64,000 nt of DNA from Mya arenaria (Eukaryota > Mollusca > Bivalvia > Myida > Myidae), in assembly GCF_026914265.1 (NCBI RefSeq), contig NC_069123.1:51778949-51842948 (forward strand). Direction: 5' to 3'. A program made the position numbers and the translations under genes. Shown one piece after another: positions 1 through 64,000 of this stretch. Each line of letters opens with the position of its first letter. The stretch's first letter is position 1. Under the pieces are notes generated by a model. The model searched no databases, was not told the origin of the DNA, and was given only the letters and a program-made list of their open reading frames with translations.

Positions 1-80
1 ATTTAAGTGAAGGACAAAATGCGGAACAAAATGGCGGATTCTTTGGGAATTTTTGAATTTTCGAAGGATATTTTTAACTG

Positions 81-1548
81 GTAAGTACGTTGATATCATT
101 GAATGTATAAGCTGAAAGATGGTTAAATGAAGTTAAAATATAAAATTGCCGTTCTTGGACCCATGTATAAACATATACAGTACCATTTATTAGAAAACTG
201 GTTATCCTGTTTTGCTTGAATTTTAAACTGAATATTCTAACATTTGCTTTCGAACATAAAACAGTTGATTTCGACTGTTATAGCAAATGTATGAATATCC
301 AGCCTAAATTTCAAGAAAACATTTGAAAAACAGGATAATCGAAACTTTGGCAAGGATATCATCGTTTTCCACCAATATGACGTCGAGTATCGATGACAAC
401 TAGTTCAGACTTCTTTTGCGCTTAAATCGGTCTTACCCAAAGACGTTAATTAATATATATGGTACCAGTAGATGCTGCCTTGCATGGCGCTCGGCATTTT
501 AAGGTTAGTAACATCAGAGGCGGTAATCACGTGATACATTGTTTTGATACCAAGCATTAAAAAATGGCAGCGCCCAGTGAGACGGTATGTATTTTTGTTA
601 AGTTTCTCTCAATAATTAAACAATTAAATTTCGTAACATCGACCATATTCCAGCGCCCAATTTTCCCCGTTATTTGGTACCTTTATTTTGTTAGACAGTT
701 CTGTAGTTTATTTAGAATGCGTGTCACAAGTTTTCAATCGAGGCGAAATGTGCTTCGGAAATCTTAGAACCAAGCATGAACTGTCATTTATTTTTAAATG
801 CTGTCCTTAATATACGCAATTTCGTTTACAGAGCTATTTAAAAAACAATGCATGAACACCTATCGGTATGCCCTAAGTTTTGTTTCCACAGGAACGTACG
901 TATGTTTCCGAAATAATGTTACAATCATTTTTAGAATCAAGCACTTACGAAATATTGTTCGAACCAAGCACTACGTAATCTTAAACGTGTTTTGAATTTG
1001 TTTTTCAGGCTGATAAACTAGTCGTTGAACAGCTGAAAATGAATACTACTTCTGCAGCATAGTACTATACAGGTTGTATATCTATTCTAATGTCTATTCT
1101 AATATTGTTTTAGTATAAATGAGAATTCTATTGAACAGTCCGGGCATTCGTTATTTTGTATCGAAGTAAAGGTTATTTAAAAATTGTATAACCCGATTCT
1201 CCGCCCATAGTTATGATAACCATACACAATTATAACACTTAAAGTATAACTATATATTTGTATACATGCAGTAGGGCATGATAGCAAGCAAAATCCATAA
1301 ATGTAAATATTGACTATTTATCACATACGACGAATGTTGATTAACATTTGAAGTGGTTAAAATGGAGTTTTTGAATGGTCATTTCCTTCATTTTACGATT
1401 ATATAGAAGTCAGGTAAAACGGTGAAATAGACTTGAAACAGAGCAATATAAGCGATTAAAAAAAGTTGAAACTAAAGTTTCCGACAATGTATAAGTGGTA
1501 TTTTACTTTTCACAATTATAAATATAACACAAATGTCTTTTTCAGATC
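81..1548 (+). other. intron-like spacer of the pogo-like element
   Basis: It starts with a GTAAGT donor and ends with a TTTTTCAG acceptor. Apart from the foldback at 190-345 I see no coding signal. The short open frames at 564-995 resemble nothing I recognise. Confidence 0.4.
190..345. repeat. foldback inverted repeat with ~65-bp arms
   Basis: The sequence from about 197 to 262 and the reverse complement of about 273 to 345 match imperfectly; both contain TTATCCTGTTTT, a TGAAATTT-like stretch and CATTTGCT. The loop is only ~10 bases (TTGATTTCGA). This is a long hairpin inside the leader intron of the pogo-like element. It may be a MITE inserted there or part of the element itself. Confidence 0.5.
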
Positions 1549-3344
1549 ATGGGAAAAACGAAGTCAAAACTGAGGAAGTACGTCCGGCGAAGGCGTGCAG
1601 GCCAGAAGAGGACCATACAGAGTGTATGATGTTGATGCCTCACTCAGGCATACATTGCTGTAAAAGGAAAAGGAATGTCAATCAGTAAGGCAGCCTTGTC
1701 ATATGATGTACCAAAGACAACCCTTATTGACAGACTCAGTGGAAGAGTTGGTATTGATGTCGTAAGGTCTGGACCTGTGCCACTCCTCTCTCTGGAGCAG
1801 GAAGCATTATTGACCAAACAACTCCAAACTATGGCTGAAGTTGGTTATGGATACAGCAGACAAGAAGCAATTGATCTTGCATCTGATTATGCTGTTAGTC
1901 TTGGACTTAGAAGTAAACAAAATCCTCTTACTGACCGTTGGCTTTACATGTTTCTATCAAGGTGGCCAGAACTAAATGTACGTAAACCAAGAAGTTTGGA
2001 GGTTGCTAGGGCCAAATGTGCAACTAGAGTGGCCATAGACAAGTACTTTGATCAGCTCAATAACATTATGGTCAAGTATCATATTGCTACAAAGCCTCAC
2101 TTGATATACAATGTAGATGAAAAGGGTATGAAAATAGAACACAAACCACCCAAAATAGTGTCTGGCAAAAATAACAAAACACAGGCCATCACTTCTGGAT
2201 GATCTAAAATTGTAACATTAATTGGCTGTGTGAATGCAGTTGGTCACCAAATTCCACCATATTTTGTCTTCCCAGGAGCTAGAATGTTAGATGATCTGAT
2301 GGAAGTCGCATCACCAGGTGCTGCGGGCACAGTGTCACTCACTGGATGGTCCAACACAGATGTCTTTGAATACTACATGAAGCACCATCTGCTGAAGTAC
2401 TTGCCACCAAGGTCTCCAAACGAACCAGTTCTGATTCTATATGATGGCCACAAAAGTCATGTGTCACTGAGTTTGATTGAGTGGGCTAAAGAAGACAACA
2501 CAATTCTCTTTGTACTACCTCCACACTGTAGCCATCTTCTTTACCCTGTTTCGGTCCGTTAGAGATGGCATGGAATGCCTTGATACACAGATACATGAGG
2601 GAATCTGGTGGATCTTTGGTTACAAGATATGAAGTTGCCCGGCTTGCATCCAGGGTGTACAGTTCCACTCTTACACCATCCAACATCCAGTCAGCTTTCA
2701 AAAAGAGTGGTATATACCCTTTCAACAGGAATGTAGTACCCGATCATCAGATAGCCTCTTCAACCAACTTCAGGGACTCAGAAGCAGAAGTGAACACAAC
2801 AATGATATCAATCACAAAGGCTTGTGAAACGCCATCTGCTGAACAATTCTTTGAGCAAAGGGGTGGAAAAATTATACAAAATGTCCAGAAGGGTAAAAAG
2901 AGTAGGAACACCTTAAGTAAAATCATTGGCGGCATGGCAATAACCGAAGATGGCATACTAGCACAGATAAAAGCCCACACGGACAAGTATGGACCCAGCA
3001 AAATAAAGGAAAAGAAGTATGCTTCAAAAGAAAACAACAAAAAAAGAAAGCAAATGTCGCCAAAAGCTAGTACTTCAAATGTCGTGAAGAAGCCTAAAAA
3101 GGTTTTGGAATCGTCTGAGAATTTTGACAGCTCTGATGAAGAAGATGTTCCTGATTCTGAGAAATGTGTGGTGTGCAAGCATTTCAGTCCAGATAGGACC
3201 AAACGGCCGTTCATAATAATTGTCTCATGCGGCCAGTGTGATCAGTGTTCATGATGGGTGCATTTGTCTTTCTGTACCCATGTAAAATCAATACGAAGAG
3301 GTGATGCATTCCTTTGCCCCTCTTGTAATGATCAGTTGCAATAA
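1549..3344 (+). pseudogene. pogo-like transposase with PHD-type zinc finger tail, disrupted
   Basis: The region begins MGKTKSKLRKYVRRRRAG, followed by a Psq-type helix-turn-helix (KGMSISKAALSYDVPKTTL, near 1670-1730). A DDE_1 catalytic domain follows, with the first aspartate in YNVDEKG (~2115) and the second in LYDGHKSH (~2440). A long basic, serine-rich linker leads to a cysteine-rich tail (CVVCKHF, CGQCDQCS, then WVHLSFC and FLCPSC) resembling a PHD finger. Breaks seen: in-frame TGA at 1627, 1633, 2200 and 3252, and a frame change with a small deletion near 2535-2560, where the LLQPLD-type motif with the third acidic residue should be. The 2200 and 3252 stops look like single base changes. 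The gene cannot make a full transposase. The family assignment rests on HTH plus DDE_1 motif order. Confidence 0.82.
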
Positions 3345-3785
3345 AATGACAGTCTGAAGAATATGTAAATATGTTAAAATAAATGTTACTTTAAACAGTT
3401 TAAACTGTTTTATCTTTTATTCATTCATTTTAATATGAGTAATATAAAAAAAATGAAAATGAAAAATGCTGTGCAGTAACTTTTGTTGGGAAGTATAGTT
3501 TTAACTGTTTTGAAGGGCATGGTCGAATTGAGGTGGTATGTAACCTAAATTACAACATGTGACAGCCGCCATTTTGGATGCTAAATGTAAACAAAAGACG
3601 AAAGGTACGAATTTTATTTATGTATATTTTCAACGATGAATAATTGTTTTAAATTATACAAACAGACATTCATATTTTATTTTCATTTAGGAATTATTAT
3701 AATGTAAATAATCCTTAGGCGGTCAAAAACCCGTTGTTCCGGGATACAATATACCTAAACCGGTGCGATCAGGAAGTTTACTCTT
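3345..3785. other. AT-rich 3' flank, no gene seen
   Basis: This is probably the 3' non-coding part of the pogo-like element followed by host DNA. It contains the short palindrome TTTAAACAGTTTAAA near 3391 and a CAGCCGCCATTTTGG stretch near 3564, but no recognisable terminus. Confidence 0.35.
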
Positions 3786-3831
3786 CTTAATATACATTCG
3801 GAACTCCGAGGAGCTCCGAATGCTTAATATA
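3786..3831. mobile_element. 28-bp collapsed Mutator-like MITE flanked by 9-bp target duplication
   Basis: CATTCGGAACTCC, two bases, then GGAGCTCCGAATG (3795-3822): two 13-bp inverted ends differing at one position. They are flanked by the exact 9-mer CTTAATATA at 3786-3794 and 3823-3831. The same 13-bp terminus bounds the 336-bp MITE at 55553-55888, which also has a 9-bp duplication. The element has lost its entire interior. A 9-bp duplication is usual for Mutator-like transposons; the superfamily is inferred from that alone. Confidence 0.75.
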
Positions 3832-4905
3832 GTGATTTTGCTGGCGGAAGTTAACTCGACTCAATATGTAGACTAATACATCAACATGGTTCGGACTGAC
3901 TACAATAACATATAGTTAATTCTTTAGCATTGTGACATAAAGACCATGGGTGGTATTCAATATTTAACTTAAATCAATCTTTTGGTCATACATGATTGAC
4001 TTCATTCACTCTACTGTAGGCAAATCATTCCCCAGTCTTTCGAGTTAAGTCGATCTTCCCTTTCACTGAAATCATTTTCAATAATTAATATTTGAATATT
4101 ATCTATATGTACTTATTTAATAGTTGAACTATTCTGATGTTTATAACTCAATATGTCATTAGTTGCTATTTTTCTTTTAAATATAGACATTTAAGCTACA
4201 AAACATTGGCATGGCTGAACAGTTTACTGAAATCTTCTGAACATACTGAAATCTTCTGAACAATGTTAAGAAATCATAATGTGAAGTTTTAAATCAATTT
4301 AACATACATGTTCCAGATTTCACTTTTAAAAAAGACATAATTAAGCTTACCAGCTGCCTTCGAGTTTTTGTATATTATCTTAACCTCTTCCAATGTCCTA
4401 TATGGACAACAGACACACAAAATAACAGAGATGTATAAGTATAGATTTTAGGATGTAAACAAAAAAAGAAGAGCACCACCTGTGGTTGGAGCCAAATGTA
4501 CATACTCAATTACAAGGAGGAAAAGCCTGGATATTATAACATGATAACTTCACCCCAGTTATATAATTTTATGTCCAATCATCAAAATCAGCCCAAATCA
4601 ATCAATATTTATGTTTTTACCAAAACCATGGGTGAGCTCAGCATTGATAAGGTACAATGTAAATATGGTATAAGATGAACAAGTTCCGCAAGCTTTGATA
4701 ATTAAATATCAAGAACTGTATAATGAAAGTGACCCAGAAAGAACGACTTTCAAATTCCAAAAACATTTACAACAATATTTTTGGGAAAATGAACTGTTTT
4801 TCGAAAGGTAAGCTTAGAATGCAGTAAATTTCTCCAAAAACAACAACACTGGATCTTAAGAAGAAAATCGAAGGAAAACAAGTGTCTGCATTAAATGCGC
4901 TGTTG
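3832..4905. other. AT-rich stretch, no gene seen
   Basis: A GGGTGGTATTCAATATT stretch near 3948 resembles the end of some PIF/Harbinger-type MITEs, but no partner terminus was found. The rest is low-complexity AT-rich DNA. Confidence 0.3.
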
Positions 4906-4910
4906 AAAAC

Positions 4911-5096
4911 TTACGCATTCAATTGTTGTGTGATGGACTCCCACAACTCCTTCCCCCCAAGCGAAGCACCTCTAAGGGATCCAAATAGCTTCTGCCCTTT
5001 GGATGAAATCAGCTCAAGAGCTGTGCTCTTTTCTTCCTCAGACCAATTGGTCGAGCGTTTTTTGGCAGCCATAATCGGTCTATGCAGACGGTCCAA
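4911..5096 (-). pseudogene. Myb/SANT-like domain remnant of a PIF/Harbinger accessory protein
   Basis: The minus-strand frame starts MDRLHRPIMAAKKRSTNWSE and continues through EEEKSTALELI, KGQKLFGSL and KELWESITQQLNA. This pattern of spaced tryptophans and a charged helix is that of the Myb/SANT-like trihelix domain carried by the second protein of PIF/Harbinger transposons. It stops at a TAA after ~61 codons, so the rest of the domain is missing. Upstream on the same strand (to 5294) lies a GGGGCCGATTTCTCGAAA-type end, typical of Harbinger termini. No DDE nuclease of this element was found nearby. Confidence 0.55.
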
Positions 5097-5294
5097 TGTT
5101 ATGACATATACTACTGGTCATTCTCCTTTTGAAGAGTATTCATGCCTATTAAGCGAATCAACGGAAAGATAATCTCGATCAACTAATCACAGCTTCGTGA
5201 AATCGGATTAAAACAAGTGGACCAGCTAAATCGTTTAACGAATTTAATCCCGTTTTTAATCCGATTAGTTAATCTTTTTCGAGAAATCGGCCCC
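5097..5294 (-). mobile_element. Harbinger-like transposon end (5' flank of the Myb remnant)
   Basis: Read on the minus strand it begins GGGGCCGATTTCTCGAAAAA and contains repeated TTAATCCGATT-like words (5200-5275). It leads directly into the Myb-like reading frame. The opposite terminus was not found. Confidence 0.45.
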
Positions 5295-6590
5295 TGGTAG
5301 AGAAAAACAAGTTCAATTCCAGATTCAACTAGTAAGGTGCACATTAAAATGGAATTAAATAGGTCAGTGTTGCAAGATATAACGTTGACTTGTATTGCAT
5401 GGCATAACATTCCATTGTGTTACAAGGTTTTCGCCATATGGACATATTTAATTGTAAATCGTGCTGTTAAAATTGGAAACTATTACAAAAAGGTTGAAAA
5501 CATCTGCCGTGAGTTTCGTCAACATCCATCTTCTACGACTGAAATATAATACAATACAAGCACAAGGGGGATTCACTCTCATCAGAGGTTCGACAATTCT
5601 AAAGCTGAGGCATAGTGCGGTAATGTGGTACTCGTAGCGTCATCACTCTCATGTACGAGAATGGGGTGGATTATAACTCAGGTATTACAAACAATTGAAC
5701 CATTGACTATACAACTCTGCCGTGAACTATGCCAGCAAGAATGGATACATCATGCAGTGTAGGGATGTGATTGGATCAGCATCTGACCTGGCATCCTATT
5801 TTCTTTACCATTAATTGACCTATTGGTTTTTATTTATTTATTTGTTACTTTATTTGTTTATTATTTACTTCCCATCAGTATTTGTAATTATTATGATGAA
5901 TCTTAAATGGATATAAATAACCCAGTTTAATTAATTCTGAATGAATGTAGATGCGTAAAAGATTCTAGTTAGTCAAGGACTGATCATGCTTGACAGTTGA
6001 AGTGTCATTGAAATTAAGTATGTAATTCTTGTCGTATGTATATTGCTAATACACTATTATGCTGGTTATTATTCCCTTCACATCTTAGTATATTTCAGTA
6101 TTATGTTCACATCAAGATATATTTCGTTTCATGCTTAAAATAATGTCATAGTCTCCATTTGTGGTATTTTTGTAAATTATTGGATAATGTTTGTATAAAA
6201 GTGATGTATCTTTAGTTATAAAGAAAAACAACAGTAACTATCTATCTATCTTATTGCAGTCTGACTACAGTGCTCGATCTTTCTTGCTCGGGCGAAGATG
6301 TACCGAGTGTTGTTATTGTAGTCACACTACCAGTTTTTTCCGCTTCTTAGAGTGGCCAGAAATAGTAGTGTACGCCCTCTCCACAACGTATGGTGGACTG
6401 AATTAGGTCATCTGAAATAGTATTGGAACTATGAGATCGGCATCAATGATGTACTACTGATCTTTTGGAGAAAAAAAAGAACTAAAACGTACTATCGATT
6501 TCAGACAGCCACTACGTTGTAAGGACAAGTTTGCGTTTATAAACGCGGTGCTGGAGTACTATACAGGCGTATTCGCGCGACGGAGCTGAC
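5295..6590. other. upstream region of alanine racemase 1
   Basis: Mostly AT-rich, without a recognisable gene. The last ~60 bp become GC-richer and lead into the start codon. No clear TATA box or upstream exon could be assigned. Confidence 0.35.
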
Positions 6591-9500
6591 ATGGCGGAAG
6601 GGGTTAAGGACGGCTGGTACCAGCGGGAGTTCGCCTTCGCCCGGCGGCCCACCTTCCTTCGGGTGGATCTAGACGTTTTACTTAACAACCTGAAGATACT
6701 TAAGGGACAATTATCCGCACATACAGGTAGGCCATGTACTCAATTGTTTTTACTTAGTCGAAACATTAAACGGGGTTAGTAGTAGTAGTGCTGCTGCTGC
6801 TGCTGCTGCTGCTGGTGGTGGTGGTGGTGGTGGTGGTGTAAGTGATGGTGTAAGTGATGGTGATAATTATAGCTGCCTTCACCGCCTTTTAGCCATATAA
6901 TTATTTTAAAAAGCTATCACTATTATATTTATACACGAATATTGCTAGCGCGTTTTTTAGTTAACGTCTCCATTGATATTACTTAGCTATTGGTTTTGAA
7001 ATTGCACCTGAACCGACATGAAGTAAGTCACGAATCCGACACAAAAGCATGTAATTGTTTTGAGCTTTTTGGAATTTTGGACATATTCTATTTTTAAGAG
7101 ATCATCGCGGTTGTGAAGGCGAATGCGTACGGGCACGGAGGACCGCGGGTTGCGCGCTTTCTGGAGCGACACGGGGTCTCCCACTTTGCCGTCGCTACCG
7201 CCCTCGAGGGGGAGGAGCTGCGGACTGCCGGCGTCCATGGAAACATACAGGTGTTTGGTAAGAAACTATCACACTTGCGGATATGAAATGTGAAATACTG
7301 GCCTTAGTTGAATGTGGTTTTTTGGTAACTATTATTCTTTTCATGAGCAATGCCGGAAATATACCAAAAAGCTATTTGAAAAGAACGTCAGTCGACACTC
7401 CACTGCATACACCTCTGTGGCATTTTAAAGGCTTTACATTTCTGAAGAAACGTGTAATACACTTTCAGGGAACGCGTCAGTGGAGGAAATCGGGACGATG
7501 TACGAGAACCGGCTGATCCCGACGATTGCCGATGTCGACTTCCTGTCTGCCTGGCTCGCACACTGGAGAAAACGCGAACGGAATACTCTTGGTGTAGAGG
7601 TACAGGCATTATCCATGACACGTGTTGTTGTTTTTCAAAAATAACTTACACAGTTGCTGAGCATGCTTGCTCCACGAGCTGCTGTTTGCTGTTCATGAAT
7701 CATTACTAAATATCTGATTGACATGGTTACTGTATACGAACAACTTTTATGTTTTGTGTGACAAAAAATCGGCCTGGGGAGGAAGTGGTCGAATATCGGG
7801 TAATTGATTTGGCAGACTTTGTATGAAAAAAAGGTTCCTCTCAATGTATTCCACATATGGGTGCTTACCTTTCTTGCGTCATAGAATACTTCCTGTTGCA
7901 GAATGGTCCTGATATGGTGGGCTGCGTGGTAATCAAGGTGGACAGCGGCATGTCACGCAACGGCTGCCAGCCAGAGAAACTTCCGGAAATCGTAGACGTA
8001 AGTTTCTCTTCATACCAAAATAAGTCATGCTACAATAGCAAGTATGGTTATATTTTTGTAAATGAAATCACTTAAGATGTTAAGATAGAACGGTTAAATT
8101 GTATTGTAGTAACATACTTTACATGCAAAATTATTGAATCGTGACGCCTATTTACTATCGACAAGTTTAATAATGGATAGACATTGATCTCTGGAATACA
8201 TGTCGCAAGTTATCAGCTGCAGCAGATGGTAGTATATTGATCGATTGACATTTTCAGATAAATTTCTATTTGCAAATAAAAACAACTACATAGATATCAT
8301 AAACACTGGAATATATCTGACAGCAATGCACACCATTATATATAAACTAGTCAGGTGTTCCTTTACTTCACAATATTGAATGTATGTAATTTGTTAAACT
8401 CATCAAAAAATGTACCTTAATCAAACGGTCGATCTTGACATTGGTCTCTCTTCATCGTATGTGTGTACATTGGTCCATGTTCAAGATATGTGTGTACATT
8501 GGTCTCTGTTCACCGTATGTGTGTACATTGGTCCCTGTTCACGGTATATGTGTACATTGGTCCCTGTTCACGGTATGTGTGTACATTGGTCCCTGTTCAC
8601 CGTATGTGTGTACATTGGTCCCTGTTCACTGTATGTGTGTACATCGGTCCCTGTCTGTTCACGGTTGGTGTGTACATTGGTCCCTGTTCACGATATGAGT
8701 GTACATTGGTCCCTGTTCACGGTATGTGTGTACATTGGTCCCTGTTCAAGATATGTGTGTACATTGGTCTCTGTTCACCGTATGTGTGTACATTGGTCCC
8801 TGTTCACGGTATGTGTGTACATTGGTCCCTGTTCACGGTATGTGTGTACATTGGTCCCTGTTCACCGTATGTGTGTACATTGGTCCCTGTTCCCCGTATG
8901 TGTGTACATTGGTCCCTGTTCACCGTATGTGTGTACATTGGTCCCTGTTCACGGTATGTGTGTACATTGGTCCCTGTTCACCGTATGTGTGTACATTGGT
9001 CCCTGTTCACCGTATGTGTGGACATTGGTATGTGTGTACATTGGTCCCTGTTCCCGGTATGTGTGTACATTGGTCCCTGTTCAACGTATGCGTGTACATT
9101 GGTCCTGTGTGTAAATTGGTTCCAGTTCCCCTATTTGTATACATTCGTCCCCGTTCCCCGTATTTGTATACATTGGTTCCCGTTCCCCGTATTTGTATAC
9201 ATTGGTTCCCGTTCCCCGTTATTGTATTCATAAATCCACGTTCCCCATGTTTGCATGTACATACATTTGTTCCCATTCACCGTATGTGTGTACATGTGTA
9301 TATTTTATGTTTCCAGTTTTGCGATAACTATCGTGTCCCGGTACACAGCATAATGACGCACTTTGCGCAGTCCTGGGACGACCCGGTCTTCACCCAACAA
9401 CAGATGGACACATTCATGGCCGCTGTTAAACCATACAGGTACACAGCCGCGTCTAGTGTTATATGTGTTTATAAATATTATGTTTTGGGACTTGCTCGGA

Positions 9501-11068
9501 TCAGGAAGCGTTAGCAATGGTGTTCATTTTTGCTGCTTCAGCATTTCTTGAACTTCCGCTATCGCATGTCACGGTTATAAATGAATTTTGTATTGAGCGA
9601 TTATGAATCTGCATATATCTAAATGTAACTTGCACATCTTCGTGTCACAGGACTCGCGGTGTAAAGCTGCATGTGGCTAACTCGGGCGCTATCGTGAACA
9701 AGGTGGGAACGGACCTAGATTTTGTCCGCCCCGGCATCTCAATGTACGGACAGGCGCCTGGTAAGTACGACTTTTTAACTTCGCAGAGGTCTATTTGAAG
9801 ATGTAACAAATAACCAGAACATTGAGAAAATTCAATATGATGTGAGAATCGATGGCTGTTTTCCTATTTTCTTTGTTCAAGTACCTGGTTAAAACACGTC
9901 TCCATTCCGCATTTCTCAGACACCAGCGAGTTCGGTGTGAATACGAGTCAGAAATTGGGACTGCGGCCGGTCATCAGCTGGTACGCGAAGGCATCCATGG
10001 TAAACCGCCTCCAGCCTGAAAGGGTCGTCGGCTACGACAAAACTTACAAGTGAGTAACCGTACAGATCGAAAGAGATGTAGATTTTGAATGCTTCGTGAA
10101 ACGTGTATAAATATAGAGCGGTTTCAGCAATACCACATAAAACAACTGCGCTATATATTACATTTAACGCAGTCATTGTTTGCTACCACATTGATGATGC
10201 CATTAAAAAACTGTTTACAGGTGCAACACAACAGAAACCATTGCTGTAATTCCTGTCGGGTACGCCGACGGCTTCCTGAGGTCTTACGACAAGCTCAGCG
10301 TCCAAACACTCGACGGTAAGTTTACGTAGCACTTGTAATGGTGTGCGTATTTTTTCCGGTCAACGATCTTCGACAATGTGAATATTTGTTTGCTATCTTT
10401 ATCAACACTGTCTTGTGGTTTCTTGAAGTTATCTTTACAAATGATAAATGTGAACAATTGTGTTCTTGGGTACAAACGTTTAAATATCTTTCTTAAAATA
10501 GAAGCACTCATATGGAAGTCACAAGGCTTTGTTGATTGAATAGTGTCATTCCTTTTGGCTCTTGGGGCCATTCATAACCTTGTTACGTTTTTATGTAACA
10601 ATGCAAATGCTTGTTAAGCCAAACTCTGAAAATCTTCTTTCGAAAATTTCTTTTAAACACATGAGCATGTGAATAATGTATGCATTGATTCGGAAAGATT
10701 GAGCTTACAAAGACATGAAACTTTACGCTTTGTTTTTGTCCTTCAAATCCAATAATGTTTTGAGGGGATTAATTAATTTCATAATGTCACTATACATATT
10801 TATTATAGTTATATAACTGTTAACGGTTCCAGGGACGCAGTGTCCACTTGTTGGCCGCGTTTCTATGGACGCGATCACGGTCAGGCTGCCGGAGGAGGCG
10901 AGTAATGCCCGCGTGTTCCAGCTCATGACACCGGACTACACTAACGTGAACTCCGCAGTTGCCATGGCCAGGCACGAGCGCACCATTCCATATGAGGTGT
11001 GCACCAACTTGGACAAGCGTGTTCCCAGACTCTACTTCCTGGACGGGGCCGTCCGGAACGACGTCTGA
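6591..11068 (+). CDS. alanine racemase, copy 1 (nine exons, 404 aa)
   Basis: PLP-dependent interconversion of L- and D-alanine. Exons: 6591-6726, 7099-7257, 7469-7599, 7902-7997, 9317-9438, 9651-9760, 9920-10049, 10221-10315, 10833-11068; all introns are GT-AG and the sum is 1215 nt with one stop. Motifs: IIAVVKANAYGHG with PLP lysine K52, KVDSGMSRNG, THFA (His of the active site), HVANSGA, VRPGISMYG, catalytic tyrosine Y290 in VVGYDKTY, PVGYADGF and VGRVSMDAI. The order is that of the N-terminal barrel (~20-250) then the C-terminal beta domain (~265-390). No signal peptide or membrane segment is seen, so it is probably cytosolic. The ATG context (GACATGG) is good. In bivalves D-alanine acts as an osmolyte; that role is inferred. 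The 3' end is followed by tandem repeats. Confidence 0.93.
6776..6839 (+). repeat. compound trinucleotide microsatellite (AGT, GCT, GGT)
   Basis: Three successive perfect triplet runs: AGT, then about eight GCT, then about eight GGT. It lies in intron 1 of alanine racemase 1, about 50 bases after the donor site. Confidence 0.95.
7607..7663. repeat. 57-bp dispersed repeat, copy 1 (intron 3 of alanine racemase 1)
   Basis: Contains GACACGTGTTGTTGTTTTT and AACTTACACAGTTGCTGAGC. A near-identical copy lies at 59024-59082 in the same orientation, where it directly precedes units of the 29-bp minisatellite. This suggests both are ends of one interspersed element. Confidence 0.65.
8437..9300 (+). repeat. 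29-bp minisatellite array 1 in intron 4 of alanine racemase 1
   Basis: About 29 units built on TGTACATTGGTCCCTGTTCA plus CCGTATGTG. Because 29 is not a multiple of 3, and no unit contains a stop, all three forward frames stay open and give spurious long frames rich in VCVYIGPCS. The last units (9120-9300) drift towards TATTTGTATACATTGG. The array ends ~15 bases before the exon 5 acceptor, so the branch-point region of this intron is probably repeat-derived. Confidence 0.95.
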
Positions 11069-11136
11069 TTCCCGAAACATAATTATTTTTTTCAGCCATT
11101 GAACACTTGATATCGTAATACTTTAACACACTCTAG

Positions 11137-11345
11137 CATTACCAAAACATAGTTCTAGTGGCATTTAATGATATCCCAGTATTATAAGACATATGAATAT
11201 AGCTTTACACCCTGGCATTACCGAAACATAGATCTGGTGGCATTTAATGATATCCCAGTATTAGGAGACATATGAATATAGCTTTATACATTTACACACC
11301 CTGGCAACTCGTCAAAACATAATTCTGATGGCATTTTTGTGATCT
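11137..11345 (+). repeat. ~80-90-bp tandem repeat in the 3' flank of alanine racemase 1
   Basis: Two and a half units start near 11137, 11216 and 11305, sharing CATTACC, AAACATAG, GGCATTTAATGATATCCCAG and CATATGAATATAGCTTTA. They begin ~70 bp after the stop codon, so they may be in the 3' UTR. Confidence 0.8.
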
Positions 11346-11368
11346 ATGTGAATATAATCAAAAATTGT

Positions 11369-11690
11369 TTTTAGCTCTACTGGCCTTATGCGATGGTAAT
11401 GTGTACGTAGTATGTGCATCCGTGCGGTCGTGCGTCCGTGCGGTCGTGCGTTCGTGCGTCTGTAAACAATTGGTTGTGAACACCATACAGTCTTCAGTTT
11501 TGATTGTATCTCGATGAAACTTGTACAGTATCTAGATATCCATTAGAGCTCGGTTCCTTTCGAAAACCAGCCAGATCCGCCCAAAAATGCCTAGATTATG
11601 GGCCATGAAAGTTTTAAAGAAATGCTTTCTATTTTTAGCCAGGTCTGCATGAGCGAATTCTATTTTTAGCCAAGTTTACATACATGTACA
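11369..11690 (+). repeat. interspersed repeat with CGTGCG-rich core
   Basis: Begins TTTTTAGCTCTACTGGCC, continues into a degenerate GTGCGGTCGTGCGTCCGTGC microsatellite (11410-11462), then ACAATTGGTTGTGAACACCA and TCGATGAAACTTGTACAG. I associate this arrangement with a very widespread mollusc repeat. No coding capacity. Confidence 0.55.
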
Positions 11691-12835
11691 TGTAAATTCA
11701 AGTCTAGTTATGTTTAGTGCTAATACAATAATCTGATTAATATCCTTATATAAATATAGCAATTATCAAACAGCTTATCAAATCAATGCTGTGTATACAT
11801 CTTTAAAGTTAAAGATGAATAACACTAGCTTATGTTTATTATTTACATTGTTTTATACATTGTGAGTTAAATCAGGGAGCTTTTTCAGGTTAACCATAGA
11901 CATTGTGATGAAATTGCTTTTCCCAACCGTATACGCTTTACTCAACGACTTTACATAGTTGTAATTGTGAGAGTGTAGAAGCGCGGATATATTATGTGTA
12001 TCAACCTTTGTTTTCATATCTAAACATTTTAATATGTTTTCCACTAATTTCCATCGCATTGTGTTCGTTCATTATGTTTAAATTCGTTCAGACCTAGGAC
12101 GAGGCGGTGTCTCATATTTTTGTTGACAGTTTTATTTATACCTAAAAATATATCGAGTTCACCAAAGAAATTTACAATAAATGTTTTGAATATTATATTA
12201 AGATTTCCTCTTTTTTTGTTAAACAAAGACCCTTCATGCCCCTACATCATCAACCTGCTTACAGAGTGTAATACATGTAGCTCTAAAAAGCAAAGCATTG
12301 CTAACATAGAACGCTGATTGACCTAAGGCCTAAAACAAAATACAAATCCTTTGTTTCCACTAGCTCGACCGACCCTTTTTTTTCCTCCCGGCCATGCACT
12401 TGTTCTTTGCGTTTTGATCGATATCTGGATCTGTTTAGTCATTTCCTAAATAAACGGATTTATTTGAAACAACATGTTAAACCATGTTTAGAACTTTCTT
12501 TTATAGTAAAATACACTGTTACAGGTCGGATTGGTACAGAATCTTGGATCTCAAAAAAATAAAATGAATTTAGGTACTTATCGTACCTTCATGGAGATGT
12601 GAGTGGAAACAAAGACCGTTTTTGCCTTATTCAGAATATTTGGAATTGAAACGAATATTTCGGCAAACCCTTATCAACGGAGCTTCATTGTATTTAAAAT
12701 TGGTGATATACTATACTAGTGTTTCATGCATAAGGCCTTCCCATAGTTCTACTATCCTGACTTTACTGTGCTACCATAGCAACCGGATTTTGACATAAAA
12801 TAGAACACCGAATAATATTTAAAAAAGGACGCACT
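11691..12835. other. AT-rich intergenic DNA, no gene seen
   Basis: Short open frames here (for example 11853-12059, 12120-12317) have no recognisable motifs or splice context. Confidence 0.35.
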
Positions 12836-12945
12836 TCGAGGGGCATTGACCGGCGTAACAAATTGACTGTGAACGGGCTTTGGCCACCGTAACTCATTGA
12901 CTATTCGCGGGCTTTGAACGGCGTAACAAAACATCAGTCCAGTGT
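12836..12945 (+). repeat. ~34-bp short tandem repeat, three degenerate units
   Basis: Three units share GGGC(A/T)TTG, a CGGCGTAAC/CCACCGTAAC word and a TTGACT word: 12840-12874, 12875-12908 and 12909-12943. They lie between AT-rich stretches. Confidence 0.6.
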
Positions 12946-13342
12946 ACAGTGTGGACATACCACGTGGTTTGTGACGTCACATTTAGTTATAACGTGAAGT
13001 AAAATACCGCTCGACTCAAAAAGGATTATCGCTGTAAGTGTGTTATTTTTATATCAATTTTTATAAAACCTAGCGGAGGATAAGCGGAAAAATGTACACT
13101 ACACTCGGTTACTAAGCGACATGTTGAGTAATTTATAGTTTTTTTTAAAAATCGTGGGCAATTGCTGAAAATGGACAAAATATTGTTTGTTATGACGAGA
13201 AGCAAATTACGTTTCTGGTCCAAAAAGTTGTTTATATATATATTCACCATGTTTGCCTTAAAACGGAAGTCGCGGAATGCATATTCTATCCTCAGGATAT
13301 ATACATACCTACAAATAAGGCATACAGTATATAGAAATATCA
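12946..13342. other. left flank of the large inverted-repeat unit
   Basis: Contains a TTATGACGAGAAGCAAATT word near 13189 that resembles the subterminal words inside the inverted repeat at 13357 and 13384 (CATGACGAAAAGCAAAAC, TATAACGAAAAGCAGTG). The unit's true boundary could therefore be further left. Confidence 0.35.
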
Positions 13343-14645
13343 AATGTTTGTATTTTGTCATGACGAAAAGCAAAACCTATTTGGTTATAACGAAAAGCAG
13401 TGTTTTTAGGAACATTGCCGACCTCTCTCCATCTTGCAATGAGCCCACTTTGAACCTGTTTTGAATTGAGCATCGGTTATGTTTTACAGCAATTAAAAGA
13501 CATATACATATATGAAAACTACATGTCACTGCTAAGTATGTCACTCAATTTATTGATCAGAAAACTTCATGATTCCAACAACGCGTTGCATGTTCTTCAT
13601 AAGCTTGTCTGGTATTTTTTTGACAAAAATGGAGATTATGTGTCGTCAGTAGGTTAGAAGTGCACCTACATGTAGTTCACATTAATTGTGTTTCAATTAA
13701 AACCCTTAAAATATTTGAATGTAAGTTAAACAAACGTTCATTGAAGTAAACGTTGCCATTTTGTCATTTTTCATTATCAAACTTGATTAAATGCATATTG
13801 ATAGACATATGTTAAAGTGGATACTTCAGTGATAAACCTTGATGTCGAACAACTGAAGCAAAACCATGTTTATCGGCACAATAAAGATGTCGAACAACTG
13901 AAGCAAAACCATGTTTATCGGCACAATAAAGAGGGTCAATGATTTAATCAAACAAAATGTTTTCTTTTTTCAGAATGATGCGTCCTCCCCTTGCCGTGGG
14001 GAAGCGCAGCAGGCGAGCAAAGAAAAAACAAGGGGGAGGACGTAATTTCGTTTCATGCAAACATTAAGTGAGAAAAATGTTTCATGGCAAACAAAATGGC
14101 GGATTTAGAATGCAAAGTACTGATTCAGGAACCAACTTTTGCCTGGTAAGTGGACGTTTTCTTAAAATTTTGAGTGTATGCGTCCAGTATGTGGCGAAAA
14201 ACATATTTTTCGATCGACATCTTAGTTAGGTATCATTACTTTAAAGATAAAAAGGTTATTGAAAAGATTGTGGCTTAGGAGGCAATGTTTACAAATAAAC
14301 GTGTTGATTTTATCCACAAGTTTTCGTATTTTCTCGGCAAATATGGCATATCGATGCATGTTGTAACTGTGCTTGCATGTATATATTCCTATTTTCAAAA
14401 CTTCATGGTTATTGCTCGACTGTACACGTTTCCTGGCCGATATTTTGTCCCTTAACCCCCATTTTGTGTATTGCAAGCACATTATCCACATTTTGGTGAA
14501 ATGTAAACAAACTTCTGCACAATTGTTTAGCCTTGAGAGGATACGTTTTTAGTTCTGAGAATCGCTAATGGTCACGAGTCTTTCAGTTTGGCATGTGATG
14601 TGTATAATTATTTGAAGTCAACGACTTTTTCATTTCAGGAACTTC
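13343..14645 (+). repeat. left long inverted-repeat arm
   Basis: Pairs with 23263-24403. It includes subterminal GACGAAAAGCA words, a 42-bp tandem duplication at 13845-13930, a GC-rich hairpin at 13979-14041 (arms CGTCCTCCCCTTG and CAAGGGGGAGGACG), the 50-nt exon at 14096-14145 and an intron-like stretch ending in TTTCAG at 14640. Confidence 0.85.
14096..14145 (+). CDS. 50-nt leader exon in left arm (MADLECKVLIQEPTFAW)
   Basis: Starts ACAAAATGG, a good start context, runs 16 codons plus TG, and ends at a GTAAGT donor. The next acceptor, 14640 TTTCAG, would give W then NFTMARFRRRTILTLYRK before nested sequence begins at ~14706. Its function is unknown. Confidence 0.5.
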
Positions 14646-14805
14646 ACCATGGCCCGATTTAGAAGGCGAACGATCCTCACGTTATACAGAAAATCACACA
14701 AGACCGCCCTTTTTTCATTCAATCAACGTGTTTGTTTTTCCCTTCGTCCATACTAGTTCGCCTTAGACTGGTTTTTCGTTCTACCTAACGATGGTCAATA
14801 TATAA

Positions 14806-15039
14806 ATGAAATTTTATGGAAAAACATAAAATCATTTATAAACTTGAACAATAACCTATTAGTTGTGTGTCACCTTTTTAACCGTTAGGGTATTTTCTTA
14901 GCATTGTTTATTATCTTTAACCAATCATTTGACTAGATTTTATCACGTGACACGCCTAAGCCAATGACATTGTTTCTTGGCCATTCTCAGATATTTTTCG
15001 GCGTGGGTGATTGCCTCGCCAAACTTATTAAATTTTTTA
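14806..15039 (-). repeat. DIRS terminal repeat copy (inverted)
   Basis: Reverse complement of the copies at 15304-15545 and 21957-22190; it shares CACGCCGAAAAATATCTGAG on the minus strand. Together with 21957-22190 it forms the inverted ends of the element. Confidence 0.85.
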
Positions 15040-15303
15040 TTACCTCCTCCTCCCCTCCTCCTCCTATGCGGTTTGATTATAGAATATTCTTATTTCATTT
15101 TATTTACATTTTTTCCTTTTCATGATTTCTATGTTTAACTTTTATTTCCTTTATGTAAAACCTACATTTGTATATATATTGGTTCTTAACACTTATGGGG
15201 CGGTTTTATCCACCCAGATATGATCTTTTGGAAAAACTACATGTATATATATAATAGTTTAGAACACTTTTATGGCATTTTGAATAAATGCCCTTTTTTC
15301 ATT

Positions 15304-15545
15304 CAATCAAAAATTTAATAAGTTTGGCGAGGCAATCACCCACGCCGAAAAATATCTGAGAATGGCCAAGAAACAATGTCATTGGCTTAGGCGTGTCACG
15401 TGATAAAATCTAGTCAAATGATTGGTTAAAGATAATAAACAATGCTAAGAAAATACCCTAACGGTTAAAAAGGTGACACACAACTAATAGGTTATTGCTC
15501 AAGTTTATAAATGATTTTATGTTTTTCCATAAAATTTCATTTATA
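15304..15545 (+). repeat. DIRS internal complementary copy of the terminal repeat
   Basis: Matches 21957-22190 at nearly every base (a single C/T difference seen near the TTATTG(C/T)TCAAG word) and continues into ~85 bp shared in inverse with 14720-14805. Confidence 0.85.
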
Positions 15546-16092
15546 TATTGACCATGGTTAGGTAGAACGAAAAACCAGTCTAAGGCGAACTAGTATGGAC
15601 GAAGGGAAAAACAAACACGTTGATTGAATGAAAAAAGGGCATTTATTCAAAATGCCATAAAAGTGTTCTAAACTATTATATATATACATGTAGTTTTTCC
15701 AAAAGATCATATCTGGGTGGATAAAACCGCCAACAGGAGAATCCTACGCCACCCAGAGAGACTAGACTGGGATTGGTTCAACCCAGTGTTCTTAAATTGG
15801 CTAAAGAGAGGGAAATCAACAGAGAATTAAAGTGAAAGATGGTTGAAACCGTAATACTGAAAAATAAAAATACAAAAATAATTACAACAGAACAGGTCGC
15901 CGCGGCCTTAAACCGTCGACTATAAATGTACGGAAGATGAACATGTAGAGCATAATAAATATATACAATGTGAACTGGCGTAAAAAACATGGCAAGACAT
16001 TGAGAAAAAACAAAAACAACAAACATCTACAGAATATACAGCAGAAATGTATATGGCGTACACAAAGCAAAAGGTAACACATACATGGTGAC

Positions 16093-16575
16093 CTGCAGCC
16101 TTAAACTGTCAGATCCATGCAGGGAACATATTAGGGGAACATCTGCAGCCTTCAACTGTCAGAATTTCCCTCATTGAGAAAACTCAAAAACAAATATTTA
16201 TAGAATATACAGAATAAATGCATAGTGGTAACGGTGTTCACAGAGCAAGAGATAACATATATATGGTGACCTGCAGCCTTAAACTGTCAGATCCATGCAG
16301 GGAACTTAAAAGGGGAACATCTGCAGCCTTAAACTGTCAGATAATTATCTACATAAGACATGTAATGGAAGGACTGCAGTCGTAAACTGTCAGACTCCAG
16401 CAGGAAATGAACATCTCGAGAACTGCAGCCGTAAACTGTCAGGTCGAGGCGTTAAACTGTCATAACACTGGGGGTGCACATAATGTATACAGGTAACTAG
16501 TTCTGCAGCCTTAAACTGTCAGAACAAGGCCTGCGAACGGAAAATAATAGACCTGCAGCCTTAAACTGTCAGATC
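16093..16575. repeat. array of CTGCAGCCTTAAACTGTCAG motifs in the DIRS element
   Basis: At least eight copies of a 20-bp motif lie near 16094, 16143, 16273, 16321, 16375, 16424, 16503 and 16552, with single-base variants and irregular spacers of roughly 30-110 bp. The array lies just beyond the recombinase ORF, on its 3' side. The even motif with uneven spacers suggests a bound or structured site rather than a simple satellite. Confidence 0.85.
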
Positions 16576-16605
16576 GGTGCAAGAAGTACTGGAATGAATG
16601 GGTGT

Positions 16606-17589
16606 TTAAGGAAGAGAAGGTGGAGAATTCAAAGTATATGTTGGCTGAATGGATACCGATTCCTGGCTACTGGAGGCCAAGGGAAGGGTGGGAGTGCGGA
16701 TGTACTTCTTATAAGCGGAGGATTTCCAACGGCCTAACTTTTGGATGTCACAGGCAGACATGTGATTATTGGAAGCAAGAGTAGCTCCACCAATGCGAAA
16801 AGAATGTGCTGTGTACGTTTGGGGATCTAAATGGCAAGCTAGCACGCATGCTCGGAGTATCGATCGAAAATAAGTGGTGGTGATTGGTAGGCCGGTGCGG
16901 AGCACAAAAAGGGGGCCAGAAGTGTGGGATGTAAGCGATAAATAGCGCAAAAGAGAGTGGACGGGACATAAATGGCGGGTGGGTTGACGGGAAAAAGGGA
17001 CAGCAGAAGGCCGTCCTTGGGAATGTTTATATTGTTTCAGAATTATAGAAAACGAGGAAACCATAGAGTTGCAGCATTGAAATGAAACATCCTCACGTTT
17101 GACTAGGTTTTGGGAGCTTTTTGGGGAATATGCGATTTCTCCAACACGAAAGAGTCCGAAAAAGGCCAGGAGGAACATTGCACGCAAGAGGGTACGCGTA
17201 AAATGATCCGATACTACATGTTTTAGGACAGTTAACAGGGCGCTGAGCTGTGCTAGAGAGAAAGGTTGTCTAATGTCTGAACATTTATTACGACGTAGAC
17301 TGTGCAGTAATTTCTTGATGAGGAATGAGTCAGCGGGAACAGCCATATTGTGAAGTTTGTGGACGTAGCTTATGGCGGAAATGTAAGAAGTTATGGTGGA
17401 GGCTTGTAGACCGCGGCTGTTACAAACAGCAATGAATTGAGCAAGGCGTTCAGCGGAAACCGGAAGTAACGGTGTCTGTGCATAAAATGTATGGTGGAAG
17501 ACGTGGTAGTGCTTAAGAGCATTCTGATAGCTGGATTTTGTGGAAGGTGCCAGGGAAGATTCAAGAAGGGTGTACACCGCTTGGTTCAA
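16606..17589 (-). pseudogene. DIRS tyrosine recombinase region (fossil)
   Basis: About 327 codons with the phage-integrase fold signature: LFRVGEI around the first catalytic arginine, AHSFRIGGAT (H-x-x-R), LGRWKSSA and the C-terminal tyrosine in YKKYIR. It follows the RT region immediately on the same strand. In this class the recombinase replaces the integrase and inserts a circular DNA intermediate. Confidence 0.88.
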
Positions 17590-19118
17590 TGGAGCAAGTG
17601 ACCTGGAACTGTGGTGGGGTGCTTGTCCATGTGTGGAGCCAGCATGTGGAATTTCTCGATCTGCAAACGAGAAAGAAGATCAGGTAAATGATTGTGTTTG
17701 CCCGCTATATGTTCCGATCGGAGAAGAATATTGAATTTCATGCTGGCCAAGACCAAACGACGGACGAGTGACATAACTGGAGCAGCTTTGCATGTTTGTT
17801 TATTAATGATGTGAACAACAGCTGCATTATCAGTATGAAGGGTAATGCATTTGTTGATGAGCTGTGGGCCCCAGATTTCAAGGGATAAAACTATGGGCAG
17901 TAGTTCCTTGAAAGTAATGTCGTTGGGCTGCCAAAGAGAAGGCCAAGTGCCGTAAAACCAATGAGAATTGAAAATAGCGCCGTAACCAAGGGATCCGGAT
18001 GCATCAGTATGCAAATGTAGGGAAACAGATGAAACCCATCGTTGATGTAGGAGCAAATTGCGGCCGTTGAAATGATCAACGAATAAATGCCAAGCGTGGA
18101 GATCTTTTCGGCTCTCCCGGGATAGAGTGATCCGGTGGTGTGCTTTGGAGACATTTCTGGTGAGATCGGTCAAACGGCGTAAGAAACAACGACCTGGTAG
18201 AACAACCTGGCAACAGAAATTTAGCAAGCCGAGCAAAGACTGTAGGTCTCTCAAAGTGATTTTTCGGGATTTAGAAGCAGAGGCAAGAAGAGAACGTAGC
18301 TTAATCAATTTGTCCTGAGGCAATCGAGCTTCCATAAGCAAAGAGTCTAGTTCTAAACCCATGAAAGTAATAATAGGGGTGGCATTTTCAGTTTTTTCGT
18401 GTTTTATTGGAACCCCTATAAGGGCACAAAATTGTAAGAAATTGTCTAAATCAGTCTGGCATGTGGAAGAGTTGGATGGGCCCATTATCAAGAAATCATC
18501 AAGAATATGAACCATATGATGAATATGAAGGACATTATTGGCAATGTGGTGAAGAGCAGAACTGAAACGTTCGAAAATGGCACAAGAAGATGAAGAACCC
18601 ATTGGTAGGCAAGTATCGAAGTAGTAATTGTCATCAAATTTGAAACCAAGAAGGTGGTGATCAGAGTTATGATTAGGGATGAGGCGGAAAGCGGAATCAA
18701 TGTCCGTCTTACTGAAAAGTGTACCTTGACCGAGTTCTAGTAGGTGTGCGACAGCATCATCGAAGGAACTGTAGTTGACCGTAGACAAATCCTCGTCAAT
18801 AAAGTCGTTAACAGAACTGCCCTTCGGGTAGCTAAGGTGATGAATCATCCTAAATTGACCTGCGGCTTTTTTAGGAACCAAACCAATGGGGCTAATGCGT
18901 AAATTCTTAAAAGGAGGGAAAGGAAAAGGTCCACGAACACGACCGGTATCTAATTCCTTCTGTATTTTCATGCGGACCTTGTCAGGATGGTCAAAGCAGG
19001 ATTTGAGGTTGGATGAAGACGTGGCGAGGCGAGGGCCGTGGTAACCCAGTTTAAAACCATGTAGGAAACCTTGGATCAAGTAATCTGCAAAAGGATAACC
19101 CAACAGGAATGGAGCCAA
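17586..19118 (-). pseudogene. DIRS reverse transcriptase plus RNase H region (fossil)
   Basis: About 510 codons. RT motifs are SKTDIDSAFRLIP, CLPMGSSSSCAIFERF and the active-site HILDDFLIMG; RNase H follows with LHTDASGSLGYGA, KELLPIVLSLE and LHTDNAAVV. Motif wording is that of DIRS/Ngaro-type RTs. No Dam-type methyltransferase, present in some DIRS members, was recognised. Confidence 0.88.
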
Positions 19119-19162
19119 GATATGTATATTGATAGGGGTGACAGGGGAGCTAAGTTGTTTTT

Positions 19163-20388
19163 CTATTGGGGGGGGGGGAGGGGTTTGGTTGCCAGAGCTT
19201 TGTCGGCCTCGTCTTTGCTGGAGAATTTGCAGTTGAACGCTGTATGCTGGCCTTTACAGAAACCGCAGATGTGGGGGAAGTTGCAGTGGGAGTTGCGACA
19301 TTGAGAATGCTTGTTGTAGTTCCAACAGATGTTGGATTGGAAAGGTCGTGAGTGGGTTTGGGGGCTAGATCGAAAGGATCGGAGAGGTTGACGGGGGGCT
19401 CGAAAGGACTGGGGAGTAGGCTGTTGAAAGGAAGTGCAGGCCATTAACCAGAACTCCGTGTGGAGTCGATCCCACGGAAGGAGGACAGATTGTCGAAGCA
19501 TTCGAAACTGAGAATCATAATTCAAGAAAGCCAGACCTGGGCGTCGGGATGCGATGTCACGCACGATTTCAGCATACCTCATAAGCTGGGCAGTTTCAAA
19601 TGGAAATTTAGCCGTGTAAATGGCAGTGAAACGGATGAAAGCAGTTGTCCAAGTGTCAATAGAAGTTATTTTTCGTGAGCGTGAGGTCGGTTGGAAGGAG
19701 ATGTTGGAGTTGTTGTCTAACTGTAAAGTATATTGAGGAGTGGCTGGAGAAGTGGTGGAAGGCAAAAGAGATGCGAAATCAACGAAACGGTTAGTCCAAA
19801 TGTCTTTACGGGTTGATTTGGGGATTTGATTAATGATAGGAATACTTATTGGCTCTGTGAAGTGAACACCGTTACCTGGCAACAAATCGCTGAATGGGCC
19901 TGAAGAAAGTGTGGCATGTCCTGGGCGTTATCGTCACTGTCTGAATCCGATGAAATGTTCATATGGTTGTGAAGGCCCTGGTGTGGCACTGAAAATTGTC
20001 CTGGCGCGGCGAAGGTGTCCAGCAGGGATCCCTGTGGAGCACCAGCGGTCTGATGATGGGGTTGTTGGAACGGAAGTTCCGCGTCGCAGTCCCCTGGAGG
20101 AGAAGAAGTCATAACTGGTAGGTCCAGCGGATCGTCAACAGTGCCCAATTGGGGGGTGAGTGGGAGGTTAGGTCCCTTAGCGACCGACCTCTGGAGAGGC
20201 GGAGTTTGAACAGCAGTTCTTTTCCTGGACTTCCCCTGTTTAGCTTGTTTGGGATGGTCAGATGAGCCCAAGAGAGGCGAAGCCACCAGCGGTGCAGTGT
20301 CCTGGACCCCTTGTGGTCGGGTCGCTGTGGCGCAGCATGCACAGGCAGGCGTGGAATTGGCCCGTTTACGTTTCTTCGTTGGCTTCAT
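19163..20388 (-). pseudogene. DIRS gag-like region (fossil)
   Basis: The N-terminal part is rich in lysine, proline and serine. The C-terminal part has a run of aromatic residues and a Cys/His cluster (CRNSHCNFPHICGFCKGQH) resembling the zinc-knuckle end of DIRS gag proteins. It lies directly upstream of the RT region on the same strand. Confidence 0.7.
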
Positions 20389-20570
20389 CTGAAAAATACG
20401 CCCTAAAAGATGTAAAAAATTGAACCAAACAATGACGGCTGACCAATGAAATTAGAAATATGACAGCCGAGTGAAGGAATGATAAGATTACTAACAAATT
20501 TATGTTTAACAGTTATCTAATCATCAAAGATACTGTTGTTATATATGTCAAAGGTGCATAACAGACACAG

Positions 20571-20935
20571 TCGCACGTAAACTAAGCCATATGCGAACGT
20601 AAGCATGTCATGGAAGCAAAATGAGTGTATAACGCATCGCATGAAAACTAAGCCATATGCGAGCATAAGGAACATTGGATAGCTGGCATGGATATAAACC
20701 ATAACAATCCAAAGAAAGGGGGTAACGCGTCGCATGAAAACTAAGCCATATGCGAGCAAAAAGTTGGAGGGGGGGGGGCGGTTAGAGCAACACATGAAAA
20801 CTAAACCATATGTGAGTCAACCATACAGAAGGGATCATAGTAATGAAGGCACGTAAACTAACCATGTGCGTGCAATACGAGCAAATATACAGATAAGTAT
20901 AAAAATATGCATGAAAACTAAGCCATATGCATATA
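20571..20935. repeat. array of short dyad motifs between SGNH and gag regions of the DIRS element
   Basis: Six copies near 20571, 20636, 20730, 20790, 20849 and 20908 share the core AAACTAAGCCATATG. Arms CGCAT and ATGCG make most copies short inverted repeats with a ~14-base loop. Spacers vary from about 60 to 95 bp. It mirrors the different motif array on the far side of the coding region. Confidence 0.8.
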
Positions 20936-21238
20936 TGTAAAGAAATGGTTTGTGATGATGTGAAGATGTAATGGTAGACAGCACGACAACTGGGCTGCAG
21001 TTGGTAAGAATAAAGTGCACGTAACCATTGGAAAAGTGAGGTAAGCAATGCACCAATTGCAACAACGTAAACAAAGAAAAAGGAACAAACAAGCAGATAC
21101 GTATCTGGTATATCAATGAGTGATGGACTTTCGCAGGGCAGCGACCACAGCAGCTCTGATATTGCTAACAAAACGAAGCTGACCGTCATGAGACAGATGA
21201 CAGCCATCCGGGGCAAAATTCCGGTGTTTGCATTCGGG

Positions 21239-21745
21239 TCACCAGAAACCCTTTAAACGCCATAAATAGGAACGGCGATGTTTGGTGTGGTTGAGCCTGT
21301 CCATCAGCAGTATGTTAAGGTCGTCAACTCTCGCATTGAACCAATGTATGTCAACTGGAAATCTGGTATGCACAAGACATGGTTGTCTGTGAAGCGTCTG
21401 CAGAACGATCACTTTTGGGATACGGTGAACAAACAATAACGTGTCCACTAAGTCGGTAATGTTCGCTGCAACACTCAGTGGAGTCACATCGTTGGAATAC
21501 ACGTCGTTTGTTCCGATGACAAGAACGAGAATATCCGGTTCGAAATCCGAAACTGTGTCCAAATGATGACGTAACGTGGACACAGTAGCGCCGGGAAAGC
21601 CTGTATATTGAATCAGTGGAGAACCCTGTAAGCTCAAGTGAAACTGCAACGTGCTCGACTGACGAATGAAATCCCGAAGACGTTTGACGTAGGAATGTCC
21701 CAAGATTTGTATCTTACAATTTTCTGAGATGGGCGCCGCCATCAT
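21239..21745 (-). pseudogene. SGNH-hydrolase-like ORF of the DIRS element (fossil)
   Basis: About 168 codons. The N-terminus has ILGHSYVKRL, the first block with the nucleophile serine in a GxS context; the middle has VLVIGTNDVYSND, the GxND block; and PVDIHWFN lies near the end. Similar esterase-like ORFs are known as accessory genes in some tyrosine-recombinase and LINE retroelements. It is the most upstream ORF of the element. Its role is unknown. Confidence 0.7.
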
Positions 21746-21956
21746 GCATCACGTCCAATCACAAAGGAACCACGAGAGCGTGCGAGAGCGCCGCTGTGCG
21801 AGAGAAATTGTTGTACAATGGCCACTTTGCACCCGAAATAACACCTGTTTTAAGGTCGCCGCCCCGTTATAATACGTCCATATAACCAATAAAGTACTAA
21901 GGTAATGAAAGTCACAAAGGAATAACCTTGAATTCCTGGAATCACTGTACAAAGAA

Positions 21957-22190
21957 TCAAAAATTTAATAAGTTTGGCGAGGCAATCACCCACGCCGAAA
22001 AATATCTGAGAATGGCCAAGAAACAATGTCATTGGCTTAGGCGTGTCACGTGATAAAATCTAGTCAAATGATTGGTTAAAGATAATAAACAATGCTAAGA
22101 AAATACCCTAACGGTTAAAAAGGTGACACACAACTAATAGGTTATTGTTCAAGTTTATAAATGATTTTATGTTTTTCCATAAAATTTCAT
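21957..22190 (+). repeat. DIRS terminal repeat copy
   Basis: Direct copy of 15304-15545 and inverse of 14806-15039. Its right edge at ~22190 marks the junction with host-unit sequence beginning GCGCGTTTAACGCGCC. Confidence 0.85.
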
Positions 22191-22199
22191 ATATATGCG

Positions 22200-22560
22200 C
22201 GTTTAACGCGCCTGATAAAATATGGAAAGTATTCAATGAAGTCAATTGTCTACAAGATATTTGAAGACACATTAAAATGATATGATTCGGAAAACACCTC
22301 CGCCATGCATTATTCTGAGGAGACGAAAGATTTCTATCGGACTAGTTTGTCATGTTCATTCCCTGCTGTGCATCCCTTGTTTATTGCACTGGCTCACAGA
22401 AGGGGACAATTTCCTGTGTATTTGTTTATCGACACAGGGGCATTTAGAGCTGACACTTTTAGCGTAGATAGTCTCATTGTCTCACTAATACATAATTAAT
22501 TCTTGTATAATTTGTATATCCAATGTTTATTAATTTGACCGATGGGATATAAATAATAAA
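22200..22560 (+). other. unrecognised short open frame beside the DIRS junction
   Basis: A frame at 22305-22499 reads MHYSEETKDFYRTSLSCSFP and then PVYLFIDTGAFRADTF. I do not recognise it. It lies in the interior of the inverted-repeat unit and could be a fragment of a gene that unit carried. Confidence 0.25.
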
Positions 22561-22737
22561 CAAATAAGAGTAATACGTGTTTTAATAGTTATATAACTGA
22601 TATATTTCAATCCACTTTAAATACATGGTCACCATTGTAATATCCAAATTGTGAAGCATCATGGTTAAATCATATTAATGGGCTTTTATATACATGTATA
22701 AAATATAACATTACTCTTATTCTTATTCTAAAGCATT

Positions 22738-22738
<1 letters not shown>

Positions 22739-22779
<41 letters not shown>
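22739..22779 (+). repeat. (AAT)n microsatellite
   Basis: About 13 perfect AAT triplets, in the interior of the inverted-repeat unit. Confidence 0.95.
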
Positions 22780-22871
22780 GTTGTATTATAATTAGAAAAA
22801 GTAAAAAAAAAAACACACAATAAAACTATAAGACAAGATCATTTGTTAATTCCTATAATAAAACATCTAGG

Positions 22872-23262
22872 TCACTCAGATCTGATAACTGATAGACAGC
22901 AGACAGCAATACAGATAAAGATCAAAACACTGAAGTTGTTTACTATACACGGATGGGGGAGCTCACTTATAGATGGCTTAAACAAGGCCTTTAAACGCTC
23001 TATTGTGGCACTAAGGTTTTCCAATGTGTCAGTTTCTTGAGCATTTTCTGGCGAAGCAGCTTGTAGTCCTATGTCTTCATCTAATTCGTCGCTTTCAGCA
23101 TTTATTTTAATTGTCACATACCCGTGAACCCCTGTACTGACTGAATTTCCATTATTTCGCTCTCCGCGACTCACTGCACTTTTTCTCACATTCACGTGAA
23201 ATTAATTTTTCATGCTTCTGTTCACGTGGTATTTCGATGGATACACTTTTCTGGGCTCAAGT
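22872..23262 (-). CDS. candidate inward exon of the inverted-repeat unit, unknown protein
   Basis: On the minus strand an acceptor (TTTCAG at the arm's inner edge) opens a segment starting GAACGAACTTGAGCCC. Spliced to the 50-nt leader it reads W, NELEPRKVYPSKYHVNRSMKN, then a stop. A later frame (23195-22872) gives an acidic stretch (AESDELDEDIGLQAASPEN) and a helix with LSATIERLKALF. I do not recognise the protein. The early stop means either decay or translation from the internal methionine at 23195. Confidence 0.3.
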
Positions 23263-24403
23263 TCGTTCCTGAAATGAAAAAAGTCATTGTCTTCAAATTA
23301 TTATACACATCACATTCCAAACTGAAAGACTCGTGATCATTAGCGATTATTAGAACTAAAAACGTATCCTCTCAAGGCTTAACAATTGTGCAAAAGTTTG
23401 TTTACATTTCACCAAAATGTGGATAATGTGCTTGCAATAAACAAAATGGGGGTTAAGGAACAAAAAAAACGGCCAGGAAACGTGAACAACCGAGCAATAA
23501 CCAAGTTTTGAAAATAGGAATATATACATGCAAGCACAGTTACAACATGCATCGATATGCCATATTTGCCGAGAAAATACGAAAACTTGTGGATAAAATC
23601 AACACGTTTATTTGTAAACATTGCCTCCTAAGCCACAATCTTTTCAATAACTTTTTATCTTTAAAGTTATGATACCTAACTAAGATGTCGATCGAAGAAT
23701 ATGTTTTTCGATATACTGGACGCATACATTTTTCAAAATTTAAAGAAAACGTCCACTTACCAGGCAAAAGTTGGTTCCTGAATCAGTACTTTGCATTCTA
23801 AATCCGCCATTGTGTTTGCCATGAAACATTTTTCTCATTTAATGTTTGCATGAAACGAAATTACGTCCTCCCCCTTGTTTTTTTCTTTGCTCGCCTGCAG
23901 CGCTTCCCCACGGCAAGGGGAGGCCGCATTATTCTGAAAAAAAAGAAAACATTTTGTTTGATTAAATCATTGACCCTCTTTATTGTGCCGATAAACATGC
24001 TTTTGCTTCAGTTGTTCGACATCAAGGTTTATCACTATGTATCCACTTTAACATATGTCTATCAATATGCATTTAATCAAGTTGCACTTCTAACTTACTG
24101 ACGACACATAAACTCCATTTTTGTCAAAAAATACCAGACAAGCTTACGAAGAACATGCAACGTGTTGTTGGAAATCATGAAGTTTTCTGATCAATAAATT
24201 GAGTGGCATACTTAGCAGTGACATGTAGTTGTCATATCTGTATATGTCTTTTAATTGCTGTAAAACACAACCGATACTCATTGCAAAACAAGTTCAAAGT
24301 GGGCTCATTGCAAGATGGAGAGAGGTCGGCAATTGTTCCTAAAAACTGCTTTTCGTCATAACCAAATAGGTTTTGCTTTTCGTCATAACAAAATACAAAC
24401 ATT
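23263..24403 (-). repeat. right long inverted-repeat arm
   Basis: Inverse of 13343-14645. Carries the 50-nt leader exon on the minus strand (23810-23761) and two GCTTTTCGTCATAAC words near its outer end (24346-24390). It lacks the 42-bp duplication and the ~118-bp block of the left arm. Confidence 0.85.
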
Positions 24404-24429
24404 TTGACACATTCAGCCTTTTGACACTT

Positions 24430-25372
24430 CGCCGTTTGTGTGTATATTGGTCTCCGTTCACCGTATGTGTGAACATTGGTCTTCGTTCACCGTATGTGTG
24501 AACATTTGTCTTCGTTCACCGTATGTGTGAACATTGATCCCTGTTCACCGGTTGTGTATACATTCGTCCCCGTTCCCCGTATGTGTGTACATTGGTCCCC
24601 ATCCACCGCATGTGTGTACATTGGCTCCCTTTCACTGTATGTGGGTCCCCGTTCCTCGCATGTGTGTTCATTGGTCCCCGTTCACCGTGTGTGTGTGCAT
24701 TGGTCCCCATTCCCCGCATGTGTGTACATTGGTCCCCGTTCACCGTATGTGTGTACATTGGTCTTCGTTCCGCGTATGTGTGTACATTGGTCTCCGTTCC
24801 CCGTATGTGTGTACATTGGTATTCGTTCACCGTCTGAACTGAGACTATGTTCACACATACGGTGAACGGATCAATGCACACGCATTTACCGTCCCCGTAT
24901 GTGTGTAAATTGGTCCCCATCCAGCGCATGTGTGTACATTGGTTCCCGTTCACTGTATATGTGTACATTGGTCCCCGTTCCCTGCATGTATGAACATTGG
25001 TCCCTGTTCACCGTATGTGTGTACATTGGTCCCCGTTCACCGTATGTGTGTACATTGGTCCCCGTTTCTCGCATGTGTGTACATTGGTCCCCGTTCACCG
25101 TGTGTGTGTACATTGGTCCCCGTTCCAGCATGTGTGTACATTGGTCTCCTTTAACCGTATGTGTGTACATTGGTCTCCGTTCCCCGCATGTGTGTACATT
25201 GGTCCCCGTTCACCGTGTGTGTGTACATTGGTCTCCGTTCCCAGCATGTGTGTACATTGGTCTCCGTTCCCCGTATGTGTGTACATTGGTCTCCGTTCCC
25301 CGTGTGTGTGTACATTGGTCTCCGTTCCCAGCATGTGTGTACATTGGTCTCCGTTCCCCGTGTGTGTTTTTA
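24430..25372 (+). repeat. 29-bp minisatellite array 2
   Basis: About 32 units of the same family as array 1, but mostly with CCCCGTT where array 1 has CCCTGTT. It begins right outside the inverted-repeat unit. Near 24852-24884 there is a patch in inverse orientation (CACACATACGGTGAACGG). All long frames across it are repeat artefacts. Confidence 0.93.
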
Positions 25373-25414
25373 TTGTCTGAAAAAGAACAGTTTCTAAAAT
25401 TAAAACCTTAATTT

Positions 25415-25835
25415 AAAATGTAATTTAAGAATTACCGAGGAAGAAATAGAAAAGGTTTAAAGAATTATAGAGCTAATGGCATTGATAAAATTGTAAATGA
25501 GCTATGCAAAATTATTTAGCATTATACTGGTATTACCAACCTTTTGTGTTATAATTATTTGTATGGATAAGAAACAATATGTTTTAATCCAAATAAATCA
25601 TCTTTCTGTCATATTTGTTAGCGGCTTTGTACCAAAATTTTGGACAACTGGAATAATAAATCAAATTTATTCATAAAGGAGATTTAAAAAAATATATCGT
25701 AGGTCACACTTTTGTTTTGGTTAATTTTCCACTTGTGTTTTTAATAACAAAATTACAAAATATGTTGAGAATAATCAACAACTGCCAAATTGGTTTTTCG
25801 ACAACAGATAAAATGTAAAAAGGATTGCTCAACAT
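25415..25835 (+). pseudogene. heavily decayed LINE reverse-transcriptase fragment
   Basis: With stops and frame changes the segment reads ITEEEIEKV, a GIDKIVNEL block, WTTGIINQIY, then NKITKYVENNQ and LPNWFF. These follow the order of the RT palm region in CR1/Jockey-group LINEs (T..EI..., GxDxI..E, W..G.I.PI, N.....EN..L...Q.GFR). Stop codons recur every few dozen codons. Old insertion. Confidence 0.5.
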
Positions 25836-26470
25836 GCATCTTTGGGCCACTTAAGATACAAATATTGATGCGACCCGCATCTGGAAATAAGAAATAAAAT
25901 AATGTCATTTTACTTACCTCTCAAATGTTTAGGATTGTGGCATCCTTTTCATAATTTTGGTGCATTTGCACAACTTCATACATTTGGCTACCTTAAGTAA
26001 GCAGCCTTATGCATAATTTTGTGCATATTTTCGTAGAGATATCTAAATTCCTTCATTTGTAATGAGACAAGATATGAATCTGACAGGGATGCCGCGACTT
26101 TGTATTGCATGTTCAAGTTTATGTCGTTTATTCCATGTACTTACGATTAACGGTACGTTAATCCAGATGATAATGAAAACAACGTCAAGACCTGCTAAGT
26201 AACTACACTTGATTTCGTGTATAACACTTGTACTCGCGTTTTTTTCAGTACAAATCATTGTACATGTATACAGTTCCATTTTTTTGAAGGATGTTTCACA
26301 GTTTCCTTCTTGCTTGATTGAACGTTGCTAGGTTGCATCATTTAATCGATCAACAGTTATTTGCGAATATTGGTGTCCTGAGTGAGAATTGTTTATATGT
26401 ATTTGTTAGAAAGATTTGAATTTGTCAACTATACATTGTTTTTCATATAAATTCAATATGGCTGCCGCTG
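25836..26470. repeat. member of a diverged repeat pair (with 40270-40560)
   Basis: About 25990-26260 resembles 40270-40500. Shared words include TATGCAT..T.TGTGCATATT and, on the minus strand, CAT.TGGATTA and CGTAAGTA.CATGGAAT. On the minus strand a frame (26279-26043) has a hydrophobic run LDVVFIIIWINVPLIV. It could be a repeat or a duplicated membrane-protein exon. I cannot decide. Confidence 0.35.
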
Positions 26471-26612
26471 TTTCTGCTACAGCGAGGTTGACCATTTATT
26501 GGCCGACGGCCAAGAGTCATGTCGAAAGTAGGCCGTTTCTTGGCCGCTCTGTTTTGACACCGGCCAGAAAACGACTCGGCCAATTTTCGGCCATTTTATG
26601 GCCAAATACCTG
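26471..26612. repeat. cluster of GGCC-centred palindromic words
   Basis: Within ~140 bp there are seven or more TTGGCC/GGCCAA/CGGCCA words, several in opposing orientation (GGCCGACGGCC, CGGCCAATTTTCGGCC). The flanks are strongly AT-rich. Confidence 0.5.
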
Positions 26613-27207
26613 GAAATTGCTAGGAGATGGCATTCTTGTTTAGGTCTTCGTTGAGACAAGCCGCATTTTTAGTTTTCTTTGATAATTTTGTAAACTTTAA
26701 TTTTTGGGGAATTTTTTTGATAATTTTACAAAAAATAAAAATGAATAACATTTATTCTGCGGCTGTCATTTTATTTTCTACGAAATTGGAACATTTTGGC
26801 ATTTATTTAGATTTAGAAACTTGATGAATTGAGACTTTTTGAAATTGCTGACACTTTGGTTAATTTGAGACATGGTACCAAAAATATTTGAAGAAATTGT
26901 AATTTTATTTCACCTAATAAAATAACTCGAAATGTTCGCATTCTTTCTGCAACCTGACGACACCCCCTAACAGCTGTGGCGCAACAATATTTTGAATGAA
27001 CATGGTTTTTCTGATATTTGGCGAACTGAAAGTAAAAGTGTGCTCGATATATTTTACTTTCTTCCGATATAAACACCCTCATGTAGTATAACTCTTTTAC
27101 TAACATAAATAAAAACTATGATTACAGGATCTCAAATCAATATTACATTTGAAAAATGAGCATAATGCGTATAGAGGAGTACATTATATTCTTAAGTTAA
27201 CTTTTTA

Positions 27208-27411
27208 ATGATGCATTCTTTTTGTTTTCGACTTCCTTTTTCATGGAAACATGTAAATGGCACAGCACCTTCGTACCTTTGTAAAATGTTTATTTCATCT
27301 AAAAACCAATACCGACAAAGACTGAGAGCATCCTCGTCAAGTCATCTCTTTGACATTCCAACTACAAAAACTAAACTTGCTGATAGATCTCTAGCAGTAT
27401 TTGCATCTTAA
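27208..27411 (+). pseudogene. LINE ORF2 C-terminal fragment immediately upstream of alanine racemase 2
   Basis: The frame reads VNGTAPSYLCKMF, RQRLRASSSSHLF, then PTTKTKLADRSLAVFAS. This is the familiar tail after the RT domain in CR1/Jockey-group LINEs (L.GLAP.YL ... LR.S ... P..R......R.F...A...WN.LP). It ends 40 bp before the start codon of the gene at 27451, so the 5' UTR or promoter of that gene must lie in or beyond LINE sequence. Confidence 0.65.
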
Positions 27412-27450
27412 GTGTTAAAGTAATTATAAATGGGCTAAAGTAAAACCAAA

Positions 27451-30400
27451 ATGGATACTCTGCCTGATTTCAACTATGAAGACGCATTTAAACTTGTGGA
27501 AAGACCAACATTTGTGAAGGTTGACCTCGATAGGATGCTGCAGAATGTGAACGTTGTTCGTGAAAATATCTCTACAGGGACAGGTATGGATATAAACTTT
27601 ACATAAATCTTACATAGAACTATGTTTACTCGTAATTAGCGATAAAAGTATAAAGTGCATTACCTGTTTTTATATGGATTTTTTTATAGTTTCATTGACC
27701 GTCACTTTGTGACTTCGTGTGTGATAGTATTTGTTATTTACCGCCAGACGGTTAAAATATTCATGTTCTCGAACGGTACCGCCGTTTAATATTTCAAACA
27801 AGGCAAGTTCTGCGAAAGTGTTTGTGTGTCTAAGTTTCTCCAGGCAAGTGCATGCTCAAGTATGTTCTTAAATATTCTACAAGTGCGTGTTTGTGTTCTT
27901 TAATATTCTCATATTACCCGAAGTGCTAAGGTTTCTCGGACAAGAGGGAAACGGTGTTGGAGACCTTCTCATGTATATATATTTGATATAAAAATCACGA
28001 TTCCTCACCGATACTGCCGTCGGTGCTGTGTTACAATCAAAGCACTGAAAGTGCTGAATGTGGCAATGTCCTGGTTATATCAATGGTATGTTGACTAAAG
28101 GCGACAATAATATTTTCTTGGAACTAAAAACCTTGAAAAATGGCAACATCGAAATTTTAAAGTTGCAATAAAATGCAAATTTTGACTAAGCAAGACATTG
28201 AGCCAAATGGGTCGATATTCATGATTGATCTAGAAAGTCTTGTAGACACTGAGATTTCAACGTTAAAACAAATGTAAAGTGTTCTATTAAAAGTTACATA
28301 AACTTTAGTCTTACACTAACATAAAGTATGAATTGTTCTTGCTTGCCTAGGAAGTAAGTGGTTGCCGATAATTTCATCAATGATATGGTATAATAATTGT
28401 ATAATAAGGATGTAAGTGGATACTCGATCATTTTCTGGTTGATAAGGAATTCACTGGGTGCTAAGGAAGTCATTTGTTGCTGTAAATATTGATAGTTGCG
28501 AAGATTATCAGTTGCGTCTTCAGTAATGTTTGGTGAATGTAGCTGCAATGGAATTAAGTGGTTGTTCAGAAATTCATTAGTTTTTGGACTAGGGCACTTG
28601 TGGCCTAGTTCATAGCCATAATCGCGCTATCTGCATTCTCAAGCCGCATCTGGGGGTTCACTGACGTAATGTATTCATACACTGTATTTTGATTGGATTG
28701 CGGTTAGCGAAGTTGAATAATCAAAGTAGTACCAGAACTGATTGCAATGAAAACATCCAATAAAAATAGTTCTCCTAACAATTCAAGCTGACTACATATG
28801 TTCTTTTAATGAAGCACAAGAAATCCATACGTAGCGAGTGAGTTTATCGGGTTAACTACATGAATGTTCTTGCATACGGTCAGATTATATGCAATAAAAA
28901 TATGAACATATTGGAAAAGTACTCATCGAAATTTTTCCGTTCAATGCTCTGTATTGATAGACTGGTACCCTCTTTCTCTTTTATCCGAAATGAAACCAGT
29001 ATCAGCTAACTGTGGTGCCCGTCGCGCATTCGAAATGTCTTGTGAATTCATACGTAAAGCGAATAAAGCGTGCGGTCTAAGTAGAAAACAACCAGGAAAG
29101 TTGGTTTAAAAAAGTATTGTTATCCTTTGTATAGAATGTTGGTATTCCGAAGTCGGTCCCTGTTCTTTTTTTCGACATAATTTGCATGTTTCCGTGATAT
29201 TTTCTTTTCGATACAAAGTTTTTTTAACTAATCATCGCATGGCACTTAGCACTTTTTTAAATACAATATGATTTTTGGTATTTATTGTTCAAATACTATT
29301 AATGTTAACTAAAAACCATATGCCGCTTATCTGTATAACTTTATATTTTTTTAGGAAAAGTAAATCAGGGTACCAGTCTACTTATTGACCTCAAAATGTA
29401 CTCTGATCAGAGCGTCCGAATGATTCAGACATGTATGTTATCACTACTTCCGGATGCTGATGATGTGAATTTCATAGTGTTTTATTTAAGGATTAAAATT
29501 CGACCTGTTGCATTTTATTGGGGTATGGTATGCAATGGCGCAGTTCAAAATGTTGGTGGAGTCCTTCGGACTACGATTTCATTGAAAAAAATAGTTTCGT
29601 AGTAAATATGCCCCGCCCTTTGGTATTATTGCGCCCAATGGCAGGAAGGAAGTATCGAACAAACGCACGCGATATCGATGGGAAATGCCATTGCACTTTA
29701 TACAGAAATAAAGTGCAATTGATAAACAACAACCATCGTTAAGGAATGAAGTGTGAATACAATATACAATACAATACAATAGTGATTTATTTGTAATGCA
29801 TAAGGCCACCGGCCCAAAATACAAATATACAGTGTTCAAAAAGTGATGTACATGATTTCATATAATATAAATGGTATGCACAATTTACAGTTGTATAAAT
29901 TAAACAAATCAATGGAAATGATATATATATATATAATATGTGAGTTTTAAACAGAATATTTTATAACACATATATCTAATTAATACTATTTATGTAGACC
30001 TCTCGTAATTCAAATGATGATTTTAAGAACTTAGATAATGCAAAAATAGAAGTGATACTGTCGTTAGCCATCATTTTAACAAAACGGCGTTCACTGCTAA
30101 CAATATTTTCTATATTCAATAAATATGTTGCTCTTAATTCATCATACAAAGGGCAATCAATAAGGAAATGTATTTCATTTTTTACAACATACACATTTCG
30201 ATTGAGACAATATGAACAGAATCGGAAATCTCTTTCAATATTTTGATGTCTCCCTATTTCAATATTTAGAGCATGACTTGAGCATCTAAAATTGGCTAAT
30301 ATCCTTTTGTATTGAAACGGTATTGATGCAGAAATGTATGTCTCTGGCGTCAGTGCTGATTTAAACAGTCTATAACACAAAGCTTTTGGGGAACTATTGA

Positions 30401-33400
30401 TATCCGCCATAGTCTTCTGATTATAAGTGTCCGTCAACCTGTCCGTGAACAGTTTTATGAACATGTCTACTTGTCCTATTTCCTGGGCAATCCAGGCGTA
30501 TCCGAAGCCATGTTGGAACAGCAGACGTTTAACGCGTGTCGCCCACGTGGTGCGTCCGCTTTCGTCCAGGCGCAGTAACATCTCGTAGCACTGACGAGGG
30601 TTGCGGTCACGTGGCATCTGTGTGAGTTTAATCCAGTACCGTATACAACGTGACATGTATGTGACTGAGAGCGGATGTCGGCCACACTCACTTAGTGCAA
30701 AAAAGTTAGCGACGTTTTGGTTGAGACATGACACTCGCTTACAAAATGTTATTTGGACTTTTTCGATCTGGTGGCTGTACTCGTACCCCCATATCTCAGA
30801 CGAATAAGTCAATATTGGCTTCACCATCGCATCAAACAACTTGAATGCATCATTTAGATTGAAGTAGCCGAATTGCTTTTGATACTTGTAAAGCGTATTT
30901 AATGCCTTTGTAGCCTGTATCGACAGTAACTCTTTAGTCTTTGTCCACGATAATGTAGGTGTGAAGTACGAGCCAAGATACTTATAACAGGGTACGACTT
31001 CGATTTCTCTCCCTTTGTAAAACCATTTTTCGTAGCGTCTAAGGCCCCCACCACCTCTGAAGACCATGATTATGGATTTGTCAAGGTTTATTTTCATTCC
31101 CGTTTCGTCGCAGAACTTCCCGATAGTGTCAATATTGCTCTGTAGATTGTTAACGGTGTCGGCGAAAGTAGATACATCGTCGGCGAATAACAGCCCATAT
31201 AACTCGCCCGTAACTTCGATGACGTATATTCCATTTCGTGAATAACGCTTAAGACATGCAATCAAATCGTTAATGTAGAGATTAAATACAATTGTAGAAC
31301 TCACGCAGCCTTGCTTTGTGCCTACATTGCAGTCAAAGAAGCTAGTTAGTCCGGTTGTGATATCAGTTTGTACTTTTACACATGACTTTAAGTGGGAATA
31401 AATATTTTTAAACACTGTTAACAATTTACTGTCACGGTTAATGCCTTTACGCTCGAGACTTTGCCACAGCTTTTCATGAACACAGTTGTCAAAGGCCTTC
31501 AAAAAGTCGACATAGAAGACATAGACACGCCCCTTCCGTTTGCTGAGGTATTTTTGAATAATGGACTGTAGACTGAAAATACTATCTGTGGTGGAATATC
31601 CAGTGCAAAATCCGGATTGCGCTTCGTCCAGTATACTGTTATTTTCAGCCCAGGTAGTTAGTCTATTGCTTAAAATTTTCATGAAAACTTTGCTTAGGCT
31701 ATTACCAACTGAAATAGCTCTATAATTGTTCGGATCGGTGTTAGAGCCCTTTTTGAACACGGGGGTTATAATGCTCTCACACCACGTTGCAGGCACGTTT
31801 CCAGTAGAAAGAACAGCATTAAACAGTTTGTTTAAATATGGCAAAGTGTAGTCAATTGTGCTTTTAAGCATCTCTATGCATATACCGTCTACTCCAGATG
31901 AACAGGAACCTTTCAGGGCCCGAACACTTTTCAAGATTTCGTCGTCCGTTATATCGGTGTCGAGTTCGGAGTCATCACTGTCAATGTGCAGGTCATTTAA
32001 TATGTTTTCTGAGCCAACGTTTAAATCTAAGGAGTCCTTAGCCCTGAAGAGCTCGCTAAAATATTCAGTCCAAGTGTTGTGGTCAATTGGCACTTGCGGT
32101 CTCTGTTTATTTACATTGCCTTTTACAGAAGCCCAAAACGCTTTTGGATTTTTTCTATTGGCTATTAGTTTATTTCTCATTTCACGTTGATATAAATGTA
32201 AATATTGAGGAAATAAAGCCGACATTGAATGATTACCACCATCAAACGGATTTATTTTCATCTTACCGTGTGTAGCATTTTTAATTTAACACGTAAATTT
32301 TTAAGCAATACAAGTTCGTTTGAAGAAAACATGTAATTTCAATTTCGCAAAATGGAGATATCAAAAAAATATCAAATATGCGCATACTTATTTATGAAGT
32401 TTCATTCTAAATGAGGCCAAATGTATGAATATGTGCACAGCATCTGTGAATAAGATGATTGTTTACCTATGTGCATAGAATAGTCTTGGAGCCACTCTCA
32501 GTGTAAGTACATAAGTGCTTTATACATTTTGTTCAATGATATGACGATAAGCCATCGCCATTGATAAAACAATCTTGCATGCTCAATTTTGATTTCCTCT
32601 CTTATAATGCACCAGTCAATTGTTACCACGGCCCCCTCTGGGATTAGTCCAAATAATTGTACGTTGACGGATTTTTTTTAGATTTTTGATATGGCAAATC
32701 CTTCACGTACAAATTGTTTAGTATCAAAAGTGGGTAGTTGTTCCGATCAGAATTCCAGGTTAAAGCATATAGCGTCTATAAAATAACATAAAAACAAGAA
32801 ATATTACCAGATAATGTTATTTTATATTAGTTCCGTACACAAAAAATAAATATCCAACTTATAATTATGAGTTTAACGGCTTTTCTTCCTTTCATTCTGT
32901 CAAAACATAACGATATATACATGAAGGGCACCTGCAAAGCTTCAGGGCACAGTTTTAAATCGCTCGGAACATTTCGGCCATGGCCGAATTGTTACGATTG
33001 TATAACGAGGTCTATCTCGAAGCTTTGTCGGAGGAGGCCGAGTTATTACGATTGTATCGAGTTGTTCCCCTTCGTATAATTGTTGTCTGTGTCAGTCAAC
33101 TTTCGTTTTATTGGAAAAGTAAACAACATGATTTAATGCATTAAATGCTTGTATAGTGCAAAATAACATTACACTTACATTGTAAAATATAACTCTTTAT
33201 GATCAATTTCAACCATAAAATACTTCACTTAAAACAATTTCAATATTTTTAAAACACCCCCGTTTTTTGCACATTACCGTTTAGACGTTAGGGATTGGAA
33301 GAATCCCGTATAACACGTCTATTATTTTAGACTACCTCTGGGATATACCGGGGAAAAGGGCTGTGTTTTTACCTTTCAGGTGTCCTCGTATCTAAAGAAC

Positions 33401-36400
33401 TTCAGCAAACACATTAAATATTACCTTCTTGGACGTGTTGTAAACATCAAAAAAATAAATATCAACATTAAAGTTATGAAAGCCAGAACTAGTGTCCTCG
33501 CAATGCCGGGTGATTGCGGTGGTTTTGTCTTCCCTCAAAATATATCAGGGAATTGCTCTTACCTTAGATCCCCTGGGTGCGGGTACGTTATTCACGGGAT
33601 TTTACCACCAGTTCGTTCTCCCAGGGCAGGGATTTTACCGGGGATTGGCTGGACCGAAAGTCAAAGTACATGCTATTCCCGGGGGGGGGGGGGGGGGTCC
33701 AATTAACTGGTGCACACTTTACAAGTTCTTGTTCTTAAGGCGCTTTGTGCTCACTTTTTTGTTTTCTAGCCAAGAATGAAAATCAAAAATCAGTCAGAGA
33801 TACAGTATGGTGATGCACTGTTGTTGATAGATCAATATTAATTTGTGAAATATTTGAGGGAAAGGTATTTAGTTAAATAATTTACAAGTGTAAATTTTGA
33901 GTTTTATTTTACAATGCAGTGCCGAATATTGTGGAGATAGAATTAAATTTGTATTAATTAATCAGTTGACTTGTGGCGTTTAGGGAACAAAATTAAAACC
34001 ATAATATTCAATAAAGTTCCCTTATCACCCAATGTTGTGGAATAGTGAAGTAATGAAGATTTAACCTCACAACAGTCTTTCTCAAATGCTGTCCAGGCTT
34101 TTGTATGCTTAAGAATAATTAACCTCGCGATGTCAGACCAGAAATCATCTTGGCATGAGATTGGATCACTATGGATCATTATGCACCAGTCAATTGTAAA
34201 TACGGCTTATACATCCGGGGGTATACCGGGGATAGCCGGCGAAATGGGCCATGTTTTTACCTTTCAGGTGGCAGTATACATCTATAAAATTCCACCCAGT
34301 AAAAGTAAGTCTTCATAGCATAGTACATACAACACTTCACTGCAACTTTTTTTTTCATTTTGGTTTTTTATTTAATATAACGATATCAAAGAGTAAAACA
34401 TTTTATTAAAAAAGTGTCCTTAGATTCGTTACAGGAAAAAAAAACTTTTTTGGTGCCAATCTGGTGTACAGTCCCTTTCATAAGCAACAAGTGAAGCCAA
34501 AGCTGTATTAATTTGAGACAAACAAAAAAAGATAACACAAAGTTCAAAAGGTGTGACTAATGTGAGAATACCTTACATAATTTATAAATTAGCATGCGAT
34601 TCAGACATTTTTAATGCTAGAAATCACAAAAAAAAATCATTCCCTTGAATTTTTCCTGTCATAGTTTAAAGCTGCACTCTCACAGATTTACCGTTTTTAC
34701 AACTGTTTTTTAAGTCTTGGAAAGAGCAAATTTTTGCGTTAACATCTTCAAACAATGATATCAGATTGCTGACAAACAATCAGCTCGTAGTTTGTCATAT
34801 TTCCTTTCGAAAATTAATGTTTTATGGCTTAAACCGTTACTAACAGTTTAAGAATAAAGCTTAAAACATCATTTTTTTAACTTTAATATAAAAATCTGCC
34901 ATCTAAATTTTGGTCAGCAGTCTTATATAACTGGTTTCCATGGATTTTCGCAAAAATGGGCTCGTTCCAAGACAAACAATAAAAAAGTTGTCAAAACGTT
35001 CAATGTGTGAGATTGCAGCTTTAAACTCATAATAAAATTTCAATGCACTGCATTTGACATAATTTTAAACAGATGAAAAAATATTATTTTAAAAAGCACA
35101 ATATATCCTTTATGTGACCTTACATTATAATGAATTTATTCAGATCATAATTAAGTGACTTTTCTTGCACTTAAATGTGAACAAGAAAGCTTGGGATTGA
35201 ACACTAAATGAAACAAGAATGAAATTAAATGAATCACAAAATATCAGCAAAATTATACACACAAATGTTCTTTGATATACAAAAAGTGAAACTTTTTAGA
35301 CTTTCAAAAATTTAACATTTACTAAATACGGTTATATAAAATGATGAATACATTTGTAGGATTTGATATCCTACTAGATGTAACTCGGCTTTGTTCATTT
35401 TTCTAAACTTTCTCTCAGTGATGAGGAATAAATTTTATTCACTGCAGTTGTTTTCTAAGTTTATGAAAATAAGAACAATTGAAACAATTCATTAACTACT
35501 GTTGATCAGTGCAGATTGTGGGAGGTCATGGTTGATTTCAATGAACCACCAGTAAGCCCTGCCAAAATTGGATACTGATTAGTCAGTCAGGTGCTTTTGG
35601 TAGGCATTATTAGCATGAATGTTAATTTTAACCATCATTTATGAATGTTTACAAAATCATTGAATATTGAAATAACAAGCAAAATGTTAGTTTGAATGAT
35701 GAAAGCCATGAAATATGTGAAGTATTCAAAAAGAGACCAGTTTTTCAGCTTGTGTAAATAATGAGAAAATTGTTAAGTAATATTATTTATTGTTTATCAG
35801 GAAAATGTTGAAATCTCATGTTTAGGCCTATAGTGATCATACTTGATTGCTATGTTATTGGCACTTATTGCAATATGTTTTATTCATTGCAATATTTATG
35901 TTGACTTAAGTTTGAAGATAAGAACTAATTGTATAGGTGATGTGAGAATGATCTCGCAAGTATTTAAAACCCGGGCTTTTGGTATTGTGAGTTTTTTGCT
36001 CCAGTCTTGTTCAGTTTAGCTTTTGAAGACTGCAAAACAAGTCCAGCTGTCTAGAAAGACTATGTCAATCCCTGACCAGATATAATTTCTTGTCTTTTCA
36101 AATTACCAACTTGGCAATGGTTTTATCATAACATAGGATATTGGTTTTAAAGAACATGTTAGTGTTTTTGTATGTGGAATGAAATATCATAAATGGCACT
36201 AAATTGAACATAATTTATAGTTCTCATTGATATTACACATAGCCCCAAGTACATGTTGATCTAAGATTTAAGGCTTGGATGGAGTCAGGGCAAGAAAAAT
36301 GCATGTTAATACATTGTACTTTCCAACGCAAGAACTGTTTGTTTATTCAAGTAAATAAAGCAATCCCCACATCAAGGAACTGCAGTATTGCTTAACCAGC

Positions 36401-39400
36401 TTAGTTGACATTATGAGTTGGAGTTCAAATTGCTGCAATTAAAGGCACATCTAGTTTTCAGAATTATTCAAACTCTGATTTAGCAACCTTAATATAGTTA
36501 TATGAACTACTTTTGCGAAATGAAAGCTTTTTTAGATTTACAAGGACGGGTGAAAAGTATTTGCCAAATGTACTGCAACACCTGATACCTGTTGCCTAGG
36601 AATCCAACAAATTCTTGGCACTTCAAATGTTACAGTACTATTCAATTTGGAGTGCCTGAAAAGAAAGCTTCTTGATTCTACATTCAACATCTTCTTTCTG
36701 TATGACATATTGGACCAGGAGAATCATGAACCTACAACCTTTTGCATCTATTGACATAGGGAGATATCAGGACAGTGACAGAGGACAATACAAGAATGGC
36801 CAACTGCTGCATTTATTGAGTTATCTAATGCATACAAATTAAGACGGAGAAAATAATTCTTAATTTTTCCAAACGACTTCCTTAAGCATCTTGTATGTAG
36901 TTGTCTTTTACAATGATTGTTCAAAGTTACAATGGTTAAAGATGATCTGTCCACGGGGTAACAGGTTTTGTACATAATAGGGTTATAAGTACTGCGTTTT
37001 GATCCAGGAGGTTGTATTCAACTCAAGTAGATTTTTGCAGATTTGGATTTCACAAGGCACAAGCCGAGTAAAATCAAAATCTACAAACAAAACTACCAAA
37101 TCAAATATGACATTCGGCCATATCCGGATCAAAACGCAGTACTAATAACCCTTTTATTATATACATTAGATCACTAAGAAGCCACATCTTTGCATAATAA
37201 ATTTCATTTTAAGGATGCACTCATCGCTTTAATGACGTCAATTTAATATTGCGCAACATACTTGTTATGACGTGACGTCAAAAGAGTGGTATTTGGCCGT
37301 ATTGCACTGGAGCGGAATATGGGTTGAAGTATTTTGTGATATGTATTGCATGTGGATTGATGATGGGTATATAATAAAGAATAAAATTATGTTTGGTATT
37401 CCATTCTCACTAGCAGTGTGATTAAATGCTGACACCATATTATGAAATTTGATGGTCAAAGTATTTAAAAGACATTTCAATATTTCATACTTTAAAAACG
37501 ATATTCATCTCATCTTAGTCTACTCAACTTGCTTTGCTATGTACAAAAGTCTGCAGCAGTAATATGAATAGCATTAGACAGAAGACAGTGCTTAGTATTC
37601 ATCAACAGCACTAAGTTATCATGGTAACATGTTATATGAATTGAATACCAAGCACAAATTAAGAGGGAGAAAATAATTCTTCACTTTTTAAATAAAAACT
37701 ACTTCCTGATAGCATTGTGTATGCAGTCTGACATAGGTGTACAATGTAGATGTATTTTACAAAGATTGTTCAAAGTATGGCCCTGTGGTTTAAAGCCCCC
37801 CTGAAAAAGAGGTGACAGGTTTACTATGCCTAATTCCCGATTTGCCTAAATATTCGGAAATCGTTTAAAAAGCGTTTCGGCAACCGTAATCAATATAGAA
37901 TGATCACAGTCTATGCAACTGACCTCCATAGCAACAGAAACAACACAAAAGTGCAGCTATTCGAGTATAAGCCCAAATTATATACCTCTAAACTTTCGCT
38001 TTCCTAAATGTCAATATTAAGTCACGTGGGGGATGACGTCACACAGCGCGAGCTTTTATATTGAGGTTCGACAGGGTTATCTTTAAACACTAGACCTACT
38101 TTACGATGTTTATGACTTATCGGCAATCACGAAATACAATGCCAATTACATAAAAAGTAAATAAATTGACGATGTCATTGTTTTGTGTTGTACAGCATTT
38201 GATATGAAAATGAAGAAAAAATGAAGCAGATTCGTACTTTCAAAATTGTGCAAATTCGGACAAATTAGTAGTTCGGATACGCCGAAAATACACATAAAAA
38301 TACTTCAGAGAAGTATAAAATTTATATACAGGTTAAACATTGAATACATGATGTTCATTTAAGTAGCATTTAAATATTTGTATTGACTTAATAATGTTTA
38401 CTTTGTTCTTTGAAAAAATCCAAATATTTAGGCACTGAATGCAGGTTTTTGGACGTCGTTTATGCCCTTATTTCGTACTGAATATTATATTGATTTAATT
38501 GTTTTTTCTTTTATTCTTTTTCCATTTTGGTTGATATAGTACCCAACATTTCTCTATTAGAATTTCATGCAATTATGTTCAGTCATTATGACAATATTTT
38601 AAGAAAACTTCAATATTGATCCGGAATTAGGCAACTGCCAAGTATAGTATATAATTATATCATTGAAAATCTCTGAAACTGCAAATAAAAGGACTTGATC
38701 AAATGAAAGAGGTATGTGTGCCAACCACGTAAATTAATTTGTACAAGTCTGATTTAACGACTTTGAGAAATCCAAAAGAACTATGACTTTATCTGATTTA
38801 ACGCTTTAGCCCGCCCCCACACACACACCCCCCTCACTCTACGCACACTTAACTAGATGTTTTCAATTTCCTTTGCAGCTTGAAAGCAGTTTTAGTCTAA
38901 AGTTTAAGCTAGCCCATCAAACAGTGACCCCTTGTGATGTGAGCCTATTTTGTCAATGCTTAGAACATGGTTGTCAACATTCCCCTAAATGAAGCCCTAG
39001 TCCATCAGTGCTTTCAGCACTTTGATTAACTAAGTCAATGGTTGCCAGGGAAGTCATCAGATGCTTATAAGAAGTAAGTGGTTGCTTAAGAAGTTTTCAC
39101 TTGCTAAGAGGCCATTGGTTGCTAAGTAGAAAAGGGGTTGCTGAGGAAGTGATTGGTTGCTAAGAAGATTATTCATTGCTTAGTAAGTAAATGATTGATA
39201 AGGAAGTGATTGGTTGCTAAGGTTGCAATTGGTGACTAAGGAGGTCACTGGTTACTAAAGAAGAAAGTGGTTGCTAAGAAAGTATTTGGTTTCCAAAGAT
39301 ATCATTGGATGCTTTTTAAGTGAATGGTTGAGAGGGAAGTCAAAAACTGCTAGGGAAGTCACTGGTTGCTAAGAAAGACATTGGTTGATATGGCTGTAGT

Positions 39401-42400
39401 TAGTATAACTTAGCAAAACGTGAAGTTTATAATATACCAATATTAAGGTGTTGGCCTGGATCACCCCAGGGACCTGGTCAGCTTTGTCTCCAGGCGCATT
39501 ATTTGAACAATTTTGGTAAGATCCAATACATGAGGCTGGACTGGGTTTGGAAAATAAGTTTAAGAATATTTTTTTTCATTAAGACTATAAAGGTATATGG
39601 AAAACCTTAGACCACGGGTGCAGGGCACCAAGGACATAATTTGAACAAACTAACTAAAGCACCATTACATTATAATAAAAACCTTATTTAAAGGGTCTGA
39701 CATTGTGGTTTCAGAGAAAAAAGTCTTTTACTTTATACGTTAAATATAAATCTTGGAACCCCCAGGGCAAGGCATGCTTTGGCCACAGGAACATAATTTG
39801 AACTATTTAAGTTAACAGCAATTACATGAGGCGACATAAAAACTATCAAAAGACTTGTTTTAGAGAAGATTTTCAAAGTTTTTCTTTATGAGTATGAAGG
39901 AAACCAGGGACAGTAGACTTTTGGCCACAGAGCCATAATTTTATTCTTATTGTGCCATTTGGTATTGAAAATGTAAAAAACCCATTGGCACACGGAAGGG
40001 GGAACAACGCCTCCTGCACCAACCCCCACCAATACTCGCGCCTGAAATGCCTTCTGTTGAAGGCCCTGATTTTAGTGAAGAACCACTACATTAGGCTGCA
40101 TTCGTTGGTGGTCTCCGAGCCGGACATGTGCGTTTTCTACAGTTTTCTCCACACGCCAGAGGAAACCATATTTTTGACTTGAAATGAGAAGAAATTTAAA
40201 AAGGTACTAAAATGGGTCTTTTGAAAAAGACAAGAGTCCTACTCATTTAATATGACATTTCTGTAAGAATCCGTATGCATTAGTATGTGCATATTCTAAC
40301 TTTAATTCTATTTTACTCCGTTTGACTTCCGTTTGCAATGAAATCCCACGGAATTGTATTCCATGTTATATTTCATTTATTCCCATTCCATGTTACTTAC
40401 GGTTAGTTTGAAAATAATCCATATGAAAATGTCAATGATTCCATGGACGGACTCTGTTATTGCTATAACTTCACTTGATTCTTGAACTTGTATGAATTCC
40501 TGTTGTGCCAATTTTAGCTGAACTTCGATAAACATTGATAAACCACAGTTACTTGGTATTTGGACAGCATTCTTGGTTCTTAGGATGATCTCTTGGGCTG
40601 AGAATCATAAAAGATGTGTTTTAGTACTCACATAATAAACAAATAATCCACTTTTAGTCGTATATTTTTACATATTTAATATTTTAAAATTTCATACAAT
40701 CTTTATCATTCATCCGTTTCCATACATATGTCTCAATCCGAAATCTGCTAACCTTCATAAGCATATATGATCATTCAATTGTTGTTATAAGAATTATGTT
40801 TTTCAAAAGCTAAACATGGCAAGGGCCTTTTGAAATTTAATAACTCACTTTTATCTCAAATTAATTATTTAGAAGGTGTTAAAACAAAAATTGATGAGAT
40901 TATTTTACAATATTGTGTTCCAGTATATGATTGAAATGCTGTATTAGAAATGGACAGATCAGAAATTCAAATTGTAATAAATGATGAATTATTTCAATAA
41001 ACTATGTTAATGGAAATTAGAGGTAAAACGATATCATATGCTAGTTATAAATCAAAGGAGAGGAATAGACTAGAGGAAAAGTTGCGACATGATATTTTAG
41101 AATTACAAAAAAATCTTTCAGAAACTAATAAAGATCAACTTCTTATTTTAGAGACAGAGCTTAGTGAATTAAGAAACAATAAACTGAAGGGATATGTAAT
41201 AAGGTCTAGGGCAAATTGGGTAAAAAATGGAGCAAAGGCTACTACTTTTTTTTGCAATTTAGAAAAAAGAACTATTGCTGATAAGCATATACCATTTATT
41301 GAAAAAGATGATGGTTCTCATATTTTGGAACAAGAGGAAATTTTGAAAGAATCCTATAATTTTTATAATAAAATGTTTTGGAAAGATATTGGAAAATTTA
41401 TTTTAAGAGCAATTAATCATGCCTTTTTGTCTAATTCATTTTCTAGAAATATCAAATTGGGAACAATTGTATGTATACCAAAAGATGGTAAGCCTAAAGA
41501 GTTTTTGAAGAATTGGAGACCTATTACTCTTTTAAATGTTATTTACAAAATAGCTTCAGGAAGTATAGCCAACAGATTGAAAAATGTTTTAGATACCTTA
41601 GTTTCAAAAGATCAAACAGGATTCATAAAAGGTCGAAATATAAGTGAAAACACAAGATTGTTGTATGATATTATGAAAACATGTGATGATAAGAAAATTC
41701 CTGGCCAAGTGATGCTGATTGATTTTGAAAAGGCGTTTGATTCCATATCTATTAATTTTATTGAAAAAACTTTGTTTCTGTTCAAATTTGGTGATATGTT
41801 TAAAAAATGGATAAATTTTTTTATGTATAATACTGAAGTGGCGATCCAATTAAATGGACACCTTTCTGAGTTTTTTAAGATAGGAAGAGGATGTAGACAA
41901 GGGGACCCTATGTCTCCATATTTGTTTATTTAATGTTCAGAAATTCTGGCAATTATGATAAGAAACAATCAAACTGTAAAGGGTATTGTAATTGATGGTG
42001 AGGAGTATAAGATCTCACAATTTGCTGATGATACATATCTTCTGTTAGATGGTACTGATGATACAGTGAAAAAGGTTGTAGATTGTTGTATCATTTTTCA
42101 CAATTATCAGGGCTCAAAGTTAATTACGATAAGACCAAATTAGTTTGGATAAGACCACTGAAATACTCATCACGGTCCATAAAAACAAAATTTAAATTAT
42201 CATGGGGCGATACTACTTCAAATTGCTTGGGTTACATTTTGATGTAGATTTAAATCAAATGGGTAAGATAAATTTTGATGGAAAAATGTTAAAAGTTAAA
42301 AACAGTATCTCATATTGGAAAAAGAGGAAACTTACACCAATTGGCAGGCTTACGGTAGTTAAGTCACTTTTACTACCATTATTCACACACCTTTTCATTA

Positions 42401-45400
42401 GTTTACCTAATCCAACAAATGATTTTGTTAAAGAGCTAAACGATTTATTTTTTGAGTTTGTATGGAATGGAAAACCAAAAATTAAGGGTAAGTAACATTT
42501 TCAAAAAAGATTTTCCAGAAGGTGGTATTAATATGATTGATATTACAAGTTATATTTATAGCTTAAAATCAAAATGGATAAGAAATTTGATATTGAATGG
42601 TAGTAGTAAATGTTTCAAATTAATGTCTGTATTATTTGATGTAAATAAAATGTTGAATTGTGGTAAGAAATTTTGTGAAATTATTTGTCAAAAGATGTCA
42701 AACACATTCTGGAAAGATGTAATAAATGTATATATGTTATATATAGATAGGTTTTGCATAGACAATGTTAATCAATTTATGCATATGCCATTATTTTATA
42801 ACCACAATTTTGTAAATGGAAACTATGTATTTATTCATACCCTATACAATAAGGGATTTCGTTGTGTGAAAGATGTTTTTGATGCCAATGGAAATCTGTA
42901 TAGCCTATTGGAAATTGAAGCAATAATTGATAAGAAAATCAACTTTTTACACTATAATGGATTGACTTCTGCAATTAAGGCCTATATAAGGCATTGTAAT
43001 TTTGTGTTCAATGCTTTAACTATTTAGAATCTAGTAACCCATGTATGAACACTTTTATTAACCCAATTTTGACCAAAAAAAATGTTAACAGATTTCTTAA
43101 CAAAATCTCTATTGATAATAATGAAATTCGTACAAGTCAACACAAATGGCTGTTACAATATGAAAATGTCTGTATTAATTGTAAAAATGTCTATAGCTGT
43201 GTATTTAAGTGTACAAAGGATTCTTATATTCAATGGTTACAATTAAGAGTTCTTCATAGAATATTACCAACAAACGCATTATTATATAAAATGAAGCTAG
43301 TTGAAAATGATAATTGCTCCTTTTGTGAATGCTGTAAAGAAACTGTTTTACATCTATGTTGGGATTGCAATAAAATACAGCCGGTATTGCAGGATATGCT
43401 ACAAAAGTTGAATACAAATGACTCAAGTATTGTCATAAACAGTATGTTCGTATTGTTAGGTTCTGGGAATAATAGCTTTAAATTTGATATACTTTCATTA
43501 GAATATAAGAAATTTATTTTTCTGTGTAAAAGAAAAAAGTGTGTTCCAACAGTAATTGGTTTCAGAAATAGCCTTCAGTTAGCATGGAACATTTATAAAA
43601 ACACAAATATCTCAGATAAATTTAAAAGTAATTGGGCAATTGTAAGAAATTTGTTTTTGTAACTACAATGAAAGTTAAAAAAAAGCTGGTTGAAAATGAT
43701 AATTGCTCCTTTTGTGAATGCCATGGAAAAACTCTTGGAGAGCATCTATTTTGGGATTGTAATAAAATTGCAGGATATAATACAAAAGTTGAATACTTAT
43801 GACTCAAGTATTGTCAATAACAGTATGTTTGTATTGTTAGGTTCTGGGAATAATAACTTTAAATATGATATACTTTTATTAGAATATAAGAAATTTATTT
43901 TTCTGTGAAAAAGAAAAAAAAGTGTATTCCAACAGTAAATGGTTTCAGAAAAAGCCTTCAGTTAGCATGGAATATTTATGAAAATACAAATATTTCCGAT
44001 AAATTTAAAATGATTGGGCAATTGTAAGAAATGTGTTCTTGTAACTACACTTTACATATTTCAAGCTTTCATACATTTCGCCCAGAAGGGCGCCGACTAT
44101 ATTTGATATTACTTTAGAAATATTCCAACTTAGGGACTAGTTCATAAATTGCAGAACAATGCTTTCAATAGTTTAGTGATAAAATATGAAGTTTTTGTAT
44201 GTTTTATAAAACTTTACTCTTCAATTGATAATGAAACCTTAAATTACAATAGCCCTGCTTATCATTTTGAAAAGTTTGATTTTAAATACCAACTCAATCA
44301 TAACAACTCGGCCATCTCCGAGATATATACAGGCCGAGGTGTTCCGATTGATATGAATAGATGAAGGTTACACGGTACTATTACAATATCCGTTATGTTT
44401 GTAAACCTCCTACGCAGTAATCTCCCTTGGTGACGGCAAAAATGCCGAGTTTTGAAAAATTAACCTTGAGCTTAATTGTTTGTTTTGAAAATGTCATTCG
44501 AAAGAATGAACTCTAGATAATTCCCTCTTGATGTATATTATTTTTATCCCCGTTCTATATACTCATATGAGTGAAATGTGTTACAAAAAATTATACAAAA
44601 TATAAAGCAAGGAATTCACATAACATGCCGGTACAGATAAAAGGTGAATTTCATTTTATTGAATTCTATGTACTAGACCGTATTTTTTCCGAAGAAACGT
44701 ATGTATATTTTTGTTATGAGTTAGTTTTAACCGGAGGTTTAGCTTGGGAAAAAACCCAGAATATCTATAATTCCGGGCTTAAACTATTGTAACAATATTA
44801 TAATATTAACCATAATGTCCTTCAAGCTTATGTACACCCAACATAAAAACAAATACTATCATTGAAATAATAACCATTTTTGGTTATCTGCATGCACGTT
44901 TTTCTTCTAATTTCATTGCGCCGACTTGATGCTATACATCAACCTTTTTCTTGTTACTAATATGTTATCATTTTATTAGGCTGGTTATCATTTTAAATGC
45001 ATGTTTGTTTTCTTTCTCCGTATATCCAACATGGCTGCCGTTTTCTTCATGGTGCATGATAAAGCTGACGTCACAGTTTAGACTGGGACCTTGATTCTAT
45101 TTACGAAGATTAAGTCGGCTGCAAGAAGATCTGAACATTTTGGAAACTTAAATATCGGTCATACATGTCATTTTAGCAACAGTTGGTGTTCAAATTGTCG
45201 TATTGTTTAAAATTCGAACATCATTTCACAAATAACGCTTGAACGGTGGATGCTCTGACAATGTATAATTTGGAGACTCTTTTTCGGGCCGATTCATAAT
45301 TCACTTTTCCTAAGGAAATTAATCGGCTTTTGATAATGGCGCGGAGTGAAATATTCATTTTAATTGGTACCGAACTACTGCTTTGAATTTGAAAATAGAA

Positions 45401-48400
45401 TAAAAAGATCATTCAACACTCATTGATAGAAAACACTGCCGATAAAAATAAACAAGATCATCCATAATGCATGTACACTGCCTTCATGGGTTTGAGAATT
45501 ACTTGACCTCGATCTGACATTCTGCGATGACTCATCATGAATTCTGCGGCGTTAACAGCCTGCTCCATGTTGTCATTACAAAAGCGGCCTAGCCGCCAAA
45601 AAACAGTTCGAAACATACAATATCAAACTTAGTCATATGATTAATTGGTTGGACGAGGGCCAGTTGATATACATCAAGATGCATTTCAACAATGCTTTAT
45701 TATTTAAAATAATCCATTGAGCGGATTCTTTTATAAATATACACCGTTCTAGCGTCACACAATATTCGTAAGCATTTATATAAAAAATCAAAACACGTAG
45801 CCCGAGTTTAAAAAGAATATCAACCCGCATATAAGTTAGATACTAGCATGGAAATAGGATAGGTTTGTCATGAGAAACTTCAATACTCAACTATATATAT
45901 AGTTTTAATAAAGTGAACATATAACCTAAACATAGAATAAATACCAGTATGGAAGCGGTTTAGAGAAATCAGATAGCACTACAATTTAATGTATACAATT
46001 GTATCAAAGAATTTGTATCATCTCTGACCGATAGTGTCAGCTAGTTGTGACCCAAATATTATATGTTAAAGGGTTCACTTGCTGATTACAAGATATGAAC
46101 ATATAATTACAGCTTCCACTTTTTATCACAGACCAATTTCTGTTGTAGTCGAGTTTGAAACATTAATAATGTGCCAATTCCATCATCCAATCCATTATTT
46201 AGAATATGAGATCATTTTTTTTATCTTATACTCAGTATAAGTTTGGTCCTTGACGTATATTTATCTTGGTCATATATTTCATTTATATTCTTTCTGTTCT
46301 GCTTGTCAGAGATTATCGCGGTAGTGAAGGGCAACGCCTACGGGCATGGGCTTCTCCACGTGGCTAGATTCCTCGAGCAGTACGCAAAGGTCACGTGTTT
46401 TTCCGTCGCCACGGTAACTGAGGGAAAAGAGCTGTGTGAGAGTGGCATCAAGAGTGACATCATCGTACTGGGTAGGTATTGCTTAGCATTTGTTAACTAT
46501 TCGAATAACAGCAAACTTATACTTACGTCATTTGAAGAATGTGGACGAGGGAGGTCCCTGAATTGACGAAATACGTAATACGTCAGTAACCCAATTGTTC
46601 GCTATGGTATAATGCTCTTGTGCGAGAAAACGTGTTCAATGGATGAATTACCTAACCTTTTTTGGAAGAGTCGCGAATTGCATTTTCAGGTAATATAACG
46701 GGGTATGAAATTTCAACACTGATCCAACACAGGCTTATAACGTGTATCTCGGACATAGCCACCCTGGAGATATGGAACCAGCAGCGTGAGGTAAGGTGCG
46801 AGCAAAGTCAATCAGCCTCACTCTAATTTGAATGCTCGGTCATCGTTTGAATTAATTTGTTTTCATTTCACAATAGATTCAAACAAAGCAAAACCACTAA
46901 AATGTAATCAAATTCTGCTTTCGAACGTGCGGATAAAATATATGTATTGGAGTTAATACTTTCTTTCTGCTGTAATGGTGGAATAATACGAATAAGCAGA
47001 GTACTTCATAACGGTAGCTGTTGATCAAAGTTATATGCTGTTTTGTTGATTAAAAAGCTATGTACAGTATATCTTGCTACAAAATAGTAAGTAATGGTAA
47101 AGAAATATATTATACCAAAGTCATGTGGTAAGTAAACCGCTGAATAATTAAGGAGACATTGGGAAAGTCGTTGGACTATTTTACACATCGATATTTATAT
47201 ATAGCCGTTGCATGCGCATGGCTACAAGAACTTCTTTTGGGTATTCTAGGTGCAGGTTTTCAGATGTATTTTTTTTTCGATTTGGAAGTGTACGTGACTA
47301 AATTGCAAGACTTTGTATTAGTGTTGGGAATCGGACAGAAAAAAAATACTATCGATAATCGGTTTATGAAACCGATCAATGGTCGATTATTAATCGATTT
47401 AATCATTAGTAAAATATCTTTGATCATCATATTTAAGGCATACAGATACAGTACATGCACCAGTTTTAAGCACCAATGTTACCTTAAACATTTCTTTGAA
47501 CAAAAGAAAGATATCGATTTCATTTTTAATAATCAGTCAGTAACAAGTACTACAAGCAGTTGAATATTCTATATGTTTTTAAAAAAACAACAAAAAACTT
47601 TTTCTTTCAGAAATCTGAAAAAAAACTAAATTCTTACATGGTTAGAAGTAAACGGTAACATGTTTTAAAAATCACTTTAAAACCACAAACATGAGAAGAT
47701 GGAAACCAATATTTTAGCAGTCAAATTACAAAGAAAATTTGCAATAATGTTATGTAGTGACTTACTGACTTGATAAGAATATGACTAGATAATTTAACAT
47801 ACAACCACCTTAACATTTAAACATAAACTAGCATTAACCAGACACCAAACATATTTAAGTGACATTTTTTACTGGTAGTCGGTAGCGGTTACGGCCCTTG
47901 TTTCTATAATCGACTGATCAAATTTCACTATCGATTGTCGCCTTTCCGATCGATTGTCGATTATACTCGATCATCGACACAACACTACTATGTATGGATT
48001 TGATGTTTAGCCATGATGACAGCGTGGAACTTTACTTTAAATTTACGCGGTAAAACTATTTTGTCAAGAAATGAGTTTGTTTACATCGTCACATACCGGT
48101 TGTCTGGTACCCAGCGTACTCCGCACAACAAGTGTACCGATAATGAAATGGTAAGGGCAGGTTGTTACATAATTGGACTAGCTGCCAATTACTGATAAGC
48201 CCAACCCACTGTAGTAAAGGTGTATCGCCCACTAGCCAATAGCAGTCTCTCTGCTCAGAATACACTTGACCATTCATACATGTATTCACTCTGCTTGTAG
48301 CATCCATGCTGTTAAGAACTAATAAAATGTTGTCTTCTAACTGGAGTTAGTTGTTTACCTAAACCAGCTAACATACAAAACATGGTGTCAGAAGAAAAGT

Positions 48401-51400
48401 GACAATGACGTATAATTCGGATTAACGAAGTTCACTACATTCTGTGGACAATTGTCTTTGTGTTTTATGCCATTTTAAGAAGATGGATTCACAAAACAAT
48501 CCTAGAATGGATTGGGAGTCAAAGGACTTGCCAAGTGCTTTTAGAAAGTTCAAGGAGCACGCAAACTTTATGTTTGGAGGACCTCTAAACAAAAAGTCTG
48601 AGGAAGCCCAGTGCAATTACTTAATGCTATGGGTTGGAGAAAAAGGAAGACAAATTTTCTCCACATGGAACTTAAGTGACGATGACAACAAGACACTTAA
48701 GAATTACTATGACGGATTTGAGAGCTACTGTGCCCCGAAGTCAAATCACATCTTCAGCCGTTACAAGTTTAAGTCACGCGCACAGGAAGATGGAGAACCA
48801 TTCGAGTCGTTCGTCACGCAGCTGAAAATTCTTATAAAGGACTGTGGTTACCCAGTCGGGATTCAAGACGAGATGATCCGAGATCACATTGTATTTGGGA
48901 TTAAATCAAACGAAATCCGTGAAAAGCTAATCAATGAAGGATCAGAGCTCACACTGACAAAGTGTATAGACCTAGCTCGCACCCATGAGCTCAGCCAGTC
49001 CCAAGTGAAGGATATCACTGCAAATGGACAATTTGTAAATGCAGTCGGGAGTCGGAAACCAGGCAGGACCAAGCCGCCACAGAGGGAGACGTTCCACAGA
49101 CAGCCTGAAGCCCAGAACTCCAAATATGGACATAGTGAAGCCCGGAGTTCCAAATATGGACAAAGTGCAAGGACTAACATTCAAATATGTGACAATTGTG
49201 GTAACAAACACCAAAGGAAAGACTACTGCCCTGCCAAGGGAAAAGTGTGTCTTTACTGCAATAGACTGAACCACTTCGCAAAAATGTGTCGCAAGAAGGA
49301 CAATGACAGCAAGAAGGTCAATGAGGTAAACAATTTTGATATAAGATCTGATCTCGATTGTTACTCTCAGAATGATTTCTTTGTAAATAGCATTGAACAT
49401 GACTCATTGTCAAACCAAGCATTTGCCAAAGTAAAAGTAGGCACATCCATAATAGACATGAAAATTGACACAGGTGCGCAAGTTAATGTCCTCCCAAAGT
49501 CACTGTACTTGAAACTAAGCTTAAAGGGTCCATTACGACAAGCTCAGAAACGCCTCACTGCTTATGATGGCAAACCACTATGCGTGGAAGGTTACATAAC
49601 CATACCTTGTAAGTACAATGGTCAAACTTACAATGAAGAGTTTTAGATAGTTAAATCAGGTTCAAGCCCCATATTAGGCTTACAGACATGTTTGAGAATG
49701 AATCTGATAAATCTTGTACTTGCAATGAATTCTAGTACCCCAAGCAAAGATAATGTAAATCACACACCTCTCACAAAGGATAAAGTCCTCTCGAAATACG
49801 CAGACGTTTTCGAAGGTATTGGTCAGTTGCCAGGTGAATGTGAAATTCACTTGCATGAAAACGTCTTACCTGTAGTTCACCCACCTCGCAAAGTCCCTGT
49901 CGCAATTAAAGACAAACTCAAGGTAGAACTTGATCGCATGGAACATCTAAATGTCACTTGCAAAGTCACTGAACCTACAGACTGGGTAAACAGTTTGGTC
50001 ACTGTAGAAAAAGCAAACGGTTCTTTAAGGATATGCTTAGATCCAAAAGACCTCAATGACGCAATCAAAAGACCACACTATCCAAACAAGACGCTTGATG
50101 ACATATTGCCAGAGTTGTCAAATGCAACCATTTTCTCAAAGCTTGATGCTCGCAGTGGTTATTGGTCAATTAAGCTCACAGAAAAGGCTTCATACCTGAC
50201 AACATTCAACAGCCCCTTTGGCAGGTATCGTTTCTTGCGGTTACCATTTGGCCTGAATAACGCAAATGATTTGTTCCAAGATATGGACCATTGTCTTGAA
50301 AATTTGCCAGGTGTTAGGACAATTGTTGACGATATTGTCGTTTTTGGTAAGGATCATGCAGATCACGACCGCAATTTTGACATGCTCATGACGAGATGTC
50401 GTGAAATGGGTATAAAACTTAATGCAGATAAGACCGATATAGGCAAGAGCGAAATCCCCTTCTTTGGTCACATTCTCAGCTCTGAGGGACTAAAAATGGA
50501 TCCTGCAAAAGTCAAGGCCATACAGGACATGCCACCACCAAATTCAAAATCAGAACTACAAACTGTTTTGGGAATGGTCACATACCTTCAAAGGTTTGCA
50601 CCCAAACTCTCTGAAATCACACTGCCCTTAAGGCAACTACTTTCTAAGGATGTAGAATTTGTATGGGATATGCCCCAACAGGAAGCATTTCAGAAAGTCA
50701 AAAATGTCATAACTCAGAGTCCAGGTCCTGTATTAGCTTACTTTGACCCCAAAAAGGAAATAACTCTACAGGTTGATGCTTCCAAATATGGCCTTGCTGC
50801 AGTTCTCATGCAAGATGAGAAACCAGTCAGTTTTGCTTCGAAATCTCTCACTAAAACAGAGGTTAACTATGCTCAGATAACGAAAGAGCTATATGCCATT
50901 TTCTTTGGTTGCAAAAGGTTTCACCAGTACGTATATGGTAAACGAATCAAATGTCAGAGCGATCATAAACCACTGTTGGCAATTTGGAAAAAAGGCTTGC
51001 ATTGTGCACCCCCACGTTTGCAACGTTTGCTGTTACAGTTGCAGAAATACGATGTAGAATTGATATTTGTCCCAGGTAAACAAATTCCTCTAGCAGACAC
51101 GCTGTCTCGCAAATATTTACCTGACACATACCCAGAAATTGCAGAAGGTTTAGACGTGCATGTACACGCTGTCATGTCAAATTTACCTGTAAGTGATCAG
51201 AAAATGGAGCTGATAAGGACTGCCACAGAGTCAGATTCTCAAATGCAATTACTTGCAAAGGTTATTCTTGAAGGATGGTCAAATGACAGACCACAATGCC
51301 CCAGCACGCTTCTTGAATTTTGGAACTTTAGGGATGAATTGTCAGTAGTTGATGGCATTATACTGAAAGGAAACAAAATCCTTATTTACAAGGAAATCAG

Positions 51401-54400
51401 ACCCTTAATGTTGGAAAAGATTCATGAAGGTCACTTTGGTGTAGAAAAATGCACACAACGCGCACGCGAGGTTCTGTTTTGGCCAAATATGTCTTCAGAG
51501 ATAAAATCACTAGTGCTAAATTGCCCAATTTGCCTAGAACACAGGTGTTCAAATCAAAAGGAACCCCTGCAACCTAGCAAAGTGCCCGATAGACCATGGC
51601 AAATCTGTGCCACAGATCTGTTCCACTGGAACAATTCTGATTATGTCTTGCTGGTAGATGCATACAGCAGATATTTTGAGGTTAGCATGCTCCCAAACTC
51701 AAGGTCAGTCACAGTGATTGATAAATTGAAAGGTTACTTCAGCCGTCACGGCATCCCAGAAGTTTTACGATCTGATAATGGACCATGCTATGACTCTTTA
51801 GAGTTCAACAAATTTGCAGAACAGTACGATTTCAAACACATAACATCTTCCCCAGGTCACTCCTCGGGTAATGGACTTGCTGAAATTACCGTCAAGACAA
51901 TTAAGTCTCTGTTCACAAAAACAAAACAGGCAGGAAATGACCCATACCTAGCACTGTTAGAGTATCGCAATGCCCCATTACAATGTGGTCAATCCCCTGC
52001 ACAGCTCTTAATGAGCAGACAGTTAAGGTCAACACTGCCATTAGTAGACAAACAGCTTAAGCCACGAGTACATGATATGCAGACTGTTAAAGACAAAATG
52101 CATATTTCCAAACAAAAGTCAAAGTTTTATCATGACCAGTCTGCTAAGCCACTCCGATCTCTTGAAATAGGTGAAAGTGTAAGGGTAAGGCAAGGAAAAT
52201 GTTGGTTACCTGCTGTAGTAGAAAAAACGGTTAACAATAGGTCATATGTTGTCAAAACAGAGAACGAAGGATTATACAGAAGAAACAGGCAACATCTTTT
52301 AAAAACTAATGAGAAACTTTTTCCCACCAATGGTCAATCTTATCAGTCAAATCCATCCACCTCTGATCTAAATCCTAGCCCAATACCTTGTCCTGCTACA
52401 GAAAAGTCATCTTCTCTAGGTAATACAGTACAGCCACAAGTATCAGAGGAAACATTTAATTCCCCTTCAGTTGAAATACCTGTCAACTCACAAGCACAGA
52501 CCATTTCAGATAGCCATTGTCAGACATCTGATGATAGGGTTTATTATACAACGAGATCGGGTCGGAATGTCAAAATGCCTCAGAAACTTTCATTGTAAAT
52601 ACATGCTGTATTGACTATGTAAATAATGTTTTCAGGAACTACTTTTTCATGTTTATATGTTTAATTCTTGTTAGATTTTAGATATAATAGAGAGTGTTCT
52701 TACATTAGCAGAAAACCACAAGACATGTAATATAAACTATGCAGTCATAAAATGGATAAGTCAAGCTGTGCATTTATTGACATAGGAACTTAGCAAATTA
52801 CTACAAGCTGTGAACTCCAGTACTGACTGTGAGAACCCTACTTCAAAGAAAGAGAGATGTTACATAATTGGACTAGCTGCCAATTACTGATAAGCCCAAC
52901 CCACTGTAGTAAAGGTGTATCGCCCACTAGCCAATAGCAGTCTCTCTGCTCAGAATACACTTGACCATTCATACATGTATTCACTCTGCTTGTAGCATCC
53001 ATGCTGTTAAGAACTAATAAAATGTTGTCTTCTAACTGGAGTTAGTTGTTTACCTAAACCAGCTAACATACAAAACACAGGTAACCCAGGCTACACATAC
53101 CGGTAGCGACGAGAGGGATCATTCTGTAATCTACGTTATAAATCCTGGCGCCCGGGGATTTTCCATAGCTCATCTTACGAGCAGTAGAGCACTGGTGTAA
53201 TAACAATGAGTCTAAGGCTTTGAACATGACTTGTAGACGGACACAATAGGAAATGGTGTCTCTGGGGGAAGGCCACTTAAAGGATAAATAAATTTGTTAA
53301 TCAAAGGTACACGATAAGTTACTTTTACATGTAGTATTTTCCAGAAGACATACGTGTATTGTGTATAACAAATCATTACAGAACAATGTCGTTGCAAATG
53401 GCGCATTAGACTCCAATGATGTGTCCACGAGGTTAGCAAATCTACCAGCACCGAGCGAGTCACTACCTGTCATCATTCAAGTGGACACGGGGATGGCCGT
53501 CAGTGGCTGTCACGTGGATCAGCTGGCTGGTATTATGGAGGTAATGGCCGAGGAGTTATATATCAATGAACGTTCATATTTTTACTTGCATTATAGTACT
53601 GTGTAACGCTCTTATAGTTCGAATTTTAATATATTTCAATATACATGTACAGCTAAATTGCATAGAAGTTAACACCCTTTATCCAGTAATTTGAACCCAA
53701 TAAGTAGTACTAAGGTTATCGTTTCTATTTGGGTAGTTTTGCAAAAGCCATTGTATACGGGTCCACAGCCTGATGACCCACTTTGTGGATTCACGGGTGG
53801 AGCTGGACCTGACAAACCGCCAGTTACAATCGTTTCTCCGAGTCACAAAACCTTACAGGTACTTTCAAAATAATCCATTATTGACTTGACCTACCATCGG
53901 GGACCCTCCTTTGACTCATTCTGACTTGACCTACCATCGGGGACCCCCGTTCGACTCATTCTGGCTTAATCAACCGTCGGGGACCCCCGTTCGACCCATT
54001 CTTGCTTGACCCTATATCGGGGACCCCCGTTCGACTCATTCTGGCTGGACCCTATATCGGGGACCCGCGTTCGAATCATTCTGGCTGGACCGTTCGACTC
54101 ACTCTTTCTGGACCCTTTATCGGGGACCCCCGTTCGACTCATTCTGGCTGGACACTATAACGGGGACCCCCGTTCGACTCATTCTGGCTAGACCCTATAT
54201 CGGGGACCCCCGTTCAACTCTTTCTGGCTGGACCCTATATCGGGGACCCCCCGTTCGACCCATTCTGGCTTGCTTTATCGGGGACCTCCGTTCGACTCAT
54301 TATGGCTTGCCCCTATATCGGGCTCGACTTGACTTCCATCGGGGACCCCTGTTCGTCTCATTTTGGCTGGACCCTATATCGGGGACCCCCGTTCAACTCT

Positions 54401-56832
54401 TTCTGGCTGGACCCTATATCGGGGACCCCCCGTTCGACCCATTCTGGCTTGCTATATCGGGGACCTCCGTTCGACTCATTATGGCTTGCCCCTATATCGG
54501 GCTCGACTTGACTTCCATCGGGGACCACCGTTCGAACCATTCTGTTAATCTACATTAAATGAAGATCCTAGTGCCTCATGCCGAATGCTATATGTATCCG
54601 TAGTTTACAAGTCAGCTTTGTAAAAGTATGTTTTCCGATGGTGCAGTTTGAATGTTATTTTCAGTCTTATTGGCGTTTTTTTTCCTTCAGCAAATTTGTT
54701 TCTAATCCGTCTCAGTGTAATTGTGCATTCCTCGACGCAAGCCTTGCTATATTTCCAGGGACATTGGCATTCGCGTGCACGCAGCGAACTCGTGCGCTGT
54801 GTTCCGCGGCGTGGGAACGGATCTGGACTACGTGCGTGTCGGCGTGGCCGTGTATGGACTTCCGATAGGTAGGAACACGTGACGGCTTGGAAGCAACACA
54901 ACAAACATCTCAAGTGTTTCGCTATCAAATAAAACTCTGACTTGCCGTACATACGGGAAAACTAGTTGTTGTTATGATTGTATAGTGTTCTAGTCTATCT
55001 TACTTTTAATTATTGTCTGTTATATATAATAAGACAGTTGACCAGTTCATTGTTGTGTTTTATTATGTTATGAATGTTCGTTATTCACGACGGAAAATAG
55101 CTCATTGAGCTAATCTTTCTTGTTTCCTATACCCCACTTTAAACCAAGTTTCTTGTGACTATTTTGTACGACGTACTAGCATCGCTTCAACAATACGGCG
55201 TTCCGTGATTGCGGATTTAACAACTATTTGTACCCTGATTTCTTACAGACTCAAGCATTGTAAGTTTTAATAAGAGCGAGGCAGCGGGGCTCCAACCGGC
55301 GCTCAGCGTGCACTGCCGGGCCGTCCGTGTTCTGCAACTACACAAGGACCAGGCCGTTGGATACAACCGCGGATATGTGTAAAACTAATGTTTAATCCTT
55401 GAATAATCGTGACTTTTGCACCGCTCTAAATCACATAAGTAATTTTGAATCAAGTTTCAACATATTTTGCCAGTCAATTCAATGAATTAACATTGCACAT
55501 CAACAAAACACCTATACTGTCGCCGTTTGAGTAAATAAAGTCTGCCATCTCCCATTCGGAACTCCTCGGCCATTTTTTCAAAAACAACCTCGGATGTATA
55601 TGGACGGTTTACACACTTAAAAAGTGGTACGTTTAAGTCCGCTGCAAATAGATCGCGTAGTAATCTTATTTAGTAGTTAAAATTTATGACTTAACTCTTG
55701 GGAATCGTAATTATGTTTGCAATAATACACTTCACTGGCAATCAATTTAAACTGAGAGCAATGAATACAACTCTTAAACACTACATTTAATTAATGATTT
55801 TATTCAAAAAAATACGGACTACTTCAACAGATGTACCGGCATACATCCGAGGTTGTTTTTGAAAAAAATGGCCGAGGAGTTCCGAATGGCCATCTCCCAT
55901 TGGTTCCCTGCTTTACCCAACTGTGACGTCATCTCGACTCAAATTGTCTTTAAATTACACAAATGAAATGAGATAGCCGCTGAGGGACTTTAATTCTCAG
56001 TCAAATGCAGATATTAGATTAAAAAAACAGAAAGAGATACAAGGACGTCCGGGAGCGATACCATAGCTTTTTTGCGAACAGACCACTTGGTTCTTAAACG
56101 CTCTCGGTTTCCGGTACTGGGTACACACTTCTGCAAGTACTAGCCTTTCATTGCCGTTGGTTAAACTGATCGACAAGTAGGTTTGCATTTTTTTATTAGA
56201 AATAAATTATTGTCCAAATCAAGTTTAAATAAATCGAGTCGATTCAACGACATTTCCTTTTCAGATGTCAGGAGAACGACAAACGGGTGGCGGTGCTACA
56301 GCTGGGCTACGGGGACGGGTTCTCCAGGTCCATGACAGGCGGCAGCGTCTTCACAGTGGACAGTAGGGACATAATAGCGACTCTTAAAAGTTTAATTAAG
56401 ATCTGTTCATTTCATGAAAATACATTTATACATATACCACTGTAAGGATTGAGGAGATAGCTAAAAGTAAATGATATCGCCTCTCTCCTTTAGCTTTTCA
56501 TTATTATGTAATGATATCAATACATATAGTATTGCTTTTAAGAACGGTTCACAATGTTTTCAGATTTTATATTAAAACAATGATTCTTTGTAGGGACCGA
56601 ATGCAAAATAGTAGGACGTGTTTCTATGGATGCTGTTTTGGTGAAAGTGCCGGAAAGTGCAGATGACGCGCGCCTTTTCTGCGTGCTGTCGGACGACTAT
56701 GATCCACGGACGTCTGCCGCCGCCCTCGCCGCCCTGGTCGGCACGTCTACGAGTGAGGTGTGCGTCAGTTTGAACACTCGGCTGCCCAGAGTGTATATCA
56801 GCCGGGGGAAAATACAAGCATTCGTCAAATAG
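27451..56832 (+). CDS. alanine racemase, copy 2 (nine exons, 417 aa, 29 kb)
   Basis: Paralogue of the gene at 6591. Exons: 27451-27583, 46310-46471, 46690-46790, 53382-53540, 53737-53858, 54759-54868, 55249-55378, 56265-56362, 56594-56832. They sum to 1254 nt, with intron phases 1,1,0,0,2,1,2,1, identical to copy 1; exons 5, 6 and 7 have the same lengths (122, 110, 130). Motifs: IIAVVKGNAYGHG (PLP lysine K51), QVDTGMAVSG, THFV, HAANSCA, VRVGVAVYG, catalytic tyrosine Y301 in AVGYNRGY, LGYGDGF and VGRVSMDAV. Differences from the usual wording are ANAYGHG to GNAYGHG and RPGI to RVGV. Exon 4 has ~21 extra codons and exon 3 is 10 codons shorter. Exon 5 uses a pyrimidine-poor TTGGGTAG acceptor. No stops, so probably active. 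Introns 1 and 3 are filled with transposons. Confidence 0.9.
28345..28560 (+). repeat. degenerate GGTTGCTAAGGAAGT-type tandem words
   Basis: Words such as GTAAGTGGTTGCC, GGTTGATAAGGAATTCACTG and GGTGCTAAGGAAGTCATTTG recur. They resemble the larger array at 39030-39390 in the same intron. Confidence 0.45.
28561..29756. other. intron 1 stretch of alanine racemase 2, no gene seen
   Basis: AT-rich. A GTGGCCTAGTTCATAGCC ... GGGGTTCACTGAC arrangement at 28600-28675 is weakly tRNA-like but misses key A- and B-box bases. Short open frames at 29396-29742 are not recognised. Confidence 0.3.
29757..32285 (-). mobile_element. 5'-truncated LINE on the minus strand, young
   Basis: A 761-codon open frame (32261-29976) is followed by ~190 bp of 3' UTR with GGGCCGGTGGCCTTATGCAT and a pentanucleotide tail (TATTG repeats, 29757-29785 on the plus strand as AATAC units). 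The endonuclease domain and 5' end are missing, as usual for target-primed insertions. A clean long frame implies recent insertion, against the orientation of the host gene. Confidence 0.85.
29976..32261 (-). CDS. LINE ORF2 fragment: reverse transcriptase and C-terminal cysteine motif
   Basis: 761 aa, open throughout. RT motifs: VFKKGSNTDPNNYRAISV, YVFYVDFLKAFDNCVHEKLW, GTKQGCVSSTIVFNLYINDL and LFADDVSTFA, the catalytic ADD. Thumb and post-RT region contain VKPILTYSSEIWG. Near the C-terminus FCSYC..H.L..C forms a CCHC-like cluster (HFLIDCPLYDELR). The wording fits the CR1/L2/Jockey supergroup; I cannot fix the clade. The apurinic endonuclease expected at the N-terminus is absent because the copy is truncated at ~32280. 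It lies in intron 1 of alanine racemase 2, antisense to the gene. Confidence 0.88.
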   Translation of the reverse strand: MKINPFDGGNHSMSALFPQYLHLYQREMRNKLIANRKNPKAFWASVKGNVNKQRPQVPIDHNTWTEYFSELFRAKDSLDLNVGSENILNDLHIDSDDSELDTDITDDEILKSVRALKGSCSSGVDGICIEMLKSTIDYTLPYLNKLFNAVLSTGNVPATWCESIITPVFKKGSNTDPNNYRAISVGNSLSKVFMKILSNRLTTWAENNSILDEAQSGFCTGYSTTDSIFSLQSIIQKYLSKRKGRVYVFYVDFLKAFDNCVHEKLWQSLERKGINRDSKLLTVFKNIYSHLKSCVKVQTDITTGLTSFFDCNVGTKQGCVSSTIVFNLYINDLIACLKRYSRNGIYVIEVTGELYGLLFADDVSTFADTVNNLQSNIDTIGKFCDETGMKINLDKSIIMVFRGGGGLRRYEKWFYKGREIEVVPCYKYLGSYFTPTLSWTKTKELLSIQATKALNTLYKYQKQFGYFNLNDAFKLFDAMVKPILTYSSEIWGYEYSHQIEKVQITFCKRVSCLNQNVANFFALSECGRHPLSVTYMSRCIRYWIKLTQMPRDRNPRQCYEMLLRLDESGRTTWATRVKRLLFQHGFGYAWIAQEIGQVDMFIKLFTDRLTDTYNQKTMADINSSPKALCYRLFKSALTPETYISASIPFQYKRILANFRCSSHALNIEIGRHQNIERDFRFCSYCLNRNVYVVKNEIHFLIDCPLYDELRATYLLNIENIVSSERRFVKMMANDSITSIFALSKFLKSSFELREVYINSIN
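32600..32655 (+). repeat. fragment of the GCACCAGTCAATTG interspersed repeat, copy 1
   Basis: TAATGCACCAGTCAATTGTT and ACGGCCCC match the copy beginning at ~34179. The region after it diverges. Confidence 0.5.
32965..33070. repeat. palindrome-rich CGGCC segment related to the CATTCGG MITEs
   Basis: CTCGGAACATTTCGGCCATGGCCGAATTGTTAC contains a perfect TCGGCCATGGCCGA palindrome. The 12-mer TTACGATTGTAT occurs twice (~32991 and ~33046) around a GGAGGCCGAG word. The CGGAACA..TCGGCC wording resembles the arms of the MITE at 55553. A partial or collapsed copy is likely. Confidence 0.35.
33290..33400 (+). repeat. GGATATACCGGGG interspersed repeat, copy 2
   Basis: TATACCGGGGA..., TGTTTTTACCTTTCAGGTG is shared with 34213-34275. 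A CTTTCAG|GTG word imitates a splice acceptor in both copies. Confidence 0.5.
33401..33957. other. intron 1 stretch with a 17-G homopolymer
   Basis: Seventeen consecutive G at 33681-33697, preceded by CCCGGG-like and CCCTGGG/CCCAGGG words (33575-33660) that look like further degraded pieces of the neighbouring interspersed repeat. No gene. Confidence 0.5.
34165..34285 (+). repeat. GCACCAGTCAATTG/TATACCGGGG interspersed repeat, copy 3
   Basis: Contains both ATGCACCAGTCAATTGT (shared with 32600-32655) and GGTATACCGGGGATAGCCGG ... TTTTTACCTTTCAGGTG (shared with 33290-33400), which shows that the two other pieces belong to one family. Confidence 0.6.
34665..35025. mobile_element. ~361-bp foldback MITE (TTTAAAGCTGCACTCTCACA)
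   Basis: The left arm TTTAAAGCTGCACTCTCACA and the reverse complement of the right end (TTTAAAGCTGCAATCTCACA) match, and similarity continues for ~90 bp through CTTGGAA(A/C)GAGC and ATTTTTGCG. Ends are palindromic at TTTAAA, so the target duplication is ambiguous (TA or TTAA). I recall this MITE type as abundant in bivalves. Non-coding. Confidence 0.85.
35026..36800. other. intron 1 stretch of alanine racemase 2, no gene seen
   Basis: Plain AT-rich DNA. I found no convincing open frame, terminus or tandem repeat here. Confidence 0.4.
36805..36975 (+). repeat. ~160-bp direct repeat, copy 1 (with 37645-37825)
   Basis: Shares AAATTAAGA.GGAGAAAATA, ATAATTCTT, ACTTCCT, ATTTTACAA/GATTGTTCAAAGT and GTAACAGGTTT-like words with the second copy ~830 bp downstream. 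Confidence 0.6.
36980..37151. mobile_element. 172-bp MITE with 26-bp inverted ends
   Basis: Left arm GGGTTATAAGTACTGCGTTT continuing TGATCC (36980-37005) and the reverse complement of 37126-37151 differ at one base of 26. It lies between the two copies of the 160-bp direct repeat. No clear target duplication. Confidence 0.75.
37645..37825 (+). repeat. ~160-bp direct repeat, copy 2
   Basis: Second copy of 36805-36975, with a short insertion around GTCTGACATAGGTGTACAAT. Confidence 0.6.
37828..38631. mobile_element. possible ~800-bp non-autonomous element with short inverted ends
   Basis: TGCCTAATTCCCGAT at 37828 and the reverse complement TGCCTAATTCCGGAT at ~38617-38631 pair as 15-bp inverted ends. 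The interior contains a GTCACGTGGGGGATGACGTC word. No target duplication was verified. Confidence 0.35.
39030..39395 (+). repeat. degenerate ~18-22-bp tandem repeat (GGTTGCTAAG)
   Basis: About 16 variants of TGGTTGCTAAGGAAGTCATT-like words in succession, with frequent small indels. Same word family as 28345-28560. Confidence 0.8.
39440..40190 (+). repeat. degenerate ~150-165-bp tandem repeat (CATAATTTGAACAA)
   Basis: Four units marked by (CCCCAGG)...GCATTATTTGAACAA, GACATAATTTGAACAA, AACATAATTTGAACTA and GCCATAATTTT, with AATACATGAGGCTG/ATTACATGAGGC partners. A GC-richer segment at 39990-40160 retains CCACTACATTAGGCTGC. I recall this as a common bivalve repeat type. Open frame 39952-40182 is not convincing. 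Confidence 0.65.
40270..40560. repeat. member of a diverged repeat pair (with 25990-26260)
   Basis: Minus-strand words CATATGGATTATTTTCAAAC and CGTAAGTAACATGGAAT parallel CATCTGGATTAACGTACCGT and CGTAAGTACATGGAAT at 26110-26170. Confidence 0.35.
40803..43662 (+). pseudogene. L1/Tx1-type ORF2 fragment (reverse transcriptase), disrupted
   Basis: Linker GLLKFNNSLL, then RANWVKNGAKATTFFCNLEK, the RT core CIPKDGKPKEFLKNWRPITL, KDQTGFIKGRNI, LIDFEKAFDSI, GRGCRQGDPMSPYLF and the catalytic FADDTYLLLDG, ending with the CCHC-like CSFCECCKETVLHLCWDC. Breaks: in-frame TGA and TAA at ~40932 and ~40998, an internal deletion after FYNKMFWKDI (~41390; the LTxEE..A....K.PGxDGF block is missing), TAA at 41931, frame changes near 42130-42200 and 42490, and stops at 43025-43045. 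Motif wording is that of Tx1/L1-clade ORF2. Confidence 0.8.
43683..44050 (+). repeat. direct duplication of the LINE 3' end
   Basis: Copy of 43293-43664: both contain GTTGAAAATGATAATTGCTC, TTAGGTTCTGGGAATAATA and GGGCAATTGTAAGAAAT. The second copy has small deletions relative to the first. Confidence 0.88.
44051..46309. other. 3' part of intron 1 of alanine racemase 2, no gene seen
   Basis: At 44309-44352 an ACAACTCGGCC...AGGCCGAGGTGTTCCG hairpin-like segment resembles the CGGAAC/TCGGCC MITE ends. The rest is AT-rich, ending in a TTCTGCTTGTCAG acceptor at 46309. Confidence 0.4.
47319..47987. mobile_element. 669-bp non-autonomous hAT-like element in intron 3 of alanine racemase 2
   Basis: Ends TAGTGTTG ... 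CAACACTA, with subterminal clusters of ATCGATTGTCGAT/ATCGATAATCGG words on both sides. Flanked by CTTTGTAT (47311-47318) and CTATGTAT (47988-47995), an 8-bp duplication with one mismatch, as expected for hAT. No transposase frame. Confidence 0.6.
48163..48382 (+). repeat. 5' LTR of the Gypsy element
   Basis: 220 bp, starting TGTTACATAATTGG and ending ACATACAAAACA. Same sequence as 52858-53077. Contains an AATAAAATG word near position 160 of the LTR, a possible polyadenylation signal. Confidence 0.95.
48444..49646 (+). pseudogene. Gypsy gag and protease region (fossil)
   Basis: About 400 codons; the likely start is MDSQNNPRMDW at 48483. A gag capsid-like region is followed by two zinc knuckles (CDNCGNKHQRKDYC and CLYCNRLNHFAKMC) and an aspartic protease signature (KIDTGAQVNVLP). 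The wording resembles Mag/K02A2.6-type Gypsy elements. Confidence 0.88.
49692..52598 (+). pseudogene. Gypsy RT, RNase H and integrase region (fossil)
   Basis: About 968 codons. RT: ATIFSKLDARSGYW, RLPFGLNNA and the active-site TIVDDIVVFG. RNase H: ITLQVDASKYGLAAVL. Integrase: an HHCC-type zinc region (GHFGVEKC ... CPICLEHRC), then the DDE core DLFHWNN, LRSDNGPCY and ITSSPGHSSGNGLAE. The order RT-RH-IN defines Ty3/Gypsy. The C-terminal tail has no chromodomain that I recognise. Confidence 0.92.
52858..53077 (+). repeat. 3' LTR of the Gypsy element
   Basis: Matches the 5' LTR base for base as far as I can read; followed by the CAGGT target duplication. Confidence 0.95.
53880..54545 (+). repeat. 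40-bp minisatellite in intron 5 of alanine racemase 2
   Basis: About 16 units of CATTCTGGCTGGACCCTATA followed by TCGGGGACCCCCGTTCGACT, with indel variants. A ~170-bp block (about 54195-54345) is repeated at about 54365-54515, including the unusual word GGGCTCGACTTGACTTCCAT, so there is a higher-order duplication. It fills most of the 900-bp intron. Confidence 0.93.
55544..55897. mobile_element. 336-bp Mutator-like MITE with 9-bp target duplication (intron 7 of alanine racemase 2)
   Basis: Inverted ends of ~47 bp begin CATTCGGAACTCCTCGGCCA and contain AAAAACAACCTCGGATGTAT; element 55553-55888. Flanked by GCCATCTCC at 55544-55552 and 55889-55897. Non-coding interior. Shares its terminus with the 28-bp remnant at 3795. 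Confidence 0.88.
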
Positions 56833-56893
56833 AATTTACAAAATACCACTTTTACATAAATACATGTATTTCATATTTTGATATCCGTTGTCA
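56833..56893 (+). other. 3' flank of alanine racemase 2
   Basis: Short AT-rich stretch between the stop codon and a long ATT microsatellite. No canonical AATAAA was seen before the microsatellite. Confidence 0.3.
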
Positions 56894-57042
<149 letters not shown>

Positions 57043-57565
57043 ATTATTTTATGTTCATATTCACTGGTAGAGACACTTTCAATCGTTATGTTTCTATTTA
57101 TAACTCCTGACGTATCTTTACCTTCAAATTGTTTGTTATTAACAGAAATATAAATTGGGTTAATTAAATGTATAATTTGCTTACAATGGTAAAGTGTTTA
57201 GCCATTAAGCAGTTTTTGTTTCCATTTTTTAAGTTCTTACTTTTAATACATTAATGGAGACATGGGAGTCTTGCAATCTTAAGAGTTCGTTTTCATCAAA
57301 TATATTAGATCAATTGTAGTAAAAGTCATAAGTGCTAAAATGTCGCGACCGAAGAACGTACGTTATTTAAAAAATAATATTACTTAATCATTTATAAGAA
57401 AAAAATGTGAAATATATTGCTATACTGTACAAATGGATGACCATGGACAAATAAACATAAGAAAATAAAATAGACAGAAAAACGTATTTTGAATAAAATC
57501 ATTTGTTATGAACTGAATTGAACTAATGAAAAGCATAGAAAAGACCACAAACATTAACAATACAA
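57043..57565. other. AT-rich intergenic DNA, no gene seen
   Basis: No motifs or termini recognised. Confidence 0.35.
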
Positions 57566-57645
57566 ATGTTACCCTCAACGGATGCGAACTCGCAACCTTA
57601 CGCATCAAAGCCCTACACATCACCTACTGCACTATATACCCCACC
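57565..57645 (-). repeat. tRNA-like SINE head or tRNA pseudogene
   Basis: On the minus strand TAGTGCAGTAGG (57634-57623) fits the A-box consensus TRGYNNARNNGG exactly. About 30 bases later GAGTTCGCATCC (57590-57579) fits the B box with one mismatch. The cloverleaf stems pair poorly, so it is more likely a SINE promoter than a working tRNA. No second copy is visible in the window. Confidence 0.5.
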
Positions 57646-58290
57646 AATAACAAGATTTCTGTCATGCTTTTCGATGAAATATGGGGTTTTATCAGTGAAA
57701 TAACAACAGTGAAAATATCAATTTGATATTTTCACTGCAAAATAAGGAGTGAAAATATCAACTTTCAGAACTACTTTTAAAACCCTTTGATCATAACAGA
57801 ACACTTCACTTTGAACCAGAAATGTTTGCAAAATGTGTAAAATTCAAAGAAAATTTGGAAATTAACAACTTACCGTTTATTACCGATTATCCCGTTTATC
57901 AAACGTTGTCTTGATCTTGAAGCTGAATGGTCGAACATTTGCTCGTGAAATAAAATATGATCTTACACTGAAATAAACAAATATCCTCTATATATATAGT
58001 ATACGGTAACACTGAAAAGATCCCTCAAAAATGACGCACGTAATCTATTAAGGAATCTAAACGTGGACTTGTCCAAAAGATCACAGCACACGGGTCAAAA
58101 TAGGACTATCATAACACATATTTCTGCCAATCTGTTAATTTCTGCTGTGGTGTTATGAGTGTTGTTCTATTTGACGAACTGCAAACCATCCAATTACGCC
58201 GTTTATCTTTTTAAAAGATATTCCACGCTACTTTATATGTTTGTATATAGTGAGCGGATAACAATATAACCATAATATAACCATTAATTA
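57646..58290. other. AT-rich intergenic DNA with a short inverted repeat
   Basis: GTGAAAATATCAA...TTGATATTTTCAC pairs at ~57709-57736, followed by a third copy GTGAAAATATCAAC at 57750. No gene. Confidence 0.4.
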
Positions 58291-58299
58291 CCACCAATA

Positions 58300-58990
58300 A
58301 GGTTCATCTATTGGCCATGACCTGTATTGCTACCAAGTTTCAAGACAGTAAGAGTTGGGCCATTAGTGGAAACCGCTATTTATAAAAAACAAAGATCTCG
58401 ACCTTTGACATATTGCCCTTAAGTCAATAGGGGTAAATGATTGGTCATTCAAATAATTTATATTAACTTTTAAGATCAATCGCTTTGTATATACATGTAT
58501 GTTGAGCCGACTTTTAGTAGGTCACCGGGACATCGACTTTTAAGCTTAACAAAAATCAAAAGGGTTAATGAAAATTAACATCGTGCATACAAAGTTTGTA
58601 TACTGTCTTCAGAACCATGCCCTTTAACCTAATGAACTCCAATAATAGACAATCAGACATAATTATACCACGGGAAGTGAGTCGCGCATATAACTCGTGC
58701 TCTCATCTCAAATGTCAAGATCACACTTGGAGGTCAATGTTCCACAATTTGTATTTCATAGTAATATTTGAATCTCAGCCATAGCAATACATTTGTCTCA
58801 GCCATAATTTCTTAAACGTCAATGGAATTTAATCGAACTGTACAAAGTTATAGAACACAATGGGAAGGTTTTTGTTGCATCAAATGTGTTCTCCAACTTT
58901 GAAGGTCAAGGTCACACATGGCCAATGTGCCACAATATTTATTTCATAACATTACTTTTTGTCTCAGTCATAACTTTCGAAATATCGATG
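58300..58990 (+). repeat. AAGGTCAAGGTCACAC interspersed repeat, two tandem-like units
   Basis: Units at ~58710-58790 and ~58893-58975 share TCAAGRTCACAC, GGCCAATGTGCCACAAT/GGTCAATGTTCCACAAT, ATTTCATA and CTCAGYCATA. An outlying related piece (TCTCGACCTTTGACATATTG) lies at ~58397. I recall such GGTCAAGGTCA repeats as common in bivalves. Confidence 0.6.
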
Positions 58991-59023
58991 GGAATTTGTC
59001 AAACATTCCAGCCAAGGCACCTT

Positions 59024-59082
59024 CATTATCCTTGACACGTGTTGTTGTTTTTTAAAAAAATAACTTACACAGTTGCTGAGCA
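59024..59082. repeat. 57-bp dispersed repeat, copy 2
   Basis: Near-identical to 7607-7663; differences are mainly in the T/A run length. Directly followed by minisatellite units. Confidence 0.65.
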
Positions 59083-59094
59083 CACGATGAATGG

Positions 59095-59200
59095 GTACCA
59101 ATAAACACACATACGGTGAACGGGGACCAATGTACACACATACGGTAAACATTGACAGCTGTACACACATACGGTGAACGGAGATCATGTATGCCGGCGA
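59095..59200 (-). repeat. 29-bp minisatellite array 3 (short, inverse orientation)
   Basis: Three to four units reading CACACATACGGTGAACGG on the plus strand, the inverse of arrays 1 and 2, in unit register with GACCAATGTA. Confidence 0.85.
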
Positions 59201-59832
59201 ATACGGGCTACCCCGCATCTAAATTTACTTAACGCTGCCCTATGTTTTCGCGGTATAATCATTTTACAATAATTTTCAACAGAATACTTAATTTTATACT
59301 TGCGATGACTCGACATCGGCCATTATCAACTTCAAAATATTTACATGGTAGAACTGTTTGTGGGCCCGCTGTGATACTTTGTATCACAGTTTTTCTTGTT
59401 TCATATTTGCGCGCCTACCTTTCGTTGGTTTAAGAAACACAGGGTTCAAGTGTAGCGTTTATCGCATTGCTCAGAATACTAACAGACTTCGCGTCTCATA
59501 TCGACCTTTTGTGTATGAATTTTTCCACATTCCTCCTCGTCTCGCAATTTTTTAATGCAAAATGACTGGTGAAATACAGGTTTAGCTTAATCTTGGACAT
59601 TGAAGCACAGCGCCCAAAGGCGGGTGATTCATATTGTAAATTCTTCGACTGTAATTCCACAATATTTAAGAGTGCATTGTTAAATAAAAACACAATGGTT
59701 ACACATGAATTGTTGGTAGGTTATACCTTTCTCTTATGACACTAGTGTTTCATGAAAAACTTATTCAGATCAGCTTCTTTCAACAAAACATCGCCATTTT
59801 GGAACTATCTTAGCAGGTGCGCGTTTTCTTGT
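59201..59832. other. intergenic DNA, no gene seen
   Basis: Short frames at 59242-59555 show hydrophobic runs but no recognisable domain or splice signals. Confidence 0.3.
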
Positions 59833-60191
59833 GCTAAAAGGCTGACCCGAGAGCTGACCATATAAATGAAGAGGGAAAACGCTGACCAGGAAAATGGAAA
59901 TTGAATTAATTTTAATGGGTTATTTTGATTTCCTTGTAATATTCAATGTATTATAACTGATTTATTATAAATATTTGTATAATTTATAAAAGCGTTTAAT
60001 TTAAGATAGATGATTTTTTTATCATTTGTAGATATAGAAGTATCTAGGCCACACCACGTACATTAAATAAATTTCAAAACTCGGCAACCCATAAAACTTT
60101 AAAAATATATATCAAAATATTTTTATTCAGTTTTTTTTGGTCAGCCTTTTCCTCTATATCTATTGTTCAGCCCTTATGTCAGCCTTTTAGT
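59833..60191. mobile_element. ~359-bp foldback MITE (GCTAAAAGGCTGAC ends)
   Basis: Left arm 59833-59887 (CTAAAAGGCTGACCCGAGAG ... GCTGACC) and the reverse complement of 60138-60191 pair over ~54 bp with several mismatches. The interior is AT-rich and non-coding. Confidence 0.7.
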
Positions 60192-60657
60192 ATCTCTCCG
60201 TTCTCTTGCCATTCGATAATACTTAGCGCTGGGATCTGTCATTCTTGGCTAGGAAAACAACAAGTGGGATATAGACGCGGCTAGCGCGTCAGGATAATTG
60301 ACTTTCATACATAATTTGCAAACAAGTACCTAACTATGCGATTCTAGGAATTTGATTGAAATGTTTCAAATGATGTATGAATACACATCGTTCCAAGCTT
60401 TTTCCAATCATCGGCCGGCAAGTTTCGGTGAGTGACTACTTACAATAGAATTTTCAAACGAATTTAAATGTTCTTTATCTTGAATTTTGCTGATTTTGGT
60501 ATCTTGTTCTGATATTTTGAAAATGATATGTATAAGCACATACAGTTGAAAAATTATTTCGGTCAGTTAATAAGCTATAAATATCTTAATTTGTAGGAAA
60601 TTCGAAATTTTGTTGCTGTTATTATTTTCGTTCAGTTAAAATTCTTCCTTTTGACAG

Positions 60658-60747
60658 GAGTCCTTCACACGCTGTCACGAAGATTTACAGTCATACAGAA
60701 CAAAACAAGGACTATGCAAGCGACTGACTTCAACGTCTATGTGTAAA
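60658..60747 (+). CDS. possible internal exon, unknown protein
   Basis: Bounded by TTTTGACAG and GTGAGT. The 90-nt segment is open in phase 0, reading ESFTRCHEDLQSYRTKQGLC and ending TSMCK. I do not recognise it. An upstream segment at 60363-60421 ends in a GTGAGT donor but has a different phase. Confidence 0.3.
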
Positions 60748-61009
60748 GTGAGTATTATTATTGCCATCTAAACGTGAAATTATTGTGCATCAGCTTTGTA
60801 TAGCCTGTCGGTCTGTATTCAACTGCATTTAAACAAAACTGTGCAATATAGTCGTTGTTTGTTTATTAACATCCAAGTCTAAAAATAGACGTAGAAAGTA
60901 GGTTAAAGCATAGGTAGGGTTACTCAATAGACTGCGTAACTATTACAGTTAATTTAGGTTTGATTTGTGCGTTAACTGTTTTTATTGCAAATGCTAAAAA
61001 ATCATGGTG

Positions 61010-61370
61010 TTGCAGGTATCGAGTGTGCCATTACACAGCTCAGAAACAATTTATTCATTTGTTTTGTTTATTGTTTACCAAAGGAAGCAACAACTTCAAA
61101 TAATTCAGTTCTTTTCCAAGAACTCAAAAAAGCTATTACAGGTCAAGATCGCTTTATTGGGAGATTTCAATTATGATCAAAATGAAAGGGCTTCTATTGC
61201 ACACTTATTTCAGACCAATTTCAATCTACGCCAGTTAATAGATTCAGTTACAACTGATTAATACCATATATACACAAACTTGGATTCAACTTGTTTAAGA
61301 TCTTACGGCACTTTAGAATCATACTACTCTGATCACATACCATTGTATCTTGTACTGAAAGTTGACTAAA
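61010..61370 (+). pseudogene. apurinic-type endonuclease domain fragment, probably from a Helentron or LINE
   Basis: Reading with one stop (TAA at 61259) and a small loss: NNLFICFVYCLPKE, KIALLGDFNYDQNERASI, FNLRQLIDSVTTD, then YHIYTNLD and ESYYSDHIPLYLVL. GDFN and SDH are catalytic blocks of the exonuclease-endonuclease-phosphatase fold. The STTD..(L)IDHIY..L wording with YYSDH is that of the endonuclease fused to PIF1-type Helentron helicases, though a LINE origin cannot be excluded. Confidence 0.55.
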
Positions 61371-61379
61371 TTTTAGTTA

Positions 61380-62140
61380 AATGCTATAATATGACTGACA
61401 GTAAGTTACCAACTATGCTTCTTTGACTGACAAAGTGCTCACAAAGGCAACAATGCACCTGCCTGATTAATATAATAACTAGGTGTTTACACAATACCAT
61501 ATTAAGAAGTCTGTATGAATATTTAACACCCCTGACATTGAAAGTTCCTCCTTTAAACATGACTAATAAATAGAGCAATATTTTCTTCTTATCAAAATTG
61601 ATATTGTGCAAAACAGAGTTAGATGTTTATGTGTATCAATGACTATGTAAAGCCCTGGGGCTGTATTTATTAAGCAACTTTGATTGAAGATTATTATAAG
61701 TGAGGCCAGTGGTCAAAAATAGCAGCAGCCCACAAGCCCTGCACTGGTAAAATGACTTCCAGGCTTGCTCAAATTTTGAATTTTATATAGCACGGCTAGT
61801 TCAAAAATATGATTCCATGCAATAGTATAAGAATTCAGGCTTATTCATCCTAAAGTCTTATTTCGATGACAAGGATAAGACTAAGATCAATACAGAATAC
61901 TGGCCCTGGTCTCAACATTTATCACTGTATAGCAACACTATTAATTCAACCGTTACTTTATCATTTTGAATTATATTTTGAATTATTGATTTGAGTTGTT
62001 TTAAAAAATTTCCAACATCTGTAGCACAGTATTGACGCACTACAAATGAACCTGATTCTTTAATTTCCATATAAAAAAAATCATTAAGCTGATCAATTGA
62101 TAAAACAGACGTCGCCATTTTAAAATGAAACATATGTATT
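61380..62140. other. intergenic DNA with a possible short MITE
   Basis: GGGGCTGTATTTATTAAGCA at ~61658 and the inverse of ~61905 (GGGCCAGTATTCTGTATTGA) are weakly similar and may be ends of a ~245-bp element. Nothing else recognised. Confidence 0.25.
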
Positions 62141-62144
62141 TGCA

Positions 62145-62235
62145 GATGAATTCCATCAATGAAGCCTTTGAAAAAAGCGGGCCATACCCTAGTTTTGCCT
62201 GTGGGAATGTGGTGTACCACAGGAGGTCAGATGGC
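62145..62235 (-). pseudogene. possible HARBI1-type nuclease remnant
   Basis: The minus frame reads HIPTGKTRVWPAFFKGFIDG then IHLQI, recalling the Harbinger nuclease block around the first catalytic aspartate (P........F....G..G.IDG.HI.I). Only ~35 codons are recognisable. Confidence 0.3.
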
Positions 62236-62726
62236 ATTCCATGATGGAATTACATCTCTTACCAAATTAAGCAGGTCAAAAGTGCTCTTTACCATCCACA
62301 TACAGTATTTGGCAGACTAGGAACAAGAAATTCCACTTAATGTAATAGCGGTTTGGTTGTGCATGAACAGCAAATGCATCCGGTGCTGTTTTGTTAACAT
62401 GCAGGGGCTGCCACTATCTTCCTTTAGGATAACAAGGATGTCAGTTTCCAGCTAAATAATCCAGGTATGGAATCTTTCATATACTAGTATCATACAATTT
62501 TTTCAATCCATTTTACCTTCAAAATACAAATTTAACTACTGAAAAATATCTAACTATCAACTTGCTGATATATCAGTTTCTAAGTTTGCCCTAATCTCTT
62601 TCACACTGACACAGCCACCAGTTACATGTATATAACTTTGCTTTTGTGTAGTGCTAGTACATGTTTTTTTGTGTTTCTCTGTTAATGCAAATCACTGAGT
62701 TTATTAATCTTTTTCTTCTTGTTAAG

Positions 62727-62879
62727 GAACGCAATGAGGTTGTGACCATTAGGCTCAAAGCTGTGGAGAAAGATGTCTGGCCAGGAGACATACTGATGTT
62801 ATGCTTTACTGATGTTGTTGCCAACACCTACAAACCATTCACTAGAACTACCACAACGAACAATGTACTGATTATGCAG
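62727..62879 (+). CDS. probable internal exon of an unknown gene
   Basis: A polypyrimidine tract plus TTCTTGTTAAG acceptor opens a 153-nt, phase 0-0 segment ending ATGCAG before a GTGAAT donor. It encodes ERNEVVTIRLKAVEKDVWPG, then DILMLCFTDVVANTY and RTTTTNNVLIMQ (51 aa). Coding-like composition and clean splice sites, but I recognise no family. It probably belongs to a gene continuing to the right. Confidence 0.45.
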
Positions 62880-64000
62880 GTGAATATAATTTTAGAATAA
62901 CCATTAGATATCTAAAAACTTTCAGCTGAGTGTCATTCATTTGGTCCAAAAGCCTATGATCTTTTGTCAGATCATACTTAAAACAACAAGCATCAATGCT
63001 GTTTGAAAACTTTTTTTCATTTTTGTTTCATTCAGCTTAATGTTTGTCTAGATGATACATCATGACAAATGCCCATAATTAAAGAAAAAAACAACACTTG
63101 TTTCCAAATACAATTCATTCTTTATTTTGTCTCTAATTCCAGCTGTATTTCTTATTTATTGATTAAAATATGTTTGTTGATTTGGTATTTTAAAGTATTT
63201 AAGGTTTGAATTTATAATTAGCATATGTGAACATTAGCAGAAAATCTGAGCTACCTTTTTGAAAGAGGCCAAGAGAGGATTGGATGGTGGAGTTTCAGAT
63301 GACACAATGCTGACTGTTTCCACCTAGCTGATTTTGCTTCCTACTGGCAGCAGAAGGAAGTCTTCACTTTTATTTTAAACAATTCAGTTTTAATGCCACC
63401 AATTTGTCAAGATAACATGTAACTGAAACGATTGAAAGTACACCAACTTCCTTCATTAACACAAACTATCTATGTACCTGGACCATCAGCTTGAACAGTA
63501 TACTACTTCAACTACCATTTCTTCATATTCAAACATTACTAGAAAGGTCTGAAAGGCAATCATGCTATCTTCAGTGATAAATGAAGAATGATAAACTCCT
63601 GTGTTATAAATTCTGCTGCAACTTGAGATCACCAGTATGTACAGACATTGCCAAATTTATTGCATTTATTACTTGTGTCTTATCAGTGCTCTATGCATAG
63701 ATATTGTACTTGAAGTTGACTATGATTTTATTAAGATGCGATTTTTCACTCTGTATTGATGTTCACATACTTATATTTATGTTGCTATACCAGTGCCACT
63801 AACAGATACTCTAGATTAATTTGTTTTTATTTATTTCTACCACTGTTGTCTATGATCATTTTTATATCATATAGTTAGTACACTTCATTATATACAAGGC
63901 AGTAAATGTCTAATTTCCTATAACAACTCAGCATTAAGCCTTTTGACATTTCTGCTTTCAATTGTCTTTATATTTTTCATTAACATTTCTTTCTAAGTTT
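62880..64000 (+). other. right edge, no firm gene
   Basis: A short frame at ~63255-63327 ends AKRGLDGGVSDDTMLTVST and a stop, and could be a terminal exon of the same unknown gene, but its acceptor is unclear. The rest is AT-rich. Confidence 0.25.

Follow-up and report, generated by a model that had tools for sequence, protein, structure and literature searches.

Three genes of the animal fold-type-III alanine racemase family lie in tandem at this clam locus and are here called A, B and C. Gene A has the residues of a canonical active site, while B and C have both lost the anchoring pair, Lys129 and Arg136, together with the gate residue Tyr354 (Geobacillus numbering is used for the residues). 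Our best explanation of the whole, held with modest confidence, is that A is a canonical racemase and that B and C are constrained but altered proteins which would not carry out the usual racemisation. An ancestral nine-exon alanine racemase gene would have been duplicated long ago. One copy, A, would have retained the canonical active site and, judging from its sequence, most likely makes D-alanine. The other line would have lost the three residues, keeping the PLP lysine, the catalytic tyrosine and most invariant residues, and would have been duplicated again, later, into B and C. These two most likely fold and bind PLP without the usual alanine racemisation, and may either partner or regulate A, with no racemisation of their own, or act on another substrate.

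The window, that is the whole stretch of 64,000 nucleotides that was analysed, corresponds to C2:51778949-51842948, and the exon chains of genes A and B were rebuilt from its DNA. Gene A (6591-11068, plus strand) has nine exons of 136, 159, 131, 96, 122, 110, 130, 95 and 236 nt and a predicted product of 404 residues. Exon 1 (6591..6726), placed by homology and the assembled exon chain, holds the start codon and ends in phase 1. The PLP lysine lies in exon 2 (7099..7257), in the motif VVKANAYGHG; exon 3 (7469..7599) is followed by exon 4 (7902..7997), which encodes VIKVDSGMSR with both Lys129 and Arg136 kept. Exon 5 is at 9317..9438, exon 6 at 9651..9760, exon 7, with the equivalent of the catalytic Tyr265, at 9920..10049, and exon 8 at 10221..10315. 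Exon 9 (10833..11068) encodes GRVSMD and TIPYE, the latter with Tyr354 kept, and ends with the stop codon.

Gene B (27451-56832, plus strand) likewise has nine exons, of 133, 162, 101, 159, 122, 110, 130, 98 and 239 nt, and is predicted to encode 417 residues. Its first exon (27451..27583; start codon) is supported by homology, sequence and assembly. Exon 2 (46310..46471) carries VVKGNAYGHG, exon 3 is at 46690..46790, and exon 4 (53382..53540) encodes VIIQVDTGMAV, in which Lys129 is replaced by Gln and Arg136 by Val. Exons 5 to 8 are found at 53737..53858, 54759..54868, 55249..55378 and 56265..56362. The last exon (56594..56832) reads TSTSE, with Ser in place of both Ile352 and Tyr354, before the stop codon.

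All 16 introns of the two genes are bounded by GT..AG, and both frames are open throughout, with one terminal stop each. The intron phases are 1,1,0,0,2,1,2,1 in A as in B, and exons 5, 6 and 7 measure 122, 110 and 130 nt in both. When the proteins are aligned, seven of the eight introns have the same column and phase; intron 3 agrees in phase, but its two positions are separated by 10 columns in a part of the alignment that contains gaps. The preliminary description had proposed two same-strand nine-exon genes with this phase pattern, exons 5-7 of equal length in spite of far-diverged proteins, and a conserved PLP lysine and tyrosine. The rebuilt chains bear this out: A is about 44% identical to B, and the two residues are K52 and Y290 in A and K51 and Y301 in B. 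As a picture of the locus it was right about the two tandem genes, but it missed a third copy outside the window and the substitutions at further catalytic residues of B.

Introns 1 and 3 of gene B are long (18,726 and 6,591 nt). The former contains reverse-transcriptase frames at 29976-32282 (minus) and 41001-41930 (plus), which are presumably LINEs. In the latter, an LTR retrotransposon-like element (48426-52598), which we take to be a Gypsy element, has reverse transcriptase, RNase H and integrase domains in its second frame and no family match in its first. Intron 5 of B contains a tandem array whose unit measures about 40 bp (53885-54544); the corresponding intron of C is three times longer (2699 against 900 nt). 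In the 5' flank of B, a dispersed repeat (27252-27403) ends about 50 bp upstream of the start codon and has at least 16 other copies at 93-98% identity, and a second segment (26900-26992) also matches other repeats, both results being taken among the best 40 of 147 candidates. Between A and B, adjoining reverse-transcriptase and phage-integrase-like frames lie on the minus strand at 16606-19250, the integrase core match being below the cut-off; we assume that they resemble a DIRS-type element. A further frame between the two genes has a GDSL-lipase-like match above the cut-off (21239-21748, minus) and is possibly part of a transposable element. Two frames split by a stop at 1636-2559, one matching a Psq-type helix-turn-helix and the other a DDE endonuclease, are the remains of a transposase. 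Tandem repeats with a 29-bp unit related to ACATTGGTCCCTGTTCACCGTATGTGTGT occur in intron 4 of A (8438-9295) and between A and B (24428-25367), and again, on the opposite strand, downstream of B (59084-59181).

The third gene, C, is intact and begins 2.3 kb beyond the end of the window. Its coding sequence occupies C2:51845240-51861287 (window-equivalent 66292-82339), with exons 1 to 9 at C2 51845240-51845372, 51846505-51846666, 51854780-51854880, 51856019-51856177, 51856366-51856487, 51859187-51859296, 51859725-51859854, 51860719-51860816 and 51861049-51861287. The exon lengths are exactly those of B, the phases are the same, the introns are GT..AG throughout, and the frame encodes 417 residues with no internal stop. 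Matches of at least 150 bp between B and C delimit a tandem duplication unit of 27420..58998 (plus strand) on the B side and of window-equivalent 66257-86077, outside the window, on the C side. Upstream of the B start codon, the identity extends for about 31 bp, and a comparison of the 6-kb 5' flanks of B and C gave no match. The whole assembly of 1,216,080,610 bases in 18 contigs was searched with PF01168, protein B and protein A, giving 7, 23 and 18 matches, respectively, all of which fall by position within the three genes on C2. Among the best-scoring candidates in this 1.2-Gb assembly no further copy was found, a search which very diverged pieces could escape.

The two duplications differ greatly in age. 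Between B and C, identity is 94.2% for the coding DNA and 91.4% for the protein, with dN 0.040 and dS 0.126, whereas A shares 43-45% protein identity with B and C, and the A-B comparison gives dN 0.54 and a dS of about 3.3, which is saturated. In a tree of A, B, C and 68 of the 136 bacterial sequences described below (built by a quick method, with SH-aLRT support and no bootstrap), the clam proteins form one clade apart from the bacterial sequences, with an SH-aLRT of 99; the paths from A to B and C are 1.66-1.69 long and that from B to C is 0.078. The dS values and the tree paths thus indicate one old duplication, separating A from the B/C line, and one recent duplication, separating B from C. 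The old tandem duplication that had been proposed for A and B is supported by these data: the paralogues are on the same strand, fall in one clade and have a saturated dS, and the introns were already in place. Mean identity to the 136 bacterial sequences is 29% for A and 27% for B and C.

Two other origins were considered for the duplicated genes. A separate horizontal origin of B was rejected in view of the single clade and the seven common intron positions. That B and C are a false duplicate arising from unmerged haplotypes is unlikely, since most of the intron segments that align show 72-91% identity and the introns are very unequal in size. No relatives turned up in one scan of the viral collection.

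Family membership was assessed with curated models. The domains PF01168 and PF00842 are matched by gene A with 178.5 and 100.8 bits and by gene B with 157.2 and 86.3 bits, all above the curated cut-offs, and the TIGR00492 equivalog model gives 254.5 bits for A and 225.3 bits for B against a cut-off of 168; the observation is therefore not due to chance. This profile scan covered A and B, and the domain membership of C follows from its 91% protein identity to B. Both A and B score far under the cut-offs of the VanT models.

The active sites were compared with bacterial homologues, comprising 19 from a genome scan and loci from phylum samples, up to the 30 best from each. Of the 148 loci, 145 gave matches; 143 of these extended over 300 residues or more, and 136 distinct sequences remained. 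The sample is biased towards high-scoring, canonical sequences. Across the 136 sequences 21 columns are invariant. Gene A keeps all of them; B and C keep 20 and depart only at position 136, which is Arg in every bacterial sequence and Val in B and C alike. By way of a yardstick, leaving out each bacterial sequence in turn shows only 1 of 136 to depart at a column that is invariant in the rest. At columns conserved to 98%, A departs at 1 of 24 and B and C at 2; at columns conserved to 95%, the departures are 1 of 33 for A and 4 of 33 for B and C.

The other changes in B and C are of Lys129, present in 119 of the 136 bacteria, to Gln; of Ile352 to Ser, which is found in 4 of 136; and of Tyr354 to Ser, at a position where the bacteria have Tyr (127), Trp (6), His (2) or Asn (1) and none has Ser. 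Lys129, Arg136 and Tyr354 are all kept in gene A. Around the Arg136 site B and C read MAVSG, with Val-Ser where A has Arg-Asn and keeps the lysine. All three proteins retain Lys39, Tyr43, His166, His200, Arg219, Gly221, Tyr265, Tyr284, Arg290, Met312 and Asp313; among these the PLP lysine (Lys39) and the catalytic tyrosine (Tyr265) are also present in all 136 bacteria. At Ser204, C has Thr, which 9 of the bacteria also have. Since the residue changes are identical in B and C, a sequencing error is unlikely. A column labelled A170, which is Val in B and C, was discounted as an active-site loss, as it is not the entryway alanine of the papers.

In published structures Arg136 contacts the phenolic oxygen (O3) of PLP as well as the carboxylate of the substrate, and is itself positioned by Lys129, which is often carbamylated; the joint loss of the two residues is thus coherent. 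With Arg136 absent, B and C probably do not racemise alanine in the normal way, and it is mainly on this residue that we infer a loss of alanine racemase activity in the pair. The PLP lysine, the catalytic tyrosine and most cofactor contacts have been kept over a long divergence, so that both proteins probably still bind PLP. The same retained residues, together with the other invariants, also fit an active enzyme and count against our explanation, as does the score of B, which is still above the TIGR00492 cut-off.

These losses bear first on the view of the preliminary description that both copies were retained for D-alanine production, taken here to mean that every copy makes D-alanine, with dosage or regulation as the reason for its retention. 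The biology of bivalves lends itself to that view: D-alanine is called an osmolyte in these animals and alanine racemase has been tied to osmoregulation (PMC12259925, PMC7700177), so that the osmolyte system which the description invoked is indeed in print, although the report on Panopea doubts an osmotic role of D-alanine in its own clam (PMC12259925). The equivalog scores of A and B would also be expected of true racemases. Against this, B and C lack Arg136, Lys129 and Tyr354, and an Arg at the first of these positions is needed in the related racemases Lyr and Bar. We therefore consider it improbable that all copies make D-alanine, and the proposal that B was retained for its production is not upheld.

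A second alternative, possible in our view but rather doubtful, is that B and C are active racemases with a changed substrate preference, the small residue at position 354 opening the pocket for a larger amino acid and the job of Arg136 being done otherwise. Tyr354 forms the inner, or entry, gate which limits substrate size, and according to published accounts it is replaced by Thr in Lyr, Ala in Bar and Asn in VanT (PMC3485190). The low-activity AlrTt naturally has Gln there, and a Ser at the position left its activity similar, which speaks for this alternative and counts against our own explanation. B and C moreover retain the two catalytic bases and most of the PLP contacts. However, Lyr and Bar themselves keep the Arg in nature and are reported to lose their activity on its replacement by Ala or Lys (PMC3485190), and the stabilising Asn beside it is Ser in the MAVSG of B and C. 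The preferred reading, that B and C do not carry out the usual racemisation, rests mainly on the same residue.

B and C, taken as a pair, are under purifying selection. They differ by 37 non-synonymous changes over 949 sites and 35 synonymous changes over 302 (Fisher p 3e-6), giving a dN/dS of 0.318 with a bootstrap confidence interval of 0.198-0.502. In 1000 runs of a neutral simulation with 72 changes, a mean of 1.9 stops and 49 non-synonymous changes was obtained, against 0 and 37 observed; 37 or fewer non-synonymous changes occurred in 0.3% of the runs and zero stops in 14%. A dN/dS of 0.5, about the expectation for one neutral and one fully constrained copy, is reached or exceeded in 2.6% of bootstraps. 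Together with the upper confidence limit, this leaves room for one neutral copy and counts against our explanation; the data speak only narrowly against one copy being neutral.

It is B that is the weaker candidate for constraint. Its end branch is about twice as long as that of C (0.055 against 0.024), and of the 36 residue differences between them gene A polarises 11, of which 8 are changes in B and 3 in C, leaving 25 undecided. The 5' flanks of B and C have almost nothing in common, that of B is repeat-derived, and as the dispersed repeat described above reaches to about 50 bp from its start codon, B may not be expressed. The exons differ in dN/dS, with 0.05 in exon 9 and 0.86 in exon 7. 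The branch lengths, the polarised changes, the flank and the value for exon 7 would suit an explanation by decay under relaxed constraint, either of both copies or of B alone. On the other hand, the 18 exons of the two genes are all open and equal in length pair by pair, the introns are GT..AG, and the absence of stops, the deficit of non-synonymous changes and the overall dN/dS of 0.32 speak against it. Decay is accordingly an unlikely account. Non-synonymous changes are fewer in exons 8-9 (3 over 247 sites) than in exons 1-7 (33 over 688; p 0.011 in a post hoc comparison), which is only suggestive of a stronger constraint on the last two exons.

Returning to the preferred explanation, a part for B and C in mixed dimers with A would be in keeping with the architecture of alanine racemase, whose active site is built from residues of both subunits. 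B and C keep all five of the listed residues donated to the partner's site, and 4 of the 11 in their own PLP half-site are changed; this contrast is too small for significance, and the lists were taken from the papers after the changes were known. The papers also disagree on which subunit contributes Ile352. As a tentative proposal, to which we attach a good deal less confidence than to the general scheme, B and C could form a PLP-binding subfamily that arose from an animal alanine racemase and gave up racemisation, either tuning D-alanine output in mixed dimers with A or acting on a substrate without an alpha-carboxylate.

D-alanine is often very high in bivalves and the underlying genes are poorly described. 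Gene A, which from its residues is probably the alanine racemase of the clam, is the likely source in this species. The family models label B and C as alanine racemases as well, yet these may not make D-alanine. If the two are a conserved non-racemising branch, a residue invariant in the bacteria has been lost under continued selection, and a possible regulator of the osmolyte pathway is at hand.

In PMC12259925, AR-like sequences are said to be largely uncharacterised, especially in invertebrates, and the numbers of individual genes are listed: three genes for Mya arenaria, two for Dreissena polymorpha and a single one for each of Ruditapes and Mercenaria. The three Mya arenaria genes are possibly the same as A, B and C; the list gives gene numbers only and cannot be matched to the individual genes. 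The human comparison gene in that list is, we assume, serine racemase, and the list may therefore mix families. The main text of a survey of the transfer of D-amino-acid enzymes in eukaryotes was searched and makes no mention of molluscs or bivalves (PMC5169069). No description of such an array, or of a loss of Arg136 in an animal, was found in the available extracts of the open-licence literature on alanine racemase and D-alanine.

Compared with known systems, A, B and C are most like Alr (EC 5.1.1.1, TIGR00492), with which they share both domains, the PLP lysine, the catalytic tyrosine, Arg219, Tyr284 and the Met312-Asp313 pair. They differ from it in that the clam genes have nine exons and in that B and C carry Gln for Lys129, Val for Arg136 and Ser for both Ile352 and Tyr354. 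Lyr and Bar, as described in PMC3485190, belong to the same fold family and, like B and C, lack both the Tyr of position 354 and the Lys of position 129. In these enzymes, however, the Arg is kept and a neighbouring Asn takes over the role of the lysine, an Arg-Asn feature that is absent from B and C, where the two residues are Val-Ser. The VanT-type chain 4ecl also keeps the Arg, aligning as GMHR against GMAV in B and C, and the likeness to VanT lies at the gate, where a small polar residue, reported to be Asn in VanT and found to be Ser in B and C, occupies position 354.
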